The notes beneath the pieces were generated by a model, which did no database searches, was not told where the DNA came from, and saw only the letters and a list, made by a program, of their open reading frames with translations. Positions 1-54,551 of a stretch of 54,551 nt of DNA are shown piece after piece. Source of the stretch: a virus; IMG/VR virus record IMGVR_UViG_3300027754_004594, positions 1-54,551 of that record. One strand, given 5' to 3'. The number at the start of each line of letters is the position of its first letter. Position 1 is the first letter of the stretch. Both the position numbers and the translations under genes were made by a program.

Positions 1-1541
1 AATTTAAGATAAATAGTGCAAGCCGCTAAAGCCGCATAACTAACGGAATGTGATTTATTAAACGAATAATTTGCTGAGTTCTCAAGGATCCTCCACAATA
101 CGTCGCCTATTTCAGGATTTAATTTATTTTCTTTAATCTTCTCTGCGATTTTCTCTTTCCAAACTTTGACTTCTTCGACTTTCTTTTTCCCGACAATTCG
201 GCGTAGCACCTCTGCTTCGTCAAGGGTAAAACCTATTTTGTGAGCCATTTGCATCAACGTTTCCTGATACAAACACACACCCCCAGTGTTTCCGACGATG
301 TCGTCGAAGAAAGGGTGGACGCTATCACGGGTGCCAGTCGTTGTAAAATTAGCATATTGATCTACGAACTCTAAAGCTCCGGGTCTAGCTAAAGCTAAAA
401 CGCCACTTAATTCATCTAGGTTTTTAGGTTTAACCTTCTTACAAACTTTAAAGTTGGTATCAGCTTCAATTTGGAATATTCCGTGCGGAGTTTTAAGGTC
501 TTGCAACTGCTGGTAAATCATCGGGTCGGTAAAGTCTATGTCTTCGACTTTAATGCCGACAAGCGAACAAACTCTGTGAACGATAGAAACGCTCCTCAGC
601 CCGAGAAGGTCGAGTTTAACGTTTGAGATCGAAACCCAGTTCATGTCGTAACTAGAGACCTGTTCTTTGTCGGTGGTAAGTTCGGTAGGACAGCCTTGTT
701 CAATCGGGAGGTATGAAAGCATCATTCCGGAAGGATGAACGCTCTTATTCTTGATTAGACCCCTCAGCTTCAAAGCTGTTTGGTAAGACCTTGGATTCTT
801 ATCGCACCATCTTTGGAAATCAGCTACTTCAACATACGTCTCTTTCAGGTCTTTAATCTGCCCGAAAGTCTTTGGAATTAAAGAAGTAATCTCGTTCATC
901 TCAGACTCCGGCCTCTCGTCGATAATCTTACCACACTCTTTTATGAGGATTTTTCCGCTCAAAGTCGTCAGAGTTAATATCTTAGAAGTCTTTCCAAGGA
1001 AGGACTCGTCTAAGAATTTAATAACCCTTTGCCGATTATAGTAGCAGATGTCGATGTCAACGTCGCACATCAAAGATCCATCTAAATAAGTAATCCCATC
1101 TACTATTTGCTTTTTGGCTCGGATTTTAGAAATAAAACGTTCAAAAAATAAATCATATTTAATAGGATCTACTCTTGTGACTCGAAGCAAATAAAGAATC
1201 AAGCTGCCCGCCGCAGATCCCCTTCCTGGCCCAACTGGAATAGAGTTCTCTTCGCAAAAATTAATAACAGTCCAAACTAAAAGAATATAATCAAGAAATC
1301 CTAAATCTTTTACCGCATCTAGTTCGTATTTTATTCTTGTTGTGTATTTGCCGCGTTCTTCTTGTGGTATTTTTAATTTCTTAAAATTAGTTCTGCAAAC
1401 TTGAATCAAAAAATCATAATTTGTTGCAGAGTCTGGTAAATCGTATTTCTTCTTCAATCGGCTCTCGATGCTGAATTCGGGAAGCCTTACTCCGTGAAGG
1501 GGAATTTTTAGGTCTTCAAAAAAGGAATCAAAATCACTCAT
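1..1541 (-). CDS. dnaE: DNA polymerase III alpha, catalytic core (3' end outside window)
   Basis: Replicative C-family polymerase core, running off the left edge; no stop is seen. Reading the reverse complement from the ATG at 1541 gives about 513 residues without the usual N-terminal PHP domain. Landmarks of the palm and fingers are present: GPGRGSAAGSL (about 104-114), the acidic motif CDVDIDI (about 159-165, supplying two catalytic Asp), NVKLDLLGLRS (Asp near 311), VLRRIVGKKK and FNKSHSVSYA near the truncated end. Its ATG overlaps the stop of the exonuclease gene as ATGA, so the two are probably translationally coupled. The missing PHP part is encoded separately at 2169-2930. A clamp-binding tail cannot be judged because the C-terminus is outside the window. 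Confidence 0.95.
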   Translation of the reverse strand, partial: MSDFDSFFEDLKIPLHGVRLPEFSIESRLKKKYDLPDSATNYDFLIQVCRTNFKKLKIPQEERGKYTTRIKYELDAVKDLGFLDYILLVWTVINFCEENSIPVGPGRGSAAGSLILYLLRVTRVDPIKYDLFFERFISKIRAKKQIVDGITYLDGSLMCDVDIDICYYNRQRVIKFLDESFLGKTSKILTLTTLSGKILIKECGKIIDERPESEMNEITSLIPKTFGQIKDLKETYVEVADFQRWCDKNPRSYQTALKLRGLIKNKSVHPSGMMLSYLPIEQGCPTELTTDKEQVSSYDMNWVSISNVKLDLLGLRSVSIVHRVCSLVGIKVEDIDFTDPMIYQQLQDLKTPHGIFQIEADTNFKVCKKVKPKNLDELSGVLALARPGALEFVDQYANFTTTGTRDSVHPFFDDIVGNTGGVCLYQETLMQMAHKIGFTLDEAEVLRRIVGKKKVEEVKVWKEKIAEKIKENKLNPEIGDVLWRILENSANYSFNKSHSVSYAALAACTIYLK

Positions 1542-2176
1542 ATATCTATTTGGAATTTAATCTTATTCCACACTTTAAGGTTTAACTCTAAATCAACAAT
1601 TGCATTATGCAAGTTGTCGTAATCATGTTCTATGCTATAATCTTTGCCTAGGGCTTGTAAATTTGTTTTAATGCCTTTCCTGCGGGTGTGTGATAATTTA
1701 TATTGATATTCTATTAATGGTTCATTCTCCATTTTCTGAATACCATATTTAAGGCCTTTAGCTAAGCAATTCGTGTCTATGAATTTATGAACCAAGTGAT
1801 TCATCCTTTTGCCTTTCAGGGCATACATTTCTTTAATTAAATAAATATCAAACTGAAGAGTATTATGCCCAAGGATATAGTCGCTGGATTCGAGCCAGTT
1901 TTCAATCTCAGGGAAGACGTCTTCGAATTTCTTGCCATGACTTAGAATTTTTGCTTCTGGATAGTTTGTAATTCGCTTTGCTTCTTCAGATATCTTCAGC
2001 TCGGTGTCCCATTTTATGAGGAAGTCTCTTTCGTCAGTCTTACGTCCTCCTACTGTTTTAATCATTGCGACTTGCCAAGGAAGGTTCTGGCAAAAATTCA
2101 AACATAGATTTAGAGTTTCGCAATCGATAAAGACAAGACTTTTGGTTTTATCAAACCTCATTAATTCTTCAGACAT
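1538..2176 (-). CDS. DnaQ-like 3'-5' exonuclease (proofreading)
   Basis: A 212-residue DEDDh exonuclease. Exo I is FIDCET (Asp18, Glu20), Exo II lies in LGHNTLQFD (Asp110) and Exo III is HNAIVD (His190, Asp195). Family members remove mismatched 3' ends during synthesis. The gene sits exactly between the two pieces of the split DnaE polymerase, overlapping the PHP gene upstream by 8 bases and the polymerase core downstream by 4. This strongly suggests that its product works as the proofreading subunit of the same replisome. The length is normal for a free-standing epsilon-like exonuclease. Confidence 0.92.
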   Translation of the reverse strand: MSEELMRFDKTKSLVFIDCETLNLCLNFCQNLPWQVAMIKTVGGRKTDERDFLIKWDTELKISEEAKRITNYPEAKILSHGKKFEDVFPEIENWLESSDYILGHNTLQFDIYLIKEMYALKGKRMNHLVHKFIDTNCLAKGLKYGIQKMENEPLIEYQYKLSHTRRKGIKTNLQALGKDYSIEHDYDNLHNAIVDLELNLKVWNKIKFQIDI

Positions 2177-2930
2177 ATTTTTCCTTAAATGATTCAGCGC
2201 AAAATTCGTTTGAAGAGCAGTGATCTAAGTTGGGTTTGTTTAAAGTCGTCCTTTGGGAGATGCACCTGAAAGTGAGATAGGCTACAAAGTCAGCCTTATT
2301 TTCGTAATAGATTGATTGAGTCTTTACAATTTTAGAATTCGATCCGGCAGACTCTTTAATTCGGCGATTCAAAATAGAATCAAATGGCAAATTATTATCT
2401 TCAGAAAGAAAAATGGGATCGCAGAAGCTGAAGTCGGGAACGCAAACTCCGTAAGTTAGATTATTCTTAAAAATATAAGAATCGTAAAACGGAATAGCAA
2501 GCAGTAAATTTTTGTTATTCCACAGGTCTTTGAGCACTTTGGAGTCTACCCTTGGGTAGTAGTAGAAACCTTGCGAGCAAGCAGCGGTAGAAATTTTGAT
2601 AAGATCTGTATATCCGTCCGTATTCTTAATAAAGATAACGATCTTATGCTCTCTCACTCGAGATTCAGCGGTTTTATTGTCTATAGAATCACAAACCGTA
2701 AGTCTTAACCCGAATCTTAAAGACATCTTAGCCGCTTCGCTTGACTTGTAGGCTTCGAGGAAGCCTGAAATGGAATCTTCAACGAGTGTGACTTTGTTTA
2801 GAGAAAGCTTTGTCGCTATATCGAAAACAGAACTTGGCTCATCCGGCTCGGATTCTCCAGCCTTAGACAAAGTCAGGACGGATTTACCGAGACTGTAATG
2901 AGATTTAAAAAGCGGCTCAGCCGAATACAT
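2169..2930 (-). CDS. DNA polymerase III alpha PHP-domain fragment, degenerate metal site
   Basis: This 253-residue protein matches the N-terminal PHP part of DnaE. The block SGFLEAYKSSEAAKMSLRFG resembles the usual region before 'KPIIG', LIKISTAACSQGFYYYPRVD resembles 'LIKLVSLAHLEGFYYKPRID', and the C-terminus (NLDHCSSNEFCAESFKEKY) matches the end of the PHP region. The N-terminal HxH motif is reduced to KSHYS and the later TDH motif to VEDS, so metal binding and phosphoesterase activity are probably lost and a structural role is likely. The ATG at 2930 follows a TTGACA-N17-CATGAT promoter by only 5 bases, suggesting a leaderless mRNA. Confidence 0.85.
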   Translation of the reverse strand: MYSAEPLFKSHYSLGKSVLTLSKAGESEPDEPSSVFDIATKLSLNKVTLVEDSISGFLEAYKSSEAAKMSLRFGLRLTVCDSIDNKTAESRVREHKIVIFIKNTDGYTDLIKISTAACSQGFYYYPRVDSKVLKDLWNNKNLLLAIPFYDSYIFKNNLTYGVCVPDFSFCDPIFLSEDNNLPFDSILNRRIKESAGSNSKIVKTQSIYYENKADFVAYLTFRCISQRTTLNKPNLDHCSSNEFCAESFKEKYV

Positions 2931-2935
2931 ACGAA

Positions 2936-2964
2936 ATCATGAACTGGCTAGCTGCAAATGTCAA
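2936..2964 (-). promoter_or_regulatory. Promoter TTGACA-N17-CATGAT
   Basis: A perfect -35 TTGACA (2959-2964) and a -10 CATGAT (2936-2941) are separated by 17 bases. Only 5 bases (TTCGT) separate the -10 box from the ATG at 2930, so the predicted transcript starts at or next to the start codon. It would drive the split polymerase genes. Confidence 0.6.
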
Positions 2965-3930
2965 CTAAAATCCGAAATCAGTTGTCCGCCAATATGGACA
3001 CCCATTGTATTCGATTTCATTAATCATCTCAACCGATGGAATGCTGACTAGATCGTCCCTATTAAATGCTGATTTGATAAATTTGTTATTTTTGTCAACC
3101 CCCGTATAGTAAGTTTTTGACAATCTAGATGGGCATATCCACTTACCTTCCTTATCGCTGCCGCACATCCATTTCTTCTTCATTGAATTCGCAGCTAAAT
3201 TAGACAAAGCATCTTTATCGCTAAAGGAAGATATATATCCAGCAATGTAAGCTAGGTAGGTTTGAAATCCGTCTAATTGTTCCTTTGTTGGCTTCGGAGC
3301 TTCTTGGATTGGCTGCTTCCTGAATTTAACAAAGATAAATGAAACATCAGGAATATGACCCTTTTCCTTAAAAACAGCAAGAGAATACATTAAATTTTGC
3401 AAATTAAAATCTAGCTCTTCTTTAGAAAACTTTCCTTTGCTTGATTTGTAATCGTATATCTTAAAGCTCTCGTCGTCAAACTGAGCTAGCTTATCAATAA
3501 AACCATTAATAATATAACCCTCTTCTTCAATGAGAAATTCTTTTTCTGGTTCTACTTTAATACACCCTAGGCAAAAAAAGTCATTTTGTAAACCTGTTTG
3601 AATCATTGAGTAAATAAGCTCAAGATTTTCTTCGTCATCTACTTTTAACTTCTTAGCGGTTTTTAAAATGAGTCGGTGAACGGCTGGGCATTTTAGAATA
3701 CCAGGCTTGCCCTCGCACAGCTTATCAAAATACTTTTTGTGCCGATCTCTAAGCAGCAGCTCAAAAATTAAATGAACACAAGTCCCCCTCGAAGCTCCTG
3801 AATTACTTATGTCTGGATATTTTAAAACGTATTTAGAATAGTAAAGCCAACTGCAACTTTCCACTGTTTTGATTTTGCTGGCACTTAATTTTACTTTTTC
3901 TTTTTTTACAGGTTTGTTGTCTTTAGCCAT
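2965..3930 (-). CDS. PD-(D/E)XK nuclease, RecB/Cas4-like
   Basis: A 321-residue protein with the PDDEXK_1 nuclease pattern: an N-terminal KIKTVESCSWLYYSKY segment, GTCVHLIFELL with the early His, GFIDKL followed by YDYKSSKG (catalytic Asp and DYK), and QNLMYSLAV (QxxxY motif). Cysteines near the N-terminus and in the C-terminal MCGSDKEGKWICPS segment could hold an iron-sulfur cluster as in Cas4/AddB relatives, but this is not certain. It lies between polymerase and primase genes and overlaps the primase gene by 25 bases, so a role in DNA end processing or recombination is likely. No CRISPR array or other Cas gene is nearby. Confidence 0.82.
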   Translation of the reverse strand: MAKDNKPVKKEKVKLSASKIKTVESCSWLYYSKYVLKYPDISNSGASRGTCVHLIFELLLRDRHKKYFDKLCEGKPGILKCPAVHRLILKTAKKLKVDDEENLELIYSMIQTGLQNDFFCLGCIKVEPEKEFLIEEEGYIINGFIDKLAQFDDESFKIYDYKSSKGKFSKEELDFNLQNLMYSLAVFKEKGHIPDVSFIFVKFRKQPIQEAPKPTKEQLDGFQTYLAYIAGYISSFSDKDALSNLAANSMKKKWMCGSDKEGKWICPSRLSKTYYTGVDKNNKFIKSAFNRDDLVSIPSVEMINEIEYNGCPYWRTTDFGF

Positions 3931-4844
3931 TCTGAAATTTTTAATTTGTTTGTTTGATTTAGGTCTCCAAAATCGTTATCGTCAACGGGGAGCCTGATTA
4001 GGATTTGGCTATAGTCAAAATAATTTAGTAATTTGTCTTTTGCCGCTACGGCAGCTTTATTCCCTGCGTTATTATTGTTTGAATCATTGTTAAATGCTAT
4101 TATTATTTTCTCGGGATTTAAAGCTATTAAGCTATATATAATTTTAGATGATACATTTAATCCAAAAGTTACTATAGAATTTCTAATGCCATTCTCTCTT
4201 AGAGCAAGCATATCTCCAATACTCTCAACTAAGATGACGGATTTTTGCTCTTTTAAATCTTTTAAATTTACTTTAAGGGGATAAACCCATTCACTTTTGT
4301 CGCCAATAAGTTTCCATTTAGGTCGAAGCTCGTTGTCCGAGTTCGTAACGTCTCTTCCTGCGAATCCGATGATGTCGTCTTTATTGTCGAAGATGGGGAA
4401 TGTGTATCTATTAAACATCTTGCCGCTTCTTGCCAACCCCCCTTGAAAAGGTGTAACTGTAGAGTCTGATACGCCCCTAGAGGCCCAGTAGGAATGGTCT
4501 CTTAACAGCTTGATTAGCAAGGACTTATCAAAAATTTTCACTTGTTTTGTTAAGGCTTTGGGTTTTTCTACTTCTAAAGCAGAATAATCTACGCCTTTGC
4601 TTCTTACCCAATCTTTAGCTTCCCCGACGCTTTTTAACTTTAACGTTAACTTAACCAGCTCTTCCAAGGATCCGCTTATATTCTCCTTGAAGTCAACCCA
4701 TCTTCCTGAGTCTTTCCATATTCTCAAACAAGTATTACTGTCTGAATCTCGATATAAAGGCTTAGCTCGGAATTCTTTCCCGTTATCGGAGAGAACGTAT
4801 CCGATGTCCTGGAGAATCATCTTGACCGACTCGCAGTCCATCAT
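3906..4844 (-). CDS. DnaG-type primase with Toprim domain
   Basis: 312 residues. The C-terminal half carries a Toprim fold: SVILVESIGDMLALRENGI supplies the catalytic Glu, and IIIAFNNDSNNNNAGNKAA occupies the place of the DnaG 'LDND..G' acidic motif. The N-terminal part (RIWKDSGRWVDFKENISGS) resembles the region after the zinc ribbon in phage primases, but no CxxC zinc ligands are visible. It probably synthesises RNA primers together with the DnaB-type helicase encoded immediately upstream, with which it overlaps by 4 bases. Confidence 0.85.
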   Translation of the reverse strand: MMDCESVKMILQDIGYVLSDNGKEFRAKPLYRDSDSNTCLRIWKDSGRWVDFKENISGSLEELVKLTLKLKSVGEAKDWVRSKGVDYSALEVEKPKALTKQVKIFDKSLLIKLLRDHSYWASRGVSDSTVTPFQGGLARSGKMFNRYTFPIFDNKDDIIGFAGRDVTNSDNELRPKWKLIGDKSEWVYPLKVNLKDLKEQKSVILVESIGDMLALRENGIRNSIVTFGLNVSSKIIYSLIALNPEKIIIAFNNDSNNNNAGNKAAVAAKDKLLNYFDYSQILIRLPVDDNDFGDLNQTNKLKISEWLKTTNL

Positions 4845-6328
4845 AAAATGCTCCCGTCGCCCGACTTTTCTTTTTCGTCATCGCCCGAATCGTCCAGCTC
4901 GGGTCTTAAAGCTCTAGCTTGTGCGATTTCAGACAGCGTTCCACGTTCTTCTACGTTAAAGTTAGAGATGTTAAAGCTAATGAAGTTGGGAACGTATTTG
5001 ACAGATCGGCCTTCTTTAATTCTAACCAAATCGTGATGCCCCTGAGCGTCCTGACCCTGAAACCGAGTTGCTAAAGGAATCAGCTTGTGCGAGCCGAACT
5101 CTTCCCCATCTAAAGCCATTTCCTCAGCGGTCTTCCTTCTGAAGATGCCTACGAAAGAAGCGAACCATTGCAATCTGTCCGATTGAGAGATTGCGCTACT
5201 GTCGTCAACTCCATTTTCTGCACTTCTGTTTAATTGGCAAGCGGTCAGGATAGGGATATCCAACTCCAAAGAAAGCTCTTTTAAAGCATTCACTTTTTCG
5301 CCAATTAATTCATATTCTTTTTTATTGCCCGACATCTCTCCGGTTAATTTAATGTAATCATAAACAATGACACAAGGATTACCTCTTCCGACTTTAGAAA
5401 AATACCACCTCTTAACAATGGAGACAACTTCCTCGATTGGCTTTCCAGACACTTGTAAATGATCAACTTGATTTTGAATTTTTAAGATGTCTGATTTCTT
5501 TTCTTGAAATTTCTTATATAGCTCATTACTCTTTTTCCAGTTACCTGTCTCTAGATGCCAAACTGAAATCCCCGTTAGAGACGAAGCTATCCTAAACTTC
5601 ATATCTAAAGTGGTCATTTCTGTGTCTAAAACTAAAGCCCTACATCCTTTGTTTAAACTTGTTACCTTAATAGCTAGATCATTGAGAATAGTCGTTTTTC
5701 CATGTTTTGGCCGACTGACAAAAGCGTAAATGTTTCCGGGCCTGATTCCGCCATAAAACCTATTAAAGTTGGGGTGAGGGGTAATTAATCCAGTTTCTAA
5801 GATCGGATTGTTTCCCCGTTCTTCGATTATCTCGATGACGTTGGAGGTGATGTCTTCCGGCTTGTTATTGGCGCTAGTGTATGCGCAAATTTTATTATTA
5901 TATATCTTATCAGACTCAGTGATGATTTCTTCAATTGGTTTGTCGGCGCAATTATTAGCAAACTTTTTAATCGACTCTCCGGTTTCTTCAATCTCTCTCC
6001 TAATCCTAAATTTTAATAACTCCTTAGACCCCTCTATTAAGCCAGGCCTTGTAGTGGGAATAAGACAAATACTATTAACATAATTAAAAATATCAATAGC
6101 TTGATCTTTAAAAGTAATTCCTAAGTTTTTAGCTTTTTGAGCTATAAGGATTTTATCTACTGATTCTCCCTTATTAAACGTCTCTTTAAAAACGCAAAAA
6201 ATAGTATAATGAACTTCATTAACAAAATCATTCTCATTGATAAAACTTTCAATATCTGAAAAAGCATCTGGATGTTTGATCAGTCCAGAGAGGACATACT
6301 TTTCTATTTGGAGCGAGTAGATTGACAT
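4841..6328 (-). CDS. dnaB: Replicative DNA helicase, DnaB family
   Basis: 495 residues with DnaB architecture: an N-terminal helical domain beginning SLQIEKYVLSGLI, a linker, and a RecA-fold ATPase with Walker A SRPKHGKTT (about 205-213), Walker B VIVYDYIKL and the downstream ILTACQLNRSAENG segment typical of DnaB motif H3. It unwinds the fork 5'-3' and recruits primase. The C-terminal tail is acidic (DDSGDDEKEKSGDG). It is followed by the primase gene with an ATGA overlap and preceded closely by a small nuclease gene, forming a replication operon. Confidence 0.95.
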   Translation of the reverse strand: MSIYSLQIEKYVLSGLIKHPDAFSDIESFINENDFVNEVHYTIFCVFKETFNKGESVDKILIAQKAKNLGITFKDQAIDIFNYVNSICLIPTTRPGLIEGSKELLKFRIRREIEETGESIKKFANNCADKPIEEIITESDKIYNNKICAYTSANNKPEDITSNVIEIIEERGNNPILETGLITPHPNFNRFYGGIRPGNIYAFVSRPKHGKTTILNDLAIKVTSLNKGCRALVLDTEMTTLDMKFRIASSLTGISVWHLETGNWKKSNELYKKFQEKKSDILKIQNQVDHLQVSGKPIEEVVSIVKRWYFSKVGRGNPCVIVYDYIKLTGEMSGNKKEYELIGEKVNALKELSLELDIPILTACQLNRSAENGVDDSSAISQSDRLQWFASFVGIFRRKTAEEMALDGEEFGSHKLIPLATRFQGQDAQGHHDLVRIKEGRSVKYVPNFISFNISNFNVEERGTLSEIAQARALRPELDDSGDDEKEKSGDGSIL

Positions 6329-6331
6329 TGC

Positions 6332-6748
6332 TTAAAGGGTGATGTTATATTTATCTTTAAAAAACTCAGGGCTTATGGACTTAACTTCGTGATCGTAAAT
6401 TTCAACTAAAGTAAATTGATTTAAAGTAAGCCAAGCTTCTTTAGCGACGTCTCTCTTGATAGACCGCAAGTAATTGAGCCTAGACTCTCCGTGAAAAAAC
6501 TTATTAAATTTTGAATGTTGAGATCCGTTAACTTCTACGGCAACCTTGCTCGTAAAGTCTAAAATGTCAACTTTCATTCTTGATCCGAACACGGGGAACT
6601 CTTCGTAGACAATATGATTTTTCCAATATTGTTTTAAGAATTGTTTTATTTGAAATTGAATCTTTGACCTAGACGGGCTGTCCCATTTTATCAAATAATT
6701 AGAAACATTTTTACTTACGGTCTTTCCATAAATATTTAGCAATTTCAT
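6332..6748 (-). CDS. Small PD-(D/E)XK-type endonuclease
   Basis: 138 residues containing the pattern E-x-P-VFGSRMKVDIL-x-VAVEVNGSQH, which fits the Asp and Glu-x-Asn/Lys core of small restriction-like or Vsr/DUF559-type nucleases. The central DFTSKVAVEVNGSQHSKF block is the best evidence. Its position between RecA-like and helicase genes would suit a junction-resolving or repair nuclease, but that role is inferred. The start overlaps the stop of the recombinase gene by 4 bases. Confidence 0.65.
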   Translation of the reverse strand: MKLLNIYGKTVSKNVSNYLIKWDSPSRSKIQFQIKQFLKQYWKNHIVYEEFPVFGSRMKVDILDFTSKVAVEVNGSQHSKFNKFFHGESRLNYLRSIKRDVAKEAWLTLNQFTLVEIYDHEVKSISPEFFKDKYNITL

Positions 6749-7860
6749 CTTTTTAAGACGCTAATGAATTTGTTAAATAGATACTGGGTAATTTTAGGGT
6801 TTTCTTCTAAGAAATTCTTAAGGTGAGTTTCTCCATTATGCTGCTTTGGAAGTTCTAACCCATTGTCAGCAAGCTCTTTAACAATCTCGTCGGTAATTGT
6901 AATCCACGCCCCCTTAGCGTGAGCAAATTCCCAAGCTAGAAGCTGATCGACGATTTCGTATTCTATCCAAACACTGGTTCCGCTAGTCCGGCTGTATTTA
7001 ATCGGATACCGGACTTCTCTCCCAGACTTTTCGTTGGGGGTTTTTTTAAAGATAATCTTGCACCAGTGCCCAATCGGGTTGCCGTCTTTGGCGGCTCCAG
7101 CGTAAATGAGATCGCTTTTCCAACGTTGTTGGAATTCCATTATCCAATCAGAGTAATGCAAAGCTGCGTTACCGCCGCTAGCGTTTGTGACTTTAGGATC
7201 ACCCTTCTCGTATTGATTGATTTTGATTGTAGCTCTGACTTGAGACACTAAGAAGCAGATGTGGCCGCGAGAAGAGAAAGCTGCGGCCATTTTCCGGAGC
7301 AAGTCTGCCGTAAGCAGTGCCGCTCCGGCAGTTTTGTTTGCTTCTATAGCTGATTTTTGCAAATCGTTTCTCGGCACGAGGGCGTCGAGACTGTCGATAA
7401 TAAAAAAGTAAAGTAACTTATCATCATTGTCTTTAATGAGTTCTCTCATCATGTCTGTGACAAATTCGTAATCGTTAGTGGGAACGACTTTCCACTTTGC
7501 GGGGTCAGTGTCTACTCCAGATCGTGCGATCATAGAGTCGCTCAGCCTACCTTCCGATTTAATGTAAACGACGCAGCCTTTTTCTGGGTGGACTTGTTGA
7601 AAGTTTTTAGCAAAAGCAAGTGCGTTGCTGGTTTTGCCACCTTCGGTAACTCCAGAAGACCTTACTATCCCAGGCCTGATGCCGCCACCCATTTCAATAT
7701 CTAAAGTTAAACTACCGCTACTAACAGAGTAGTCTACAGGCACATCAAAAGCGTAATGATGATCTTTGTTCTTTTGAAGAATACTATCTAAGACTTTTAG
7801 TTTATTATTCCCCGATGGGGAACTGCTCTCGTCTTGAGCTTCTCTTTTTTGTTTTGCCAT
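6745..7860 (-). CDS. recA: RecA/UvsX-like recombinase
   Basis: 371 residues. Walker A is SGVTEGGKTS (about 69-78), Walker B is YFFIIDSLDALVP, and SGGNAALHYSDWIMEF corresponds to the RecA 'GGNALKFYASVRLDI' segment. It should form filaments on ssDNA for recombination-dependent replication and repair. It is the first gene of the operon that continues into the nuclease, helicase and primase. A TTGACA-N17-CAGTAT promoter ends 11 bases before its ATG. Confidence 0.93.
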   Translation of the reverse strand: MAKQKREAQDESSSPSGNNKLKVLDSILQKNKDHHYAFDVPVDYSVSSGSLTLDIEMGGGIRPGIVRSSGVTEGGKTSNALAFAKNFQQVHPEKGCVVYIKSEGRLSDSMIARSGVDTDPAKWKVVPTNDYEFVTDMMRELIKDNDDKLLYFFIIDSLDALVPRNDLQKSAIEANKTAGAALLTADLLRKMAAAFSSRGHICFLVSQVRATIKINQYEKGDPKVTNASGGNAALHYSDWIMEFQQRWKSDLIYAGAAKDGNPIGHWCKIIFKKTPNEKSGREVRYPIKYSRTSGTSVWIEYEIVDQLLAWEFAHAKGAWITITDEIVKELADNGLELPKQHNGETHLKNFLEENPKITQYLFNKFISVLKR

Positions 7861-7871
7861 ATTATTTTGAA

Positions 7872-7900
7872 ATACTGCTGCTCGAACAGAAGGGTGTCAA
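7872..7900 (-). promoter_or_regulatory. Promoter TTGACA-N17-CAGTAT before recA
   Basis: TTGACA on the minus strand at 7895-7900 and CAGTAT at 7872-7877 with a 17-base spacer. The ATG of the recombinase follows the -10 box by 11 bases. It is the only good host-type promoter I see for the replication operon. Confidence 0.55.
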
Positions 7901-7931
7901 GAAAATTACAAGGCTACCTGAATAGAATGTG

Positions 7932-9098
7932 TTATATTTTGTTTAATTTATCTGCAAGTTCTAACAGATTGGCAACTTTAACCTGAGAGTGGATTCCTAC
8001 ATAAGTACCATTATTGTGTAAAAAAATAGAATTGGGATAATTGGAATGGTCTGAGAAATACTCTTTAACGCACGTCTGGTAACCTAAAAAACCAGAGACT
8101 ATTGGTCGGTATTCTATTCCCAAGCTTTGACATAGTTTGATGATTTCTGATTTATTTGAATGTTTTGAAATGATAGGCAAACAAAACGGGACATCTAAGC
8201 TAAGGGGTCTCTCTTCGCAAAAATAAAACTTGTCTTTGTCAAGACTTTCTTTGAATATTTTATATAAATTTATTCTTTTTTCTTTGTATTTATTTATTCT
8301 ATTAAAGTCTAAGATCCCAATAAACGCATTGAGGTCGGTGCTTCTAAAATTGTTCCCTAGAGAATAAAAATCAAAAAGAGCATCTACCGAATCGTTCCTA
8401 TATTTAGTATCATCTACGCCGTAGGGAGCTAAGCTTCTTGTCATCCCGTGATTTCTTTGCATTAAAAAATATTCAAACTCCTCCTTTGAGTTCGTGAATA
8501 TAAACCCGCCCTCAATAGATTGCAATTGGTGCCCGAAGTAGGTGGATGTGGACGACGTGAAGTAAGATGAAACATTTTCTTGATTAAATTCTCCCAGCGT
8601 ATTCTCGCAATTATCAAAGTAAACCCTAACGCCATACTTATCTTGAAGTCTTTGGTAGAAACCCATGTCGGGAGAAAACCCAATTAAAGAAGTTGGGAAA
8701 ATGCAGGCAATTTTTTTTTGGTTTTTTACAACGAAGTTTTCTAGCGTAACCTTGTCTATAGAGAGGTCTTCCATCGAAACATCAATAAAGTGAGGCTCAA
8801 ACCCCTCTCTTATCCAAGGAGAATAGGAGGTTTGCCAAGTCGTAGACGGAAAGATGACTAGATTTTTTTTTGCGAAATGTTTTGATGAGTCTTTTACGTA
8901 TTGAGCCATCAACATGTTAGCTGTCGAACCACTAGAGACAAATACTGCATACTTGCTTCCAACGTATTCCGCCATCAACTTTTCAAATTCTATGACTTTG
9001 GTATTTTGAGTCCATTTATTCTTCCTATCCAGAATGAAAGAGGCGATTCTAATCTTATCCCAAAAATTAAAATTATTAATATTAAGAGGCCAATTCAT
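7932..9098 (-). CDS. DegT/DnrJ-fold PLP enzyme with His at the lysine position (ColD-like 3-dehydratase)
   Basis: 388 residues of the DegT/DnrJ/EryC1 family: SSGSTANMLMAQ binds phosphate of the cofactor and YFDNCENTLGEF supplies the ring-stacking Asp. The residue that is normally the Schiff-base Lys, six residues before EGG, is His here (TYFGHQLQSIEGG). In the family this substitution marks sugar 3-dehydratases such as ColD (GDP-4-keto-6-deoxymannose-3-dehydratase) and RfbH rather than aminotransferases. The Gmd homologue at 22107-23213 makes the ColD substrate, so a GDP-3,6-dideoxyhexose route is plausible. It is the last gene of the glycan island and overlaps the upstream glycosyltransferase gene by 17 bases. 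Confidence 0.85.
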   Translation of the reverse strand: MNWPLNINNFNFWDKIRIASFILDRKNKWTQNTKVIEFEKLMAEYVGSKYAVFVSSGSTANMLMAQYVKDSSKHFAKKNLVIFPSTTWQTSYSPWIREGFEPHFIDVSMEDLSIDKVTLENFVVKNQKKIACIFPTSLIGFSPDMGFYQRLQDKYGVRVYFDNCENTLGEFNQENVSSYFTSSTSTYFGHQLQSIEGGFIFTNSKEEFEYFLMQRNHGMTRSLAPYGVDDTKYRNDSVDALFDFYSLGNNFRSTDLNAFIGILDFNRINKYKEKRINLYKIFKESLDKDKFYFCEERPLSLDVPFCLPIISKHSNKSEIIKLCQSLGIEYRPIVSGFLGYQTCVKEYFSDHSNYPNSIFLHNNGTYVGIHSQVKVANLLELADKLNKI

Positions 9099-10131
9099 GT
9101 TTTTTGAGAATTCTTATTAAGTTTTCAGCCGTGTCAGACCATTTCCACTGATTTATTATAGGACTCCTTAAATCTAAATTCTGATAAATACTCCAATTTA
9201 CATATATATTTTTTAGTAATGAGGCGTATTCTTCAACATCAAAATCATAAAACCTAGGCTGCTCAGAGTAGGAGAAGCTGCCGTAGCTATTGATTAAGCC
9301 CCACTCGTCGCATAATTCAGGAAGTTTTTCTGAAATATTAACTTCTTTTGAAGGTTTGATTAAAATTCCATAATTTTTATTTACTAAAATATTAGTCGGG
9401 GAAAAGTCTCCCGTTACAACCAAAGCCCCACACGCGGACATTTCGTGAAGTGGAAATCCCCAAGAGGTCATTCTCAACAGATTCAGGCCGACGTGAGAGG
9501 AGGAGTATAGGTCTCTAATTTCTTGTCTTGTGAATCTTCTTGAGACGTAAACGATTTGAGACCCTTTGTCTTGGAATTCTTTTATTTTATTTATTAAGGT
9601 GGGATTGTTCTGGTTTGTGTCTTTTATAATTAGTTGAATATCGGGATTATTTTGAAAAGCTGAGTGAAAAGCTCTCACTGTTAAATCCAATCCAGATCTA
9701 ACGTTACTGTTGTTTACGTGAATAAAAGTAAATTTTTTATTTTTTACAATTGTTGGTTTCCAAAAGTCTGTGTCGCATCCGCAATGCAGCGTCTCGCACT
9801 GAATTCCTTCTTTTTTATACAAATCAGAAACTTGATCACTCATTCCTAATAGTATTTTATTCTTTCCCTTCAAGGATTCAATATGAAAGTTAGTTAGCTT
9901 ATTGATTGTTTCCCATACTGTGATGTAAAACATTTTTTTTCCAGAGAACTCTTGCGTAAAATTGAGACTGGAGGGAACGCCAACCCACTCCGAGCCTCTT
10001 AAGTCGGAGTATTTATTTATTTTTTTTAACTCGTTGTTTATTCCGTAGTTGATGACGGAAAAAGATCCGTGATCGTCCGAAAATATCGGGTCGGACATAA
10101 ACCTTGGGTCGTCTTCATAAAGATGAATCAT
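9082..10131 (-). CDS. Glycosyltransferase, GT-B fold (GT4-like)
   Basis: 349 residues. The C-terminal Rossmann domain begins FTFIHVNNSNVRSGLDLTVRAF, and the donor-binding segment SSSHVGLNLLRMTSWGFPLHEMSACG has the acidic residue in the position of the GT4 EX7E motif. It presumably transfers a nucleotide-activated sugar; donor and acceptor cannot be told from sequence. It overlaps the dehydratase gene downstream by 17 bases and the FkbM methyltransferase gene upstream by 4. Confidence 0.8.
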   Translation of the reverse strand: MIHLYEDDPRFMSDPIFSDDHGSFSVINYGINNELKKINKYSDLRGSEWVGVPSSLNFTQEFSGKKMFYITVWETINKLTNFHIESLKGKNKILLGMSDQVSDLYKKEGIQCETLHCGCDTDFWKPTIVKNKKFTFIHVNNSNVRSGLDLTVRAFHSAFQNNPDIQLIIKDTNQNNPTLINKIKEFQDKGSQIVYVSRRFTRQEIRDLYSSSHVGLNLLRMTSWGFPLHEMSACGALVVTGDFSPTNILVNKNYGILIKPSKEVNISEKLPELCDEWGLINSYGSFSYSEQPRFYDFDVEEYASLLKNIYVNWSIYQNLDLRSPIINQWKWSDTAENLIRILKKHELAS

Positions 10132-10817
10132 ATTCTAGGAATTAAAATTATATTACCTGACCTCGTTGAAAAATCTTTCCTCCTTGCTTCGCGACGGTTA
10201 TCGTCTCTCACGGCGTCATAATCCATTTTTTCAATTACATCAAATAAAAGCTCCGACACTAGCCTCTCATGCCACCATTCGATAAAGTATACTGGCTTAT
10301 ATTCTTTCGAAAATGAAAGTAGATTTTCTAAAATCAAAAAATCCGTTCCCTCAGTGTCTATTTTTATGAATCGGATTTTAAAAAGATTTTCCTTATAATG
10401 GTTGTTTAAAAAAGAATTCCCGTTTACGAACCGGAGCCTGCAATTAGTAAACCTGCCTTCGTTAGCAAAAAGATGTTCGTCTATTATCCCCCCGTTATCT
10501 AAAGAGGGACTTGTGCAAAAATCTTTTTCACAATCGCGATCTAGTATTCCAAAATTGTGAATCTCAAAATTTGATAAATGAATGTTATTATCGATGTTGT
10601 GTTTTAGCCAGGCTATCACTGGGGAAGGTTCAAATGCTATAACTTTACCGCTTTGCCCCGCAAGATAACCCATGGCGAGAGTCGAGTCTCCAGAACTTGC
10701 CCCCACGTCAATTACCCAATCCCCCTCTTTAATAAAGTCGGTAAATTTCTGCCCGAACTCCTCAAGCTCTCTTTCGTAGTTGCTATGAATTGGGTGTTTA
10801 TAATTGTTGAATTTCAT
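10128..10817 (-). CDS. FkbM-family SAM-dependent methyltransferase
   Basis: 229 residues with the FkbM Rossmann pattern: WVIDVGASSGDSTLAMG (motif I), VIAFEPSP (acidic end of strand 2) and FIKIDTEGTDFLILENL, the family hallmark. FkbM enzymes usually O-methylate sugar hydroxyls, so this one probably caps or modifies a glycan. It overlaps both neighbours by 4 bases. Confidence 0.88.
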   Translation of the reverse strand: MKFNNYKHPIHSNYERELEEFGQKFTDFIKEGDWVIDVGASSGDSTLAMGYLAGQSGKVIAFEPSPVIAWLKHNIDNNIHLSNFEIHNFGILDRDCEKDFCTSPSLDNGGIIDEHLFANEGRFTNCRLRFVNGNSFLNNHYKENLFKIRFIKIDTEGTDFLILENLLSFSKEYKPVYFIEWWHERLVSELLFDVIEKMDYDAVRDDNRREARRKDFSTRSGNIILIPRI

Positions 10818-11833
10818 AACGTAACGCTGTTCATAAGGATCTGTAATCTTGAAACACTATTTTCCCAAGTAAATTTTTGAGCCTCAACAGATCCGAGCTT
10901 GCTGATTCTATCTCTAAGAGCCTTATCTTCTAACATCTCTCTCATTTTTTCTTTTACGCTTTGTTTTTTAGGTATGGACCACTTGGGCGGTTTTACACAA
11001 TAGGATGGATGAAATAAATGATTTCTTAACCCGATTTGGTCCGCTTGAATTATATCGTTTTCAGTGAAGAATTCCAAACAAAAGTCAACATGGAGAGCTG
11101 ATAATCTATCTACCGTGTAGTCTCTTGGGCCAGCGTAAGGAATAACTATCAATGGAGTCCCAGAGCTCATACACTCTATAGTTCTCAAGTTCCACGTACT
11201 GCTTTTGTTTAAACAAATTGCAGCATCGGCACTGTAGTAAATATTTTTTTCTTCCTCGAAGTCTTCTAGGTCTCTGTCGTCATGAAGTATTTCGACGCTA
11301 TATTGCAAAGCTTTGTTCTGAACCCAAGTCTTAAACGTCGCACAAGCGCCTCGATCACGAAGGTAAAGTTTTATAGATTTTTCATTTTGGAACTCTTCGC
11401 AAAAACTTTCGACAACGAGCTCCAGTCCGCCTCTCGAATTCGATTCACCCACGCCAAGAAGCGTAAATTTGTCAGTTGGTTTTTTTTCTCGATATTTCCA
11501 AATCTGAGCGTCTACCCCTAGTGGGAAATAAGCAGACAATGCAGCGGGATAACCAGACTCTAATATAAAATTTAAATTATCCCTTGAAACTCCAAAAATT
11601 GGTTTGGGATACGAATTTTCAAGAATAAATCTGGGGAAAATCATTTCATAAACAATAATAATTGCATGTGGATTATGTCCGTGGTGATTACCGACACAAT
11701 CGTAGACAATCCTGCGAGCTTTGTCGCTGTAAATGTCTAATTTTTTAGCGGCGTTATTTAAGCTTGATATGATAACGTCGCTACTGCAAAATTTTTTATT
11801 ATTAGGATCCCCTAAGATTTTAATTTTTTCCAT
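10814..11833 (-). CDS. Glycosyltransferase, GT-B fold (GT4-like)
   Basis: 339 residues. The C-terminal half FTLLGVGESNSRGGLELVVESF, followed by YYSADAAICLNKSSTWNLRTIECMSSGTPLIV, is the GT4 donor-binding domain with its acidic motif. The N-terminal acceptor domain is divergent. It belongs to the same glycan operon, 1 base downstream of another transferase gene and overlapping the FkbM gene by 4. Confidence 0.8.
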   Translation of the reverse strand: MEKIKILGDPNNKKFCSSDVIISSLNNAAKKLDIYSDKARRIVYDCVGNHHGHNPHAIIIVYEMIFPRFILENSYPKPIFGVSRDNLNFILESGYPAALSAYFPLGVDAQIWKYREKKPTDKFTLLGVGESNSRGGLELVVESFCEEFQNEKSIKLYLRDRGACATFKTWVQNKALQYSVEILHDDRDLEDFEEEKNIYYSADAAICLNKSSTWNLRTIECMSSGTPLIVIPYAGPRDYTVDRLSALHVDFCLEFFTENDIIQADQIGLRNHLFHPSYCVKPPKWSIPKKQSVKEKMREMLEDKALRDRISKLGSVEAQKFTWENSVSRLQILMNSVTL

Positions 11834-11834
11834 T

Positions 11835-12821
11835 TTAAGATTCTCGGCAAATACTAGTGAGGCAACCTAATACAGAGTTAATCATATTCTCTTCGCAATG
11901 ATCTAACCCTGCGTCATAGCAATCTCGTTGGGAAATTTTATCCCTCGCTTCCCAAGCTTTTACAAAATCTGATTCGTTTCTTATGAAAAATCCATTTACG
12001 TTTTCCTTAATGAAGTAGTTCCAGCCTCCAACGGGAGAGGCTAATATCCCACACCCGTAGCTGGCAGCTTCCTTCCCTGCTAGCGTAGCGGAAATAGGAT
12101 AATTTTGAAGCTGCGTGTTCAGTTTGGCTCTCTTGTAAAATTCAGATTTAGTTTCAGAATTTATGACTCCTAAATAAAAAGTATTTTTATTGTCTATGTA
12201 ATTCATTAATGGATACCCAAGCTCAATTGGTCCAGCAAAATAAGTTTTAATGCTGTATTTTAAAGCAAGTTGAGCCACTTCAACTGACCGGTAACTGGAG
12301 AAATTTCTGGAACATTGGAAGACTATATCTTCCTTGGGAAACTCTTTAAATGGTTCGAATTTAGGTCCAATAACGATTTTAAAAATCTTATGTGGACCTG
12401 TCATTTGAGGTTCTTGACAAACGGTGTCAAAAAGTAATACGTTTTTATTTTTCGGATTAACAAATTCCCGCCACCCGACGGGCCACACCGCTTGATTCTT
12501 GCTTCTGCACTCACTCAAATTTAAATAAACATAAGAAAAGTGATGTAAAAATATATCATATTCATCAGCATTAGAGATGTATTTTTTGATACTTTCTCCA
12601 TTTTTAATAGCTTGTCTAGAGTCGCTGTCTAATGCAAAGCATTGATTTTGCTTTGATAGATCAATATTCAAAAAAGATTTAGGATTCGAGTATATATCGA
12701 ATGTTTCAATTTTATACAATAAAGCTGACGCGATGACTCTGCCTCCTCCGTATTTTTTAGGCGAATGATGATAATCCTCTACGGTGTCATCAAAATTCAT
12801 ATCGATATAAGCTATTTTCAC
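11835..12821 (-). CDS. Probable glycosyltransferase, GT-B fold
   Basis: 328 residues. The N-terminus (MKIAYIDMNFDD...KYGGGRVIASALL) has the glycine-rich loop of GT-B transferases. The region ISATLAGKEAASYGCGILASPVGGWNYFIKENVNGFFI resembles the GT4 EX7E and 'G.G....' donor-binding block, with a Lys-Glu pair in place of the first acid. Donor and product are unknown. It sits in the middle of the glycan operon. Confidence 0.68.
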   Translation of the reverse strand: MKIAYIDMNFDDTVEDYHHSPKKYGGGRVIASALLYKIETFDIYSNPKSFLNIDLSKQNQCFALDSDSRQAIKNGESIKKYISNADEYDIFLHHFSYVYLNLSECRSKNQAVWPVGWREFVNPKNKNVLLFDTVCQEPQMTGPHKIFKIVIGPKFEPFKEFPKEDIVFQCSRNFSSYRSVEVAQLALKYSIKTYFAGPIELGYPLMNYIDNKNTFYLGVINSETKSEFYKRAKLNTQLQNYPISATLAGKEAASYGCGILASPVGGWNYFIKENVNGFFIRNESDFVKAWEARDKISQRDCYDAGLDHCEENMINSVLGCLTSICRES

Positions 12822-12832
12822 TTTCGCTAATG

Positions 12833-13468
12833 CTATTTTCTTCGAGAAACTAGGTCCATAATTATATCATTAGGATTCATTTCTTTATAGAAAAGGTTTT
12901 CTATATCTTTAATTTGATAATCATTGTAATATTTAGGGTTAATATACCAATCTTCGAGATATTTCTTACCGGCGAATGCTAAACCAACATTCTCTACTAT
13001 CATTTTATACGGTTTGTTTTTCATAAAAGAGACTAGAGCGTCTTTTTGATATTGACCGTGGGGGTTATATAAATCATGTTCGATAGTTAAAATCCTAAAG
13101 TCGAAGTCTTCGAATGGAAATCTTGACAAAGCTTCGACGCAAGGGTCTTGAATTGAGCCAGTGGGGTCGATATCTATAGAAAGATAATCAATTACTTTTG
13201 GGCAATGTAATGCAATAAAAAGCTTTTTATAATCAATATCGAACGCATTAGCCTGTATGACGTGAGACTTCGGTCTAAACCTTGTAGCTTCTTGAACGTA
13301 ATCCGAGCGCATTTCGAGTAAGATTCCCGTCCACCCAATTTCTTCCAACCATGCGTTGTTAGACGCGCAGGGTTCCCCCTCTCCATTGCCGGCTCCAATG
13401 TCAACGTAATAACCGTTCCGAGATGGGAGCAGCAAGTTGACGAATAAATCTTGTTGTGATAGTGCCAT
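12833..13468 (-). CDS. FkbM-like methyltransferase
   Basis: 211 residues. GYYVDIGAGNGEGEPCASNN is SAM motif I, followed by WTGILLE for strand 2 and VIDYLSIDIDPTG, the FkbM-type 'SIDVEG' position. Similar small FkbM proteins modify polysaccharide sugars. Together with the gene at 10128-10817 it makes two candidate O-methyltransferases in the island. Confidence 0.8.
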   Translation of the reverse strand: MALSQQDLFVNLLLPSRNGYYVDIGAGNGEGEPCASNNAWLEEIGWTGILLEMRSDYVQEATRFRPKSHVIQANAFDIDYKKLFIALHCPKVIDYLSIDIDPTGSIQDPCVEALSRFPFEDFDFRILTIEHDLYNPHGQYQKDALVSFMKNKPYKMIVENVGLAFAGKKYLEDWYINPKYYNDYQIKDIENLFYKEMNPNDIIMDLVSRRK

Positions 13469-13471
13469 AAA

Positions 13472-14743
13472 TTATTTTCCTTCTATTAAAAACTTAGGTA
13501 AGGGGAAAATAAATTTGGTGCCATTGTTAATTGCGTCAGTTTCTCTTTGCAGGATTTCGTTTTTAAAATGCCAAGGACCGACTAAGTAATAATCCGGTTT
13601 CATTTGTTTACTTTCCTCTTCTGAAATTATTTTTATTCCGTTTAAGGTCTCCGCACCAAATTTTTCAGAGCTTCTTTCGGCGGCGTATTTTATATATTTA
13701 CTCGTATCGTCCCCAAGGCAATACCCTAAAAGAACATTAACCTTAGTTGAGGCTCCATATAAGTGTATTGTTTTTTTATTCTTTAAGACTTCTTGATTTA
13801 AGAATTTAACTAATTCATTTTTTTGATAAATTATTCTATTCTTAAAATCTTCGTAAATTTTATCCTCATCAAGAGCCATATCAAACTCCTTAAACCGCAA
13901 ACGCATCAGAGCGTCGCTTCTCTCTTGAGTATCGTAGTCGAAGTTATTATTTTTAACTGCGTAACAGCAAATGCTTCCGCCGTTTATGTCGTTTGTTTCT
14001 GCGTATATAAGCCTAAGACCAGCTTTTTTTAAAAGATGTTCAATTGGAGCAATATGATAATGTTCGAGATGCTCGCTGCAAAAGGTGTCGTAACATAAAT
14101 TTTCAATAACGTCTACGAGGTATGCCATTTCAAAAATCCACACACCTTTATCAGATAAAAGCTTTTCAATGTTTACACAGAAGTCTAACGGATCATCTAA
14201 GTCATAAAAACAAGCTATCGAAGTAATGATATCAAAAGACTTGAGTAAGTTATCTTTTTCCATCTCTGGGCAGGGAAATAGATCGTTGTAAATTTTAATG
14301 TTTGGATATTTTTCTTTAGCTTTCTTGGTAATGTCTGAGGGATCTACTCCGTATAACGAGACTCCCTCTCCGTAATTTAAAAGCAGGGTGGCGTCGTTCA
14401 TCGCTATGTCCAAAACTTTCCGAGGACTCTTTATCATCCTTGTCGCTTTATCGACAATAGACTTGAGGTGGTCTCTCATCGTTTTGCTGATATTTGACTC
14501 GTACCAATAATTTGAATACATGATTTTCGGTGGAATGGTGTGTAAGGTCTGAACCAGTCCGCAGGCATTTTCGTTTTGAGATACGTCACACCTCGCAATT
14601 TTATTAGGAATCTTACGTAGAGAGGTTTGGCCTTTTCCTTCTTTGATAAAAGACCCCTGTAGGTGTTGATAACCTAAATCAATAATTTCTTTAAGATGCG
14701 AATTACCGCAAATCCTACAGGTTTGTCTGTATTTGATATTCAT
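13472..14743 (-). CDS. NDP-sugar C-methyltransferase (NovU/TylC3 type)
   Basis: 423 residues with the three-part layout of sugar C-methyltransferases: an N-terminal zinc-binding CRICGNSHLKEIIDLGYQ segment, a central SAM domain (KVLDIAMNDATLLLNYG and YGVDPSD) and a C-terminal domain starting KTIHLYGASTKVNVLL. The family methylates carbon next to the keto group of NDP-4-ketosugars, giving branched deoxysugars. SEHLEHYHI is the conserved His-rich segment. It overlaps the epimerase-cupin fusion gene by 29 bases. A relative is encoded at 17014-18252. Confidence 0.85.
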   Translation of the reverse strand: MNIKYRQTCRICGNSHLKEIIDLGYQHLQGSFIKEGKGQTSLRKIPNKIARCDVSQNENACGLVQTLHTIPPKIMYSNYWYESNISKTMRDHLKSIVDKATRMIKSPRKVLDIAMNDATLLLNYGEGVSLYGVDPSDITKKAKEKYPNIKIYNDLFPCPEMEKDNLLKSFDIITSIACFYDLDDPLDFCVNIEKLLSDKGVWIFEMAYLVDVIENLCYDTFCSEHLEHYHIAPIEHLLKKAGLRLIYAETNDINGGSICCYAVKNNNFDYDTQERSDALMRLRFKEFDMALDEDKIYEDFKNRIIYQKNELVKFLNQEVLKNKKTIHLYGASTKVNVLLGYCLGDDTSKYIKYAAERSSEKFGAETLNGIKIISEEESKQMKPDYYLVGPWHFKNEILQRETDAINNGTKFIFPLPKFLIEGK

Positions 14744-16100
14744 TACGTTTAGATAAAATTTGATTTTTCAGTTGTTCATCCACAAGAATATAGGAAATAG
14801 TATGAGTAACTCCATAATTTTCATGCTCTCTCTCTCCTCTGACTAAGTTAAGAAAAATCGAGTCTTCAAGAAATACCATTGCGTGAGCAACGTTTGGTTT
14901 AATGACAGCGATGTCCCCAGCTCTAATGACGCGAGTTTCTATATCTGTGTTTTTGTAAGATAAATCTTTAACAACGCTAACGTAGGAACCTTTGATCAGA
15001 AGACATTTCTGCTCTTGGATTGGGTGGTAATGATTCGCCCTCACTGATCCAGATTTAGATTCAATATAACCAATAAGATTAATTGGTTCCGGAAGTTCGT
15101 AATTGCTAATTTTTCCCCGGTCATCTACAAATTCTTTTTGACCATGCATGACATATTCAAGGTCTGAATTTTGTGTTTTTTCAGACCACTTTTCTATCAT
15201 TTCCTCTATAGAATCTTTAAGGTTATAAAGAAATTTGAAACCTGTATTTAAAAGCTTCTTGTTTGAGAGTGTGTATCCAGCATTGGGAATTTCGTCATTG
15301 GTTGTTTGTATCTTCGTTTCAGGCTTATAATTTTTACATATTTCAGCAACGTCTTTCACGGTAACATTCTCACTTGTTAAATGGAACGTCTCGTTTAGAA
15401 TGCTTGAATCTGCCATAAACTTAAAACACCTAGCTGCATCAATCAAAGATACGAGACTTTTATATTGGACTCCACCTGAGAATAGTTTAATGGTTTGATT
15501 TTGAGACGCCATTTTAGAAAAAAGATTTGGCATAATCCCAATCCTCATTGTGTCGGTAGAGTATCCATAAACCGAACCTAGTCGGAGAATGATATATTTT
15601 TTACCAGATTGCTTAATGTCTTGTTCGTTTTGGCATTTACTTTTTGAATAAGTTAGAATGGGACAAGTTAGTTCATCTTCAAAAATATTAAATTTAGTTT
15701 CAGCAAACCCTTCGTAAACTACATGGGTGGAAGGGAAAATGAATTTACAATTATCAGAAATAGATTCTAAAATATTGTTTACACCGACCAAAGCGGTGTT
15801 AATGATTTGTTCATCTTTTTCAGGATCGGCGTCCGTTCTTGTATAGGCAACATCTGTTATTCCAGCTAAGTGAATGACTATGTCAGCACCTTTTACAATA
15901 GACTGGATAACATCTTTATTTAAGATGCTTGTTTGAATAAATTTAAAACCCCAACTCCTAAGTTGGTTCACTCTCTCGGAAATAAAACGATTGTCTATGA
16001 CGGTAACGTCTTTATATCTGGTTTCGCCAGAGTAAATCTTACACAGTTCGGATCCAATATATCCCAAACCGCCAGTGATGATAATTTTTTGCCTATTCAT
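14715..16100 (-). CDS. NAD-dependent sugar epimerase/dehydratase fused to a cupin (RmlC/WxcM-like)
   Basis: 461 residues. Residues 1 to about 310 are an extended short-chain dehydrogenase: IIITGGLGYIGSEL binds NAD and YSKSK is the YxxxK catalytic pair. From about 320 a second domain (EFVDDRGKISNYELP, VRANHYHPIQEQKCLLIKG, RAGDIAVIKPNVAHAM) is a double-stranded beta-helix like those of FdtA/WxcM/RmlC ketosugar isomerases. The fusion joins oxidation or epimerisation with ketosugar isomerisation in one protein. The neighbouring C-methyltransferases also need 4-ketosugars. Confidence 0.85.
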   Translation of the reverse strand: MNRQKIIITGGLGYIGSELCKIYSGETRYKDVTVIDNRFISERVNQLRSWGFKFIQTSILNKDVIQSIVKGADIVIHLAGITDVAYTRTDADPEKDEQIINTALVGVNNILESISDNCKFIFPSTHVVYEGFAETKFNIFEDELTCPILTYSKSKCQNEQDIKQSGKKYIILRLGSVYGYSTDTMRIGIMPNLFSKMASQNQTIKLFSGGVQYKSLVSLIDAARCFKFMADSSILNETFHLTSENVTVKDVAEICKNYKPETKIQTTNDEIPNAGYTLSNKKLLNTGFKFLYNLKDSIEEMIEKWSEKTQNSDLEYVMHGQKEFVDDRGKISNYELPEPINLIGYIESKSGSVRANHYHPIQEQKCLLIKGSYVSVVKDLSYKNTDIETRVIRAGDIAVIKPNVAHAMVFLEDSIFLNLVRGEREHENYGVTHTISYILVDEQLKNQILSKRNEYQIQTNL

Positions 16101-17017
16101 TTCATTAATCCTCTTGGGTTTCTGTCTAAAAATTCATTTTTCCATTTTGGGGAGATTACAAAAGTTGATCCTTCTGGAACAATTTTCCCATTGATACCGC
16201 CGCCGCAAACATGTTCAGAGATACTGAAGTCGGAAATGCTAACCATTGGAAACTCTTTTGAGATATCTCCATCAATAGCTTGAATATAAAGCTCTCCGTA
16301 TTTTGATATTGCGCTAGTCATCCACCCATCTGAAGCGGTCTTCCTTGCGTCGCGAGTCATTCCTTTGTGAAAAGATCTATCAATCTTTTTCCAAAAATCT
16401 CCCCTTGGCACAATGTCGTGATCTTCGAGATAGGAAATTGCTATTTTAAGTCTTTTCCAATTAATAATCATACAACCACAACTATTGCTGACGCCTTGAA
16501 TATTAATATTGCCGTTTTCCGTGCTTATGTCAAATGGTTTATATAGATATTCTCTTGAGTCTAAATCTTTACCAGTTACTTCTACCATTATTTTTGGAAA
16601 TGTATTGTGAGTCTGGTTTCGATTATACATGTCTGGATGATCTGTTCCGGCGATAGCCAAAGTATTTGGGCAGGCGTTGAAAACCGAAACGCAGTCTTTA
16701 AGCCAGTCTTTTCTCCAAATGTAATCTGATTCAATTACGCAGGCAATATCCAATTCGTCGTTTTGACGTATTAAATTAAATATTCTTTCAAAGGAATAAC
16801 CGACTCCATAATTGCACCCGTGAATTAAAAGATTGATTGGAAATTTTTTAGAAGAGCATGATAAATCAAGAAGGGAGGATTTTAACTCCTTTTCTGATCC
16901 ATCATCTATTATCCAAACTTCATTTGGGGAAATTTCCGTATTTGCAAATAAGGAATTAATGCTTTGACTAAGAATTTGTGGACGATTAAAAGTGAGAATG
17001 TAAAATGAAATATTCAT
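16097..17017 (-). CDS. Glycosyltransferase family 2 (GT-A)
   Basis: 306 residues. ISFYILTFNRPQILSQSINS and WIIDDGSEKEL are the GT2 nucleotide-binding start, and CVIESDYIW is in the place of the DxD metal-binding motif, with Glu replacing the first Asp. The segment ASDGWMTSAISKYG is the acceptor-side loop. Sugar specificity is unknown. The gene overlaps both neighbours by 4 bases. Confidence 0.82.
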   Translation of the reverse strand: MNISFYILTFNRPQILSQSINSLFANTEISPNEVWIIDDGSEKELKSSLLDLSCSSKKFPINLLIHGCNYGVGYSFERIFNLIRQNDELDIACVIESDYIWRKDWLKDCVSVFNACPNTLAIAGTDHPDMYNRNQTHNTFPKIMVEVTGKDLDSREYLYKPFDISTENGNINIQGVSNSCGCMIINWKRLKIAISYLEDHDIVPRGDFWKKIDRSFHKGMTRDARKTASDGWMTSAISKYGELYIQAIDGDISKEFPMVSISDFSISEHVCGGGINGKIVPEGSTFVISPKWKNEFLDRNPRGLMK

Positions 17018-18252
17018 ACTATTTTAATAGATGGCATTGGTATAATAAATTTTCCCTTGTAGTCTTGATTATTTTTAATAATCGTATCCGACATATTCCA
17101 AACGGATACTATGCAAAAATCTGTTGGATTTTCTTGGAAAAATTTCTTGCTGACAATCGGTATTTTAAATCCTGGGGAATATTTCCCTTGTTTGAGTGGC
17201 GAATCTTCAACAACGTATTTAATTATGGAACTGTTTAATTTAAAGACTTTGCTAAATAAAGTAAATTTAGCAGGGCACCCATAACAACAAATAGTTTTAT
17301 TATTTTCAATTGCTTCTTTTAAGATGCATTGAATTGCATCTGATAAATCTTTGATTTTTTTATCAAACTCTACATATGTCTGGTCGTCGTAAAGACCAAA
17401 CGACTCTTCTGAAGAAAGAAACTCGTAGACAGAGCTTTCGATTGGTATTGATTTATTACCTTGTCTTTTCGCAAAAATTCTAAAAGACCCTCCCTGAGTA
17501 GATACTCTTTGTATGGAGAAAATCTCTAATTGGTAATTATTTAAATACTTGATAAGGGGTTTGATGCCGTAGTATTGAAGATGCTCATGGTATACTTGAT
17601 CAAAATATAATCCCTTAATCGTATCGAGAAGGTAAGCGTTCTCGAAAATAAAAATACCATCATCTGTGAGGAGTTGCAATACCCCCTTAGTCATGCTGTC
17701 AATTTCTGCGACGTGAGCGAATACGTTATTCGCGCATATCACACTCATCTTCCCGTTTTTTTTCCCAATGTCTCTAGCGGTCTCTTCATTAAAAAAATTA
17801 TTTATAATCTTAGCCCCAAACCCTTTAGATCTCTCCGCTATATTCGAAGCAGGGTCTACGCCGTAAAGATTAATTAAACCCAGCCTAAGGAACTCCCTTA
17901 ATAAGATTCCGTCATTAGATCCAATCTCTAAGACGCTCGAGGACTCCCCCAGCCCCAGCTTTAAACAAACTGTAGATGCGTATTCAGAAAAGTGTTTAAT
18001 TAAACTCGGAGAGTCTGAACTAGCGTAAGAATAATTTGAAAATAAAATTTTTGGATCAACAGTCTCTTTCAGTTGGACATGCCCGCACTCGTCGCACTTA
18101 ACGACAGTAAGTGGGTATTGGTTTTCCAATTCTTGCTTCTCTGACGGGTAAGAATTTGCAAGCGGGGTTGACCCAAAATCAATAACAGTCTTAATCTTTT
18201 CACTCTTACAAAGTCTGCAATGGGTGATATCTTGATAATTTTTATTAGTCAT
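17014..18252 (-). CDS. NDP-sugar C-methyltransferase, second copy
   Basis: 412 residues with the same three-part layout as the product of 13472-14743: CRLCKSEKIKTVIDFGSTPLAN with CDECGH zinc ligands, a SAM domain (SSVLEIGSNDGILLREF, YGVDPA), YHEHLQYYGI with the conserved His pair, and a C-terminal KTICCYGCPAKFTLFSKVF domain. This copy keeps the canonical 'PLAN' motif that the other has lost, so the two probably act on different ketosugars or positions. Confidence 0.87.
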   Translation of the reverse strand: MTNKNYQDITHCRLCKSEKIKTVIDFGSTPLANSYPSEKQELENQYPLTVVKCDECGHVQLKETVDPKILFSNYSYASSDSPSLIKHFSEYASTVCLKLGLGESSSVLEIGSNDGILLREFLRLGLINLYGVDPASNIAERSKGFGAKIINNFFNEETARDIGKKNGKMSVICANNVFAHVAEIDSMTKGVLQLLTDDGIFIFENAYLLDTIKGLYFDQVYHEHLQYYGIKPLIKYLNNYQLEIFSIQRVSTQGGSFRIFAKRQGNKSIPIESSVYEFLSSEESFGLYDDQTYVEFDKKIKDLSDAIQCILKEAIENNKTICCYGCPAKFTLFSKVFKLNSSIIKYVVEDSPLKQGKYSPGFKIPIVSKKFFQENPTDFCIVSVWNMSDTIIKNNQDYKGKFIIPMPSIKIV

Positions 18253-19024
18253 AGCTTAAGATTGGTCTAGAGACGTTGTATTTTAAATAAAAGCTATCGT
18301 TTAATTTTAAACAATTATTTAATTCATCCCACTCGTAAGAACAGGGTCCATATCTTAAAGCTTGAAAGCGTAATTTTCTTTGTAGATACTCTTTCGTGCC
18401 GACCCAGCTATAGTGCTTCGGAAAAACGAGAGCTCTAGGGATAGTCAAGGATGAACATTCGATATCTTTTTTTCCATTATCGTATTCTACGAGTTCGTCT
18501 CGATAAAATTTTTTTAATCCTTTGTTTCTATTAACAAACCAAGCTCTAGGAACAATGAAATCATCAACCCATGTAGAGTAGTTGATGCAATAATTTTTGA
18601 AATTAACTTTAAAATAATCTACTAAATTGTTTCGTTCAACAAATTTAATAAACTTTTTAATTTCTTCAATTTCCCACAGTTCGTCAACATTCACCATTAT
18701 GAGCAAATCTACGCCGTGCTTTTTGAGCTGCGTTAAGTTATTCGTCCACATATCGTATTCTTTTTGTGGTGAATCGTAAATTATCAAATCGTCAATTTTG
18801 CCAGCCTCTTGCATTTCTCTTGCCAATTCGCAAGTTCCGTCTGTCGAGTAAATCGGGAAACCCAACTTGTGGGTCTCATCGAAACAGCCATGACTAAAAC
18901 AAATTTTTATATCTGAAATTTCTGGACATAAAGACTTGTCGTTTTTAATCTCATTCCACGGATCGAAACATCTCGATAAAAGATCTTTAGACTCGTAGCC
19001 AATTGAGGTGATTCCAATTTTCAT
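18245..19024 (-). CDS. Probable glycosyltransferase, GT-A fold
   Basis: 259 residues. The layout MKIGITSIGYESKDLLSRCF, then DLLIMVNVDELWEIEEIKKF with a D-x-x-E acid motif, then a His-containing C-terminal VFPKHYSWVGTKEYLQRK segment resembles small GT2-like transferases found in phage and capsule loci. Catalytic residues are not certain. The gene overlaps the C-methyltransferase gene downstream by 8 bases. Confidence 0.6.
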   Translation of the reverse strand: MKIGITSIGYESKDLLSRCFDPWNEIKNDKSLCPEISDIKICFSHGCFDETHKLGFPIYSTDGTCELAREMQEAGKIDDLIIYDSPQKEYDMWTNNLTQLKKHGVDLLIMVNVDELWEIEEIKKFIKFVERNNLVDYFKVNFKNYCINYSTWVDDFIVPRAWFVNRNKGLKKFYRDELVEYDNGKKDIECSSLTIPRALVFPKHYSWVGTKEYLQRKLRFQALRYGPCSYEWDELNNCLKLNDSFYLKYNVSRPILSYD

Positions 19025-19026
19025 CT

Positions 19027-19947
19027 CTAGATTATGATATTGGAAGCGTTCCTATCTGACGCAAGTTTTACTCGAGAAAAATTATTTTTCAAATCTTGAG
19101 TAATTGATTCTGGAGATCCTGAAAATTTAAAATTAAATATTCTGCAAAATTTATCACAAGAAATGGCAAAATCATAAACTTTAGATGCAGACTGTTGAGC
19201 CTCAATGACCTTAATTTTAACTCCAAGAACTTCCGCCGTTTTCCTTCCTATAGTCTCGACGTTAGAGTTGAATGAAGCTAAATTGTAAACGCCTCTCTTA
19301 TTGAAGTTTCCAGTCTGGATAATCAGCTCCATCGCCCGACATAAGTCTTTAATGTCGAGGATCGGTCTTCTTACCGTGGGGTTCGATATCACCACCTCTT
19401 GATTCGCTTGAGCAGAGTAGAACATTGCATTTATCATAATGTCGTTCCTGACGTGAGGAGAGAAACCGTTAACTGTTCCAAACCTAAGTCCATAATAATT
19501 AATCTTATCAAAAATTCTAATATAATGATCAATTTCCGACTTAGATAAGTCGTAAAAACTTCCAGCCACATACTCTTGGCAGTCTTCTGAAACGATGTTG
19601 CGATTAACGTTACCGTAAACGCTTGAACTGCTAGCGTAAATAAACTTTTGCTTTTCAGAAATCTTGGTCATTAAATCAACGAAATACTGAACATTATTTC
19701 GGAAACACCCTATTAAATTCGACTCGCACATCTTAACGCTAGAATGCCCCGCCAGCAATATGACGTCAGAAAATTTAGAGAGGTATTCTTTAGTTAAGTT
19801 TTTAAAATTTTCTTTTAAGTTTAGAACTTCGGGGTTGCCAAATATCTCTAAGTCTACTGAGGTGATATCCATCCCTTTTTCTTTTAGATATCCATAGACT
19901 CGACTTCCGATGTAGCCGCAGCCGCCTAATAATAGAACTTTTTGCAT
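19027..19947 (-). CDS. NAD-dependent epimerase/dehydratase
   Basis: I place the start at the ATG at 19947 because the protein then begins MQKVLLLGGCGYIGSRVYG, the NAD-binding start of the family, and no longer overlaps the upstream gene by about 50 bases. YASSSSVYG and YDLSKSE supply the Ser and YxxxK catalytic residues, and YGLRFGTVNG and RRPILDIKDLCRAM are family landmarks. It is a candidate for the reductase/epimerase step after the Gmd and ColD-like enzymes, but the substrate is inferred only from the neighbourhood. Confidence 0.85.
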   Translation of the reverse strand: MQKVLLLGGCGYIGSRVYGYLKEKGMDITSVDLEIFGNPEVLNLKENFKNLTKEYLSKFSDVILLAGHSSVKMCESNLIGCFRNNVQYFVDLMTKISEKQKFIYASSSSVYGNVNRNIVSEDCQEYVAGSFYDLSKSEIDHYIRIFDKINYYGLRFGTVNGFSPHVRNDIMINAMFYSAQANQEVVISNPTVRRPILDIKDLCRAMELIIQTGNFNKRGVYNLASFNSNVETIGRKTAEVLGVKIKVIEAQQSASKVYDFAISCDKFCRIFNFKFSGSPESITQDLKNNFSRVKLASDRNASNIII

Positions 19948-19948
19948 A

Positions 19949-20860
19949 TTAAAATTTAAAATAAAGGATCTCGTTCCATTTATTATATCCACTTTCAATG
20001 AATTGAAGAATAATTTTCCTATCTACCATAGCCGTTTGTGGGCATGTTAAATTATGATAAACTAAACTAGCGACGTTTTTTGCAGCGGTCTGCATCGGAA
20101 CGCATTCCTCATAATCTTCTTTCCACCTCGACATCCACAGGATATTTTGAAATTTAGGATCTAAGATCAGCCTTGGAATCCCCAAGTGGTAAGCTAAGTG
20201 ACTAGGCCCATTGCATGAGAATATCCCATAAGAACTTTTCTTCAGAAGGTCTAGCGAATCATTAAAACTCAACACTTGATCTATAACAACGTTTTTAAGA
20301 AAAGAAACTGAAAAATCTGATTGATACTCTATCTGTTTTACCCATTTTTTAATAAACGGAAAGTATATAGTATAATCAGGGAGTTTCTCAGCTAATGAAT
20401 TAAGAAGTAATGGAATGTTTTTATACATATGATCTGCTCCATTACTGCTTAACCCGCAGTAAATGATCTTTTCTTTGATGAGCGGGTTGTCGGCGAAAAC
20501 TCTTGTTTTTTTTATTATTTGTGGAGTTAGTCCGTATTCGTTATATTTAAAACTCAACGGATTCAAGAAGAGGAGATCGGGAACATTAAATGTGACGGAG
20601 TTTGAATTATATTTATTTTTTATATAATTTAAAACTTTAAGATCGTGTTCGACAGCGTTGTGATTGGCGACGCTTTCGTCTACATTCTCCAAATTAAAAA
20701 TTTTTCCGGCGACGTGATTCAATGGGTTAAAGACTTCTGGTCTGGCAGATATTAAATTTTTATGAAGCACTCCTTGCCGCGTTAGTAGATAGGAGATTTG
20801 CAAAGATAGGCAGCAGTCTCCGATACCGTGTCCGCCAATATTTAAAAGGGCTTCACTCAC
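19949..20860 (-). CDS. GT9-like (heptosyltransferase-fold) protein
   Basis: 303 residues. The N-terminus LLNIGGHGIGDCCLSLQISY matches the GT9 'GDxxxxxP' loop, and SSYGIFSCNGPSHLAYHLGIPRLIL is the C-terminal 'DSGPxHLAxAlG.P' donor-binding block with Cys-Asn replacing Asp-Ser. GT9 enzymes transfer ADP-heptose to LPS. It overlaps the following half-GT9 gene by 4 bases. Confidence 0.72.
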   Translation of the reverse strand: MSEALLNIGGHGIGDCCLSLQISYLLTRQGVLHKNLISARPEVFNPLNHVAGKIFNLENVDESVANHNAVEHDLKVLNYIKNKYNSNSVTFNVPDLLFLNPLSFKYNEYGLTPQIIKKTRVFADNPLIKEKIIYCGLSSNGADHMYKNIPLLLNSLAEKLPDYTIYFPFIKKWVKQIEYQSDFSVSFLKNVVIDQVLSFNDSLDLLKKSSYGIFSCNGPSHLAYHLGIPRLILDPKFQNILWMSRWKEDYEECVPMQTAAKNVASLVYHNLTCPQTAMVDRKIILQFIESGYNKWNEILYFKF

Positions 20861-21408
20861 GTCGATAGTAGTTGCATTATAGCGTTAGAGATATCTTCGG
20901 GTTTATGTTGGTTGATATACTCTTGAGCCGCATCGGGATTGTAGAACGGAGACAATCCAGCCATGTCGGGGATAAAAATTTTATACATGTTTAAATCTCC
21001 AAAATACGGCCTACAGTTATTAAAATTGATACTTCCACCGAATAAGATTACCATGGGCTTTCTATAATGGTCAGAGAGGTGCATGCAAAAACTATCAATC
21101 CCCAACAAAAGGCTACATTTATTTATTATGAAAGCTGTTTGACTAAAGGATGAAGTTTGTATTTTTAAGCAATGATTATAACTTATATCAGATGAGTCTA
21201 TTTGAATTATTGATATTTCTTTAGACTGCAAGAATGGATGAATTAAATCAATAACCTCTTGCCATTTATTATAAAATTTTCCTAAGCCTTTCGAGTGGGG
21301 ATTGAATACAATAAACTTTTCTGGTAAATTAGGACAATGACATTCTTTAATTAATGGTTTTTCAATTTTAAGCCCGCAAGACAAAGCGTATATTTCAACA
21401 ATGTGCAT
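20857..21408 (-). CDS. GT9 heptosyltransferase-like, C-terminal half
   Basis: 183 residues corresponding to the second half of a GT9 protein: KFIVFNPHSKGLGKFYNKW is the strand and Lys motif at the start of the C-terminal domain, and SLLLGIDSFCMHLSDHYRKPMVILFGG is the 'G.DSg..H.a.....P.i.lfG' donor-binding block. It begins exactly where the preceding gene, which encodes the matching N-terminal half, stops (TGA, two bases, ATG). The two would work only as a heterodimer or after a frameshift. Confidence 0.78.
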   Translation of the reverse strand: MHIVEIYALSCGLKIEKPLIKECHCPNLPEKFIVFNPHSKGLGKFYNKWQEVIDLIHPFLQSKEISIIQIDSSDISYNHCLKIQTSSFSQTAFIINKCSLLLGIDSFCMHLSDHYRKPMVILFGGSINFNNCRPYFGDLNMYKIFIPDMAGLSPFYNPDAAQEYINQHKPEDISNAIMQLLST

Positions 21409-21410
21409 AG

Positions 21411-21737
21411 TCAGTATTTAAGATCCAAAGCAATTCTATCTTTACCGTTATGCGTATAAGTTATTATTCTTTGAGTTTGGATATGTGGAATTAGGCAAAT
21501 TTCAAACAGTCTAGGGCGCGGCCCAATCCCTTCCATAGCAAATATATTATCCATTTCCGGCTTGTAGTCAATAATAAAATCTATATAAGGATTGCCTTCA
21601 AGTATGCATTGATACATTGGGTTGGTTGCAAAATATATCTTGTAATCAGGATACGTTTCTCTTAAACTCCTAAGAAGAGATGTGCAAAGTAAAACGTCAC
21701 CAGCTCCCTCGGGCATTACAAAGAGCAGATTGTTCAT
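21411..21737 (-). CDS. GT9 heptosyltransferase-like, N-terminal half
   Basis: 108 residues: MNNLLFVMPEGAGDVLLCTSLLRSL matches the GT9 start ('GDvll.tP.l..Lr'), and YKIYFATNPMYQCILEGNPYID matches the following strand-helix. The protein stops after DRIALDLKY, just before the region continued by the next gene in a different frame. Either the split is natural or this is a frameshifted single gene; nothing obvious such as a slippery run is seen at the junction. Confidence 0.75.
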   Translation of the reverse strand: MNNLLFVMPEGAGDVLLCTSLLRSLRETYPDYKIYFATNPMYQCILEGNPYIDFIIDYKPEMDNIFAMEGIGPRPRLFEICLIPHIQTQRIITYTHNGKDRIALDLKY

Positions 21738-22117
21738 CTCGAATTGAAAAGACCCAAGAAATCTTTTAAAGAGTTTGGTTTTTTATTAATAGATACTTGC
21801 TCCGCCACTGGGCGGTCTTCCAATTCTATACGGTCTTTTCGAAAAGATGTTGATTGGTATCTTTTAACGTCGTCAATGAATTTCTTCCCAGCTCGCGAGA
21901 TAAACCAAGCCAAAGAATTTAATCCTATCATTCCCTTCATGGACATGAAAAACTCAAAATTGTATTTTTTAACAAGGCTCGTTGCGAGCTTCATCTCTCT
22001 CGGCCAGTCAATTTTATCATAATTTTTTTCTATGATGAAAGCCGCAATGATTTGTTGCTGTTTCGAGATAGCCCTCTTCTTTAAGATTTTCGCAACTTTG
22101 GTTTTTTTAGGCTCCAT
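21734..22117 (-). CDS. Hypothetical protein within the glycan operon
   Basis: 127 residues that I do not recognise. It is basic and helical in appearance (KKTKVAKILKKRAISKQQQ; YDKIDWPREMKLATSLVKKY) with no signal peptide or membrane segment. It overlaps the half-GT9 gene by 4 bases and the Gmd gene by 11, so it is very likely translated. A regulatory or scaffolding role is possible but not supported. Confidence 0.7.
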   Translation of the reverse strand: MEPKKTKVAKILKKRAISKQQQIIAAFIIEKNYDKIDWPREMKLATSLVKKYNFEFFMSMKGMIGLNSLAWFISRAGKKFIDDVKRYQSTSFRKDRIELEDRPVAEQVSINKKPNSLKDFLGLFNSR

Positions 22118-23213
22118 GTTTAATGGTGAGGGGTCTTTCTTCAGAAGTCAAGATGCTTATATCATTTTTAACCATTCTTGAGACGAGTTCTTGGAAAGAG
22201 ATTTTGGGTTGCCAGTCAAGTTCTTTCCTGGCTAAAGAGGAGTCTCCTAACAAAAGATCTACTTCCGCCGGTCTGTAAAATTTAGGATTTATTTTAACTA
22301 AAACAGAAGACTTTACGTCGTGTTCTTCAACTAAATAGTTAGCAATAGAGAACTCTTCGCTTGACCCGTTTCCATGCCAACAGCCTTCAATATTTGCGTT
22401 TTTAAACGCTAAGTTAACGAACTCTCTGATTGAATGACTTTCGTTACTAGAGAGGATATAGTTTTTAATTGGAGTTTTTTGATTAAGCATCTTCCAAATC
22501 CCCTCTACGAAATCTTCAGCGTGACTCCAGTCTCTTTTAACGTCTAGGTTGCCAAGTTCTATCGGACTGAATGAGTGTTTATTTTTTATAGCTTGATTGA
22601 TTCGAGCAACTCCTTTTGTGATTTTTCTCGTCACGAACTCTTCCCCTCGTCTTTCTGATTCGTAATTAAAACACCAACATTGAATAGCGTATAAGTTATA
22701 GCTTTCTTTATATACTTTAACAATTTGTCTTGCTGCGACTTTTGACGCTCCGTAAGGACTTCTGGAAGAGGGCGGGTGATTTTCGTCTTGAGGCGTATAC
22801 TTAACGTCCCCGAACTCCTCGGAAGATCCAAAATTTAAATACTTTGTGTGTGGGGAGCATTTTCTTATAGACTCCAACTGCCTTAGAACACCGAGACAAT
22901 TATATTCAAAGTGTTGTTCTGGGCATTGCCAACTTGTTCCCACGAAGCTATTGGCGGCAGAATTAATAAAATAATTTGGTTTATATTTTTCAATTAATGA
23001 GGATATAGAGTGGGAATCTCCTAAATCCATTATCTCTAAAATAAAATTAGAATTTACTATATGCTTAATATTCTGAGTATTGGGGACGCTTAATCTTCTT
23101 GTAGCTCCGATGACTCGAATGCCTTTTTTTAATAAAAAATCAGCAAGATAAGAGCCCATTTGTCCCGTTACTCCGGTGACTATTGCGACTTCATCTTGTT
23201 TAGTTTTATCCAT
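22107..23213 (-). CDS. gmd: GDP-mannose 4,6-dehydratase
   Basis: 368 residues. AIVTGVTGQMGSYLADFLL binds NADP, GATRR is the Gmd-type strand 2 end, FGSSEEFGD and YGASKVAARQI hold the catalytic Ser/Glu and YxxxK, and the C-terminal FYRPAEVDLLLGDSSLARKE block is characteristic of Gmd. It converts GDP-D-mannose to GDP-4-keto-6-deoxy-D-mannose, the precursor of GDP-fucose, GDP-rhamnose, GDP-perosamine and GDP-colitose. No fucose synthase is obvious, but a ColD-like enzyme lies in the same island. Confidence 0.93.
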   Translation of the reverse strand: MDKTKQDEVAIVTGVTGQMGSYLADFLLKKGIRVIGATRRLSVPNTQNIKHIVNSNFILEIMDLGDSHSISSLIEKYKPNYFINSAANSFVGTSWQCPEQHFEYNCLGVLRQLESIRKCSPHTKYLNFGSSEEFGDVKYTPQDENHPPSSRSPYGASKVAARQIVKVYKESYNLYAIQCWCFNYESERRGEEFVTRKITKGVARINQAIKNKHSFSPIELGNLDVKRDWSHAEDFVEGIWKMLNQKTPIKNYILSSNESHSIREFVNLAFKNANIEGCWHGNGSSEEFSIANYLVEEHDVKSSVLVKINPKFYRPAEVDLLLGDSSLARKELDWQPKISFQELVSRMVKNDISILTSEERPLTIKHGA

Positions 23214-23241
23214 ATTATTGATTTTTAAATTTTACTAGTGA

Positions 23242-23973
23242 CTATAGCATTAATAATTCACTAGATGAATATATTTTAGGTAAGTCCAGAACGATTTCAA
23301 GAATATTATTTTCTTTACAGAATACGGATTCTGAGGGTTCTAGGTTTCCGGCTTTTCGATCTCCGCTATTAAAAAGGGAGATGGTTGAATTGGGATTTTC
23401 TAGTTTAATTTTTGCTAAAGTGTTGACTTGAGCTTTGTCCGAATCTATAGAGATTATGCATTCGTCAACAGCTTTTAAATTTTGCATTATTTGTTGTCTA
23501 TGAGCTTCATTCATGAACGGTTTGCTTTTCTTTAAGCCTACCTGTAGGTCGCTATTTACTATAACTATCAAATACTTACATCGTTCTTTAGCCTCGTTAA
23601 GGTATTGTAAGTGCCCTAAATGTAGTGGGTTAAAGTATCCAGAAGCTATTCCAATTTCTGATTTGTTTTTTATTTTAGCTCGCCAATCTAAGGCGTTTAT
23701 AGCCTTGTCGTCGATGAAGAGATCGACATTGGGTTTACCTTCATCAACTAGCTCATGATACTTAACACCCCAATTGCTTAGTTGGCTAATCGTAAGGTCG
23801 TGATAATCTCGGCCAGATCCGCGACCTCTAGCTGTAAATATGATTATATAATGCCCGTGTTGATGTAGAATATTTATATTATCTACAACATCTTGGAACG
23901 GAAGACTTTTAGCATACTCCCCGCTGTTAGTTAAGGAGCAAATTGTTCCGTCTATATCAAACGCATATCTCAC
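23242..23973 (-). CDS. HAD phosphatase fused to a HldE-C-like nucleotidyltransferase
   Basis: 243 residues. Residues 1 to about 105 are a HAD domain: FDIDGTIC has the nucleophile Asp, IIIFTARG is motif II and VDLFIDDKA is motif III/IV. From about 108 a cytidylyltransferase-fold domain follows: SGYFNPLHLGHLQYL contains the HxGH motif (here HLGH), then CKYLIVIVNSD. In ADP-heptose synthesis a HAD phosphatase (GmhB) and the HldE nucleotidyltransferase act in consecutive steps, so the fusion may perform both. The overlap with the kinase gene is ATGA. Confidence 0.82.
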   Translation of the reverse strand: MRYAFDIDGTICSLTNSGEYAKSLPFQDVVDNINILHQHGHYIIIFTARGRGSGRDYHDLTISQLSNWGVKYHELVDEGKPNVDLFIDDKAINALDWRAKIKNKSEIGIASGYFNPLHLGHLQYLNEAKERCKYLIVIVNSDLQVGLKKSKPFMNEAHRQQIMQNLKAVDECIISIDSDKAQVNTLAKIKLENPNSTISLFNSGDRKAGNLEPSESVFCKENNILEIVLDLPKIYSSSELLML

Positions 23974-24704
23974 AACGACACGACTCCTTTTAATCGAACA
24001 ACTTTAGACCCACACTCGTTGGCGAACGCAATCGCAGACCGGACATCCTCAGAAAGCCCGTATTTATAAATAAGACCGGCAAAAAAAGAATCTCCAGCGC
24101 CAGACACGTCTCTTACCTCAACCTTTTCAACTGGAAAATTCTCCCCGTTAAAAAAACATCCTTCTGATCCTTTTGTGTAGATTGTTTTATTAAATAAATT
24201 TTTAGGCATTGTGTTTTTTGATCTATCGAATTCTTCTTCGTTTATTTTTATATATTTGCAATTATTAGCCCATTCTCCGAGTCTTTTTTTGCTATCTAAA
24301 AATACATTTTTGTGATTGTTACATATATATTCCACGTCTTCTTCTTTAAGGAATCCTTTATCATAATCTGAAATAGCAATTAAATCATAATCTAAAGATA
24401 GCTTGCTAACATCGCATCTTTGCACGTCGCCCTCCCCGGCGTCAACCCTAATAAACATGTGATTAGTTTGGCTGTGCATGTATCTTGTTTTTGTGTAGCT
24501 TTGCCAATTGGGGTTAGTGACGATGTCGCAATGAACATTTAAAGAAGCAATATTTCTTTGAAGGTTTTTAGCCATGCCCGGATTCTGAGTCTTGGATAAG
24601 ATGTTCAGAACAGGGACGGGGACGTCTGGGCAAAGTCTGCTCACGGAACAGTAGACAAACACGTCCCGGCACGAGTCTCCTATTACAAGAATCCTTTTAC
24701 TCAT
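23970..24704 (-). CDS. PfkB-type sugar kinase, HldE N-domain-like
   Basis: 244 residues. The start ILVIGDSCRDVFVYCSVSRL followed by CPDVPVPVL resembles HldE/RfaE domain I ('GD.m.D.y..g...RisPEaPvPv'), and DVSGAGDSFFAGL is the PfkB signature with the catalytic Asp. HldE kinase phosphorylates C1 of heptose-7-phosphate. It is shorter than bacterial HldE-N and lacks the fused nucleotidyltransferase, which is encoded by the next gene. GmhA isomerase is not seen in this window, so the heptose precursor would come from the host or another locus. Confidence 0.83.
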   Translation of the reverse strand: MSKRILVIGDSCRDVFVYCSVSRLCPDVPVPVLNILSKTQNPGMAKNLQRNIASLNVHCDIVTNPNWQSYTKTRYMHSQTNHMFIRVDAGEGDVQRCDVSKLSLDYDLIAISDYDKGFLKEEDVEYICNNHKNVFLDSKKRLGEWANNCKYIKINEEEFDRSKNTMPKNLFNKTIYTKGSEGCFFNGENFPVEKVEVRDVSGAGDSFFAGLIYKYGLSEDVRSAIAFANECGSKVVRLKGVVSL

Positions 24705-25489
24705 TGGTTGATTGCTTGCTTGAAAAACGTAACAACCTCAGAACCTTGCTGAGAGATATTTTTAAATTTAAGAATCTTCATCACCCCATCGCGAATATAT
24801 TGATTAATAAACATCACGTCTCTTGTGTGATCCTCAAAGTCTCCCACGATACAGAAAGTCGGGATTCGCAACATAGAAGACTGAGTTTTGTAACAGCTAT
24901 CTGTCCCCAAAAACTTAGAACAGTATTGTACGCAGGCTAAGCAGCAAACAACATCGTCAAAAGAACAAAATTTAACATTATCACTTTCTTTTAGTCCGTA
25001 ATTAGATAATTCTTTTTCAGAACCAAAGATTAGATAATTAAAATCTTCACTAATTATCTCACTGACGATTGAAGAAGGAATGAATTTCTGCGGCAGGTTG
25101 AACGACGAATAGACGTTAGTAGAGAATTGGCTTCCGAATGGGTGAATTCCTATGATTTTTTTCTTTTCCTTAAAAGAATTTACTAAGCGTTCAGCTATCA
25201 AAACAGCTTCATTTTTAAAAATTAAATTATTATAAAAAAACCTAGGGCAAACTTCAAAAGGCTTCTCCTCTTTGGAGTCGGCACAAGAAAGAATTTCATC
25301 CGTCTGACTGTCGTGATCAGCAATTGTTTCAAAATTATATATTTTTATATTTTCAACACCGAATTCATTGAAAAATTCTTTAGCTTTGCTGAAATGGGTG
25401 TGAATATAATACTCTCGATCCAAGTGAGTCATTGCAAAAGGGATAGTTTGTAAAAAGTCCCCAATTCCACCTCTTATGTATACTTTCAT
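24701..25489 (-). CDS. GT9-like heptosyltransferase
   Basis: 262 residues. MKVYIRGGIGDFLQTIPFAM is the GT9 N-terminal loop, KIIGIHPFGSQFST starts the C-terminal domain, and CSKFLGTDSCYKTQSSMLRIPTFCIVG is the donor-binding block with the 'G.DS' core. It overlaps the kinase gene by 4 bases, so kinase, HAD-nucleotidyltransferase and transferase form one coupled module. It is the first gene of the island and follows NrdB by 16 bases. Confidence 0.8.
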   Translation of the reverse strand: MKVYIRGGIGDFLQTIPFAMTHLDREYYIHTHFSKAKEFFNEFGVENIKIYNFETIADHDSQTDEILSCADSKEEKPFEVCPRFFYNNLIFKNEAVLIAERLVNSFKEKKKIIGIHPFGSQFSTNVYSSFNLPQKFIPSSIVSEIISEDFNYLIFGSEKELSNYGLKESDNVKFCSFDDVVCCLACVQYCSKFLGTDSCYKTQSSMLRIPTFCIVGDFEDHTRDVMFINQYIRDGVMKILKFKNISQQGSEVVTFFKQAINQ

Positions 25490-25505
25490 ATTATTATATT
25501 ATTTG

Positions 25506-26564
25506 TTACAGGGTAAAATTATCAAAAGCATTTTCATTAAAAGTATTGTCTATTCCTTTAACGTAGCTGCTTAATTCCGTTTCTTGCGGCGCGACTTGGA
25601 GCTTTTTACTGTCGTAAAAGCTGTCCAGCCACCCATTGAGTGGATTAGTTTTAGAGTTAGGATATAGTTTTTTATATCCTATGCTAGTAAGCCTATTGTT
25701 AGCGAGCCACTCTACGTAGCTTTTGAGGCTTTCCGCCGTTAGCCCGACTAGGCTTCCCTTACTAAACAAGTAGTCAGCCCAATCCTTTTCGGCTTCGACT
25801 GCAATTCGGTAAGCTTCGTAGACTTTATCCTCGTTTTTCTTGACGATATCTTGGAATCCTTCTTCTGGGTTATTAGCCCAATTCTTCATAATTTGCTGAG
25901 TGATAGCGACGTGAAGGTTCTCGTCTCTACTGATGAACTTGATGATTTTACTATTGCCTTCCATCTTGCCTCTGTAGCCGAAGTAGAAGCTGCAAGCGAA
26001 AGACACGTAAAAAACTAACCCTTCGGTAATTTGAGTAGCTAAAACCGCATCAAATACTTGTTGCTTTACGTCTGCCGATTCTTTTAGAAGAGCGTCGTAT
26101 TTTTCAGAGATGCAAGTCGCTCGCTTGAGGATTTCTGGATCGTTTAAAACCCCGTCGAAAAATTTAGTTGCATCTGGATAAACGTTGTTGAGAATGTATG
26201 TATAGCTGTTGCTGTGAATAGTCTCGAAAAAACTCCACGCATTCATGCAAATCTCCAACTCTGAATTGGTGACGTGCTTCATAAGCTCGTGGATACTCCG
26301 ACTCAACATGCTGTCAACCATCGTCTGGAACTTGAGATTGCTGTCAAAAACAAACCTTTCAGGGTCTGACAAATTTTTATAATCGCTAATATCTTTAAGC
26401 AGCGAAACCTCTTGAGGACGCCAAAAATAATTTAGCTGCTGGTCGTATAGGTCGTAAAACTTTTGATATTTAATTTTATCATACCTCTGAAGAGCCAAAT
26501 CATCCCCAAGAAACATTGGGTTTCTTAGTTGGTCTATATTTTTTTTATTTAGGACTGTTTTCAT
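25506..26564 (-). CDS. nrdB: Ribonucleotide reductase class Ia, beta subunit
   Basis: 352 residues of the R2 family. YFWRPQEVSL, MVDSMLSRS (metal-ligand Asp), FFETIHSNSYTYI (Glu, His and the radical Tyr), VSFACSFYFGYRGKM and SRDENLHV (the second Glu/His pair) are all present, so it should assemble a di-iron tyrosyl-radical cofactor. The C-terminal tail that binds the large subunit is ENAFDNFTL. It follows nrdA by 3 bases and supplies dNTPs for phage replication. Confidence 0.95.
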   Translation of the reverse strand: MKTVLNKKNIDQLRNPMFLGDDLALQRYDKIKYQKFYDLYDQQLNYFWRPQEVSLLKDISDYKNLSDPERFVFDSNLKFQTMVDSMLSRSIHELMKHVTNSELEICMNAWSFFETIHSNSYTYILNNVYPDATKFFDGVLNDPEILKRATCISEKYDALLKESADVKQQVFDAVLATQITEGLVFYVSFACSFYFGYRGKMEGNSKIIKFISRDENLHVAITQQIMKNWANNPEEGFQDIVKKNEDKVYEAYRIAVEAEKDWADYLFSKGSLVGLTAESLKSYVEWLANNRLTSIGYKKLYPNSKTNPLNGWLDSFYDSKKLQVAPQETELSSYVKGIDNTFNENAFDNFTL

Positions 26565-26567
26565 AAC

Positions 26568-28859
26568 TTATAAAGAACAAGCTCCTCCCGCGCAATTAGT
26601 GTCATTTTCTATTCTTTTTTCTTTTACCGTTGAGTCTTTTGAATCCATCACTGTCTGTTTATCTCCGTCGTCTGTGTTTGCATAGTATAAGTTCTTGATT
26701 CCGTATTTGTAAGCCAACAAGATGTCTTTAATAACAGTCTCCACGGGCACTCTGTTCTTTTCATATCTAGAAGGAACATAATAAGTATTAACACTAATGC
26801 TCATGTCTGTAAATTTTTGAATTGCTGCTGCTACTTTTAAATAGCCTTCATTACTTGGCATGTCAAAAGCAAAGGTATAATTATCTTTATATTTATCAAT
26901 ATTTGGAACTACGACTGGTAAAATATTACTTTTGCTTCCTTTAAAACTGATAGCGCTACGCGGGGGTTCAATGCCATTAGTGCTACTCTGTATAACGCTG
27001 CTCGATTCCACCGGCATACATGCTGTTAACGTGCTGTGTCTCATGCCATATGTCGAGATATCTTTTCTAAGACCTTCCCAATCGCAGTGCAATTTCTCAG
27101 TAATAAATTCATCAACATCTCTTTTATAAGTATCAATTGGTAAAATACCTTTACTGAATTTTGTTCTTTCAAATTTTTCGCATTTGCCAAATTCTTTAGC
27201 TAGTTCGACGCTGGATTTAATTAAGTAATAACTCATTTTCTCCATCCATTTAGCGACGAAGTTGGGAGCGTTTTTATCCCAATACTTTAAACCTTCTTTT
27301 GCTAATAAGGCTGCGAGGTTACTTACTCCAACTCCAAGACTGCGGCGTTTCTTTGCAAAATTTTCAGCGGCAGGAACAAAGTAATTTTGATGATCAATTA
27401 ATGCATCTAACATTCTTACAATGATGTCACATACATTTTTTAGTTCCTCGTCGTCTTTGATCTCCAACCAATTAACGGCAGCTAAAATGCAAACCCCAAT
27501 TTCTCCATCGGGATCATTTACGTCATTAATTGGAATAAGCGGGTGTGTTACCTCGAGGCACAGATTGCTCGTATCAACCTGATCTAACCAACTGCCATGT
27601 TCATTGGCGTGGTCTACATGCATTGTGTAAATCCTGCCTGTCTCAAGTCTTTCTTTAGCGAGCAGTCCGATCAGTTCCCGTGCTGGAATTTTCTTTTTAA
27701 ATTTTAAGTTTTTGTTGGCTTCTGCTTTTTCATATTTCTCTTTAAAGTCAGGCAGTCCAAAGCTATTCCAAAGTTGAGGAACTTCATGGTAGCTAAAGAG
27801 CGTTACGTCTTGATTCTTTAAAAACCTTTCAAAAATTAGTTTATCTAAGCCGATGCAGTAATCTAATTTGCGAACTCTATTATCATCTGTTCCAGCGTTA
27901 TTCTTTAACACCATGATGTCCATGATGTCGTAATGGAACCAAGCGAAATTAACAGTGGCCGAGCCGCCTCTAATTCCATTTTGGTGACAGCTTTTTACAA
28001 TACTTTCAAATACTTTGCTAAACGGAATGGGTCCGGTATGAACGACTTCGCCGTTCCTAATCGGTGCGTTCGTAGCTCGAAGTCTGCTAAGATTCAGGCC
28101 GATCCCGTAACGGCTTGCTGTCGCAAAGCCAACAGCACTGCTATTGGCAAAAATGCTGTGAAGAGTATCGTCAACAGAGAACAGAGCGCAAGAGGCGTAG
28201 CTTTTTAACGAAGTCCTAACTCCGGCCATGATTGGCGTGGGCAAATTGATTTTGTGCTTACTAAAGTAATTGTATGCTTTTTTAATGTATTCTAATCTAT
28301 TTTCTTTATACCCCTTAAAGAAAGTCATTGCAATTAATACATAAGCAAACTGTGGGGTTTCGTAAATTTGTTTATTGACTCTGTTTTGAATTAGATATTT
28401 GTCGCACAGCTGCTTGATTCCGGCGTATGTGAAATCAAAATCTCTATCATGTTTTAGAAATTCATCAATCTTATCAAATTCATTTTTAGAATACCAAGAG
28501 AGAATATTCTCATCATACATCAATCTATCTATATTGGATTTAATGATGTCGTACAATTTGGGTGCATTTTTTCCTCCCCAAACATTTTTTCTCAATTGAT
28601 AATTTAGCAATCGAGAAGCTACAAATTGATAATTTGGTTTTTCTTCAGAAATTAAATTTGCTGCTGATTCTATAAGCATCGAATGGATGTCTTTAGAGTC
28701 CATTCCTTCAAAAAAAGATAAGTGCGCGTTCATAGCGACTTCCTCGAAAGAAACTCCTTTCAGCCCCTCAACTGACCATTGTAAAATTTTATTGATTTTA
28801 TCTGCGCAAAACTTTTCCAATTTACCGTTGCGTTTTTTAATTGAAATTTCTTTGTTCAT
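26568..28859 (-). CDS. nrdA: Ribonucleotide reductase class Ia, alpha subunit
   Basis: 763 residues. The N-terminus ISIKKRNGKLEKFCADKINK is an ATP-cone. SYASCALFSVDDTLHSI carries the active-site Cys, CLEVTHPLIPIND supplies the N-C-x-E catalytic loop residues, PVESSSVIQSSTNGIEP is the conserved finger region, and the tail NCAGGACSL holds the C-terminal redox Cys pair. It reduces ribonucleoside diphosphates with NrdB. Full length, so no intein or intron is present. Confidence 0.96.
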   Translation of the reverse strand: MNKEISIKKRNGKLEKFCADKINKILQWSVEGLKGVSFEEVAMNAHLSFFEGMDSKDIHSMLIESAANLISEEKPNYQFVASRLLNYQLRKNVWGGKNAPKLYDIIKSNIDRLMYDENILSWYSKNEFDKIDEFLKHDRDFDFTYAGIKQLCDKYLIQNRVNKQIYETPQFAYVLIAMTFFKGYKENRLEYIKKAYNYFSKHKINLPTPIMAGVRTSLKSYASCALFSVDDTLHSIFANSSAVGFATASRYGIGLNLSRLRATNAPIRNGEVVHTGPIPFSKVFESIVKSCHQNGIRGGSATVNFAWFHYDIMDIMVLKNNAGTDDNRVRKLDYCIGLDKLIFERFLKNQDVTLFSYHEVPQLWNSFGLPDFKEKYEKAEANKNLKFKKKIPARELIGLLAKERLETGRIYTMHVDHANEHGSWLDQVDTSNLCLEVTHPLIPINDVNDPDGEIGVCILAAVNWLEIKDDEELKNVCDIIVRMLDALIDHQNYFVPAAENFAKKRRSLGVGVSNLAALLAKEGLKYWDKNAPNFVAKWMEKMSYYLIKSSVELAKEFGKCEKFERTKFSKGILPIDTYKRDVDEFITEKLHCDWEGLRKDISTYGMRHSTLTACMPVESSSVIQSSTNGIEPPRSAISFKGSKSNILPVVVPNIDKYKDNYTFAFDMPSNEGYLKVAAAIQKFTDMSISVNTYYVPSRYEKNRVPVETVIKDILLAYKYGIKNLYYANTDDGDKQTVMDSKDSTVKEKRIENDTNCAGGACSL

Positions 28860-28912
28860 GGAATTAAATACTTATAACCTCCCTTGGGGATGGAAAGGTT
28901 GGTCTCTGCGGG

Positions 28913-29290
28913 TCAAGAGTCAAGTCTAACTTGCGGCACTTCGCTTGGTTTCATTTTTTCTTTATACTTCATGCCTCTTCTCTTCTTGGAATATTTATTT
29001 TCAGCTTTTGTTCTGACGTCGTCTTGGCCGTTTGTAGACTTTGCCCGTTTATCGCTCAGCTCCTTCGAATAGTCCCAAATTTCGCCAAGCGTTCCTTTCA
29101 TTGTTCCGGTTTTTTCAACGAATTTCTGAGAAGAAAAAGGGTCTATCTGGGAATCAATAGTAGCATTCGGAACAGTGTAAACCCTTTCAAACACGACTCC
29201 GTCTTCGGAATAAGCATGCTCAGCGTTCATCTCTTGAAAGATGTGCTTAATTTTATTAGTTTTAGGATTAGAGAACAGATAAATTGGCAT
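28913..29290 (-). CDS. Small conserved phage protein, FmdB-like start
   Basis: 125 residues. It begins MPIYLFSNPKTNKIKHIFQEM and continues FERVYTVPNATID, a layout that reminds me of FmdB-like small proteins in phages, but the zinc-binding cysteines are missing. The C-terminal half is highly charged (KAENKYSKKRRGMKYKEK). Function unknown; it lies 1 base after the glycosyltransferase gene and 53 bases before nrdA. Confidence 0.62.
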   Translation of the reverse strand: MPIYLFSNPKTNKIKHIFQEMNAEHAYSEDGVVFERVYTVPNATIDSQIDPFSSQKFVEKTGTMKGTLGEIWDYSKELSDKRAKSTNGQDDVRTKAENKYSKKRRGMKYKEKMKPSEVPQVRLDS

Positions 29291-29291
29291 A

Positions 29292-30374
29292 TCAAAGTAA
29301 AGATAATAATTTTCTGGCTGTAGTTGAATATTTGAATTCTTCTTGAAGTTTTAAGCCTTCTTCGTTTACGTTGATCTTCTCAAATCTAGAAATAGCCGAT
29401 TCGCAACCTGCGATGAATTCGTCGTCATTAAAATCAAAGATATTGCCTTGACTATAAGGGGCTCCTTTCGAGAAGAATTTCCCATCGTAGACTTCTATTT
29501 TTCCACAAGGATTAACTAAAACAGCGTTTTCTTGATTAGCCCATTCTTTGTAGGCTGACGCATTTAAAATAACAGCATGTTTACCCAAAGCGACTGATTG
29601 GAACTCCGGAAGTCCCCAGCCTTCTCCGCCAGACATTCCGATGACGATATCGCCAGAGTTAAGATAGTCATTATATATGGAATTTTTTGGCATTGTTGAG
29701 AGAAAAGAAACGTTGAAAACGTTTACCCCCCCAAGGATTTGGGCGAATTCGGCCTTTAAAGCATTTGGATCTTGATAGAAAGGATTGTGAAGAGAGCATT
29801 GCAAGGAATATTTTTTATTATTTCCAAATTTTTTTATCCAAGCTTTGATTACTCTCTCGTGATGCTTTCTCTTTTCGAATTTGCCGCAAAGATTAAAGGT
29901 GATCCTGCCGTCGTCAAAATATTTTTTATTTGTTCTGAAGAAATGCTTAGAGTCAAAGCCAAGAGGAATCAATGTCGCGTCTATGCCATTGTCGGCGAAT
30001 ATAGATTGAGAACTTTTAGAAGAAACGCAGCAAGTGCTTGATTTTAAAATATTTACTTCTGCTTTTGTTAATTGATCTGTTTCGTGGAAAGTAAATAGAA
30101 CCTGCTTGTCAGAAAAGCTTTTTAAAGAACCATTAATATGCCAAAGTCTGATTGTTGGTATTTTTCTATTGTGTTTCTCAATAGCATTTTTTTGGTTTTT
30201 GCCGATCCAATCGGTGAAACCTTGATCGAAATCGCAAGCAGAAAAATCTACAGGGTGCTCGCTTTCACTAAAAATAGATGGGTTTAATCCCATCGTATAA
30301 TATTCGTATAATAAATTAAAACTAACTTGCCCAAAACTCAGGCTATTCAATGGAACGTTTACGGCGAATTGCAT
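29292..30374 (-). CDS. Glycosyltransferase, GT4-like
   Basis: 360 residues. The C-terminal domain ITFNLCGKFEKRKHHERVIKAW followed by YLNSGDIVIGMSGGEGWGLPEFQSVALGKHAVIL has the GT4 donor-binding block, with the acid in GEGWGLPE. It lies outside the main glycan island, separated from it by the reductase genes. Its ATG directly follows the U-tract of a terminator hairpin (30375-30405), so it is either read through or transcribed from a promoter I cannot see. Confidence 0.82.
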   Translation of the reverse strand: MQFAVNVPLNSLSFGQVSFNLLYEYYTMGLNPSIFSESEHPVDFSACDFDQGFTDWIGKNQKNAIEKHNRKIPTIRLWHINGSLKSFSDKQVLFTFHETDQLTKAEVNILKSSTCCVSSKSSQSIFADNGIDATLIPLGFDSKHFFRTNKKYFDDGRITFNLCGKFEKRKHHERVIKAWIKKFGNNKKYSLQCSLHNPFYQDPNALKAEFAQILGGVNVFNVSFLSTMPKNSIYNDYLNSGDIVIGMSGGEGWGLPEFQSVALGKHAVILNASAYKEWANQENAVLVNPCGKIEVYDGKFFSKGAPYSQGNIFDFNDDEFIAGCESAISRFEKINVNEEGLKLQEEFKYSTTARKLLSLL

Positions 30375-30405
30375 AAAAAAAACCTACCCATATGATAGGT
30401 AGGCT
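30375..30405 (-). terminator. Rho-independent terminator
   Basis: On the minus strand a CCTACC/GGTAGG stem with a 9-base loop is followed by eight T residues. It ends the sigma factor/DUF736-like transcript. The T-run abuts the ATG of the glycosyltransferase at 30374. Confidence 0.8.
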
Positions 30406-30426
30406 TATGGTGTTTTCTATTTTTTA

Positions 30427-30759
30427 TTACAGGATGTCGTCAACTTCCGCAAGCACTTCTTTCGTTGATGCTTTTGCTGATGTTTTTGCCGGAGTTGAAG
30501 TCTTCAATCGAGTAGGCTCCACTGCGGGAGTTGGGATAGAGGACCTGACCTCTGTCTTTTCAGAGATGTAAATTCTAAAATCAGGAGCTTTATCGTTCTT
30601 CTTGTCTCTGCTGGGGAAAACGATAACGTCGATTTTTCCCTCGAGAGATGTCTTGATGGTTCCAGTCATGAATTTTTGACCGCTACCTTTGGCTGTTTTC
30701 AACCAAAGAGCTCCGATTTCTCGGTTGTCCCACTTGCTGTCTGTTTTGATTTCACTCAT
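30427..30759 (-). CDS. DUF736-like protein with acidic tail
   Basis: 110 residues. The segment IGALWLKTAKGSGQKFMTGTIK, then KIDVIVFPSRDKKNDKAPDFRIYI, resembles DUF736 ('.sdkaPDyRv'). A Pro/Thr/Ala-rich linker leads to an acidic end, EVLAEVDDIL, reminiscent of the C-terminal peptide of single-stranded DNA-binding proteins. An ssDNA-binding role would fit a replicating phage but is only an inference. It lies 36 bases downstream of the sigma factor and before a terminator. Confidence 0.7.
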   Translation of the reverse strand: MSEIKTDSKWDNREIGALWLKTAKGSGQKFMTGTIKTSLEGKIDVIVFPSRDKKNDKAPDFRIYISEKTEVRSSIPTPAVEPTRLKTSTPAKTSAKASTKEVLAEVDDIL

Positions 30760-30795
30760 ATATGTATCGACAGTGTTGATCTAAGATTAGTTAAG

Positions 30796-31413
30796 TCAAA
30801 CTAAATCGAAAGAATTTTTGCTTTGCATCTTTGTTTTTAAGAAAACTCTTGCTTTTTCGTGCAAATTGATAGCGGTTTGAGTGCTCATGTTTAGCTTTTT
30901 TGCAATGACTCCCCAAGTTGTCAGCTTCTCATTGTCGGAAAAGTATCTTAGTTTATAAACCTCGCACACTCTATTGTCTTTAAATAACAAAAGTAAAGAT
31001 TTTAAATAATCAATTAAATCATTATCTTTATCTACAGGCGAAGCTACGTCCTTGATGTTTAAAAAGTCTATAGTCTTTTCGTCTGCCCTGATATACTTCT
31101 TATTAGAATTAATGTAATTAAGAAAATGATATCTGGCGCAATTACAAAACCAAGTAGAAAATTTTGTATCTCTATTTGAATCGAACGAACTGACTGCTTT
31201 ATATAAGATAAAGTCTTTTTCTAACTTAATATCTTCTCTACTCATCCCCATTTTCATGAGTGTGTAGACGTATTTTTTAGCAATAGAAAAGTAAAAATTA
31301 TCATAACCACTAGATAGTTCTTTAAAACTGTCACTACAGTTATCGCTTTTAATCTTTTTGACTATTGCCAAATCCTTATCCTTAACCTTACTAACACATT
31401 TGCCTTTTTTCAT
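30796..31413 (-). CDS. Phage sigma-70-family RNA polymerase sigma factor
   Basis: 205 residues. AVSSFDSNRDTKFSTWFCNC matches sigma region 2 ('a...fd...g..F.tya'), and LTTWGVIAKKLNMSTQTAIN is a helix-turn-helix like region 4. Regions 1 and 3 are reduced, as in T4 gp55 and similar late sigma factors. I infer that it redirects host RNA polymerase to late promoters, with the AGTGTAAT octamer as the candidate target. A TGTGTAAT site at 31459-31466 and a hairpin leader precede its own gene, which suggests autoregulation. Confidence 0.85.
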   Translation of the reverse strand: MKKGKCVSKVKDKDLAIVKKIKSDNCSDSFKELSSGYDNFYFSIAKKYVYTLMKMGMSREDIKLEKDFILYKAVSSFDSNRDTKFSTWFCNCARYHFLNYINSNKKYIRADEKTIDFLNIKDVASPVDKDNDLIDYLKSLLLLFKDNRVCEVYKLRYFSDNEKLTTWGVIAKKLNMSTQTAINLHEKARVFLKTKMQSKNSFDLV

Positions 31414-31421
31414 AACCCTTT

Positions 31422-31450
31422 GAGTCTAAGCTTACGAAGCTTTGTGACTC
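31422..31450 (-). promoter_or_regulatory. Hairpin leader upstream of the sigma factor gene
   Basis: The minus strand shows GAGTC...GACTC enclosing AAGCT...AGCTT with an internal loop. The hairpin ends 8 bases before the ATG at 31413, followed by AAAGGG as a possible ribosome site. If transcription starts at the TGTGTAAT box it would lie at the very 5' end of the mRNA. It may stabilise the message or control its translation. Confidence 0.5.
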
Positions 31451-31458
31451 TAAAATCT

Positions 31459-31466
31459 ATTACACA
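31459..31466 (-). promoter_or_regulatory. Late-type promoter box TGTGTAAT
   Basis: One-base variant of the AGTGTAAT octamer, on the minus strand 45 bases before the sigma factor start codon and just upstream of the hairpin leader. It would allow the sigma factor to stimulate its own synthesis. Confidence 0.45.
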
Positions 31467-31469
31467 TTT

Positions 31470-32235
31470 AATCTTGAAATTGTGCAAAAACAATATGAGT
31501 TTAATTATTGGATAATCAAGTATTATGTTTTCTAATACAATTAAGATGCCGGAATTATCTTAATTAATGAAATTCCCTGTATTTAAACAAAACTTTGTTT
31601 TTCGTTAGGGTTCCGTCTTTTAGAAAAATGAAGGTTCAGTAAGTTTCGACATTTTTCCAAAATAAAGTTTCGTTAAGGTTCCGTATAATTTTGCGGAAAG
31701 AATCTTTTAGATTTAAGAAGGGAGACTGAGCTTTTGTTGTCAATCTCTTGCAAGCTTACTACATCCTTTTGAGTTGAATCTAGAAATATAGCAGGTCAAT
31801 TGGAGACTTTAACTCCATTTTTGCTTTCGCACGATCTCGCAACACCTACGTTAGTCTTTGCATCTCCGGCTTTAGCAAGTCCGTTTAGCTAGTAACTGTT
31901 GCAGTCTATTTACCGATTACCTATCTGACTGGGTGACTTATTTCACTGTGATCTGCCAAGTTTTTACTTTTTATCCTTTTTGAGAGTAATCGTAGTTTCT
32001 TTTGCAGCCGATCCACTTTACCTATTTCAGGTTCTGTTTCTTGGTATAGATGCCCATGTTTCAGGACGCCGCTTCTTCCGACAAAAACGTTGGACTTCAG
32101 AAGTCTCTGCATCTACAGTCTTTTAACGGACTTATTGTGTCTAATGTTTAAAATAAATATGTTTAGTATTTAAGTAACCGCGATATACGGTCCAGCTATC
32201 TCCCATTTGGTAATGTTTAACTTTAAATAGTCTTA
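31470..32235 (-). ncRNA. Candidate large structured noncoding RNA (unidentified)
   Basis: About 770 bases without a convincing gene; the only reading frame of note (31921-32112, minus, 63 codons) has no clear ribosome site. On the minus strand there are several possible helices: GTAATCG/CGATTAC (31986-31992 with 31914-31920) enclosing GTGA/TCAC (31933-31946), TGGAG/CTCCA with a 7-base loop (31801-31817) and GACTT/AAGTC (32093-32105). A TTGACA-N17 promoter-like site (32230-32258) points into it. The size and phage context recall GOLLD/ROOL-type large RNAs, but I cannot show homology. Confidence 0.35.
31600..31684. repeat. Two 17-base direct repeats
   Basis: TTTCGTTAGGGTTCCGT at 31600-31616 and TTTCGTTAAGGTTCCGT at 31668-31684, differing at one base and starting 68 bases apart. 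A partial copy (AAGGTTCAGTAAGTTTCG) lies between them. They lie in an AT-rich gene-free stretch. They could be protein-binding iterons or part of an RNA. Confidence 0.65.
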
Positions 32236-32258
32236 GCTCGGAAGGGTAGAAATGTCAA
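32230..32258 (-). promoter_or_regulatory. Promoter-like TTGACA-N17-TAAGAC into the gene-free region
   Basis: On the minus strand a perfect TTGACA (32253-32258) lies 17 bases from a weak -10 TAAGAC (32230-32235), immediately downstream of the 32260-32667 gene. No good open frame follows within 100 bases, so it would transcribe the putative noncoding RNA. Confidence 0.4.
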
Positions 32259-32259
32259 A

Positions 32260-32667
32260 TTATTCTTTTAAAGATTTTGGATCAACCTTAGAAGCAAGAA
32301 AAATTAAATTTTTTAAATCTTTTTCCGTGATGCCCCTGCTATTACACTTATCATCTTCATTGTTGAGAGTCTCGCACGCGGAATTAATAACGCTTGCGAT
32401 CCCAGCGGCGGTCACGCTATTGATTTCTAACGTCTGAGAAAAAGTCGTCAAGGGCTTGAAAAGCGTCCAATACATTTGACCGTCGATAATGCAAGACCTT
32501 AAAAACCCTGAGATTTCCATTTCCTTGAGAGCGCACGTTAAAGACGCATCCTCTGCCGGTTCATTTTCTGATACTAAAATTACCTCTTTTCTATTCTTTT
32601 TTAAATTAAAAGAAGTGTGGGTGAAAAAGTATTCATCCAATAATCCGTAAGAGTCTAAAATTGTCAT
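32260..32667 (-). CDS. Hypothetical phage protein, possible winged-helix
   Basis: 135 residues from the ATG at 32667; a TTG 12 codons upstream would fall inside the -35 box, so I reject it. The segment DASLTCALKEMEISGFLRSC followed by QMYWTLFKPL looks like a winged-helix recognition helix and wing. No other domain is recognised. The start codon lies 7 bases after a -10 box, again suggesting a leaderless transcript. Confidence 0.62.
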   Translation of the reverse strand: MTILDSYGLLDEYFFTHTSFNLKKNRKEVILVSENEPAEDASLTCALKEMEISGFLRSCIIDGQMYWTLFKPLTTFSQTLEINSVTAAGIASVINSACETLNNEDDKCNSRGITEKDLKNLIFLASKVDPKSLKE

Positions 32668-32674
32668 TCTTTTT

Positions 32675-32703
32675 AATGTTAGCCTTGAATATAAAAATGT
32701 CAA
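32675..32703 (-). promoter_or_regulatory. Promoter TTGACA-N17-AACATT (minus arm of a divergent pair)
   Basis: TTGACA at 32698-32703 and AACATT at 32675-32680, spacer 17, start codon 7 bases later at 32667. It is back-to-back with a plus-strand promoter at 32712. Confidence 0.5.
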
Positions 32704-32711
32704 ATCTACTC

Positions 32712-32740
32712 TTGACTTTCTTATTGTTAGGCATCATCCT
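32712..32740 (+). promoter_or_regulatory. Promoter TTGACT-N17-CATCCT (plus arm of a divergent pair)
   Basis: TTGACT at 32712-32717, weak -10 CATCCT at 32735-32740 and the GTG start at 32746 only 5 bases beyond. The -10 box alone would be unconvincing; the repeated N17 geometry supports it. Confidence 0.4.
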
Positions 32741-32745
32741 GAGAC

Positions 32746-33102
32746 GTGAGCCTTGAGACATTCTTAAACAGCGCGTCAATTGCCGCCGGCTGTGCGGCAT
32801 TTTCTTTTCTGCTTTACAAAACGGACTTCATCGCGGAATACGCAAGACTATTTAAACTTAATCGTTTATTTAAAATAGAAGAGTATTATTGTGAAAAAAT
32901 TCTCAACGATGAAGATTTTTCTTACTTTGATTTCTTAAATAAAAGATATCACAATTTCCTATCTAAATTGGCTTCTTGCCCTTACTGCCTTGGATTTTGG
33001 CTTTGTATTATTTTCAATAGCTTTGAATTAAAAGCTTTGTTTTCTTATTATGTATATATCGTAGCGTATAAACTAATAACTATTAAAATAAAATGGAACT
33101 AG
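32746..33102 (+). CDS. DUF1360-like membrane protein
   Basis: 118 residues starting at GTG. Hydrophobic segments near residues 7-25 (ASIAAGCAAFSFLLY) and at the C-terminal end, plus the motif LASCPYCLGFWLCIIF, which is the DUF1360 signature (CPxCLGFW). Probably an inner-membrane protein of unknown role. It overlaps the next gene by 10 bases. Confidence 0.7.
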   Translation: MSLETFLNSASIAAGCAAFSFLLYKTDFIAEYARLFKLNRLFKIEEYYCEKILNDEDFSYFDFLNKRYHNFLSKLASCPYCLGFWLCIIFNSFELKALFSYYVYIVAYKLITIKIKWN

Positions 33103-33398
33103 AAATAAAAGGATTTATTGAATTTTGTAAGGCTTTGTCAAAGCATCCCGATCTCATAATTAAAACACCAAGCCTTCCAGATGTTATAATATTTTGTCAT
33201 TCTTCAATTGGTAATTGTAATTGCGGCAACAAAGAACTCTCAAAAAGAGTTGAATTTGAAAAAACATTTCACGAAAAGATGACAAAATTACCCCCAGAAG
33301 TATTAAAAGAACTCGGAACAGCATTTGATCCTGAGAATACTTATGAAATTATTAACGTGTCTTTCCCTGAAAATGAAGGTTTAGTTAAACTTAAATAG
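33093..33398 (+). CDS. Hypothetical small phage protein
   Basis: 101 residues, not recognised. The centre contains CHSSIGNCNCGNKEL with three Cys and one His that could bind zinc, followed by VEFEKTFHEKMTKLPPEVLKEL, a predicted helix. Cytosolic and slightly acidic. It is the second gene of a short operon after the membrane protein. Confidence 0.6.
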   Translation: MELEIKGFIEFCKALSKHPDLIIKTPSLPDVIIFCHSSIGNCNCGNKELSKRVEFEKTFHEKMTKLPPEVLKELGTAFDPENTYEIINVSFPENEGLVKLK

Positions 33399-33405
33399 AA
33401 AAAAT

Positions 33406-33528
33406 ATGTTATTTGAGCAAATGGAATTTGATTTTATGTTGGCTCAGTCGCCAAAAGACGCAATTCCGTCGAGATTTGAGCAAATGGAGTTTGATTTTGA
33501 GGCTCCCGCTTTAGAATCTGTCGGCTAA
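33406..33528 (+). CDS. 40-residue protein with a duplicated FEQMEFDF motif
   Basis: Reads MLFEQMEFDFMLAQSPKD, then AIPSRFEQMEFDFEAPALES, ending in VG and TAA. The octapeptide FEQMEFDF occurs twice, separated by 13 residues, and the DNA copies are nearly identical. The duplicated motif and the 4-base gap to the methyltransferase start make it likely to be translated. QMEFDF loosely resembles sliding-clamp-binding peptides (Q-x-hydrophobic-x-aromatic), which would give two clamp-binding sites; this is speculation. Confidence 0.6.
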   Translation: MLFEQMEFDFMLAQSPKDAIPSRFEQMEFDFEAPALESVG

Positions 33529-33532
33529 GCGT

Positions 33533-34534
33533 ATGCAAAAAGCGAAACTAGAGCCCGTTCAGTTATCGCTGGTTTCTCTATTCGCTGGGGCAGGCGGCAT
33601 GGATATCGGATTTGAAAAAGCTGGCTTCAAAACGGTATGGGCAAATGAATATGACCCAACCATTTCTCCCTCATATCAAAAATACTTTCCGAATACCCAG
33701 TTTGATGGGCGTTCAATCCGTAACATTCCAGATAGCGATTTGCCTGAAACAGTTACTGGCGTCATCGGTGGACCCCCGTGTCAATCGTGGTCAGAAGCAG
33801 GGGCAAGGCGTGGCATTGCTGATCCTAGAGGTGAATTATTTTTTGAATACTTGAGAATAATTAAAATTACTAAACCAAAATTCTTTGTTGCTGAAAATGT
33901 TCATGGCTTAATTCATTCACGTAACATAGAATCGTTTAAACAAATAATAAAATTGTTTGAAAAAGAAAAGTATGTTGTTAGTTGGAAGTTGTTAAAAGCC
34001 AGTGATTACGGCGTGCCGCAGGATAGAGAGCGAGTGTTTATAGTTGGCTATCATCAATCATTAAATAAAACTTTTAAATTCCCTGCCCCGCTTAAAACCA
34101 AAAAAACCTTGCGCGACGCCATTGGAGACTTGGCTGAGCTGGAAATCGGGTCAACTAAAAAGGTTAAAAACCATGAGTTTATGGATAGCGGGTATTCTCC
34201 CATATTCCTCTCACGCAATCGCGTGAGGAGTTGGGACGAGCAGTCCTATACAATACTGGCTACAGATAGGCACATACCATTCCACCCCCAAGCTCCTAAA
34301 ATGGTGAAGGTGGCAGGTAAAGAGTTGCGAGAATTTGCCAAAGGACACGAAAGCAAATACAGACGCCTAACTATCCGCGAGTGTGCGAGAATCCAAACTT
34401 TCCCTGATAACTATGAATTTGTTTACGCCCACATGCGTAATGCCTACAAGATGATAGGAAATGCTGTGCCTGTTGATTTAGCCTATTGGGTGGCAAAAAC
34501 GATTAAAGAAGACTTGTCAGGTGAGTTCTCTTAA
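33533..34534 (+). CDS. DNA cytosine-C5 methyltransferase, M.HaeIII-like
   Basis: 333 residues with the ordered C5 motifs: I SLFAGAGGMDIGFEKAGF, IV GGPPCQSWSEAGARRG (catalytic Cys), VI VAENVHGL, VIII QDRERVFIVG, IX RRLTIRECARIQTFPD and X YKMIGNAVPVDLAY. The target-recognition part (SRNRVRSWDEQSYTI, HPQAPKMVKV) is close to what I remember of M.HaeIII, so GGCC is a possible target. No partner restriction enzyme is adjacent. It probably protects phage DNA against host restriction. Confidence 0.93.
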   Translation: MQKAKLEPVQLSLVSLFAGAGGMDIGFEKAGFKTVWANEYDPTISPSYQKYFPNTQFDGRSIRNIPDSDLPETVTGVIGGPPCQSWSEAGARRGIADPRGELFFEYLRIIKITKPKFFVAENVHGLIHSRNIESFKQIIKLFEKEKYVVSWKLLKASDYGVPQDRERVFIVGYHQSLNKTFKFPAPLKTKKTLRDAIGDLAELEIGSTKKVKNHEFMDSGYSPIFLSRNRVRSWDEQSYTILATDRHIPFHPQAPKMVKVAGKELREFAKGHESKYRRLTIRECARIQTFPDNYEFVYAHMRNAYKMIGNAVPVDLAYWVAKTIKEDLSGEFS

Positions 34535-34538
34535 ATTA

Positions 34539-34546
34539 AGTGTAAT
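34539..34546 (+). promoter_or_regulatory. Late-type promoter box AGTGTAAT
   Basis: Exact octamer 9 bases before the ATG at 34556. Placed right after the methyltransferase stop, it marks the start of a new transcript. Confidence 0.55.
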
Positions 34547-34555
34547 TGAATTTAT

Positions 34556-34756
34556 ATGCCAATTCCTAAGCTAGATAAAGGTGAAGCTGAAAAAGATTTT
34601 ATGTCGAAATGCATGACTGATAACTCGATGCAAAAAGATTTTCCGAATCAAAACCAAAGAGTCGCCATCTGCATGAGCCAGCTCAAACGAAAAAAGTCCG
34701 AAGCTAGTGGTTTGGATTGGGAAGATGTGGCTGCCGAACCCTTTATAGTCTATTAA
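34556..34756 (+). CDS. Small conserved phage protein (head-gene-associated type)
   Basis: 66 residues. The pattern MPIPKLDKGEAEKDFMSKCM, MQKDFPNQNQRVAICMSQ matches a short conserved module ('P.P..gE...dFi.rCM.d..m...fp...QR.AvC...w') that I know as a small protein or as an N-terminal extension of phage head-maturation proteins. Two conserved Cys are present. Its neighbour here is not a protease, so its function is unclear. Confidence 0.75.
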   Translation: MPIPKLDKGEAEKDFMSKCMTDNSMQKDFPNQNQRVAICMSQLKRKKSEASGLDWEDVAAEPFIVY

Positions 34757-34777
34757 TAAATAACACACAAATACAAT

Positions 34778-36247
34778 ATGCCAAGTACAATACCATACGA
34801 TCCAACATTAGTAATGGGTAACCTAGTAGACCCAAAAGACATTGACAACTTAAAAGTTATTTCCGCTGCGGAAAGACCGGTTGACGTCGCTCAAGATACG
34901 TTAAATGATACTATCAGAGCAAAACAACAACTCCAAATGACGTATACTGAATTAGCAAATTTAGGATTGAGTCAAGCACAATTAACGGCACTTGACACGC
35001 AAATGACTGCTCTTAATACAACTTTGGGTCTAAATGCCGGTGATTATGCTAAAGCGGTATTAGACTCTCAAACGGCGATAGCTGCTGGCAAAAAAAACAT
35101 TGCTACACTTAGTGAACAACCAGAAAGTCCAGTTGATTGGAATAAGACAGAAATTAAGAAGATTGAATTGAGTTCAAACACAATGAATATGGATGTTCAA
35201 TACATTCGTAATGAAGATGAAGATGATGGAAGCAACGCTCATGCTGATAATGTCGCTGCGAGTGTTTCGGCAGCGGTAAGCTGTGTTTTCGGATTCAAAG
35301 CAGCTGCGAGTGTCGCAACCAATGTTACTAATACAACACTAGCAACTACATCAGCACATAATATTGTTGGAACTTTAGTTATTACCGCCGCTTGTACACA
35401 TAAGATGGCAACTGAATTAGCTCCTTTTATTTTGGATCCGGAAAAAGCAATTGATGCGTGGAATCAAACATATCCATCTGATATTATTCCCAGTGATCCC
35501 ACTGCAATGGCTGCATTAATCAATGTGGACACTAAGAATAAACTACATATATTGTCAGGTAAAACTATAGGAAGTTCTTTTGTTGGTCTGGTTCACTTCG
35601 AACAACATGAAAACACCAACTCTACCCAAAATTCGAATGCATCAACTAAAGCTGCAAATGCTTCATTTGAATATGGTGGATGGTTTGCGGATTATGAAGG
35701 TAAGTTTGGCGTTACCAAAGATGTTAGTGATAATGTTAAAAAAATGTTTAGCACAACAAATGTGACATCACATTGTTCTTTAATTACAATGGGAATTATT
35801 CCTAGTATTAAAAGCAATCTTATAAAAACAACGGTTAATACATTAAAACCAGATGCAAAAGAAGTGATGGGTCAATTGGCGGCTATTCAAGGTGCGACTG
35901 ATTCAACTGTTAAGACAATTGGATCTTCCGCATCTGACGCTAAAGTTGGTAGTCAATACATCGAATTAAACAATAGTTATATAAGCAATGTCGTTTCTAA
36001 CTTGGGGGTTATTGAAAATAATAATAATCAAGTCATTGATACCAATTCTTTAATGACTGCTTTTGATGACTATGTTCAACAAGCAACCAAAGGTGAGGAT
36101 GGAGTCCCAATCAACTTCTTCATACGAGAAATTACTAAATCTGCGATTGCTAAAGCGTGGATGAAGAAATTCAATCCAAGAGCAAATTGGCAATTTTCTT
36201 CAGGCGACGACAGTGAAACAGGCACTGATAAACCTAAGTCTGCTTAA
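34778..36247 (+). CDS. Large uncharacterised protein, Ala/Thr/Asn-rich
   Basis: 489 residues that I cannot assign. It begins MPSTIPYDPTLVMGNLVDPK and continues with helices rich in Ala, Thr and Gln. A hydrophobic Ala/Ser-rich stretch (about residues 160-210, AASVSAAVSCVFGFKAAASV) could insert in a membrane. No signal peptide is seen. The gene stands alone between an AGTGTAAT-driven small gene and two terminators. Its codon use looks less AT-biased at third positions than the neighbours, hinting at separate acquisition. It does not resemble a known capsid, portal or tail protein. Confidence 0.85.
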   Translation: MPSTIPYDPTLVMGNLVDPKDIDNLKVISAAERPVDVAQDTLNDTIRAKQQLQMTYTELANLGLSQAQLTALDTQMTALNTTLGLNAGDYAKAVLDSQTAIAAGKKNIATLSEQPESPVDWNKTEIKKIELSSNTMNMDVQYIRNEDEDDGSNAHADNVAASVSAAVSCVFGFKAAASVATNVTNTTLATTSAHNIVGTLVITAACTHKMATELAPFILDPEKAIDAWNQTYPSDIIPSDPTAMAALINVDTKNKLHILSGKTIGSSFVGLVHFEQHENTNSTQNSNASTKAANASFEYGGWFADYEGKFGVTKDVSDNVKKMFSTTNVTSHCSLITMGIIPSIKSNLIKTTVNTLKPDAKEVMGQLAAIQGATDSTVKTIGSSASDAKVGSQYIELNNSYISNVVSNLGVIENNNNQVIDTNSLMTAFDDYVQQATKGEDGVPINFFIREITKSAIAKAWMKKFNPRANWQFSSGDDSETGTDKPKSA

Positions 36248-36260
36248 TCTAAATTAATAA

Positions 36261-36295
36261 AAACCCCACTATTAATTTAGTGGGGTTTTATTTTT
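36261..36295 (+). terminator. Rho-independent terminator
   Basis: Perfect 11-bp stem AAACCCCACTA/TAGTGGGGTTT with a TTAATT loop, followed by TTATTTTT. It lies 14 bases after the 489-residue gene. Confidence 0.9.
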
Positions 36296-36315
36296 AATTA
36301 GTTAAATGTTTAAAT

Positions 36316-36347
36316 AAGCCCAGCTTTCGCTGGGTTTGTTTTTTTCT
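36316..36347 (+). terminator. Second terminator, probably bidirectional
   Basis: Stem GCCCAGC/GCTGGGT with a TTTC loop and GTTTTTTTC downstream on the plus strand. On the minus strand the loop reads GAAA, and a looser T-rich stretch follows, so it could also end the small minus-strand gene at 36356. Confidence 0.82.
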
Positions 36348-36355
36348 ATTGAAGA

Positions 36356-36553
36356 TTAACCCCTTCGACCAGCGTTCCCAGAGTTGCTTATGCTGCCTGT
36401 GTTTCCTGTGTTTCCCACTACCTTAGGCTTGGTGGGCGGAGTCGTTTTCGACTTGCCTGTGTTGCCGGTTGATCCAGCGTTTCCGGCATTACCGGCGTTC
36501 CCCGCTGCCGGGCTCTTTGCCGCGTAGCGAACCTTAAGTTTTTGATTTCTCAT
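36356..36553 (-). CDS. Small basic Gly-Asn repeat protein
   Basis: 65 residues, low complexity: after MRNQKLKVRYAAKSPA come units of GNAG/GNTG (GNAGNAGNAGSTGNTGK and VGNTGNTGSISNSGNAGRRG). It resembles collagen-like or Gly-rich linker sequence rather than an enzyme. The ATG, uninterrupted frame and terminator on its 3' side support expression, but a chance frame in repetitive DNA is possible. Confidence 0.45.
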   Translation of the reverse strand: MRNQKLKVRYAAKSPAAGNAGNAGNAGSTGNTGKSKTTPPTKPKVVGNTGNTGSISNSGNAGRRG

Positions 36554-36609
36554 GTTTCTTATCTTAAGCCTTAGCTTTTAAATTTCCAAATAAAAACACA
36601 AAAATAATC

Positions 36610-36638
36610 TTGACTCACAAGAGCTTGCTTCTCATCAT
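36610..36638 (+). promoter_or_regulatory. Promoter TTGACT-N17-CATCAT
   Basis: TTGACT at 36610-36615 and CATCAT at 36633-36638 with a 17-base spacer, upstream of the dNMP kinase. The ATG is 32 bases beyond; an in-frame TTG lies 11 bases beyond. Confidence 0.5.
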
Positions 36639-36670
36639 CAATAAGTCTGTTGATTGATTTCGCCAAAAAT

Positions 36671-37288
36671 ATGAACAAAATAATAGGAATTTCCGGCTTA
36701 GCCGGAGACGGAAAAGATTCAGTATGTAATATTCTTGAAAAGTTTTTTAAAAAACATTCAGGATATTCTTTCCGAAGGATGGCTTTAGCTGACGAACTAA
36801 AGCTTGATAGCAGAGATGCTTTGATAGATATGTTTGGTATTGATGCTGTTAAGTGTTCAAGATTAGACAAAGAGAAGATTAGGCCATTCCTTGTATTTTA
36901 TGGTAAGTTATTAAGAATTAAATCTAAAGGACAGCATTGGACAAATATCCTCAATAAAAAACTCTCTGCATTTTATTCGGAAAAAAACATTTTTTGCATT
37001 CCAGACATCAGGTATGCAGAGTATTCTGAGGATGAAGCTCAATGGGTTAAGAGTCATTCTGGAGTAATCATTCACGTTAAGAAGTATTCCGTAGTGGAAG
37101 ACTTTCCTCCGAGGAGGGTTTATACTACTCCGGTTAATAGGGAGGAGCGAGAAAATGATCCTAGAATCCAAGAACTTGCAGATTATTCAATAGAGTGGCA
37201 GGACTCTAAATTGTCAAATCCCGAAGAAGATCCGAATTGTATCGCGGCAGTAGAAGTTGTTGCTAGAAAAATTCTTGAAACTATTTGA
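36671..37288 (+). CDS. Deoxynucleoside monophosphate kinase-like P-loop protein
   Basis: 205 residues from ATG 36671 (an upstream in-frame TTG at 36650 would add 7 residues). MNKIIGISGLAGDGKDSVCN is a P-loop of the G-x-x-G-x-GKD/S form found in phage dNMP kinases related to T4 gp1. PDIRYAEYSEDEAQWV supplies the DxR substrate-binding motif. It would phosphorylate dNMPs, completing the nucleotide supply from NrdAB and ThyX. Confidence 0.83.
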   Translation: MNKIIGISGLAGDGKDSVCNILEKFFKKHSGYSFRRMALADELKLDSRDALIDMFGIDAVKCSRLDKEKIRPFLVFYGKLLRIKSKGQHWTNILNKKLSAFYSEKNIFCIPDIRYAEYSEDEAQWVKSHSGVIIHVKKYSVVEDFPPRRVYTTPVNREERENDPRIQELADYSIEWQDSKLSNPEEDPNCIAAVEVVARKILETI

Positions 37289-37313
37289 CTTTTTTACAGT
37301 CACGACTTAAAAT
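37285..37313 (+). promoter_or_regulatory. Strong promoter TTGACT-N17-TAAAAT
   Basis: TTGACT at 37285-37290 and TAAAAT at 37308-37313 with a 17-base spacer, overlapping the end of the kinase gene. The ATG at 37322 follows the -10 box by 8 bases, so the message should be leaderless or nearly so. Confidence 0.7.
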
Positions 37314-37321
37314 TAGTTGTA

Positions 37322-37537
37322 ATGAATAACACTGAATACACATTAAATGTTAGTGAGAGTCCTTCTGGGAAGCTTTCCGTTTCCCGAGTGAGCAAGTTGG
37401 TTAGACTGAATCAACATCGAGCCGACTACCGAGTTCTCGATGCGGAGACGTTTGGGTTTGCTGATCCTGCAAATCCCGCGACTCTAATTAAGCGAGCTGC
37501 TCGAAAGACTCGCCGCCTTCCGGTAGGCAAGAAGTAG
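37322..37537 (+). CDS. Small basic hypothetical protein, monocistronic
   Basis: 71 residues, MNNTEYTLNVSESPSGKLSV with a basic tail (LIKRAARKTRRLPVGKK). Not recognised. It has its own strong promoter and a strong terminator only 9 bases after its stop, so it is an independent, probably highly expressed gene. Its codons look more GC-rich than those of neighbours. Such insulated small basic genes in phages are often host-takeover factors or DNA-binding proteins; that is inference. Confidence 0.75.
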   Translation: MNNTEYTLNVSESPSGKLSVSRVSKLVRLNQHRADYRVLDAETFGFADPANPATLIKRAARKTRRLPVGKK

Positions 37538-37545
37538 GGGATACT

Positions 37546-37579
37546 AGACGGGGAGGTTAGCCTCCCCGTCTTTTTTTTT
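37546..37579 (+). terminator. Strong Rho-independent terminator
   Basis: Perfect 11-bp stem AGACGGGGAGG/CCTCCCCGTCT with a TTAG loop and eight following T residues. Confidence 0.95.
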
Positions 37580-37584
37580 AACTT

Positions 37585-38088
37585 TTAACGATACAAGCCT
37601 CTAACAGAAGCGTATTGATCTAAGTAGAATCCCGCCACCGTATCATCCCCCACAACGTGAGTCGGGGCTGAATTTTTTGCCCTATAAGCGTTTATTAAAA
37701 AGTTCAAAGACGCTTCTTCTTCTTTCTTTTCTTGGCTTATTGTTTTTATTATTTGATTTTTATCTAATTTTCTAACTTTTGTATCTTGGTCTTGTATTTC
37801 TACTATTTCATCTGTGGCTATTGCTGAGATTTTTGATCTGATTATTACAGCATACCTATGAACCATATATAGCTTTTTTAAGACGGATACAGCATTTATG
37901 TCTATTTCTGTGTCTTCGTTATCTGAATCGACTATCTCGTAACTACTGTTTATTGCAAAATTTGAAAATAGTAAATTGTTTAAATGACCGATGTTCGCAC
38001 GGACCCAGTAGGCTATCGCAGCCACGCTAATGTCGCTAGGACTTCCAATCTCTGAAAAAATTTCGCTTGCACAATCTACTACTTTCAT
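37585..38088 (-). CDS. Probable virion-associated protein
   Basis: 167 residues starting MKVVDCASEIFSEIGSPSDI with SVAAIAYWVRANIGHLNNLL, followed by an acidic stretch (DSDNEDTEIDIN) and YRAKNSAPTHVVGDDTVAGF. The layout is like small structural or neck-region proteins of large phages, but I cannot name a family. It is the last gene of the minus-strand virion operon and has its own AGTGTAAT box 7 bases before its ATG. Confidence 0.7.
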   Translation of the reverse strand: MKVVDCASEIFSEIGSPSDISVAAIAYWVRANIGHLNNLLFSNFAINSSYEIVDSDNEDTEIDINAVSVLKKLYMVHRYAVIIRSKISAIATDEIVEIQDQDTKVRKLDKNQIIKTISQEKKEEEASLNFLINAYRAKNSAPTHVVGDDTVAGFYLDQYASVRGLYR

Positions 38089-38095
38089 ATCTGTA

Positions 38096-38103
38096 ATTAC
38101 ACT
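38096..38103 (-). promoter_or_regulatory. Late-type promoter box AGTGTAAT
   Basis: Exact octamer on the minus strand, 7 bases before the ATG at 38088. It lies in the gap after the tail-fibre gene. Confidence 0.6.
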
Positions 38104-38126
38104 AGATTTTAGCTACTTGAAATTAA

Positions 38127-39893
38127 TTAAGTATATAAGGGTATATATCTAACAGTTGTTGAGTTTATTTGAATAGGCAACCATTCAGAAAAAGTCTTTG
38201 ATCCAATATTTGCAGATGAAACTAATCCACAATTTTCAAATCTTAAAGCTGCAATGTTTGATCCTACTCCTCCATTTACTTGGAATCTAACGCCACTAGT
38301 CCCAGTGGGTATTGAATTTATTCCTACATTTCCGCTGTCTGAAATGAAGATTCCTGAAAGATTAGTTCCCGCGCTGAGTCTTAAGACGCTATTATTGCTG
38401 ACTATTAAACCTTTTTGAGCTCCTCCTTGGAAGAACCTGAGAGCTGCGAAGTCTGTGGTCGCGTCGTTGCCTGATGTCGTGATCCTCATGCCGACGTCTC
38501 CTGTGCCGAAGACTTCTAGTTTGCCTGTTGGCGTCGTCGTCCCGATGCCGACGTTGCCAACAGAATCGATCCTCACCTTCTCGCTCTCGGCAATATTAAA
38601 TCGGAATGTGCCGCCTGCTGGGACGTTGTGATAGAAGTTAGTTGTTGACCCACCCGCTCCAATATATCGAGTCGCAGCTGAACTCCCGGCATTAAGTCCG
38701 ATAGGGCCGCCGGGATTGCCGCCCAATACCCAACCTCCCGACGAAGAGAAAGCTCCGGCAATATCAAGGAATTGACTGGGGCTTGCAATACCTATGCCAA
38801 CGCTTCCTACGGAAGTTACGTAAACTCCAGAGGTGGCGCCGATACCATCTCCGGCTCCGATTCTCAAGACTCCGCTATTCGCAATCACCGAACCTTTTTG
38901 ACTTCCTCCTTGGAAAAACCTGAGAGCTGCGAAGTCTGTGGTCGCGTCGTTGCCTGATGTCGTGATCCTCATGCCGACGTCTCCTGTGCCAAAAACTTCT
39001 AGTTTGCCTGTTGGCGTCGTCGTCCCGATGCCGACGTTGCCGAGACTATTTATACCCATCGCAAAAGTTTTCGTAGAGCCAATCGTAGAATACATGGCCA
39101 CGCCACCAACTCTGCTCGCGTCGTTATATGGAAAAATTAAGGCGTCCGCACTACTACCAGCCATAACGTTATCAGCGCCGATAGCAGTTCCGCCTAAGGC
39201 TCCAGCTCGTCTCATAATCATAACTGGATTTAATCCCCCGACAGAGGACTCAACATATAGAGCTGTTGCCGTCCCAGATTCAACAATGTGTAGTTTAGCA
39301 GTTGGGCTTCCTGTTCCAATGCCAACGTTTCCTACGGAAGTTACGTAAACTCCAGAGCTAGCACCAATGCCGTCTCCGGCTCCGATTCTCAAGACTCCGC
39401 TATTCGCAATCACCGAACCTTTTTGACTTCCTCCTTGGAAAAACCTGAGAGCTGCGAAATCTGTAGCGGCAGCACTTCCCGTGGTTGTGATCCTCACGCT
39501 AACGTCTCCTGTGCCGAAAACTTCTAGTTTATTTGCTGGTGCGGCAGTTCCTATTCCTATTTTATTTCCTGTAGATACGAAGTCTTTTGATCCATATTTT
39601 CCTAACACAACTGTGTTGTCGCTGAAAACTTCAAAGACGGGGAATCCTGCGATGGTATTTATGCTCATTAAAGAGCCGGACATTTGATCGTAAGCGCTGA
39701 ATAGCCGACTACTCGAGCCGTCTATCGTAAACCTATTTAAATTTCCAGTGGCGTAACTTGCTAAGTTCAACTCTCCGTTGTCGAAGGTGAGTCTGGACGC
39801 GCCGCTTAATGTTGTGTCAACAGCGGATCCAGCCGCTACGCCGGTGTTGAATTCTAAAGTCCCCGAGGCTGGTTTTATTACGATATTTGCCAT
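38127..39893 (-). CDS. Repetitive tail-fibre protein
   Basis: 588 residues, Gly/Ser/Thr-rich, with repeated VGIGTTTPTGKLEVFGTGDV units of the 'NVGIGT..P..KL.V' type common in phage tail fibres and other beta-helical surface proteins. ATDFAALRFFQGGSQKGSVI recurs three times. The C-terminus (SEWLPIQINSTTVRYIPLY) is a terminal motif shared by many phage structural proteins. It is likely part of a receptor-binding or decoration fibre. It lies 18 bases after the first LamG gene. Confidence 0.88.
   Translation of the reverse strand: MANIVIKPASGTLEFNTGVAAGSAVDTTLSGASRLTFDNGELNLASYATGNLNRFTIDGSSSRLFSAYDQMSGSLMSINTIAGFPVFEVFSDNTVVLGKYGSKDFVSTGNKIGIGTAAPANKLEVFGTGDVSVRITTTGSAAATDFAALRFFQGGSQKGSVIANSGVLRIGAGDGIGASSGVYVTSVGNVGIGTGSPTAKLHIVESGTATALYVESSVGGLNPVMIMRRAGALGGTAIGADNVMAGSSADALIFPYNDASRVGGVAMYSTIGSTKTFAMGINSLGNVGIGTTTPTGKLEVFGTGDVGMRITTSGNDATTDFAALRFFQGGSQKGSVIANSGVLRIGAGDGIGATSGVYVTSVGSVGIGIASPSQFLDIAGAFSSSGGWVLGGNPGGPIGLNAGSSAATRYIGAGGSTTNFYHNVPAGGTFRFNIAESEKVRIDSVGNVGIGTTTPTGKLEVFGTGDVGMRITTSGNDATTDFAALRFFQGGAQKGLIVSNNSVLRLSAGTNLSGIFISDSGNVGINSIPTGTSGVRFQVNGGVGSNIAALRFENCGLVSSANIGSKTFSEWLPIQINSTTVRYIPLYT
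38408..39041. repeat. Long near-identical direct repeats in the tail-fibre gene
   Basis: The segment 38408-38558 recurs at 38891-39041 (offset 483) with only scattered differences. A second pair, 38794-38933 and 39319-39458 (offset 525), overlaps the first set. The reading frame is kept in all copies, so recombination between them would change fibre length without breaking the gene. Confidence 0.88.
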
Positions 39894-39911
39894 ATTTTTT
39901 TTCTTTTTTCT

Positions 39912-40568
39912 TTAATTTAACTTGAATCTTGGTTTTAGTGCCTTGTAATTCTGGAGAACTTCTGCTGCGGTTAATGCTTTATTATATATTTGAGCAACCG
40001 CTATATTCGTTACGGATGGCGCATCTTCACCGCCTGTAGTATATCCCAATGTGATAGCTCCTCCCCATACTGGTGCTCCTGTTTTCACAGAGTTCACATC
40101 CAAAACTCCATTTATATATCCTTTGACAAAATTCTGATCATATGTCAATACAAGATTATACCATACGTTACTGCTTAATGTTATATTTCCATTAACAAAA
40201 ATCCAACTGCCAGTATAAACATCACATCTTATGGTTGACGATGTAATTCTTAAAAAGAATGGAGGATTTGAGCTAAATATGTTTTGTGCTTGAGATATGT
40301 TACTTGATCTTACCCATGCGCTTAGTGTAAATATCGATGGCGCTCCTAAATTACCAGATATAGCAACTGCATCATCAATATAATCAAAAACTATGACTCC
40401 GCCATTCGCATTGCTAAATGTGGGCCCACCCGTTAGAGTTCCATTATTACTATTATTGCTTAAATCATTCCACGTTGTGCCAGTTCCGAGATAACTAGCT
40501 AAATCGGCTGCATCTAATGCTAATACCAATCCATCTCTAATTATTGTTGGGCCTGTTTGTATTGACAT
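39912..40568 (-). CDS. LamG/concanavalin-like virion protein, copy 2
   Basis: 218 residues. A short head (PTIIRDGLVLALDAADLASY, TTWNDLSNNSNNGTL) is followed by a LamG_3-like sandwich (FTLSAWVRSS, YNLVLTYDQNFVKGYINGVL) and the tail IYNKALTAAEVLQNYKALKP. The ends match the upstream paralogue almost exactly while the middle differs. Such proteins bind carbohydrates and are used as adhesins on virions. Confidence 0.85.
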   Translation of the reverse strand: MSIQTGPTIIRDGLVLALDAADLASYLGTGTTWNDLSNNSNNGTLTGGPTFSNANGGVIVFDYIDDAVAISGNLGAPSIFTLSAWVRSSNISQAQNIFSSNPPFFLRITSSTIRCDVYTGSWIFVNGNITLSSNVWYNLVLTYDQNFVKGYINGVLDVNSVKTGAPVWGGAITLGYTTGGEDAPSVTNIAVAQIYNKALTAAEVLQNYKALKPRFKLN

Positions 40569-40589
40569 ATTTTTTTTCTTTTTTTTTAT

Positions 40590-41339
40590 TTAATTTAACT
40601 TAAATCTTGGTTTTAGTGCGTTGTAATTTTGAAGCACTTCGGCTGCGGTTAATGCTTTGTTGTATATTCTTGCCAATCCCATGTTTCCATTTAATTTATA
40701 ACCAGTGTCGTTTGGATTGTTGCCTATTTCAACGTTCATGGTGCTGTATTTAGTTTTACCCGACCAAGCTCCTCCTCCGGATGTGGATGCCCTCGAGATT
40801 CCATCAACATAAATCACAGCGTCAGCGCTGTTTCTCGTGCATACAATATGATGCCAACGATTATCAAAACAATTTACACCATTTGCACTAGTGCTAAAGG
40901 CAGTTAAACTTACCAGCGTCACGGCAGTCCCAGTGCTGTCAGTACCCGGCGGATTGTCTGTGCTTGCTAATACATATGTCATCGAACCAGTAGCCGGCCC
41001 CGAGTTTCTTATGTATGAAACTTGCGCATAGTCGGGACATATCAATCCGGCGTAGTTGTTTGGCCCCAAACCAGAACTTTTCATCCAGATTTCAAATGTC
41101 TGATTTGGGATAGCTCCCATCGTATTTACAGAAGGAACCGTTATTTTATCATCTACGCCATCAAGAACCATAGAACCAAAGCCTGTATTACTATACCCAA
41201 CTCCGCCTACTAAAGTTCCGTTAAAGCCGTTGCTGCTTAAATCATTCCACGTCGTGCCGGCGCCGGGATAGCTACCTAGATCAGCCGCGTCCAGTGCGAG
41301 TATCAATCCATTTGTAATTATCCTAGGTCCCATTTCCAT
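40590..41339 (-). CDS. LamG/concanavalin-like virion protein, copy 1
   Basis: 249 residues, paralogue of the next gene: PRIITNGLILALDAADLGSY, TFEIWMKSSG, WHHIVCTRNSADAVIYVDGI and the same C-terminal IYNKALTAAEVLQNYNALKP. The LamG core differs, so after duplication the ligand-binding middle has diverged while the anchoring ends stayed. It is preceded by AAAAGGAATAAAA, one of the few clear ribosome sites in this operon. Confidence 0.86.
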   Translation of the reverse strand: MEMGPRIITNGLILALDAADLGSYPGAGTTWNDLSSNGFNGTLVGGVGYSNTGFGSMVLDGVDDKITVPSVNTMGAIPNQTFEIWMKSSGLGPNNYAGLICPDYAQVSYIRNSGPATGSMTYVLASTDNPPGTDSTGTAVTLVSLTAFSTSANGVNCFDNRWHHIVCTRNSADAVIYVDGISRASTSGGGAWSGKTKYSTMNVEIGNNPNDTGYKLNGNMGLARIYNKALTAAEVLQNYNALKPRFKLN

Positions 41340-41368
41340 TTTTATTCCTTTTGTATATTATATATATA

Positions 41369-41830
41369 TTATCCATACCTTAATTGATATTCTACTTCAA
41401 GCGGCGGAACGTCTTTTCTTATCGCTGTAAAACTCCAATAAAATTCACATTCACTAGAGAGCAAACAAGAAACACCAACAGTAAAATTATTTTCTTTTAT
41501 GTTGATTTGTTTTACATATAAGACTTTATCGTGATTGATGTTTGTTATTTGAATATTTATCCCTTCTTCACTGACAAGATTAGAGATATAAGAAGGAAGA
41601 TTTATGATGATTGAGTTGTTTATTAATTTACTTTTGCCTGTGAGTCTTATTCCGTGATAAGGGGATTCTAAACTCCCATATTGCAACATCTTTCCTTTTT
41701 CAGACGGATGACAAATTAAGAACGACTTCGTGGCTGCTGACAAGTGATTCGTGACGGTTAAATTTTGAGCGACGATTAGGTTTCCATCCCTCTTAGCGGT
41801 GGAAGCAGCTCTTCTATAATAATCCGGCAT
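41369..41830 (-). CDS. Phage structural protein (tail-fibre-associated)
   Basis: 153 residues. The stretch ATKSFLICHPSEKGKMLQYG, SLESPYHGIRLTGKSKLINN and INLPSYISNLV resembles a segment found at the ends of many tail fibres ('K.F.I.HP....k.L.hgsLEgPe.gvy.rG......i.LP.yw..Lv'). It is likely a tail-fibre or baseplate-associated protein in the same operon. Confidence 0.75.
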   Translation of the reverse strand: MPDYYRRAASTAKRDGNLIVAQNLTVTNHLSAATKSFLICHPSEKGKMLQYGSLESPYHGIRLTGKSKLINNSIIINLPSYISNLVSEEGINIQITNINHDKVLYVKQINIKENNFTVGVSCLLSSECEFYWSFTAIRKDVPPLEVEYQLRYG

Positions 41831-41835
41831 AATAA

Positions 41836-42174
41836 TTAAGTAGTTACTTCTGGATTAATTGTAAAAGATCCATTCAAAACTTTAATAACTGAAGCATCTC
41901 CAGACGAATACCTTTCTACATCATAAACAGCAACAGTAATTGGCAAATTGGATGTTTGGGTTGAAGTTAAATTTATTGCAATTATTCCACTAACTGAACT
42001 AGTAATTGAAGGCGCTAGATTTATTAAAGCCGCTCCAGTCGCTCCGTAAGAGTATTTGGCAGACCCTCTTAGGCTGTAACCAGTTAAATTTACAGCAGTA
42101 CCCGCAGAGCCGGTTACAGTAGCTACTAAATCAAAACTTTCCCCTTGGTTGACGGATATATTATACAAACCCAT
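41836..42174 (-). CDS. Conserved phage virion protein (baseplate/fibre type)
   Basis: 112 residues from the ATG at 42174, MGLYNISVNQGESFDLVATV, followed by VNLTGYSLRGSAKYS, VSGIIAINLTSTQTSNL and YDVERYS. This beta-rich pattern is widespread in phage fibre loci. An ATG three codons upstream (42183) lies inside the AGTGTAAT box, so the later one is preferred. It is the first gene of the virion operon. Confidence 0.77.
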   Translation of the reverse strand: MGLYNISVNQGESFDLVATVTGSAGTAVNLTGYSLRGSAKYSYGATGAALINLAPSITSSVSGIIAINLTSTQTSNLPITVAVYDVERYSSGDASVIKVLNGSFTINPEVTT

Positions 42175-42181
42175 ATTAGTC

Positions 42182-42189
42182 ATTACACT
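42182..42189 (-). promoter_or_regulatory. Late-type promoter box AGTGTAAT
   Basis: Exact octamer on the minus strand, 7 bases before the preferred ATG at 42174. It heads the tail-fibre operon and faces away from the plus-strand TGTGTATT box at 42224. Confidence 0.62.
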
Positions 42190-42223
42190 GATTTTAAATT
42201 TTAGTTAGAGTTTCGACAGGATT

Positions 42224-42231
42224 TGTGTATT
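42224..42231 (+). promoter_or_regulatory. Late-type promoter box, variant TGTGTATT
   Basis: Two-base variant of AGTGTAAT, 7 bases before the ATG at 42239. The following AGTAGATATG is close to AGAAGATATG at the 44686 site. Confidence 0.42.
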
Positions 42232-42238
42232 AGTAGAT

Positions 42239-42382
42239 ATGGAAGCTGGAAAAGGATCCAAACCAAGAAATTGCTTTAGCCGAAGTTTTAAAAAAAATTA
42301 CACCCAAATTCTTTGGGAGACGAAGAAAAAAAACAAATCAAATGAGAAAAAAATTAACAAAACTAATAACCCAAGAGGATGA
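42239..42382 (+). CDS. Small conserved phage protein with GKGSKPR motif
   Basis: 47 residues, MEAGKGSKPRNCFSRSFKKN followed by YTQILWETKKKNKSNEKK and a short basic tail. The pattern GKGS-x-PR, a basic helix, then NY-x-x-I-(W/F) is one I have seen in many small phage proteins, often written 'GKGS.pR......f..nyd.Ifgk'. Function unknown. It overlaps the next gene by 41 bases and starts 7 bases after a late-type box. Confidence 0.68.
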   Translation: MEAGKGSKPRNCFSRSFKKNYTQILWETKKKNKSNEKKINKTNNPRG

Positions 42383-42887
42383 TCTTTTAGTAATTGATAG
42401 TGGCCCTTGGATAAGGATCAGCGCGAAATGGGATAACATTATCAATCATACTCCTTTTGGCTGGTGTTTCTATAATAAGATCGCCAGTCTTAAAATATCA
42501 ATAAAATCATTTTTTCAAAAAATTATTTACGGAGTTAGTGATGAAGAATGTCGTAATTTAAATGATGAAATTGCAAAATTTATTCTCAAAAGACTTTTGC
42601 GTTTTAAGAAAATAGAGAGATTTAATTCTCCGATTTTTAGCGAAGAGGACTCTTTAGGAAAGGAATCCGCGCAGAAATGGGACGACGTCTTAGACGAGAT
42701 GATTTTTGCTTTTGATTTCACCTGCCACCCTCTTAAGTATAATAATATCCCCGGCACGCCGTTTGAAAAGGCTGGCAACACTCCTGAAGCTTGGGATGAT
42801 TACTTCAAGCAAGAGTTGGAGTTGGAGATCCGGCAAGCAAAGGGATTAGCTTTATTTGCTAAACATTTTGATTCTTTGTGGGCTTAA
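42342..42887 (+). CDS. Conserved hypothetical phage protein
   Basis: 181 residues. GVSDEECRNLNDEIAKFILK, then KWDDVLDEMIFAFDF and RQAKGLALFAKHFDSLW form a pattern that recurs in many phage proteins of unknown function. Helical and soluble. It lies between the small GKGS protein and the cupin gene. Confidence 0.7.
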   Translation: MRKKLTKLITQEDDLLVIDSGPWIRISAKWDNIINHTPFGWCFYNKIASLKISIKSFFQKIIYGVSDEECRNLNDEIAKFILKRLLRFKKIERFNSPIFSEEDSLGKESAQKWDDVLDEMIFAFDFTCHPLKYNNIPGTPFEKAGNTPEAWDDYFKQELELEIRQAKGLALFAKHFDSLWA

Positions 42888-42889
42888 TT

Positions 42890-43246
42890 ATGGATACTGA
42901 CAGAATACATTTTGTTTCAAAGGGGTGGGGCTACGAGAAGTGGATAGTAAATAACGAAAAGTATTGTGGTAAAATTTTACATTTTGTAAGAGGTCGGCGC
43001 TGTAGTTTTCATTTCCATAAAATTAAAGATGAAACATTTTATCTTTTATCTGGAAAACTTATGTTAAGATACGGATTTGATCAGGATATAAACAAAGCTG
43101 CATTTATTACACTTCGACCCGGAGATAAATTCCACATCCCAGTCGGTTTGTGCCACCAAATGGAAGCTTTTGAAGACTCAGAATTGTTAGAATTTAGCAC
43201 CCAACACTTTGATGAAGATAGTTATAGAATAGTTTTTGGAGATTAA
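42890..43246 (+). CDS. Cupin protein, mannose-6-phosphate isomerase-like
   Basis: 118 residues from the ATG at 42890; a GTG at 42878 would overlap the preceding stop. KGWGYEKWIVNNEKYCGKIL, HFHKIKDETFYLLSGKL and RPGDKFHIPVGLCHQMEAFE provide the cupin His/Glu metal ligands. It is closest in appearance to the cupin part of phosphomannose isomerases, so it might feed or modify the sugar pathways of the glycan island. That link is an inference. Confidence 0.75.
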   Translation: MDTDRIHFVSKGWGYEKWIVNNEKYCGKILHFVRGRRCSFHFHKIKDETFYLLSGKLMLRYGFDQDINKAAFITLRPGDKFHIPVGLCHQMEAFEDSELLEFSTQHFDEDSYRIVFGD

Positions 43247-43247
43247 C

Positions 43248-43445
43248 ATGAAGACTTGCGCGTCATTATTGATTTTATTAACGAGCTGTGCGGTTTACGA
43301 ACCGATTCCGGTGATTTACGGGCCGCCTCGAGTCATTGTTATGCCCCCTCCTCCCGTCTACATCTACCCCCATTACAACGCTGGGGTTTTTCTCTATCGT
43401 CCTTATCCTTACAGACCTTTCTCGACTAACCCTAGAAGATGGTGA
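43248..43445 (+). CDS. Small Pro/Tyr-rich lipoprotein
   Basis: 65 residues from ATG 43248, which has GGAG seven bases upstream. The N-terminus MKTCASLLILLTSCAVYEPI is a type II signal peptide with the lipobox LTSC. The mature part is rich in Pro and Tyr (PPPPVYIYPHYN, YRPYPYRPF). It may act in the envelope, for example in lysis or superinfection exclusion, but nothing proves this. Confidence 0.72.
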   Translation: MKTCASLLILLTSCAVYEPIPVIYGPPRVIVMPPPPVYIYPHYNAGVFLYRPYPYRPFSTNPRRW

Positions 43446-43455
43446 TTTTAACAAC

Positions 43456-43734
43456 TTAACCCCCACTTTTCCATTTAGTAATTATATAACTTGAAAAAGT
43501 ACTAATAACAGCAACAATACCAGCTAAATAGTATTTAAAATTTTCTAAGCTAGAAACTCTTTTTTCGAGACCTTCGTTTTTATCCTTCATTTCTTTGACA
43601 TCTGACGCAATAATCGTCAGATTTTGATCTATTCTGGATAAAACAGAGTCGTAGCTTTTGTCGTTGTATTGTTCTGGCATACTAAAGTTAGTTACACATT
43701 TTTTTAAACGATTTGCTTTGTTTACTTTTTCCAT
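43456..43734 (-). CDS. Coiled-coil protein with C-terminal membrane segment (XhlA/holin-like)
   Basis: 92 residues. YDSVLSRIDQNLTIIASDVK to ENKFK-type helices suggest a coiled coil, and YYLAGIVAVISTFSSYIITKW is one membrane span before a short basic tail. The layout matches XhlA-like or holin-associated phage proteins. An internal ATG at 43680, just after a TGTGTAAC box, is an alternative start that would remove 18 residues. It overlaps the end of the upstream lipoprotein gene by 13 bases. Confidence 0.68.
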   Translation of the reverse strand: MEKVNKANRLKKCVTNFSMPEQYNDKSYDSVLSRIDQNLTIIASDVKEMKDKNEGLEKRVSSLENFKYYLAGIVAVISTFSSYIITKWKSGG

Positions 43735-44678
43735 TTTTGCTCGATTAAGATTTCGTTAATTAAAGCTTTGTCACCATCGTTCATTTCTCTATCAAGGCAA
43801 CTTAAGACGTCTTCTAATGTGTATGATTTTTCTGAGTTTTGTTCCTTCTTTTCTCTGAGGGTTTGGATGGCGTCTACGACTTTGACTAAAGCTCCCTTAT
43901 ACTTATCTCGGCTAGTAGATGAGACAAAGTTGCACATTTCAAACGCTTTTGGAACTAATGCCTTTAACAAGCTAATAATTACAGATCCAACCATATTAAA
44001 TATAGAAAATACAGCACCCGCAATCGGATTCATTGTAGAAAGCAATCTCAATATGATAAAAATTACAGAACCAACAATCACAAACGTTAAAGCGCTAAAG
44101 AAAAACTTTTTAATTCCCCAAAATACAGCATTTAAACCAAACATTCCGCCCATTTGATTTATAATCATTTGTTTTTCGTCTGAACTTGTTGCAATTTTTT
44201 CAGCAGTTGCAGTCATGTTTTCGACTTCGTCGTCGTATTTTTCTTTTAATTCAGATTTTTCTTTTTGCAATTTTGCAATCTGAGCGTCTCTTAAAGTTAG
44301 CAGAGACTCGCCTTTCTTGCGTTCTTCGGCAACTTCGGAGTTGAGAAGGTCTACGGTAGCTTTAATTCTCTTAATTTCATCAATGTGCGGGGATCCAACG
44401 ATGGAGACGACTCTTTCGTTTAAGGTCTTGGCCGTCTCTACTTGAACTGGAGGATTAGTTACTTGATTTAACGAATGTTGAATGCCAGCGGAAAGGGCTG
44501 CGGTTTGAATTTTTTTATCTTTTTCATTTTTATCAATCTTTTCTAAGATAACTTCTGTTTTTCCTTCTTGTTTCGTGATGGCGTCTTGGGCTGGGGTTGC
44601 TATTTTTTTAGTTCCGAGCGTCGTCGAGCATCCTGACAGAATCAGAATGACTAAAGCCAAAGAGAGATACTTGATCAT
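43722..44678 (-). CDS. Lipoprotein with long coiled coil and membrane segments
   Basis: 318 residues. MIKYLSLALVILILSGCSTT is a lipoprotein signal (lipobox LSGC). A long charged coiled coil follows (about residues 100-170), then hydrophobic stretches ALTFVIVGSVIFIILRLLS and GAVFSIFNMVGSVIISLLKA, and a charged C-terminal domain. With the coiled-coil membrane protein in the next gene it may form an envelope or lysis complex. An AGTGTAAT box lies 7 bases before its ATG. Confidence 0.75.
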   Translation of the reverse strand: MIKYLSLALVILILSGCSTTLGTKKIATPAQDAITKQEGKTEVILEKIDKNEKDKKIQTAALSAGIQHSLNQVTNPPVQVETAKTLNERVVSIVGSPHIDEIKRIKATVDLLNSEVAEERKKGESLLTLRDAQIAKLQKEKSELKEKYDDEVENMTATAEKIATSSDEKQMIINQMGGMFGLNAVFWGIKKFFFSALTFVIVGSVIFIILRLLSTMNPIAGAVFSIFNMVGSVIISLLKALVPKAFEMCNFVSSTSRDKYKGALVKVVDAIQTLREKKEQNSEKSYTLEDVLSCLDREMNDGDKALINEILIEQKWKK

Positions 44679-44685
44679 ATCTTCT

Positions 44686-44693
44686 ATTACACT
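44686..44693 (-). promoter_or_regulatory. Late-type promoter box AGTGTAAT
   Basis: Exact octamer on the minus strand, 7 bases before the ATG at 44678. The flank AGTGTAATAGAAGATATG is the clearest example of the box-to-start geometry. Confidence 0.65.
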
Positions 44694-44704
44694 TGACTTC
44701 TGGA

Positions 44705-44887
44705 TTAAGAAGCCTCAAAGTTTTCTTGATTCAAGGCTGTCGGAGTGTAAAGAACCGCCTGATAAAGGAGGTCTTTGACTCTATTAATTGAAATTATACG
44801 ATAATCTTCAAAGCACATGCACTTTAAAAAAACAAAATTTTCTTTTATTACAGTCTGAGTAGAGCAAGATGAGCAATATATTTCCAT
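44705..44887 (-). CDS. Small possible zinc-binding protein
   Basis: 60 residues beginning MEIYCSSCSTQTVIKEN and continuing FLKCMCFEDYRIISINRVKD. Two Cys pairs (CxxC and CxC) spaced 18 residues apart could form a zinc knuckle. A TATAAT hexamer lies 4 bases before the ATG. Expression is uncertain because a plus-strand frame overlaps its start. Confidence 0.45.
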   Translation of the reverse strand: MEIYCSSCSTQTVIKENFVFLKCMCFEDYRIISINRVKDLLYQAVLYTPTALNQENFEAS

Positions 44888-45000
44888 ATAATTATATTAA
44901 AAGACGGATCAGCGAAGACGATCCGGTTGCTTTCTGGCGACAAAATTGTAACAAATGTTATAAGCTGTCTATTGTAAGAAATCTTTTTGGAAAAAGCTGA
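44869..45000 (+). CDS. Possible 43-residue protein with CxxC
   Basis: Reads MSNIFPYNYIKRRISEDDPV and AFWRQNCNKCYKLSIVRNLF to a TGA at 45000. Composition is protein-like and a CNKC pair is present, but the frame overlaps the start of the minus-strand gene at 44705-44887 and only one may be real. Confidence 0.33.
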   Translation: MSNIFPYNYIKRRISEDDPVAFWRQNCNKCYKLSIVRNLFGKS

Positions 45001-45015
45001 GTCAATATACAGATA

Positions 45016-45195
45016 ATGATAACTATGCATCCACTATTGAGAGATTTTTCTGTAAATGATAAAGAGTTATTAGAAGTATTTCAAAAGCACGGAATTGTTT
45101 CGCAATTTCCTATCGATGAAAAAGCTTTTGTGGCGGATGTTTACGCAACGATGTCGTTCATCGTCACTGAAGTCGTCGCAGAATGTCAGATTTAA
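45016..45195 (+). CDS. Small hypothetical protein upstream of thyX
   Basis: 59 residues, MITMHPLLRDFSVNDKELLE, then VFQKHGIVSQFPIDEKAFVA and DVYATMSFIVTEVVAECQI. Soluble and acidic, helical in appearance, not recognised. It ends 3 bases before thyX, so the two are probably co-transcribed. Confidence 0.6.
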   Translation: MITMHPLLRDFSVNDKELLEVFQKHGIVSQFPIDEKAFVADVYATMSFIVTEVVAECQI

Positions 45196-45198
45196 ATT

Positions 45199-45822
45199 AT
45201 GCAAAATTCAGTAGAACTAATTGGTTACTATGGCAACGATACAACTCACGCATGTTCAGCTTGGACATCGACAAGTAGAGACTTAACGGAAGATAAGAAA
45301 AGCAGGACTCCGAAGTTGCTTAAAATGCTTGCTGACGAGGGTCATCATACTCCATTCGAAAAGTCTTTGCTACACTTCTTGGTGGATTCTGACATCGCTA
45401 GCCATATCCACCTTTTAAAACATAGAATTGGTGTAAGCATTAACGGTGAGTCGGCTAGGTATAAGGAAATTAAAGAGGATAAATATTTAACTCCCAACGA
45501 TTGGCCGGAGGATTGGAAGACTTTACTCGAAAATCACAATAAAGAAGGGAATAGACTTTATCATAAATGTCTTTATGATTTAGTTGAGGCGGGCTTCACT
45601 AAGAAAAGAGCGAAAGAAACGGCTCGTTTTTTTAAATCTTACAGCTCCCAAATTCAAGCGGACATATCGTTTAACTGGCGGTCATTCTACCACTTCTTGA
45701 ATTTGAGAAACAAACCCGAATCTCAAAAAGAAATTAGAGAAATTGCCGCTCACATGCTCCAATTAGTAAAAGATATCGAAGGAAACCCCTTCGAGCATAC
45801 AATTAAAGCTTTTAATTTGTAA
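45199..45822 (+). CDS. thyX: FAD-dependent thymidylate synthase
   Basis: 207 residues. LLKHRIGVSINGESARYKEI is the ThyX signature (RHRxxSxNExSxRY) with the first Arg replaced by Lys and the Asn-Glu by Asn-Gly-Glu. GHHTPFEKSLLHFLV and SFNWRSFYHFLNLRN are the flavin- and dUMP-binding parts. It makes dTMP from dUMP with methylene-tetrahydrofolate and NADPH. With NrdAB and the dNMP kinase it forms the phage nucleotide supply. Confidence 0.93.
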   Translation: MQNSVELIGYYGNDTTHACSAWTSTSRDLTEDKKSRTPKLLKMLADEGHHTPFEKSLLHFLVDSDIASHIHLLKHRIGVSINGESARYKEIKEDKYLTPNDWPEDWKTLLENHNKEGNRLYHKCLYDLVEAGFTKKRAKETARFFKSYSSQIQADISFNWRSFYHFLNLRNKPESQKEIREIAAHMLQLVKDIEGNPFEHTIKAFNL

Positions 45823-45828
45823 AAAACC

Positions 45829-46368
45829 ATGTCTAAAAACATCGATATAAAAGAAAAAGATCTAATTAAATTATTAGGACTAGCCAAGCAGCGTCACGAC
45901 GCTAAGCCTAAAAATATTAGAAATACAGGCATTCTAATAAAAGAAAGTAAAAACAATATAGAAGAACAATATCTTCCGCATTTCATTGGACTGATTGGCG
46001 AGTTCGCATGGGGACAGCATTCGGGGCAAGTTGTCGATGAGAAGATCCTTAAGAAAGGAGACTCCGAAGACTTCCAGGGAGAGGAAGTTAAAACAATTAC
46101 TTATTTCGGAACTGGCGAACCAGAGTTAAAAATAAAAATTGCAGAATTTAAAAGCAAATTTCCTAATAAATACATATTAGCTCGAGTTAAAGGAGATCAG
46201 GCTCTTGATTTCCTTAAAGGTTTAACTGTCGCTGGATTAAATGTTGAGGTGGAGTTGTTGGGGTTAATTTCAAGGGAAGATTTTGACGAGAAGAAAAAGG
46301 TTAAAAAATACGGAATAAATAATCCATTTAATTACGTAGTTCCTCTCTCTAAGATGATTCAATTGTAA
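45829..46368 (+). CDS. Possible PD-(D/E)XK-fold nuclease
   Basis: 179 residues. The core LIGEFAWGQHSGQVVDEKIL, KKGDSEDFQGEEVKTITYFG has Glu, Asp and E-V-K in the order of PD-(D/E)XK nucleases (Glu near 58, Asp near 79, EVK near 89). The rest is helical. It might degrade host DNA or process phage DNA. The gene follows thyX by 6 bases. Confidence 0.6.
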   Translation: MSKNIDIKEKDLIKLLGLAKQRHDAKPKNIRNTGILIKESKNNIEEQYLPHFIGLIGEFAWGQHSGQVVDEKILKKGDSEDFQGEEVKTITYFGTGEPELKIKIAEFKSKFPNKYILARVKGDQALDFLKGLTVAGLNVEVELLGLISREDFDEKKKVKKYGINNPFNYVVPLSKMIQL

Positions 46369-46383
46369 TGGTTTAACTTTTTT

Positions 46384-46413
46384 TTGATTTTTGCTTTATT
46401 GTTAGTATATTAT
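46384..46413 (+). promoter_or_regulatory. Promoter TTGATT-N18-TATTAT
   Basis: TTGATT at 46384-46389 and TATTAT at 46408-46413 in an AT-rich gap between genes, 39 bases before the ATG at 46453. Confidence 0.45.
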
Positions 46414-46452
46414 ACATAGGGTGAATAATAAAAACTCAAAGCCGGATTAGAT

Positions 46453-46695
46453 ATGATGAAAAATTTATATATAAACGACAAGACGGGCAAGATTATTGTC
46501 GCTGTTGATGATTTAAAGTTTGATGGTAAGAATTTAATAGTTCCTTCTTATTGGACTTCTGTTCTTATTGATTATTTGGATGCGACTAATTGTGATAAAA
46601 TGAAGGCGGCAGATCGAGAAGATTTTAATATTTTTAAAAAGTTTCTTTGCGCAGTTCAAGACCACAAGGACGAAGCAGCTTCCAAAGGAAATTAA
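46453..46695 (+). CDS. Small hypothetical protein
   Basis: 80 residues, MMKNLYINDKTGKIIVAVDD followed by LIVPSYWTSVLIDYLDAT and an acidic helical end. Soluble, not recognised. The ATG at 46456 is an equally good start. It is followed after 2 bases by a small basic gene. Confidence 0.55.
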   Translation: MMKNLYINDKTGKIIVAVDDLKFDGKNLIVPSYWTSVLIDYLDATNCDKMKAADREDFNIFKKFLCAVQDHKDEAASKGN

Positions 46696-46697
46696 AC

Positions 46698-46817
46698 ATG
46701 AAGGCTAAGAAATACAGCAAGAAGAGTCTTTCGGATAAAGACTCTTTTAATAAGGTAGACATCGAGCGAAAAAAGAAGGCTAACAAGCCTCAGCGCAAAA
46801 AGCAAACAGATTTTTGA
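46698..46817 (+). CDS. 39-residue very basic protein
   Basis: MKAKKYSKKSLSDKDSFNKV followed by DIERKKKANKPQRKKQTDF. Over a third of its residues are Lys or Arg, suggesting nucleic acid binding or a disordered tail. AAAGGA lies 8 bases before the ATG. It ends at a TGA next to the AGTGTAAT box of the following gene. Confidence 0.55.
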   Translation: MKAKKYSKKSLSDKDSFNKVDIERKKKANKPQRKKQTDF

Positions 46818-46818
46818 T

Positions 46819-46826
46819 AGTGTAAT
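46819..46826 (+). promoter_or_regulatory. Late-type promoter box AGTGTAAT
   Basis: Exact octamer 7 bases before the GTG start at 46834, immediately after the stop of the basic small gene. Confidence 0.6.
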
Positions 46827-46833
46827 TTATAGA

Positions 46834-47352
46834 GTGAAGAAGTATGTCGTATCAACAGCGGATTGGAAAAGAAAGATAGAGATTCAAGAGAAAGATAACC
46901 TTGAAGACACGATCTTTGAGGTTGCCACTCAAGCTATTGAATGGGCTTTGAATAGCGGGAAGTCTGTAGGTATATTAATTTATTTAGTTGACCCTAAATA
47001 TCCTGGTAAAAATTATATTTCTCTTACTTATAAAGTTTTAATAAATGCGGGTTTTCACGCTATCGCTGAAGAGCAAAGAGCTTTAGTTCTAGAAGAGTTT
47101 GGTTTAGACGTCTCAGAGCATCCGTTAAATAAGTTAATTACAAAACTTCAAAGAGCCTCTTTAAAAAAATCTTTTTGCATCGCAAAGCTTCTGGAGATTC
47201 AATCTGACGGTAGAGTTTCTAAAATTCCTGTCGTTTGCATTAGCTTGGGGCTTTTCGAAGAGCAGACTTTCGCTAAAGAGCGATGCAAAGAATTAAATAA
47301 AACCTCTAAAGATAAAACATTTGTTGTTCGACAAATAACTTACAACGTCTAA
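46834..47352 (+). CDS. Hypothetical protein
   Basis: 172 residues beginning at GTG: MKKYVVSTADWKRKIEIQEK, then DTIFEVATQAIEWALNSGKS and FHAIAEEQRALVLEEFGLDV. Soluble alpha/beta composition, not recognised. The upstream AGTGTAAT box supports this start and a late expression class. Confidence 0.6.
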   Translation: MKKYVVSTADWKRKIEIQEKDNLEDTIFEVATQAIEWALNSGKSVGILIYLVDPKYPGKNYISLTYKVLINAGFHAIAEEQRALVLEEFGLDVSEHPLNKLITKLQRASLKKSFCIAKLLEIQSDGRVSKIPVVCISLGLFEEQTFAKERCKELNKTSKDKTFVVRQITYNV

Positions 47353-47381
47353 AACTTTTCTTTGTTTTCCTATTTATTGCC

Positions 47382-47410
47382 TTGACAATCAATTGTCTAC
47401 AGACGATAAT
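47382..47410 (+). promoter_or_regulatory. Promoter TTGACA-N17-GATAAT
   Basis: TTGACA at 47382-47387 and GATAAT at 47405-47410 with a 17-base spacer, 20 bases before the ATG at 47431. The best match to host-type consensus in the window. The spacer holds an inverted repeat ACAATCAATTGT. Confidence 0.72.
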
Positions 47411-47430
47411 ATCTGACGATTGATTACGGC

Positions 47431-48138
47431 ATGAAAAAGATATTTATTCCAGTGATTTGTTACAATCACACAGCAAATACAGAATACATGTTGAGTTTAA
47501 TGAAGCTAACTCATCATCTGAGAGATAAAGAGATTGGATATATACTATTTCCAATAGTATTTGAGAGTCTGGTTTCGAGAGCCAGAAACGCAGCAGCGGC
47601 GCATTTTATTGCTTCTGATTGCACTCATATGCTTTTTATTGATTCTGATATAGAATTTGAATCCGAAAGTGTAATTAAACTTCTTAATCTTGATAAAGAA
47701 ATCGTCGCTGGAGTTTATCCAAAGAAATATTATGTATTTGAAAGAATTTCTGTTGGAGAAGAAATCGTAGATTATCCCATCGCCGGTCAAATTAAATTGA
47801 ATGAAGAAAATCTTTTAGAATCTGAATATCTCCCTACAGGCTTTTTAATGATTGCAAAAAGTGTTTTTGTAAAAATGATGCAAGCTTATCCAGAACTTAA
47901 ATATCGTAATGATATTAATGGTTATGGAGATTTGGATACTTTTTATGATTTCTTTAAGGTGAGTGTTCGTAATGGTATTCTCGAAAGCGAAGACTGGGGT
48001 TTCTGCACTCATTGGCGAGACTTGGGAGGCGTGGTTCTTATTGATCCGACTATCCAGTTAGGTCACTCTGGGTGGAATACGTATTCGGGCAATCCTTTGA
48101 AGTGGTGCGGAGAAGCAGTCGCTAGAAATACTCCGTGA
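47431..48138 (+). CDS. GT-A-fold glycosyltransferase
   Basis: 235 residues. IFIPVICYNHTANTEYMLSL is a GT2-like start, FIASDCTHMLFIDSDIEFES carries a DSD (DxD) metal-binding motif, and ESEDWGFCTHWRDLGG provides the acceptor-side acidic motif. It is far from the glycan island and driven by its own strong promoter. In phages such stand-alone transferases may glucosylate DNA or surface antigens, but the substrate is unknown. It overlaps the next gene by 4 bases. Confidence 0.82.
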   Translation: MKKIFIPVICYNHTANTEYMLSLMKLTHHLRDKEIGYILFPIVFESLVSRARNAAAAHFIASDCTHMLFIDSDIEFESESVIKLLNLDKEIVAGVYPKKYYVFERISVGEEIVDYPIAGQIKLNEENLLESEYLPTGFLMIAKSVFVKMMQAYPELKYRNDINGYGDLDTFYDFFKVSVRNGILESEDWGFCTHWRDLGGVVLIDPTIQLGHSGWNTYSGNPLKWCGEAVARNTP

Positions 48139-48434
48139 AGACTCTCGAAAAAACATTCACCTCTAGAGGTTACCAATTCAAACAAATCCATCGCGACGGT
48201 CATTTCGCAGTGTATGAACGATTTCAAATTGGAATAAATAAAAAACATTACGAAGTAATAAAAATATTAAATCATAATGGTTATTCAATAGCAGGAAAGA
48301 AATATCCAGCAAGTGAATATTATCCCAGCGGAAACACTTGGGGAAGTAGCGGGTTCACTCTAGCCACTAAAGAAGATGCTTTTAAGAAAATTGATGAAAT
48401 GGTTCTTAAAGAAGCTGGTGATGGTAATTGTTAA
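48135..48434 (+). CDS. Hypothetical protein coupled to a glycosyltransferase gene
   Basis: 99 residues starting at GTG: MKTLEKTFTSRGYQFKQIHR, DGHFAVYERFQIGINKKHYE and a Gly/Ser/Tyr region (YYPSGNTWGSSGFTLATK). I have seen a similar compact fold pattern in phage proteins of unknown role. Overlap GTGA with the transferase gene. Confidence 0.62.
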   Translation: MKTLEKTFTSRGYQFKQIHRDGHFAVYERFQIGINKKHYEVIKILNHNGYSIAGKKYPASEYYPSGNTWGSSGFTLATKEDAFKKIDEMVLKEAGDGNC

Positions 48435-48447
48435 TATAATATTTTTT

Positions 48448-48524
48448 ACTCTGATAGCTTAATTGGATAAAGCCTCGAATTTCTAATTCGGCGACTGTGG
48501 GTTCAAGTCCCACTCGGAGTACCA
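48448..48524 (+). tRNA. tRNA-Arg (anticodon TCT)
   Basis: Acceptor ACTCTGA/TCGGAGT, D-arm with GG, anticodon stem TCGAA/TTCGG around loop TTTCTAA, T-arm GTGGG-TTCAAGT-CCCAC, and encoded CCA at the end. It reads AGA codons, common in AT-rich phage genes. Confidence 0.95.
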
Positions 48525-48560
48525 TTTTTGTTAGAAAGATCTTTGAAATTTAGTCTAAAT

Positions 48561-48648
48561 GCAAGTGTGGCGGAATGGTTTACGCAAGGCGCTTAAGACG
48601 CCTCGGGCTTTAACTCCCATGCACGTTCGAGTCGTGCCACTTGCACCA
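48561..48648 (+). tRNA. tRNA-Leu (anticodon TAA)
   Basis: Acceptor GCAAGTG/CACTTGC, anticodon stem AGGCG/CGCCT around loop CTTAAGA, a long variable arm as expected for Leu, T-loop TTCGAGT and encoded CCA. It reads UUA. Confidence 0.95.
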
Positions 48649-48655
48649 ATTTCGC

Positions 48656-48678
48656 TGTTGAGGGTCGTTCCCTCAACA
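48656..48678 (+). terminator. Hairpin after tRNA-Leu
   Basis: Perfect 9-bp stem TGTTGAGGG/CCCTCAACA with a TCGTT loop, starting 7 bases after the CCA of tRNA-Leu. No long T-run follows, so it may be a processing or pausing hairpin rather than a terminator. Confidence 0.55.
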
Positions 48679-48683
48679 CATAT

Positions 48684-48734
48684 TGTATGGGGTAAGTCTG
48701 CGAAAACTTTCCCGCTAGACTCTAGCAACATACA
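48684..48734 (+). ncRNA. Structured RNA element between tRNAs
   Basis: Outer stem TGTATG/CATACA closes a shorter inner stem AGTCT-GCG/CGC-AGACT with one bulged base. It is not a recognisable tRNA and has no reading frame. The nested helices make a small folded RNA likely. Confidence 0.45.
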
Positions 48735-48745
48735 GTCAATTTAAT

Positions 48746-48839
48746 GCTCCGATAGCATAGCGGTCAAGTGCGACAATCTTATACATTGGAAGCTCTAGAT
48801 TTGAGCAAGACGTAGGTTCGAATCCTACTCGGAGTACCA
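48746..48839 (+). tRNA. tRNA-Ile-like (anticodon TAT) with unusual long variable arm
   Basis: Acceptor GCTCCGA/TCGGAGT (first pair G-T), D-arm with GG, anticodon arm ACAAT-CTTATAC-ATTGG with T33 and A37, T-arm GTAGG-TTCGAAT-CCTAC and encoded CCA. Between anticodon arm and T-arm are about 22 bases containing GCTC/GAGC, a class II variable arm, although Ile tRNAs are class I. The first anticodon-stem pair is an A/G mismatch. It would read AUA. Confidence 0.7.
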
Positions 48840-48874
48840 TTTTAATTGCGTAATGGAATGTTAAGACGCAATAT

Positions 48875-48955
48875 TGACCTGAAGCTTAAACCTTTGCATA
48901 AGCCCTCGCCTCATAAGCGAAAGATAGCCGGGACGAGTGCCGGCCAGGTCAACCA
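48875..48955 (+). tRNA. tRNA-like with CAT anticodon and non-canonical T-loop
   Basis: Perfect 7-bp acceptor TGACCTG/CAGGTCA with encoded CCA, D-stem GCTTA/TAAGC, anticodon stem TCGC/GCGA around loop CTCATAA (CAT: Met or Ile2), and T-stem GCCGG/CCGGC. The T-loop is GACGAGTG, lacking TTC, and the D-loop AACCTTTGCA lacks GG, so elbow contacts would be altered. Confidence 0.6.
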
Positions 48956-48962
48956 ATTTCAT

Positions 48963-49499
48963 TCATAAAATAATTAATCCAGCGTGCAGTTCTCCGTGGC
49001 AATTCCTGCATACTAAAATGCATTTATCTAATTCTTTTTTTATTTCGGTAATTGAATAAGATCTGAGGTTTGATATATTGTATTCTTTTTTACTGGGATC
49101 TACGTGGTGAAAATCTAATGACCCCACGTATTTATTGTAGCCGCAAAAAATACACTTTCCACCTTTTAAATCAACGCATTGTCGTTTTCTTGTTTTTTGC
49201 TTTTCGTAGGACATTTTATTACTGCATTCTTTGCACCAACCGTGAGCTTTGCCTTTGGAGTTTATGTAATGATTTTCTTTGTTTAATTCTTTTTGCAATT
49301 TACATTGCGGACACGTCCTGCAAGTAATTCCTTTCTCGTTAATCATATCTTGATTTTTTCGAAATCTAAGGCTATTTGTTTTCAGTCCAAATTTTTTCAA
49401 CCAATGTCTTGTGGTTGTTTGTGATTTGCCCATCTTTTTTGCGATTTGATAGGTGCTTAGTCTTAGTTTGATTAACGTTATTAAATCTGATTTATTCAT
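48963..49499 (-). CDS. HNH endonuclease with N-terminal HTH
   Basis: 178 residues. The N-terminus TYQIAKKMGKSQTTTRHWLK is a helix-turn-helix, a CxxC...CxxC zinc segment follows (CRTCPQCKLQ, CKEC), and the C-terminal nuclease is CIFCGYNKYVGSLDFHHVDP with KCILVCRNCHGELHAG. It looks like a stand-alone homing-type endonuclease, opposite in strand to the tRNA cluster it borders. An AGTGTAAT box lies 11 bases before its ATG. Confidence 0.9.
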   Translation of the reverse strand: MNKSDLITLIKLRLSTYQIAKKMGKSQTTTRHWLKKFGLKTNSLRFRKNQDMINEKGITCRTCPQCKLQKELNKENHYINSKGKAHGWCKECSNKMSYEKQKTRKRQCVDLKGGKCIFCGYNKYVGSLDFHHVDPSKKEYNISNLRSYSITEIKKELDKCILVCRNCHGELHAGLIIL

Positions 49500-49510
49500 A
49501 GCTTAATTAA

Positions 49511-49518
49511 ATTACACT
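49511..49518 (-). promoter_or_regulatory. Late-type promoter box AGTGTAAT
   Basis: Exact octamer on the minus strand, 11 bases before the HNH endonuclease start at 49499. Confidence 0.5.
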
Positions 49519-49562
49519 TATTAATATAATATTATTGAGCTACGCAAAAATTAAAAAAAATA

Positions 49563-49591
49563 TTGACATATTGAAATTTTTGAGAGATATA
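49563..49591 (+). promoter_or_regulatory. Promoter TTGACA-N17-GATATA before the dnaK region
   Basis: TTGACA at 49563-49568 and GATATA at 49586-49591 with a 17-base spacer. It would transcribe the tRNA remnant and then dnaK, whose ATG is 144 bases further on. No heat-shock CIRCE-type inverted repeat is visible. Confidence 0.5.
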
Positions 49592-49606
49592 GATGATACC
49601 AATTTT

Positions 49607-49677
49607 TTACTCGCGTAACCTAGTTAAATAGAGATTGAATTCAAGAATTGTAAATTCGAGTCTTGCCGAGGATACCA
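49607..49677 (+). pseudogene. Possible decayed tRNA (Glu-like)
   Basis: The 3' end reads like a tRNA (T-loop TTCGAGT, acceptor strand CGAGGAT, ACCA) and a 5' strand TTACTCG pairs at five of seven positions. D- and anticodon stems are weak, with AATTCAA (TTC) as a poor anticodon loop. It lies in the dnaK leader. Confidence 0.33.
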
Positions 49678-49735
49678 TTTTGGAAAATTTGACTTTTCAA
49701 CTCCCAAACCCTACAATAAGAAAAATAATATACAT

Positions 49736-51646
49736 ATGTCAAAAGTAATCGGAATCGATTTAGGAACCACAAATTCGTGCATGGCCGTCATTGATGGCGG
49801 AGATCCCATTGTGCTAGAAAATTCAGAGGGGAAGAGAACAACTCCGTCAGTTGTTTCGTTCAGTAAAACTGGAGAACGTCTAGTTGGAGACTCGGCTAAA
49901 CGTCAAGCTGTAACTAACCCCAAAAACACTATTTACTCTGTCAAGCGCTTCATGGGTCGTAAATTTGATGAAGTTCAGGAAGAGATTAAACGTGTTCCCT
50001 ACAAAGTAGTTCGAGCGTCGAATGGTGACGTTGCTGTCGAGGTTGAAATCAATGGAGAAGCAAAACAATTTAGTCCACCCGAAGTCTCTGCGATGATTCT
50101 TTCTAAGTTGAAGGCTGACGCCGAGATGCGATTGGGCGAGTCTGTCACCCAAGCTGTGATTACTGTTCCCGCCTACTTTAACGATTCTCAAAGGCAAGCG
50201 ACGAAAGACGCGGGGAGAATTGCTGGCTTAGAGGTTCTTCGTATTATTAACGAACCTACAGCCGCTGCTCTGGCGTATGGTTTGGACAAAAACAAAAACG
50301 AGCAAATTGCCGTTTACGATCTTGGGGGCGGAACCTTTGACATTTCAGTTCTAGAAATTAATGATGGCGTTTTTGAAGTTAAGGCTACAAATGGAGATAC
50401 TCACTTGGGTGGTGATGATTGGGATAACGCCATTATGGATTGGATTCTTAACGAGTTTAAGCGAGAAAGCGGAATGGATTTACGCAAACAGCCAGACGCT
50501 TTGCAACGCATTAAAGAAGAAGCTGAAAAATCTAAAATTGCGCTTTCGAATACTCAGTCTTATGAGATTAGTTTGCCGTTTATTACCGCTGACGCTAGTG
50601 GCCCAAAGCATCTTAGTTTGAAATTGACTAGGTCGAAGATGGAGCAGCTTTGCGAAAGTTTGTTCAACCGGACTATCGAACCTACTAAGAGCTGCTTGCG
50701 AGATTCTGGGATTGCCATTGAAAAACTTCAGGAATTAGTCCTTGTTGGAGGTATGACTCGAATGCCGAAAGTTGTTGAGACTGCTGGTTCTCTTGTCAGT
50801 AAGGCTCCAAATCAGGGAGTGAATCCAGATGAAGTTGTTGCCGTCGGGGCTGCTGTTCAAGGCGGCGTCCTTAAGGGCGATGTTAAAGACGTTCTGTTAC
50901 TCGATGTGACCCCGTTGTCTTTAGGCATTGAAACGGTGGGTGGTGTTTTCGTAAAGCTGATCGAACGTAATACGACCATTCCTTCAAAAAAGTCGGAAAC
51001 TTTTTCGACTGCTGGAGATAACCAAGTTGTCGTAGAGATTCACGTCTTGCAAGGAGAACGGCAGTTCTGTAAAGATAATAAAACAATCGGACGATTCCAA
51101 TTGGCGGATATCCCACCCGCTCCACGAGGTGTTCCTCAAATTCAAGTTACTTTTGATATTGATGTTAATGGTATTTTAAATGTCAGCGCAAAAGATTTAG
51201 GAACAAATAAAGAGCAAAAAATAGTTATTACTGCCAGCGGCGGATTATCTAAGGACGAAATTGAGCAAATGAAGAAGGATGCTGAAGCCTACGCAGAAGA
51301 GGACAAGAAGAAGCTTGAAGAACTGCAATTGAATAACGAAGCTGATGATTTAGTTTATAGGTCAGAAAAAATAATCAAAGATAGTTCTGACAAGCTAACT
51401 CCAGAAAGTAAAGTTAAATTAGAACAATGTTTAGCTACTCTTAAGGAAGCCTTAAAGAATAATGATTATACTGCAATTAAATCAGCCAATAGTGAATTGA
51501 GCGCGGTTCTACAAGCAACCAATTTCTTATTAAATAAAGATAATATGGAAAAAGAAGCACCAACAGGCTCATCCGCGAATCCAAAACCAGAAGATATAGA
51601 CCCATCCATCTTTGAGGAGCTTTTAAAGCAAAAACCCAACCCCTAA
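49736..51646 (+). CDS. dnaK: Hsp70 chaperone DnaK
   Basis: 636 residues, full length. [18 protein letters not shown] is the phosphate-1 loop, [20 protein letters not shown] and [18 protein letters not shown] are nucleotide-binding motifs, [14 protein letters not shown] is the interdomain linker region, and a complete substrate-binding domain and lid follow. It lacks the usual EEVD-like or DDK tail, ending [10 protein letters not shown]. An ATPase chaperone this complete in a phage is rare. It heads a cluster with dnaJ; GrpE is not seen in the window. Confidence 0.97.
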
Positions 51647-51659
51647 TCAAGAAAATCAA

Positions 51660-51884
51660 ATGGAAGAAAAGATTGATTTAATAATTCGAGATCATTGTAA
51701 ACAATTTAAAAAAATCAATAAAACCCAAAGCATTTCAAAAATAATAAAATCTTTAGATTGCATCGTTCAGGATTTATACCTTGAGATTTACACTCTAAGA
51801 GATGAAAGAAAAGCTGTCGATTTTCTAAAACAAAGAGCTGAAGACAAAAAAGCAGCAAAATTACAAAAATGTAATCATTGTTAA
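51660..51884 (+). CDS. Small helical protein between dnaK and dnaJ
   Basis: 74 residues: IIRDHCKQFKKINKTQSISK, CIVQDLYLEIYTLRDERKAV and a basic tail ending LQKCNHC. Almost entirely helical, not a GrpE or other known cochaperone by eye. The gene follows dnaK by 13 bases, so co-expression is likely. Confidence 0.6.
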   Translation: MEEKIDLIIRDHCKQFKKINKTQSISKIIKSLDCIVQDLYLEIYTLRDERKAVDFLKQRAEDKKAAKLQKCNHC

Positions 51885-51959
51885 TCTCAAAGCGAAATAT
51901 CAGAAAATGTTTTTTAGAAGACTTTAAAATAGTTATCGTTATAACTTCGATAAAATTAC

Positions 51960-52091
51960 ATGAAATATATAAAATTGGATTTAGTCTTACAGGGCCCTTT
52001 ATACGAATACACTCCACAAATTGTAGATGAATATTTTAAACTTCCATTAATGGTCCGTCAGGCAACTGACGAGTTTGTAAAAAACTTTTAA
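51960..52091 (+). CDS. 43-residue hypothetical protein
   Basis: MKYIKLDLVLQGPLYEYTPQ followed by IVDEYFKLPLMVRQATDEFV and KNF before TAA. It ends one base before the next ATG, which favours translation. Not recognised. Confidence 0.48.
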   Translation: MKYIKLDLVLQGPLYEYTPQIVDEYFKLPLMVRQATDEFVKNF

Positions 52092-52092
52092 T

Positions 52093-52422
52093 ATGCGATT
52101 AAATCAGATATTTTTAATATTAGTCGGTTCATGTGCCTTGGCTCTTGGGGGTGACATAGTGGTTTCGTGGGATAAAGTAAAAAATGCAGAAGAATACTAC
52201 ATCCAATACGGAACGGAAAATGTAATAACTAGTTTAACCACCGCCAGTAATCAATTTAAAATAGAAAACGTAACGGAGGGAAGAGTTTATTTCGTAAAAG
52301 TAAAATCAATAAATAAATCAGAAACAAGCAAAGATAGTCAAGTTTTAAAATTTAAAGTTCCAAAAGCAAAACAAAATAAACCATTGCAAGCTCCTGATCC
52401 AAAATTAGTATTTAAAAACTAA
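52093..52422 (+). CDS. Secreted fibronectin type III-like protein
   Basis: 109 residues. MRLNQIFLILVGSCALALGG is a signal peptide, cleaved probably near Gly19-Gly20 or lipidated at Cys14. The rest, VVSWDKVKNAEEYYIQYGTE and EGRVYFVKVKSINKSETSKD, is a single Fn3 domain ('v.W.....a..Y.vyy' and 'Y.v.V.a.n..g.s'). A basic C-terminal tail follows. It is probably periplasmic or on the outer membrane. Its place between the chaperone genes is unexpected. Confidence 0.75.
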   Translation: MRLNQIFLILVGSCALALGGDIVVSWDKVKNAEEYYIQYGTENVITSLTTASNQFKIENVTEGRVYFVKVKSINKSETSKDSQVLKFKVPKAKQNKPLQAPDPKLVFKN

Positions 52423-52425
52423 AGC

Positions 52426-53472
52426 ATGAGTAAGCGCGATTATTACACAGTATTAGAAATAGCTCGATCAGCTTCTGAGGAGGAAATTAAGAAGGCTTAT
52501 CGAAAAATGGCTGTTAAATATCATCCAGATAAAAATCCTGATGATAAAACCTCAGAGGAAAAATTTAAGGAAGTTAATGAAGCTTATGAAGTTTTAAGCG
52601 ATAGTCAAGAACGAGCCGCTTACGATTTGCACGGTCACAAAGCGTTTGATCCTCGTGCTCGGTCTAATGGGAACTCTCATAATCCATTCGGGGGGTTTCA
52701 TGAGACCTTTCATGATTTTTTTAGCAGCGGGAGTCAGAGACCTAGTCCAACTAGTCCGCAGCGTGGATCGGATCTGGAATGCAATATTGAAATTTCACTG
52801 GAGCAGGCGGCTTCTGGTTTTACAAAAGAAGTTGACATCACTAAGTTGGAGTCGTGCGAACCGTGTAAAAATTCTGGTGCAGAAGCGGGGTCTGGTCTTA
52901 CGCAGTGTAAGGCTTGCGGCGGATCCGGCCAAATAGTGTTGTCCCAAGGCCCGTTCAGAATGGTTCAATCTTGCTCTCCTTGTAAAGGCTCTGGTAAGGT
53001 TATTGAGACTCCTTGTCGAGTCTGTAAGGGATCTGGCCGCAATCAAAAGCAGTCTAAACTAAATATAATAATTCCTAAAGGTGTTGCCACAGGTAACCGA
53101 TTGTGCTTGACTGGGCACGGAGAGGGTGGTCTTAATAATGGCGGAAATGGAAATATTTATTTTGCGATTCACGTTAAGAAGCACGACATTTTTGATAGGG
53201 ACGGAGACGACTTATTTTGTGAAGTTCCTATCCCATTTACGGACGCGACATTAGGCGGCGAAGTCGAAATCCCCACCTTAACAGGGAAGGTGAAAATTAA
53301 TGTTCCTTCAGGATCTCAGCAAGGATCCGTGTTGCAAGTCCAAGGACTTGGCATGCAAAATACCCAAAGCAATAAAATTGGAAATCTTAAAGTTAAATTG
53401 AAAATTAAAGTTCCTACTAATTTAAACGCTTCCCAAAGAGCGAAGTTGAAAGAATTCGCTGAGTTATGTTAG
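52426..53472 (+). CDS. dnaJ: Hsp40 co-chaperone DnaJ
   Basis: 348 residues with full class A layout: J-domain starting [20 protein letters not shown] with the HPD motif in YHPDKNPD, a short Gly/Phe region ([19 protein letters not shown]), four CxxCxGxG-type zinc repeats ([32 protein letters not shown]) and the C-terminal substrate domain ([18 protein letters not shown]). It stimulates DnaK ATPase and delivers clients. It follows the Fn3 gene by 3 bases. Confidence 0.96.
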
Positions 53473-53513
53473 CGTAAATAACTGTAAGATCGCTTACAAA
53501 ACCCAGATTGCTG

Positions 53514-54245
53514 ATGGATATGGATTTAAAATACAAAAAAGTTGACGGTGGTATTACTATTACTCATGGCGATATTAGTGCAACTGGTGAGTTGATCATC
53601 CCTGACCAAATCGACGGGTTCCCGGTCACCTCCATCGGCGGCAGCGCGTTCTGGTATTTCACTAGCCTAACGAGCGTGACCCTCCCTAGCAGCATCACCT
53701 CTATCGCCGCCGCAGCGTTCTTAGGGTGCAGTGGTCTGACGAGTGTGACTCTCCCTAGTGGCCTCACCTCCATCGGTAACGAAGCGTTCTATGGGTGCAG
53801 TGGCCTGACGAGCGTGATACTCCCCAGCAACCTCACTTCCATCGGTGACGAAACGTTCAGTTCGTGCAGGGGATTGACGAGTGTGACCCTCCCCAATAGC
53901 CTCACCTCCATCGGTAACGATGCGTTCTCGTGGTGCCCTGCTCTGACGAGCGTGACCCTTCCCGACAGCCTCACCTCCATCGGCGACTATGCGTTCTATG
54001 GGTGTAGTGGGTTGACAAGCGTAATCCTTCCCAACAGTCTTACCTCCATCGGCAACTATGCGTTCTATTGGTGCAGTGGATTGACAAGCGTAATCCTCCC
54101 TAGTGGCCTCAAGTCTATCGGCAACAATATATTCTACGGCTGCGCTGGGTTGAAGAGTGTGACGACGTCTAAAGCTGCCGTCTCAGCCCTAATAAAAAAC
54201 GTGTTCCCTCCTGATGTCGAAGTAATCTATGATATAGAAAATTGA
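53514..54245 (+). CDS. BspA-type leucine-rich-repeat protein
   Basis: 243 residues from ATG 53514 (a TTG two codons upstream is less likely). After a short head (YKKVDGGITITHGDISATG) come seven to eight 23-residue repeats of the form LTSVTLP-x2-LTSIG-x2-AF-x2-CSG, the LRR_5/BspA type. No signal peptide is seen. The repeats are nearly identical also in DNA and clearly GC-richer than the surrounding genes, which suggests recent acquisition and repeat expansion. Such proteins mediate adhesion or protein binding. Confidence 0.9.
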   Translation: MDMDLKYKKVDGGITITHGDISATGELIIPDQIDGFPVTSIGGSAFWYFTSLTSVTLPSSITSIAAAAFLGCSGLTSVTLPSGLTSIGNEAFYGCSGLTSVILPSNLTSIGDETFSSCRGLTSVTLPNSLTSIGNDAFSWCPALTSVTLPDSLTSIGDYAFYGCSGLTSVILPNSLTSIGNYAFYWCSGLTSVILPSGLKSIGNNIFYGCAGLKSVTTSKAAVSALIKNVFPPDVEVIYDIEN

Positions 54246-54289
54246 AGGAAAGAGTGAATGTGCAAATTTAGCCTAGTATCCATTGACCA

Positions 54290-54297
54290 AGTGTAAT
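54290..54297 (+). promoter_or_regulatory. Late-type promoter box AGTGTAAT
   Basis: Exact octamer 13 bases before the ATG at 54311, overlapping a TTGACC hexamer. Confidence 0.5.
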
Positions 54298-54310
54298 TAT
54301 AAGAGATGCT

Positions 54311-54551
54311 ATGGAAAACTATTATCTGTTTTTAGATGACCTGAGGAATCCAAAAGACGTTACTTGGATCACAATTCCTCAAGAAAACTGGACTATTGCG
54401 CGAACATACAAGGAATTTGTAGAATTAATCACAGAAAAGAGTCACGCTCCATCTTTTGTTTCTTATGATCACGATTTATCAGATTATACCTACGTAACGA
54501 GACCTCGTATTGATAAATTCGGAATAATACAAACGGATCAGCATAAAATTG
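54311..54551 (+). CDS. Cyclic-phosphate-processing receiver-domain protein (3' end outside window)
   Basis: 80 residues are visible before the window ends. MENYYLFLDDLRNPKDVTWI, RTYKEFVELI and FVSYDHDLSDYT match the receiver-like domain predicted to process cyclic phosphates ('LFLDD.R.P....W...r...E....i.....p...S.DHDL'), with the LDD and DHD acids kept. Such domains are linked with RNA repair and nucleotide-signal systems. The start is supported by the upstream AGTGTAAT box. Confidence 0.8.
   Translation, partial: MENYYLFLDDLRNPKDVTWITIPQENWTIARTYKEFVELITEKSHAPSFVSYDHDLSDYTYVTRPRIDKFGIIQTDQHKI

Follow-up and report, generated by a model that had tools for sequence, protein, structure and literature searches.

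Positions 7932 to 25489 of the window (the whole 54,551-nucleotide stretch analyzed, IMG/VR record IMGVR_UViG_3300027754_004594) hold a resident, exchangeable glycan cassette in a family of tailed phages that are large and aquatic, with fixed borders, replaceable content, intact genes, and only soluble enzymes. Relatives carry the slot at the same position, mostly with other contents. A sequence-only reading of this DNA had overlooked this main point, that the cassette is resident and exchangeable rather than a one-off acquisition. We think that the glycan of this cassette most likely goes on a phage virion protein, a combined reading to which we give somewhat less than an even chance.

The island consists of 20 intact consecutive open reading frames (ORFs) that fill its 17,558 bp, all on the minus strand between recA and nrdB, in agreement with the earlier description of about 20 co-directional genes; intergenic gaps are -29 to +71 bp across the whole run from 3 to 31413. 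Most of the products are sugar-nucleotide enzymes, glycosyltransferases, or sugar methyltransferases, with profile matches to DegT/ColD, GT4, FkbM, two C-methyltransferases, two SDRs, GDP-mannose 4,6-dehydratase (GMD), an HldE-type kinase, HAD plus nucleotidyltransferase, GT2, and GT9. The claim that all of the genes serve glycan synthesis holds for most of them but not for g16, a conserved phage protein. The features are as follows.

6745..7860, minus: recA/UvsX, right slot border (phrog_97, 3.1e-33)
7932..9098, minus: g1, 388 aa, ColD-type PMP-dependent sugar 3-dehydratase, His190 replacing the PLP lysine
9082..10131, minus: g2, 349 aa, GT4 glycosyltransferase (PF00534, 8.8e-10)
10128..10817, minus: g3, 229 aa, FkbM-family methyltransferase (PF05050, 5.1e-9; TIGR01444, 1.2e-15)
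10814..11833, minus: g4, 339 aa, GT4 glycosyltransferase (PF00534, 4.3e-6)
11835..12821, minus: g5, 328 aa, GT4-like glycosyltransferase (PF00534, a weak 9e-4; 57% identity in G13)
12833..13468, minus: g6, 211 aa, FkbM-like methyltransferase (33% identity to an annotated FkbM methyltransferase of phage DSL-LC02; 75% in G13)
13472..14743, minus: g7, 423 aa, second sugar C-methyltransferase, overlapping g8 (PF08484, 3.7e-32)
14715..16100, minus: g8, 461 aa, SDR epimerase/dehydratase with C-terminal cupin (PF01370, 9.4e-24)
16097..17017, minus: g9, 306 aa, GT2 glycosyltransferase (PF00535, 8.1e-13)
17014..18252, minus: g10, 412 aa, NDP-sugar 3-C-methyltransferase of TylC3/TcaB9 type (PF08421, PF13489, PF08484)
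18245..19024, minus: g11, 259 aa, candidate GT-A-type glycosyltransferase
19027..19947, minus: g12, NAD-dependent epimerase/reductase, SDR (PF01370, 7.3e-24)
19949..20860, minus: g13, 303 aa, probable GT-B-fold glycosyltransferase
20857..21408, minus: g14, 183 aa, C-terminal half of a split GT9-like enzyme (with g15)
21411..21737, minus: g15, 108 aa, N-terminal half of the split GT9-like glycosyltransferase
21734..22117, minus: g16, 127 aa, conserved phage protein, not a glycan gene (no Pfam match)
22107..23213, minus: g17, 368 aa, GMD (PF16363, 5.2e-99)
23242..23973, minus: g18, 243 aa, HAD phosphatase fused to an HldE domain-II-like nucleotidyltransferase
23970..24704, minus: g19, 244 aa, HldE domain-I-like kinase, PfkB family (PF00294, 1.9e-16; TIGR02198, 5.6e-30)
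24701..25489, minus: g20, 262 aa, GT9-type, heptosyltransferase-like, left-border gene of the glycan block
25506..28859, minus: nrdB (25506-26564) and nrdA, left side of the slot
29292..30374, minus: GT4x, 360 aa, core glycosyltransferase (phrog_2170), left border, outside the slot

Six other IMG/VR contigs have flanks in common with the window and the same slot filled, bordered by sigma, GT4x, and u125 on one side and by GMD, g16, and recA on the other; slot length ranges from 5 to 22 kb. Between the window and relative G3, 15 of 19 flank genes are in common, at 70% identity, whereas only 6 of 22 slot genes are, with GMD and the small protein beside recA (g16, which directly precedes recA in the relatives) both kept. 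This contrast identifies the island as a resident, exchangeable cassette. The cassette genes are under purifying selection: between G3 and G5, pN/pS is 0.27 in the slot and 0.22 in the flanks, values to be read with synonymous sites near saturation. With its frames intact, homologous modules in other viruses, and pN far below pS, the island is not a product of chance. GT4x occurs in 12 of 16 records, the other four being short or partial contigs, at 47 to 70% identity within the family, so the glycan base looks phage-determined rather than host-determined.

The predicted sugars can be read in some detail. The g17 product is a true GMD, matching solved GMDs at up to 9e-77 compared with 1e-20 for GDP-heptose 4,6-dehydratase, an assignment we rejected; it lies near recA in every slot examined, and its active-site motif is invariant across eight phages. 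The g1 product matches ColD (2gms) at 1.1e-38 with the catalytic histidine aligned, and most viral homologues keep this residue; histidine at the lysine position rules out an aminotransferase. Together, the two enzymes predict a GDP-3,6-dideoxyhexose. As in the bacterial GDP-colitose pathway (Gmd, ColD, ColC), a Gmd and a ColD-type enzyme with histidine for lysine are present, but ColC is not identified in the island, where its candidates are two SDRs (g8 and g12), neither specifically assigned, and the C-methyltransferases point to a branched product. A C-methyl branch is predicted from the TylC3-like C-methyltransferases and the SDR-cupin protein. The g10 product matches D-mycarose 3-C-methyltransferase (4rv9) at 3.8e-72, and g7 has homologues in G13 (56%) and G10 (51%). 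The cupin part of g8 is sugar isomerase/epimerase-like; the cellular homologues of g8 are SDR-cupin-C-methyltransferase fusions (54 to 66% identity), and a homologue is present in the huge phage LR756502 (63%), while a scan of viral contigs found no relative. The g12 start is probably the ATG at 19947, not that at 19998. The g19 kinase is of the D-glycero-D-manno-heptose-7-phosphate kinase type, and g18, which matches PF01467 (1.5e-12), TIGR02199, and capsule protein 9iqw, is retained in the slot of several relatives at 60 to 64% identity.

Among the transferases, g20 has homologues 47 to 50% identical in G3 and G5, and its predicted structure (pLDDT 76) gave GT9 protein 3tov as the best Foldseek match, with WaaF (1psw) also found. 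No Pfam or PDB sequence match was obtained for g13; its predicted structure (pLDDT 76) resembles GT-B-fold enzymes, including WaaC and TibC, at a TM of about 0.45, and it has a 50% homologue in G14, so that we tentatively regard it as probably GT9-like. The profile search with g11 gave no significant match, and its probable, tentative GT-A class is suggested by inference; G13, G14, and G10 each have a homologue of g11 within their glycan modules. The g14 product matches RfaQ and heptosyltransferase III profiles and is 38% identical to the N terminus of a 390-aa G14 protein, and g15 matches, at 54% identity, the C-terminal domain of a G14 protein of 635 aa. We rejected a sequencing error as the source of this split, since the stand-alone pair recurs in G7 and the split, with extra domains, is also found in G12, G13, G14, and G17.

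What the cassette lacks is every membrane step, and its earlier description as a near-complete polysaccharide locus was therefore too strong. The reported lack of a flippase, polymerase, or initiating transferase was borne out by the genome search that had been proposed for Wzx and Wzy: Wzx (PF01943) was found in 0 of 13 records with 13 of 14 controls positive, and neither Wzy (PF04932) nor an initiating transferase (PF02397, PF00953) was found in any of the 13, again with positive controls. As regards the membrane flippase/transferase set of gtr-type host-surface conversion (GtrA/B/C), no slot ORF has more than two predicted spans, and no ORF in the window or its relatives has more than four. 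Membrane-span counting carried this negative result further, to cover a relative of 174.5 kb and 84 viral loci, none of which has a protein of at least six spans, compared with 47 of 67 cellular loci. Phages rarely encode multi-span proteins in any case, which explains part of the absence. A Wzx/Wzy O-antigen locus likewise has sugar-nucleotide enzymes and transferases between conserved borders, but it differs in having these three membrane functions.

The enzyme families suggest a pathway in which host GDP-mannose would be dehydrated by GMD (g17) and then 3-deoxygenated by the ColD-type g1 to a GDP-4-keto-3,6-dideoxy sugar, of which g7, g8, g10, and g12 (SDR, cupin, C-methyltransferase) would make C-methyl-branched variants. 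A heptose-type sugar would be activated by g18 and g19, and about eight transferases and the two FkbM methyltransferases would link the residues and cap them in the cytoplasm, where the glycan is probably finished. The acceptor would most likely be a phage virion protein, on which GT4x and a glycosyltransferase pair beside the polymerase may build a conserved base, to which the cassette genes would add a variable outer part. In chlorovirus PBCV-1, an encoded GMD and mostly soluble, early-expressed transferases glycosylate the capsid protein (PMC5408694). As there, the transferases found here are virus-encoded and soluble, a small number being conserved and the others variable; PBCV-1 differs in being a eukaryotic virus with scattered genes and a known acceptor. 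Because core transferases are conserved and outer ones variable, as in chloroviruses, virion-protein glycosylation appears slightly favored over lipopolysaccharide-core remodeling.

On that second reading, the enzymes would work at the cytoplasmic face, where they extend or cap the core of the host lipopolysaccharide or lipooligosaccharide; the receptor would change, and competing phages would be shut out or progeny kept from rebinding. It is a serious contender that we hold to be quite possible. The enzyme mix (GT9 heptosyltransferase-like enzymes, HldE-type heptose activation, and ColD) is lipopolysaccharide-like and counts against a virion-protein acceptor. The ColD-type 3,6-dideoxyhexose chemistry in the block is typical of O antigens. 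Cassette swapping fits an arms race, and core assembly requires no flippase in the locus. Remodeling of the host envelope is favored by the authors of the pelagimyophage study (PMC7029224) and, in one account, was proposed for phage P-SSM2 (PMC2984593). Against it, Wzx/Wzy, initiating transferases, and other multi-span membrane steps are missing from all 84 viral loci, and conservation of GT4x extends to phages with flanks of only some 40 to 50% identity, which may well have different hosts. The earlier preference for protein or virion glycosylation over O-antigen export therefore stands in part: the lack of Wzx/Wzy argues against self-contained export but does not compel that preference, since core remodeling also uses soluble, cytoplasmic-face enzymes.

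If the acceptor is indeed a virion protein, the slot might be a phage "glycotype" locus, a membrane-free, self-contained line in which conserved transferases put a base on the virion protein and a replaceable cassette, exchanged among unrelated phages, sets the outer sugars (3,6-dideoxy, C-methyl-branched). This fuller version is rather doubtful; if true, bacteriophages would have an equivalent of serotype loci that acts on the virion. The predicted product can be made in vitro, and the predictions from the two candidate acceptors are opposite.

Glycosylation of phage DNA, with the transferases decorating hydroxymethylated bases against restriction, is unlikely, and we assign it only a slight probability. 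The island does sit among replication and nucleotide genes, and DNA hypermodification by phage transferases has been described (Pyle 2024, as cited in PMC12619734). However, of 15 records only G10 has a PF00303 thymidylate-synthase/hydroxymethylase homologue, and the 14 without one include the window (an incomplete genome), G12, and G3; the C5 cytosine methyltransferase of the window virus is an ordinary one, and a ThyX-like gene is also present. A TET/JBP search, in which no control rang, carries no weight. The sugar set is also too large, as known DNA-glycosylating phages need a far smaller one.

Non-functional "stuffer" DNA acquired for headful packaging, an idea once left open in a passage on cyanophage clusters (PMC3037559) and in keeping with the variable slot length, is highly improbable given that no frame is broken, overlaps between genes are a few bases long, pN/pS in the slot is near the flank value, and the GMD motif and ColD histidine are kept. 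Least probable of all is a bacterial island recently captured whole, or a chimeric assembly: conserved synteny across independent viral contigs places the island in a virus and excludes bacterial chromosome and chimera, other genes match viral homologues more closely, the g10 product falling in a well-supported, nearly all-virus clade (best cellular match 42% among the matches listed) and g6 having a homologue of 75% identity in another virus (G13), and no cellular locus among the matches listed has more than a few of the genes, although the 66% identity of g8 to a patescibacterial protein indicates that single genes pass between cells and phages.

Lipopolysaccharide-type clusters are already known in phages (P-SSM2, pelagimyophages); such sugar-gene clusters have been known for some 20 years, their function never demonstrated, and the fixed-border slot, specific predicted sugar, and lack of membrane steps make a testable system. 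The island resembles the clusters in the Prochlorococcus phage P-SSM2 and the Synechococcus phages S-SSM7 and S-SM2 in being an unbroken series of sugar-nucleotide enzyme and transferase genes within the genome of a true phage. The P-SSM2 block (193428-205500, about 12 kb, one direction) also encodes epimerases, one a GMD homologue, with transferases and methyltransferases and no protein of more than three predicted spans. It belongs to another phage lineage, lies near hli03/phoH rather than between nrd and recA, and none of its genes is annotated as a ColD-type dehydratase, C-methyltransferase, or heptose kinase; the accounts of P-SSM2-type clusters drawn on here do not describe fixed-border cassette exchange. 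Pelagimyophages are aquatic as well, with a hypervariable region rich in transferases, sugar enzymes, and rfaE-type heptose genes, but that host-recognition region adjoins tail fibers (PMC7029224), while the island lies inside the nrd-replication array.

Glycan modules travel between distant phage lineages. The window nrdB and nrdA are 85 to 88% identical to counterparts in a different phage group, and a near-identity search of a phage collection with the window gave no match. Shine-Dalgarno use and Bacteroidota-type promoter motifs are weak in the whole phage and give no guide to the host. Moraphages (PMC12619734) are likewise large and aquatic, and they too carry DnaK, DnaJ, and several core transferases; they are set apart by description, being reported with PolB, whereas the window virus encodes a bacterial-type polymerase III alpha.

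In the window, an IMG/VR virus record of 54,551 bases, the island (7932-25489) is filled by 20 minus-strand ORFs, matching the sequence-only reading of about 20 co-directional genes between recA and nrdB.

Genes of the island in the direction of transcription (25489 to 7932)
g20 (-) GT9-like
g19 (-) HldE-I-like kinase
g18 (-) HAD plus HldE-II-like nucleotidyltransferase
g17 (-) GDP-mannose 4,6-dehydratase (GMD)
g16 (-) conserved phage protein
g15 and g14 (-) two halves of a GT9-like enzyme
g13 (-) GT-B enzyme, tentative
g12 (-) SDR
g11 (-) probable GT-A, tentative
g10 (-) sugar C-methyltransferase
g9 (-) GT2
g8 (-) SDR-cupin
g7 (-) second C-methyltransferase
g6 (-) FkbM-like
g5 (-) GT4-like, from a weak match and homology
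g4 (-) GT4
g3 (-) FkbM
g2 (-) GT4
g1 (-) ColD-type 3-dehydratase

The island is part of a single unbroken array (3-31413; largest gap, 71 bp) that also holds nrdAB, recA, and replication genes. Upstream are nrdB, nrdA, an additional GT4 gene (GT4x), and a sigma factor gene; downstream are recA/UvsX, an HNH-like gene, and the genes for DnaB, primase, exonuclease, and polymerase III alpha. The last is split into two ORFs that flank a DnaQ-like exonuclease gene (3-2930), an order also seen in relatives. A 57.7-kb contig, G12, overlaps positions 1-7033 at 99.9% and extends the virus into long structural genes. Elsewhere, the window encodes DnaK and DnaJ (49736-51646 and 52426-53472), likewise reported for moraphages, and a tail-fiber-like protein with internal repeats (38127-39893; GC about 46%, compared to about 37% in its surroundings).

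A recA scan yielded 28 relatives, and the region was compared in the window, in viral contigs with all or a large part of it (G3, 174.5 kb; G5; G7; G10; G14), and in the short contig G18. It forms a slot with constant borders and variable content. In every relative compared, a small-protein gene adjoins recA and is directly preceded by GMD, with two extra genes between them in G7. The opposite border is sigma/GT4x/u125 wherever the contig extends that far, although no u125 turned up in G7. The slot measures 21.1 kb in the window (nrdAB included) and 17.6, 17.6, 16.8, 22.1, >14.1, and 5.2 kb in the relatives. The window and G3 have 15/19 flank genes (median identity, 70%) and 6/22 slot genes in common; for G3 and G7 the counts are 13 and 2. 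A largely common slot (16/21 genes) is seen in just one comparison, that of the closely related G3 and G5. Slot genes are maintained by selection; for this pair, pN/pS was 0.27 for slot genes and 0.22 for flank genes (pS near-saturated). Block g15-g1 sits between g16 and recA, a junction that is empty in close relatives, and so appears to have been inserted at the recA side of the slot.

The nrdAB genes (25506-28859), unlike the rest of the locus, match their counterparts in another phage group (L030-L072) at 85 to 88% identity; their place is taken by a different gene in G3 and G5 and by a distant nrdAB (24 to 27%) in G18 and G7, so nrdAB is exchanged as well. Five contigs (L006, L009, L024, L028, and L029, the last from the window's virus at 99.9%) end at or within recA, the slot border, which fits slot variation inside populations. 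G3 has a second glycan-gene group next to its tail-fiber region (54643-65763), whose products include a transferase-like protein of 1120 aa and an HldE-like kinase with 56% identity to g19.

The predicted island product is a GDP-linked 3,6-dideoxyhexose, probably with a C-methyl-branched sugar as a further product. For g17, solved GMDs score up to 9e-77 but GDP-heptose 4,6-dehydratase just 1e-20, and the S/T-E-Y-K motif of its active site does not vary across eight phages. The best match of g1 is ColD, a PMP-dependent sugar 3-dehydratase (1e-38); its His190 aligns with the catalytic His of ColD, where aminotransferases have Lys. The His form occurs in the window, G3, G5, G7, G13, G14, G17, and L002/L003/L010, and Lys replaces it in L023 and L027. 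The g10 protein matches D-mycarose 3-C-methyltransferase at 4e-72. None of the island genes was identified as ColC, the colitose-pathway epimerase/reductase; two encode SDRs (g8 and g12).

Homologs of g13, g9, g10, g2, g4, g5, g11, g1, and GMD are found in G14, and those of g4, g2, g10, g9, g5, g6 (75%), g3, g7, g11, g12, and g13 are found in G13, which belongs to a distant lineage (recA, 29%). A tree that included cellular homologs placed g10, with strong support, in a clade made up of six viral rows and a single Chthoniobacteraceae MAG; the best cellular hit to g10, among the matches listed, is 42%. The exception is g8, 54 to 66% identical to cellular SDR-cupin-C-methyltransferase fusion proteins (Pelagibacteraceae, a patescibacterium, and a nanoarchaeon), which indicate a shared pathway for the three activities. 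The window's g8 overlaps g7, in the order of the fusion; in a 642-kb phage a g8 homolog (63%) directly precedes a g10 homolog. Glycan modules thus circulate among phages and are replenished from cells.

The lack of a flippase, polymerase, or initiating transferase noted earlier was borne out: in 13 records, searches whose controls were positive found neither Wzx nor Wzy nor a member of either initiating-transferase family. By a simple, crude hydropathy count, ORFs with 6 or more spans occur in 0/84 viral loci (over 12 kb each) and in 47/67 cellular loci around g10 homologs; 134 slot ORFs have at most 2 spans, and the similar cluster of Prochlorococcus phage P-SSM2 has at most 3. Since the count is crude and phages have few multi-span proteins anyway, the contrast tells us that the viral loci carry soluble steps alone but does not give the reason.

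With only soluble enzymes in the cassette, the acceptor is probably cytoplasmic: a phage protein, nascent lipopolysaccharide core, or DNA. We lean slightly toward a phage protein, given GT4x conservation and a chlorovirus-like pattern of transferases. GT4x is found in 12/16 records, the others being short or not reaching its place, and its 47 to 70% identity within the phage family makes it look phage-determined rather than host-determined. In chloroviruses, too, a small conserved set of soluble transferases is accompanied by a larger variable one (PMC5408694). Lipopolysaccharide, implying a host-surface change, is slightly less favored, although the GT9 and heptose enzymes resemble those of lipopolysaccharide synthesis and authors writing on pelagimyophages and cyanophages prefer such a change (PMC7029224, PMC2984593). 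Position in the replication array is not decisive, as transferases of the chlorovirus PBCV-1 are early too. DNA is unlikely, since a base-modifying PF00303 homolog is missing from 14/15 records (exception, G10).

LPS-type clusters are established in phages, namely P-SSM2 (24 genes), S-SSM7, and pelagimyophages, with putative functions (PMC3037559, PMC2984593, PMC7029224). A limited search of open-licence literature found no description of a fixed-border exchangeable slot inside an nrd-replication array, the GMD plus histidine-type ColD core seen here, or a numerical membrane-step contrast between viral and cellular loci.

The GT9-like enzyme is split into two neighboring ORFs in several phage lineages.

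Positions of the split GT9-like enzyme
window 20857-21737
G7 34718-35618
G14 23871-26937
G17 6271-9388
G12 8669-11706
G13 78490-82952

It would be unusual for such a split to be conserved in a GT-B enzyme with two domains. In the polymerase-adjoining pair, both halves are parts of fusions: the N half is joined with a GT4 protein (about 635 aa) and the C half with an additional domain (about 390 aa). The 1091-aa GT4-GT9N protein of G13 (78490-81765) has an apparent internal intein/HINT-like insertion.

Follow-up and report, generated by a model that had tools for sequence, protein, structure and literature searches.

An invariant GTGTAA element as a candidate phage-specific late promoter with predicted short or absent mRNA leaders in an environmental phage contig and its relatives

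Why does one octamer, AGTGTAAT, recur a few bases upstream of phage genes lying in both orientations? A sequence-only reading of the stretch of viral DNA analyzed here (54,551 bases; hereafter, the window) had proposed that it is a phage-specific late promoter of the T4 type, to be checked by counting it genome-wide and near gene starts. In the window, we found 10 exact copies of AGTGTAAT, whereas 1.89 are expected from dinucleotide shuffles (maximum of 6 in 100 shuffles). The seven copies that had been placed 7-13 bases before start codons, on both strands, were all recovered at those positions. The zone located 5-20 nt before starts makes up 1.8% of positions, yet it holds 7 of the 10 copies (binomial P = 8e-11), and AGTGTAAT is the sole octamer with more than three copies there among the 1321 octamers that occur 8-14 times in the window. 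The sequence-only reading had listed a single copy inside a gene, at 32341-32348 (-); that copy is present, with no start near it, but it is one of three. The other two lie at 43106-43113 (-), antisense within a gene, and at 47668-47675 (+), and all three are probably chance occurrences.

The octamer contains a shorter core, namely an invariant GTGTAA followed by T or, less often, by A, and its leading A is merely part of an A/T-rich preference. An unguided count of words in the 40 nt before starts ranked GTGTAAT/GTGTAA first in the window combined with its extension contig (G012, see below) and, independently, in a relative (G001). At gaps of 6-11 nt between motif and start codon, GTGTAAT occurred 17 times versus 0.17 expected, and the one-mismatch forms occurred 0-2 times each, nearly all of them 0. 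Start codons were obtained by mechanical ORF calling; only the start of the longest ORF entered the k-mer tests, and the orthologue and variant counts also admitted starts located early in each ORF. A palindrome/operator reading was also considered and dropped, as the sites proved not to be palindromic on inspection.

The window encodes the PHP part of a DnaE-type polymerase (the remainder is on the extension contig), a replicative helicase, a UvsX-like recombinase, a class I ribonucleotide reductase (RNR), a sugar/LPS block, Hsp70, DnaJ, three tRNAs, and one sigma factor. Its positions 1-32 kb, which lack sites, form a replication/metabolism (sugar) cluster. The extension contig G012 (IMG/VR, 57.7 kb) has a helicase 100% identical to that of the window and the same gene order, and it carries the phage sequence on beyond base 1 of the window, into tail genes. 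The two are fragments of one phage, and most records of its relatives are also fragments; G001 (174.5 kb) is an independent relative. No GenBank phage was found near the window, and scans returned no relatives of two window proteins of 66 and 167 aa. The view that the window derives from a T4 relative, first suggested by UvsX and RNR, was discarded given its DnaE-like polymerase, its unmatched structural proteins, and the missing gp55 family. The phage DnaK is ~70-80% identical to Verrucomicrobiota proteins, and because its best 80 matches all belong to Verrucomicrobiota or to a few unnamed MAGs, Verrucomicrobiota are the likely hosts, with the caveat that dnaK can be transferred horizontally.

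We propose, with a probability of roughly 0.8, that GTGTAA(T/A) serves as the sole -10-like element of a late promoter specific to the phage, one that is read by a phage sigma factor, likely the one designated C below, and that yields short or no leaders. According to this model, host RNA polymerase carrying the phage sigma factor would melt GTGTAA(T/A) and start RNA 8 bp past its seventh base, at a purine that follows a pyrimidine. At a gap of 7 nt, the start would be the A of AUG, leaving no leader; gaps of 8-11 would give leaders of 1-4 nt, and gaps of 12 or more would leave room for a leader, with such sites sometimes carrying a Shine-Dalgarno (SD)-like motif. This promoter class would drive late expression of genes for the virion, for packaging, and for lysis. 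Sigma C, encoded beside terminase, would read the element, and its own unit, which usually begins with a GTGTAA site, would thereby come under positive feedback.

Applied to the window, this rule predicts four exactly leaderless transcripts, each from a copy of AGTGTAAT at a gap of 7 nt. On the minus strand, the copy at 38096-38103 would start RNA at 38088, the A of the ATG of a 167-aa gene (37585-38088); it is kept in G001, G007, G008, and G010 and is missing in G009 and G011. The copy at 42182-42189 (-) would likewise start RNA on the A of the ATG at 42174 (112-aa gene, 41836-42174) and is kept in G001, G009, G010, and G011. That at 44686-44693 (-) would do so at 44678, the first base of a 318-aa lipoprotein gene (43722-44678); before the orthologues of this gene in G001 and G011, the site is wedged between a terminator and the start codon. 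On the plus strand, the copy at 46819-46826 would start RNA on the G of the GTG start at 46834 (172-aa gene, 46834-47352); in G001, it is kept with the same gap of 7 and again with a GTG start.

Leaders of 2-6 nt are predicted at the remaining sites. For the copy at 34539-34546 (+; GTGTAA at 34540; gap of 9 nt), the predicted RNA start is 34554 and the ATG is at 34556 (leader of 2 nt; 66-aa gene, 34556-34756); the site also precedes the orthologues in G001, G007, G008, G009, G010, and G011. The copy at 49511-49518 (-; gap of 11 nt) has a predicted start at 49503 and a 4-nt leader before the ATG at 49499 of an HNH endonuclease gene (48963-49499), and the copy at 54290-54297 (+; gap of 13 nt) has a predicted start at 54305 and a 6-nt leader before the gene that runs from the ATG at 54311 to the window end, though this site is missing before the orthologues in G001 and G011. 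Variants had also been pointed out. One of them, GTGTAAC at 43691-43697 (-; gap of 10), is a good site, with a predicted RNA start at 43683, a 3-nt leader before the ATG at 43680, and conservation in G001 and G011, but another, GTGTATT at a gap of 7 from 42239, belongs to a form that is not enriched elsewhere. The very short leaders anticipated by the sequence-only reading are therefore borne out as a prediction (0-6 nt, from the initiator distance).

Sites are found before 8 of the 37 genes in the rest of the window versus none of the 34 in its 1-32 kb part (P = 0.005). The orthologue comparison covered the window, G012, G001, and G007-G011. In 9 of the 10 orthologue pairs (window/G012 versus G001) having a site on either side, it was present on both, mostly with an equal gap and with flanks whose identity was at background; the 100% identity of the hexamer between orthologues is built into this test, but the count of 9 in 10 is a free outcome of it. 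The genes downstream of sites encode the tape measure protein (PF10145), a virion structural protein (phrog_1645), giant tail proteins, the lipoprotein, and a small membrane protein that may act in lysis, namely the 74-aa product of the gene at 43680 (-), which has a coiled coil and a hydrophobic end and appears holin-like. Given this content (virion and lysis), we infer that the genes behind GTGTAA constitute a late class.

The surroundings of the motif were examined in diverged sites. Among 126 of them, no upstream column exceeded 0.26 bit, and beyond -6 none exceeded 0.2 bit, which agrees with the earlier remark that a consistent -35 box is lacking; upstream, there is an A/T preference alone, recurring once per helical turn (about -4, -14, and -25). 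Downstream, 59 of the 99 diverged sites with a gap of at least 10 have a pyrimidine-purine step from base 13 to base 14 (base 0 being the G of GTGTAA), versus 27% at other steps (P = 1e-11), and GTGTAA copies inside genes do not have it. The step apparently marks an initiator whose distance is fixed relative to the motif rather than to the ATG. It lies 8 bp past the heptamer and, at the commonest gap (7), it meets the A of the ATG.

Which sigma factor would read such a promoter? G001 encodes three sigma-70-region-2 proteins, A (18526-19383, -; 285 aa), B (202 aa, the orthologue of the window's sigma factor), and C (170938-171618, -; 226 aa, three genes from terminase), and because there are three, the assignment is by co-distribution only; on that basis, the reader is probably C. 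At least 589 contigs contained sigma C, and none of 50,697 GenBank phages gave a match to it. The motif accompanies the sigma C family at 145 further IMG/VR loci, with sigma identity down to 55%, most of the loci having been drawn from the neighborhood of sigma C. In each group of sigma C loci, GTGTAA either ranks first among upstream words or forms part of the first-ranked one: there were 40 copies versus 1.9 expected in loci whose C is at least 71% identical to that of G001 (near-identical loci only partly removed), 75 versus 2.9 in those with 55-59% identity, and 132 versus 6.4 in a third group (P = 7e-121), where every locus longer than 8 kb has a site. In addition, at 29 of 48 loci, the same-strand gene run holding sigma C opens with a GTGTAA site.

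Sigma C has a near-invariant region-2 stretch (PWxNRIISNQIKNLIRNNYxN) and a CxxC...C...C insert that is zinc-ribbon-like. Pfam finds region 2 alone (PF04542, above cut-off). The best fold matches of its structure model are sigma factors, none of them below E 1e-3, and the model places a region-4-like bundle at the C terminus, in both cases with modest confidence. Such an end would predict a -35 element, and the promoter is without one. Sigma C is present in neither the window nor its G012 extension, both of which are fragments; sigma A and sigma C of this phage would lie in the unassembled part.

The sequence-only reading had looked to the sigma factor of the window itself, sigma B (30796-31413, -), a 205-aa sigma-70-family protein with region 2 and a weak region 4. 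The window has no other sigma factor, every close relative that bears the motif also encodes sigma B, and the position of its gene in the replication/RNR block would suit an early/middle regulator. However, scans found sigma B in just 11 contigs, compared with GTGTAA at ~145 sigma C loci, and it has a recognizable region-4-like helix-turn-helix that fits poorly with a promoter lacking a -35 element. The protein had no match in GenBank phages, and its structure model is poor and usable for fold class alone. The variant noted near its gene, TGTGTAAT at 31459-31466 (-), is of doubtful standing; it lies 45 nt from the start and is not conserved in relatives. A real promoter read by sigma B is thus unlikely, and sigma C, which tracks the motif across hundreds of contigs, is the better candidate.

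It might also be argued that GTGTAA acts in the mRNA, as a translation-initiation element, since it sits near start codons and since, within gene runs, some of its copies share bases with the stop codon of the gene before. We consider this highly improbable. The ribosomes reading it would be those of the likely hosts, but two Verrucomicrobiota genomes (200 kb each) showed no excess of GTGTAA before genes, and it is therefore not a host ribosome signal; the octamer likewise showed no general excess in six whole genomes. Moreover, at the lipoprotein gene in G001 (47445) and G011 (53671), only 23-24 nt separate the end of a terminator hairpin and its U-tract from the ATG, GTGTAA lies within this stretch, and RNA must therefore begin inside that interval. 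The pyrimidine-purine step keeping its distance from the motif also argues against a translation element. Collectively, a motif that is invariant, conserved, partitioned among genes, coupled to a fixed initiator, and not enriched in hosts or control phages makes the proposal of a phage-specific late promoter well supported, as far as sequence comparison can carry it, and the GTGTAA sites are presumably transcribed as promoters.

If so, the spacing has consequences for translation. Among 181 unique sites, the gap is 7 in 38 and no more than 11 in 116; most gaps below 7 come from TTG or GTG calls that are closely followed by an ATG. At the commonest spacing, the predicted initiator falls on the A of the ATG, so many transcripts would be expected to lack a leader. 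Defining leaderless as a leader shorter than 8 nt, this is predicted from the gap for 116 of the 181 unique sites (gap of at most 11). An SD-like motif occurs in 2 of 85 short-gap leaders versus 11 of 41 long-gap ones. Near-leaderless late mRNAs are supported as a prediction. SD use in the likely host genomes is not above background, in agreement with the published scarcity of SD sequences in Verrucomicrobia (PMC10783764), and we postulate that the leaderless mRNAs would be translated by SD-independent ribosomes of the Verrucomicrobiota type. Ribosomal protein bS21, a possible explanation of SD-less translation, was sought and not found. We lean slightly toward a broader view, in which a large uncultured lineage, with a zinc-ribbon-like sigma factor not seen in GenBank phages and an invariant GTGTAA, has leaderless mRNA as its default late strategy, suited in the window's phage to SD-poor hosts.

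The T4-type label attached to the octamer was not supported by comparison. T4 late promoters (TATAAATA, gp55/gp33/gp45) have one -10-like box and no -35, serve virion genes, and depend on a phage sigma factor (PMC2988020), traits that are shared here, and boxes do vary within the T4 family, e.g., in Aeh1 (PMC2988020). Nevertheless, a T4-type promoter with a changed box is very doubtful. The T4 late-sigma family (phrog_234) was absent in the window, G001, G012, G003, G009, G011, and G007 (mostly fragments) but was found in T4; the sigma family differs as well as the box. The DNA polymerase is DnaE-like, not family B, the structural genes searched had no match to T4 families, and the gap to the ATG is 7-11 nt, as opposed to 14-28 nt for T4 boxes when analyzed in the same way. 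The gp45-type clamp (PF02916) had no match here, but the controls gave none either. Run through the same pipeline, T4 returned TATAAATA as its top motif, cyanophage S-H25 returned ATAAATA, and Bacillus phage FADO returned the Shine-Dalgarno sequence; GTGTAA was at chance in all three, and TATAAATA was no more frequent than chance around sigma C. Finally, the idea that composition (a window of 37% GC with AT-rich gene starts) makes octamers look clustered by chance is already refuted, as same-letter scrambled hexamers reached at most 9 copies, save the overlapping register AGTGTA (19), against 27 for GTGTAA, and the motif was independently replicated in other contigs.

The analysis yields a testable promoter rule (hexamer, initiator, and exact RNA start) for a group of hundreds of environmental contigs with no relative found among GenBank phages, and it names a probable dedicated sigma factor for them. 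It also links the spacing of promoters to leaderless translation in bacteria that make little use of Shine-Dalgarno sequences, and makes late genes callable in metagenomes from sequence alone. In addition, it offers a natural system for studying how promoter recognition by a sigma factor can rest on a single invariant hexamer when there is no -35 element. Our literature search found no published description of this promoter or lineage.

Among known systems other than T4, the promoters of phiEco32 gp36 (tAATGTAtA) are, in the excerpted text of PMC8948821, single elements without a -35, the latter explained by the missing region 4 of gp36; they serve middle/late genes, only six are known, and RNA starts 6-8 bp downstream. 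Shared with our sites are a phage-encoded sigma factor, one short conserved element, and the lack of a -35, and the pyrimidine-purine start predicted here, 8 bp after the heptamer, is comparable. In contrast, the consensus (here GTGTAA(T/A)) and the host differ, sigma C seems in its model to keep the region-4-like end that gp36 lacks, and the leaderless pattern predicted here is not reported in that excerpt. The same excerpt (PMC8948821) describes promoters of phage 7-11 gp47 (GTAAtg-16-aCTA), an ECF-like phage sigma factor with region 4 that serves late genes; a phage sigma factor and late genes are common to both systems, as may be region 4, whereas those promoters are bipartite and ours has a single element. 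The late promoters of the AR9/phiKZ non-virion RNA polymerases also have a short phage-specific consensus near the RNA start, but they are read by a phage multisubunit polymerase, of which no Rpb2-type subunit (PF00562) was found here; AR9 leaders span 26-491 nt (PMC5312081). The promoter proposed here would be a further form of a known kind, a single element read by a phage sigma factor.

Relatives of the phage conserve a long non-coding stretch a short distance upstream of the gene for sigma B, the sole sigma factor encoded in the window. In the window, this stretch lies at about 31840-32250 on the minus strand and retains the most conserved blocks, with counterparts at about 8200-8600 of the relative sequence L009 and equivalents in L014, L016, L017, and L018. 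RNAalifold applied to five relatives yielded a fold of -90 kcal/mol with 107 pairs, 23 of which have changed on both sides, and two related AAGGCGATGG hairpins occur within the stretch. Rfam revealed no family for it. Judged by this modeled fold, the stretch looks like a large structured RNA.

Since three sigma-70-family proteins are encoded in the single phage genome G001, a 174.5-kb relative (18526-19383, 75934-76542, and 170938-171618), our data suggest a sigma cascade in this phage. The third is sigma C (L031:10938-11618 family, A2), whose regions 2 and 4 are separated by a conserved CxxC...C...C insert that is perhaps zinc-binding.

In the relatives, TTGACTT is overrepresented upstream of genes. 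At about 78376-78420 of G001, a sigma-70-like TTGACT / TATTGT pair overlaps GTGTAA, the core of the proposed late promoter, ahead of a gene for 656-671 aa, and equivalents are found in G007, G008, G009, G010, and G011. From its sequence, this arrangement looks like a combined early and late promoter. Amid the late lysis-like genes of G001, a 592-aa ankyrin-repeat protein is encoded (L025:9745-11523).

The replication/RNR strand of the window hosts a sugar/LPS-type block (7932-25489, minus strand) comprising an aminotransferase, epimerases, heptose enzymes, glycosyltransferases, and methyltransferases. Full-length DnaK (49736-51646) and DnaJ (52426-53472) are encoded on the plus strand, and a repetitive 'LTSVTLPSSLTSIGDEAF' leucine-rich-type protein, read directly from the sequence, adjoins DnaJ (53508-54245, plus strand). 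Given that the phage DnaK is ~70-80% identical to Verrucomicrobiota proteins, with Limisphaerales/Pedosphaerales among the best matches, sequence identity suggests Verrucomicrobiota as the host.
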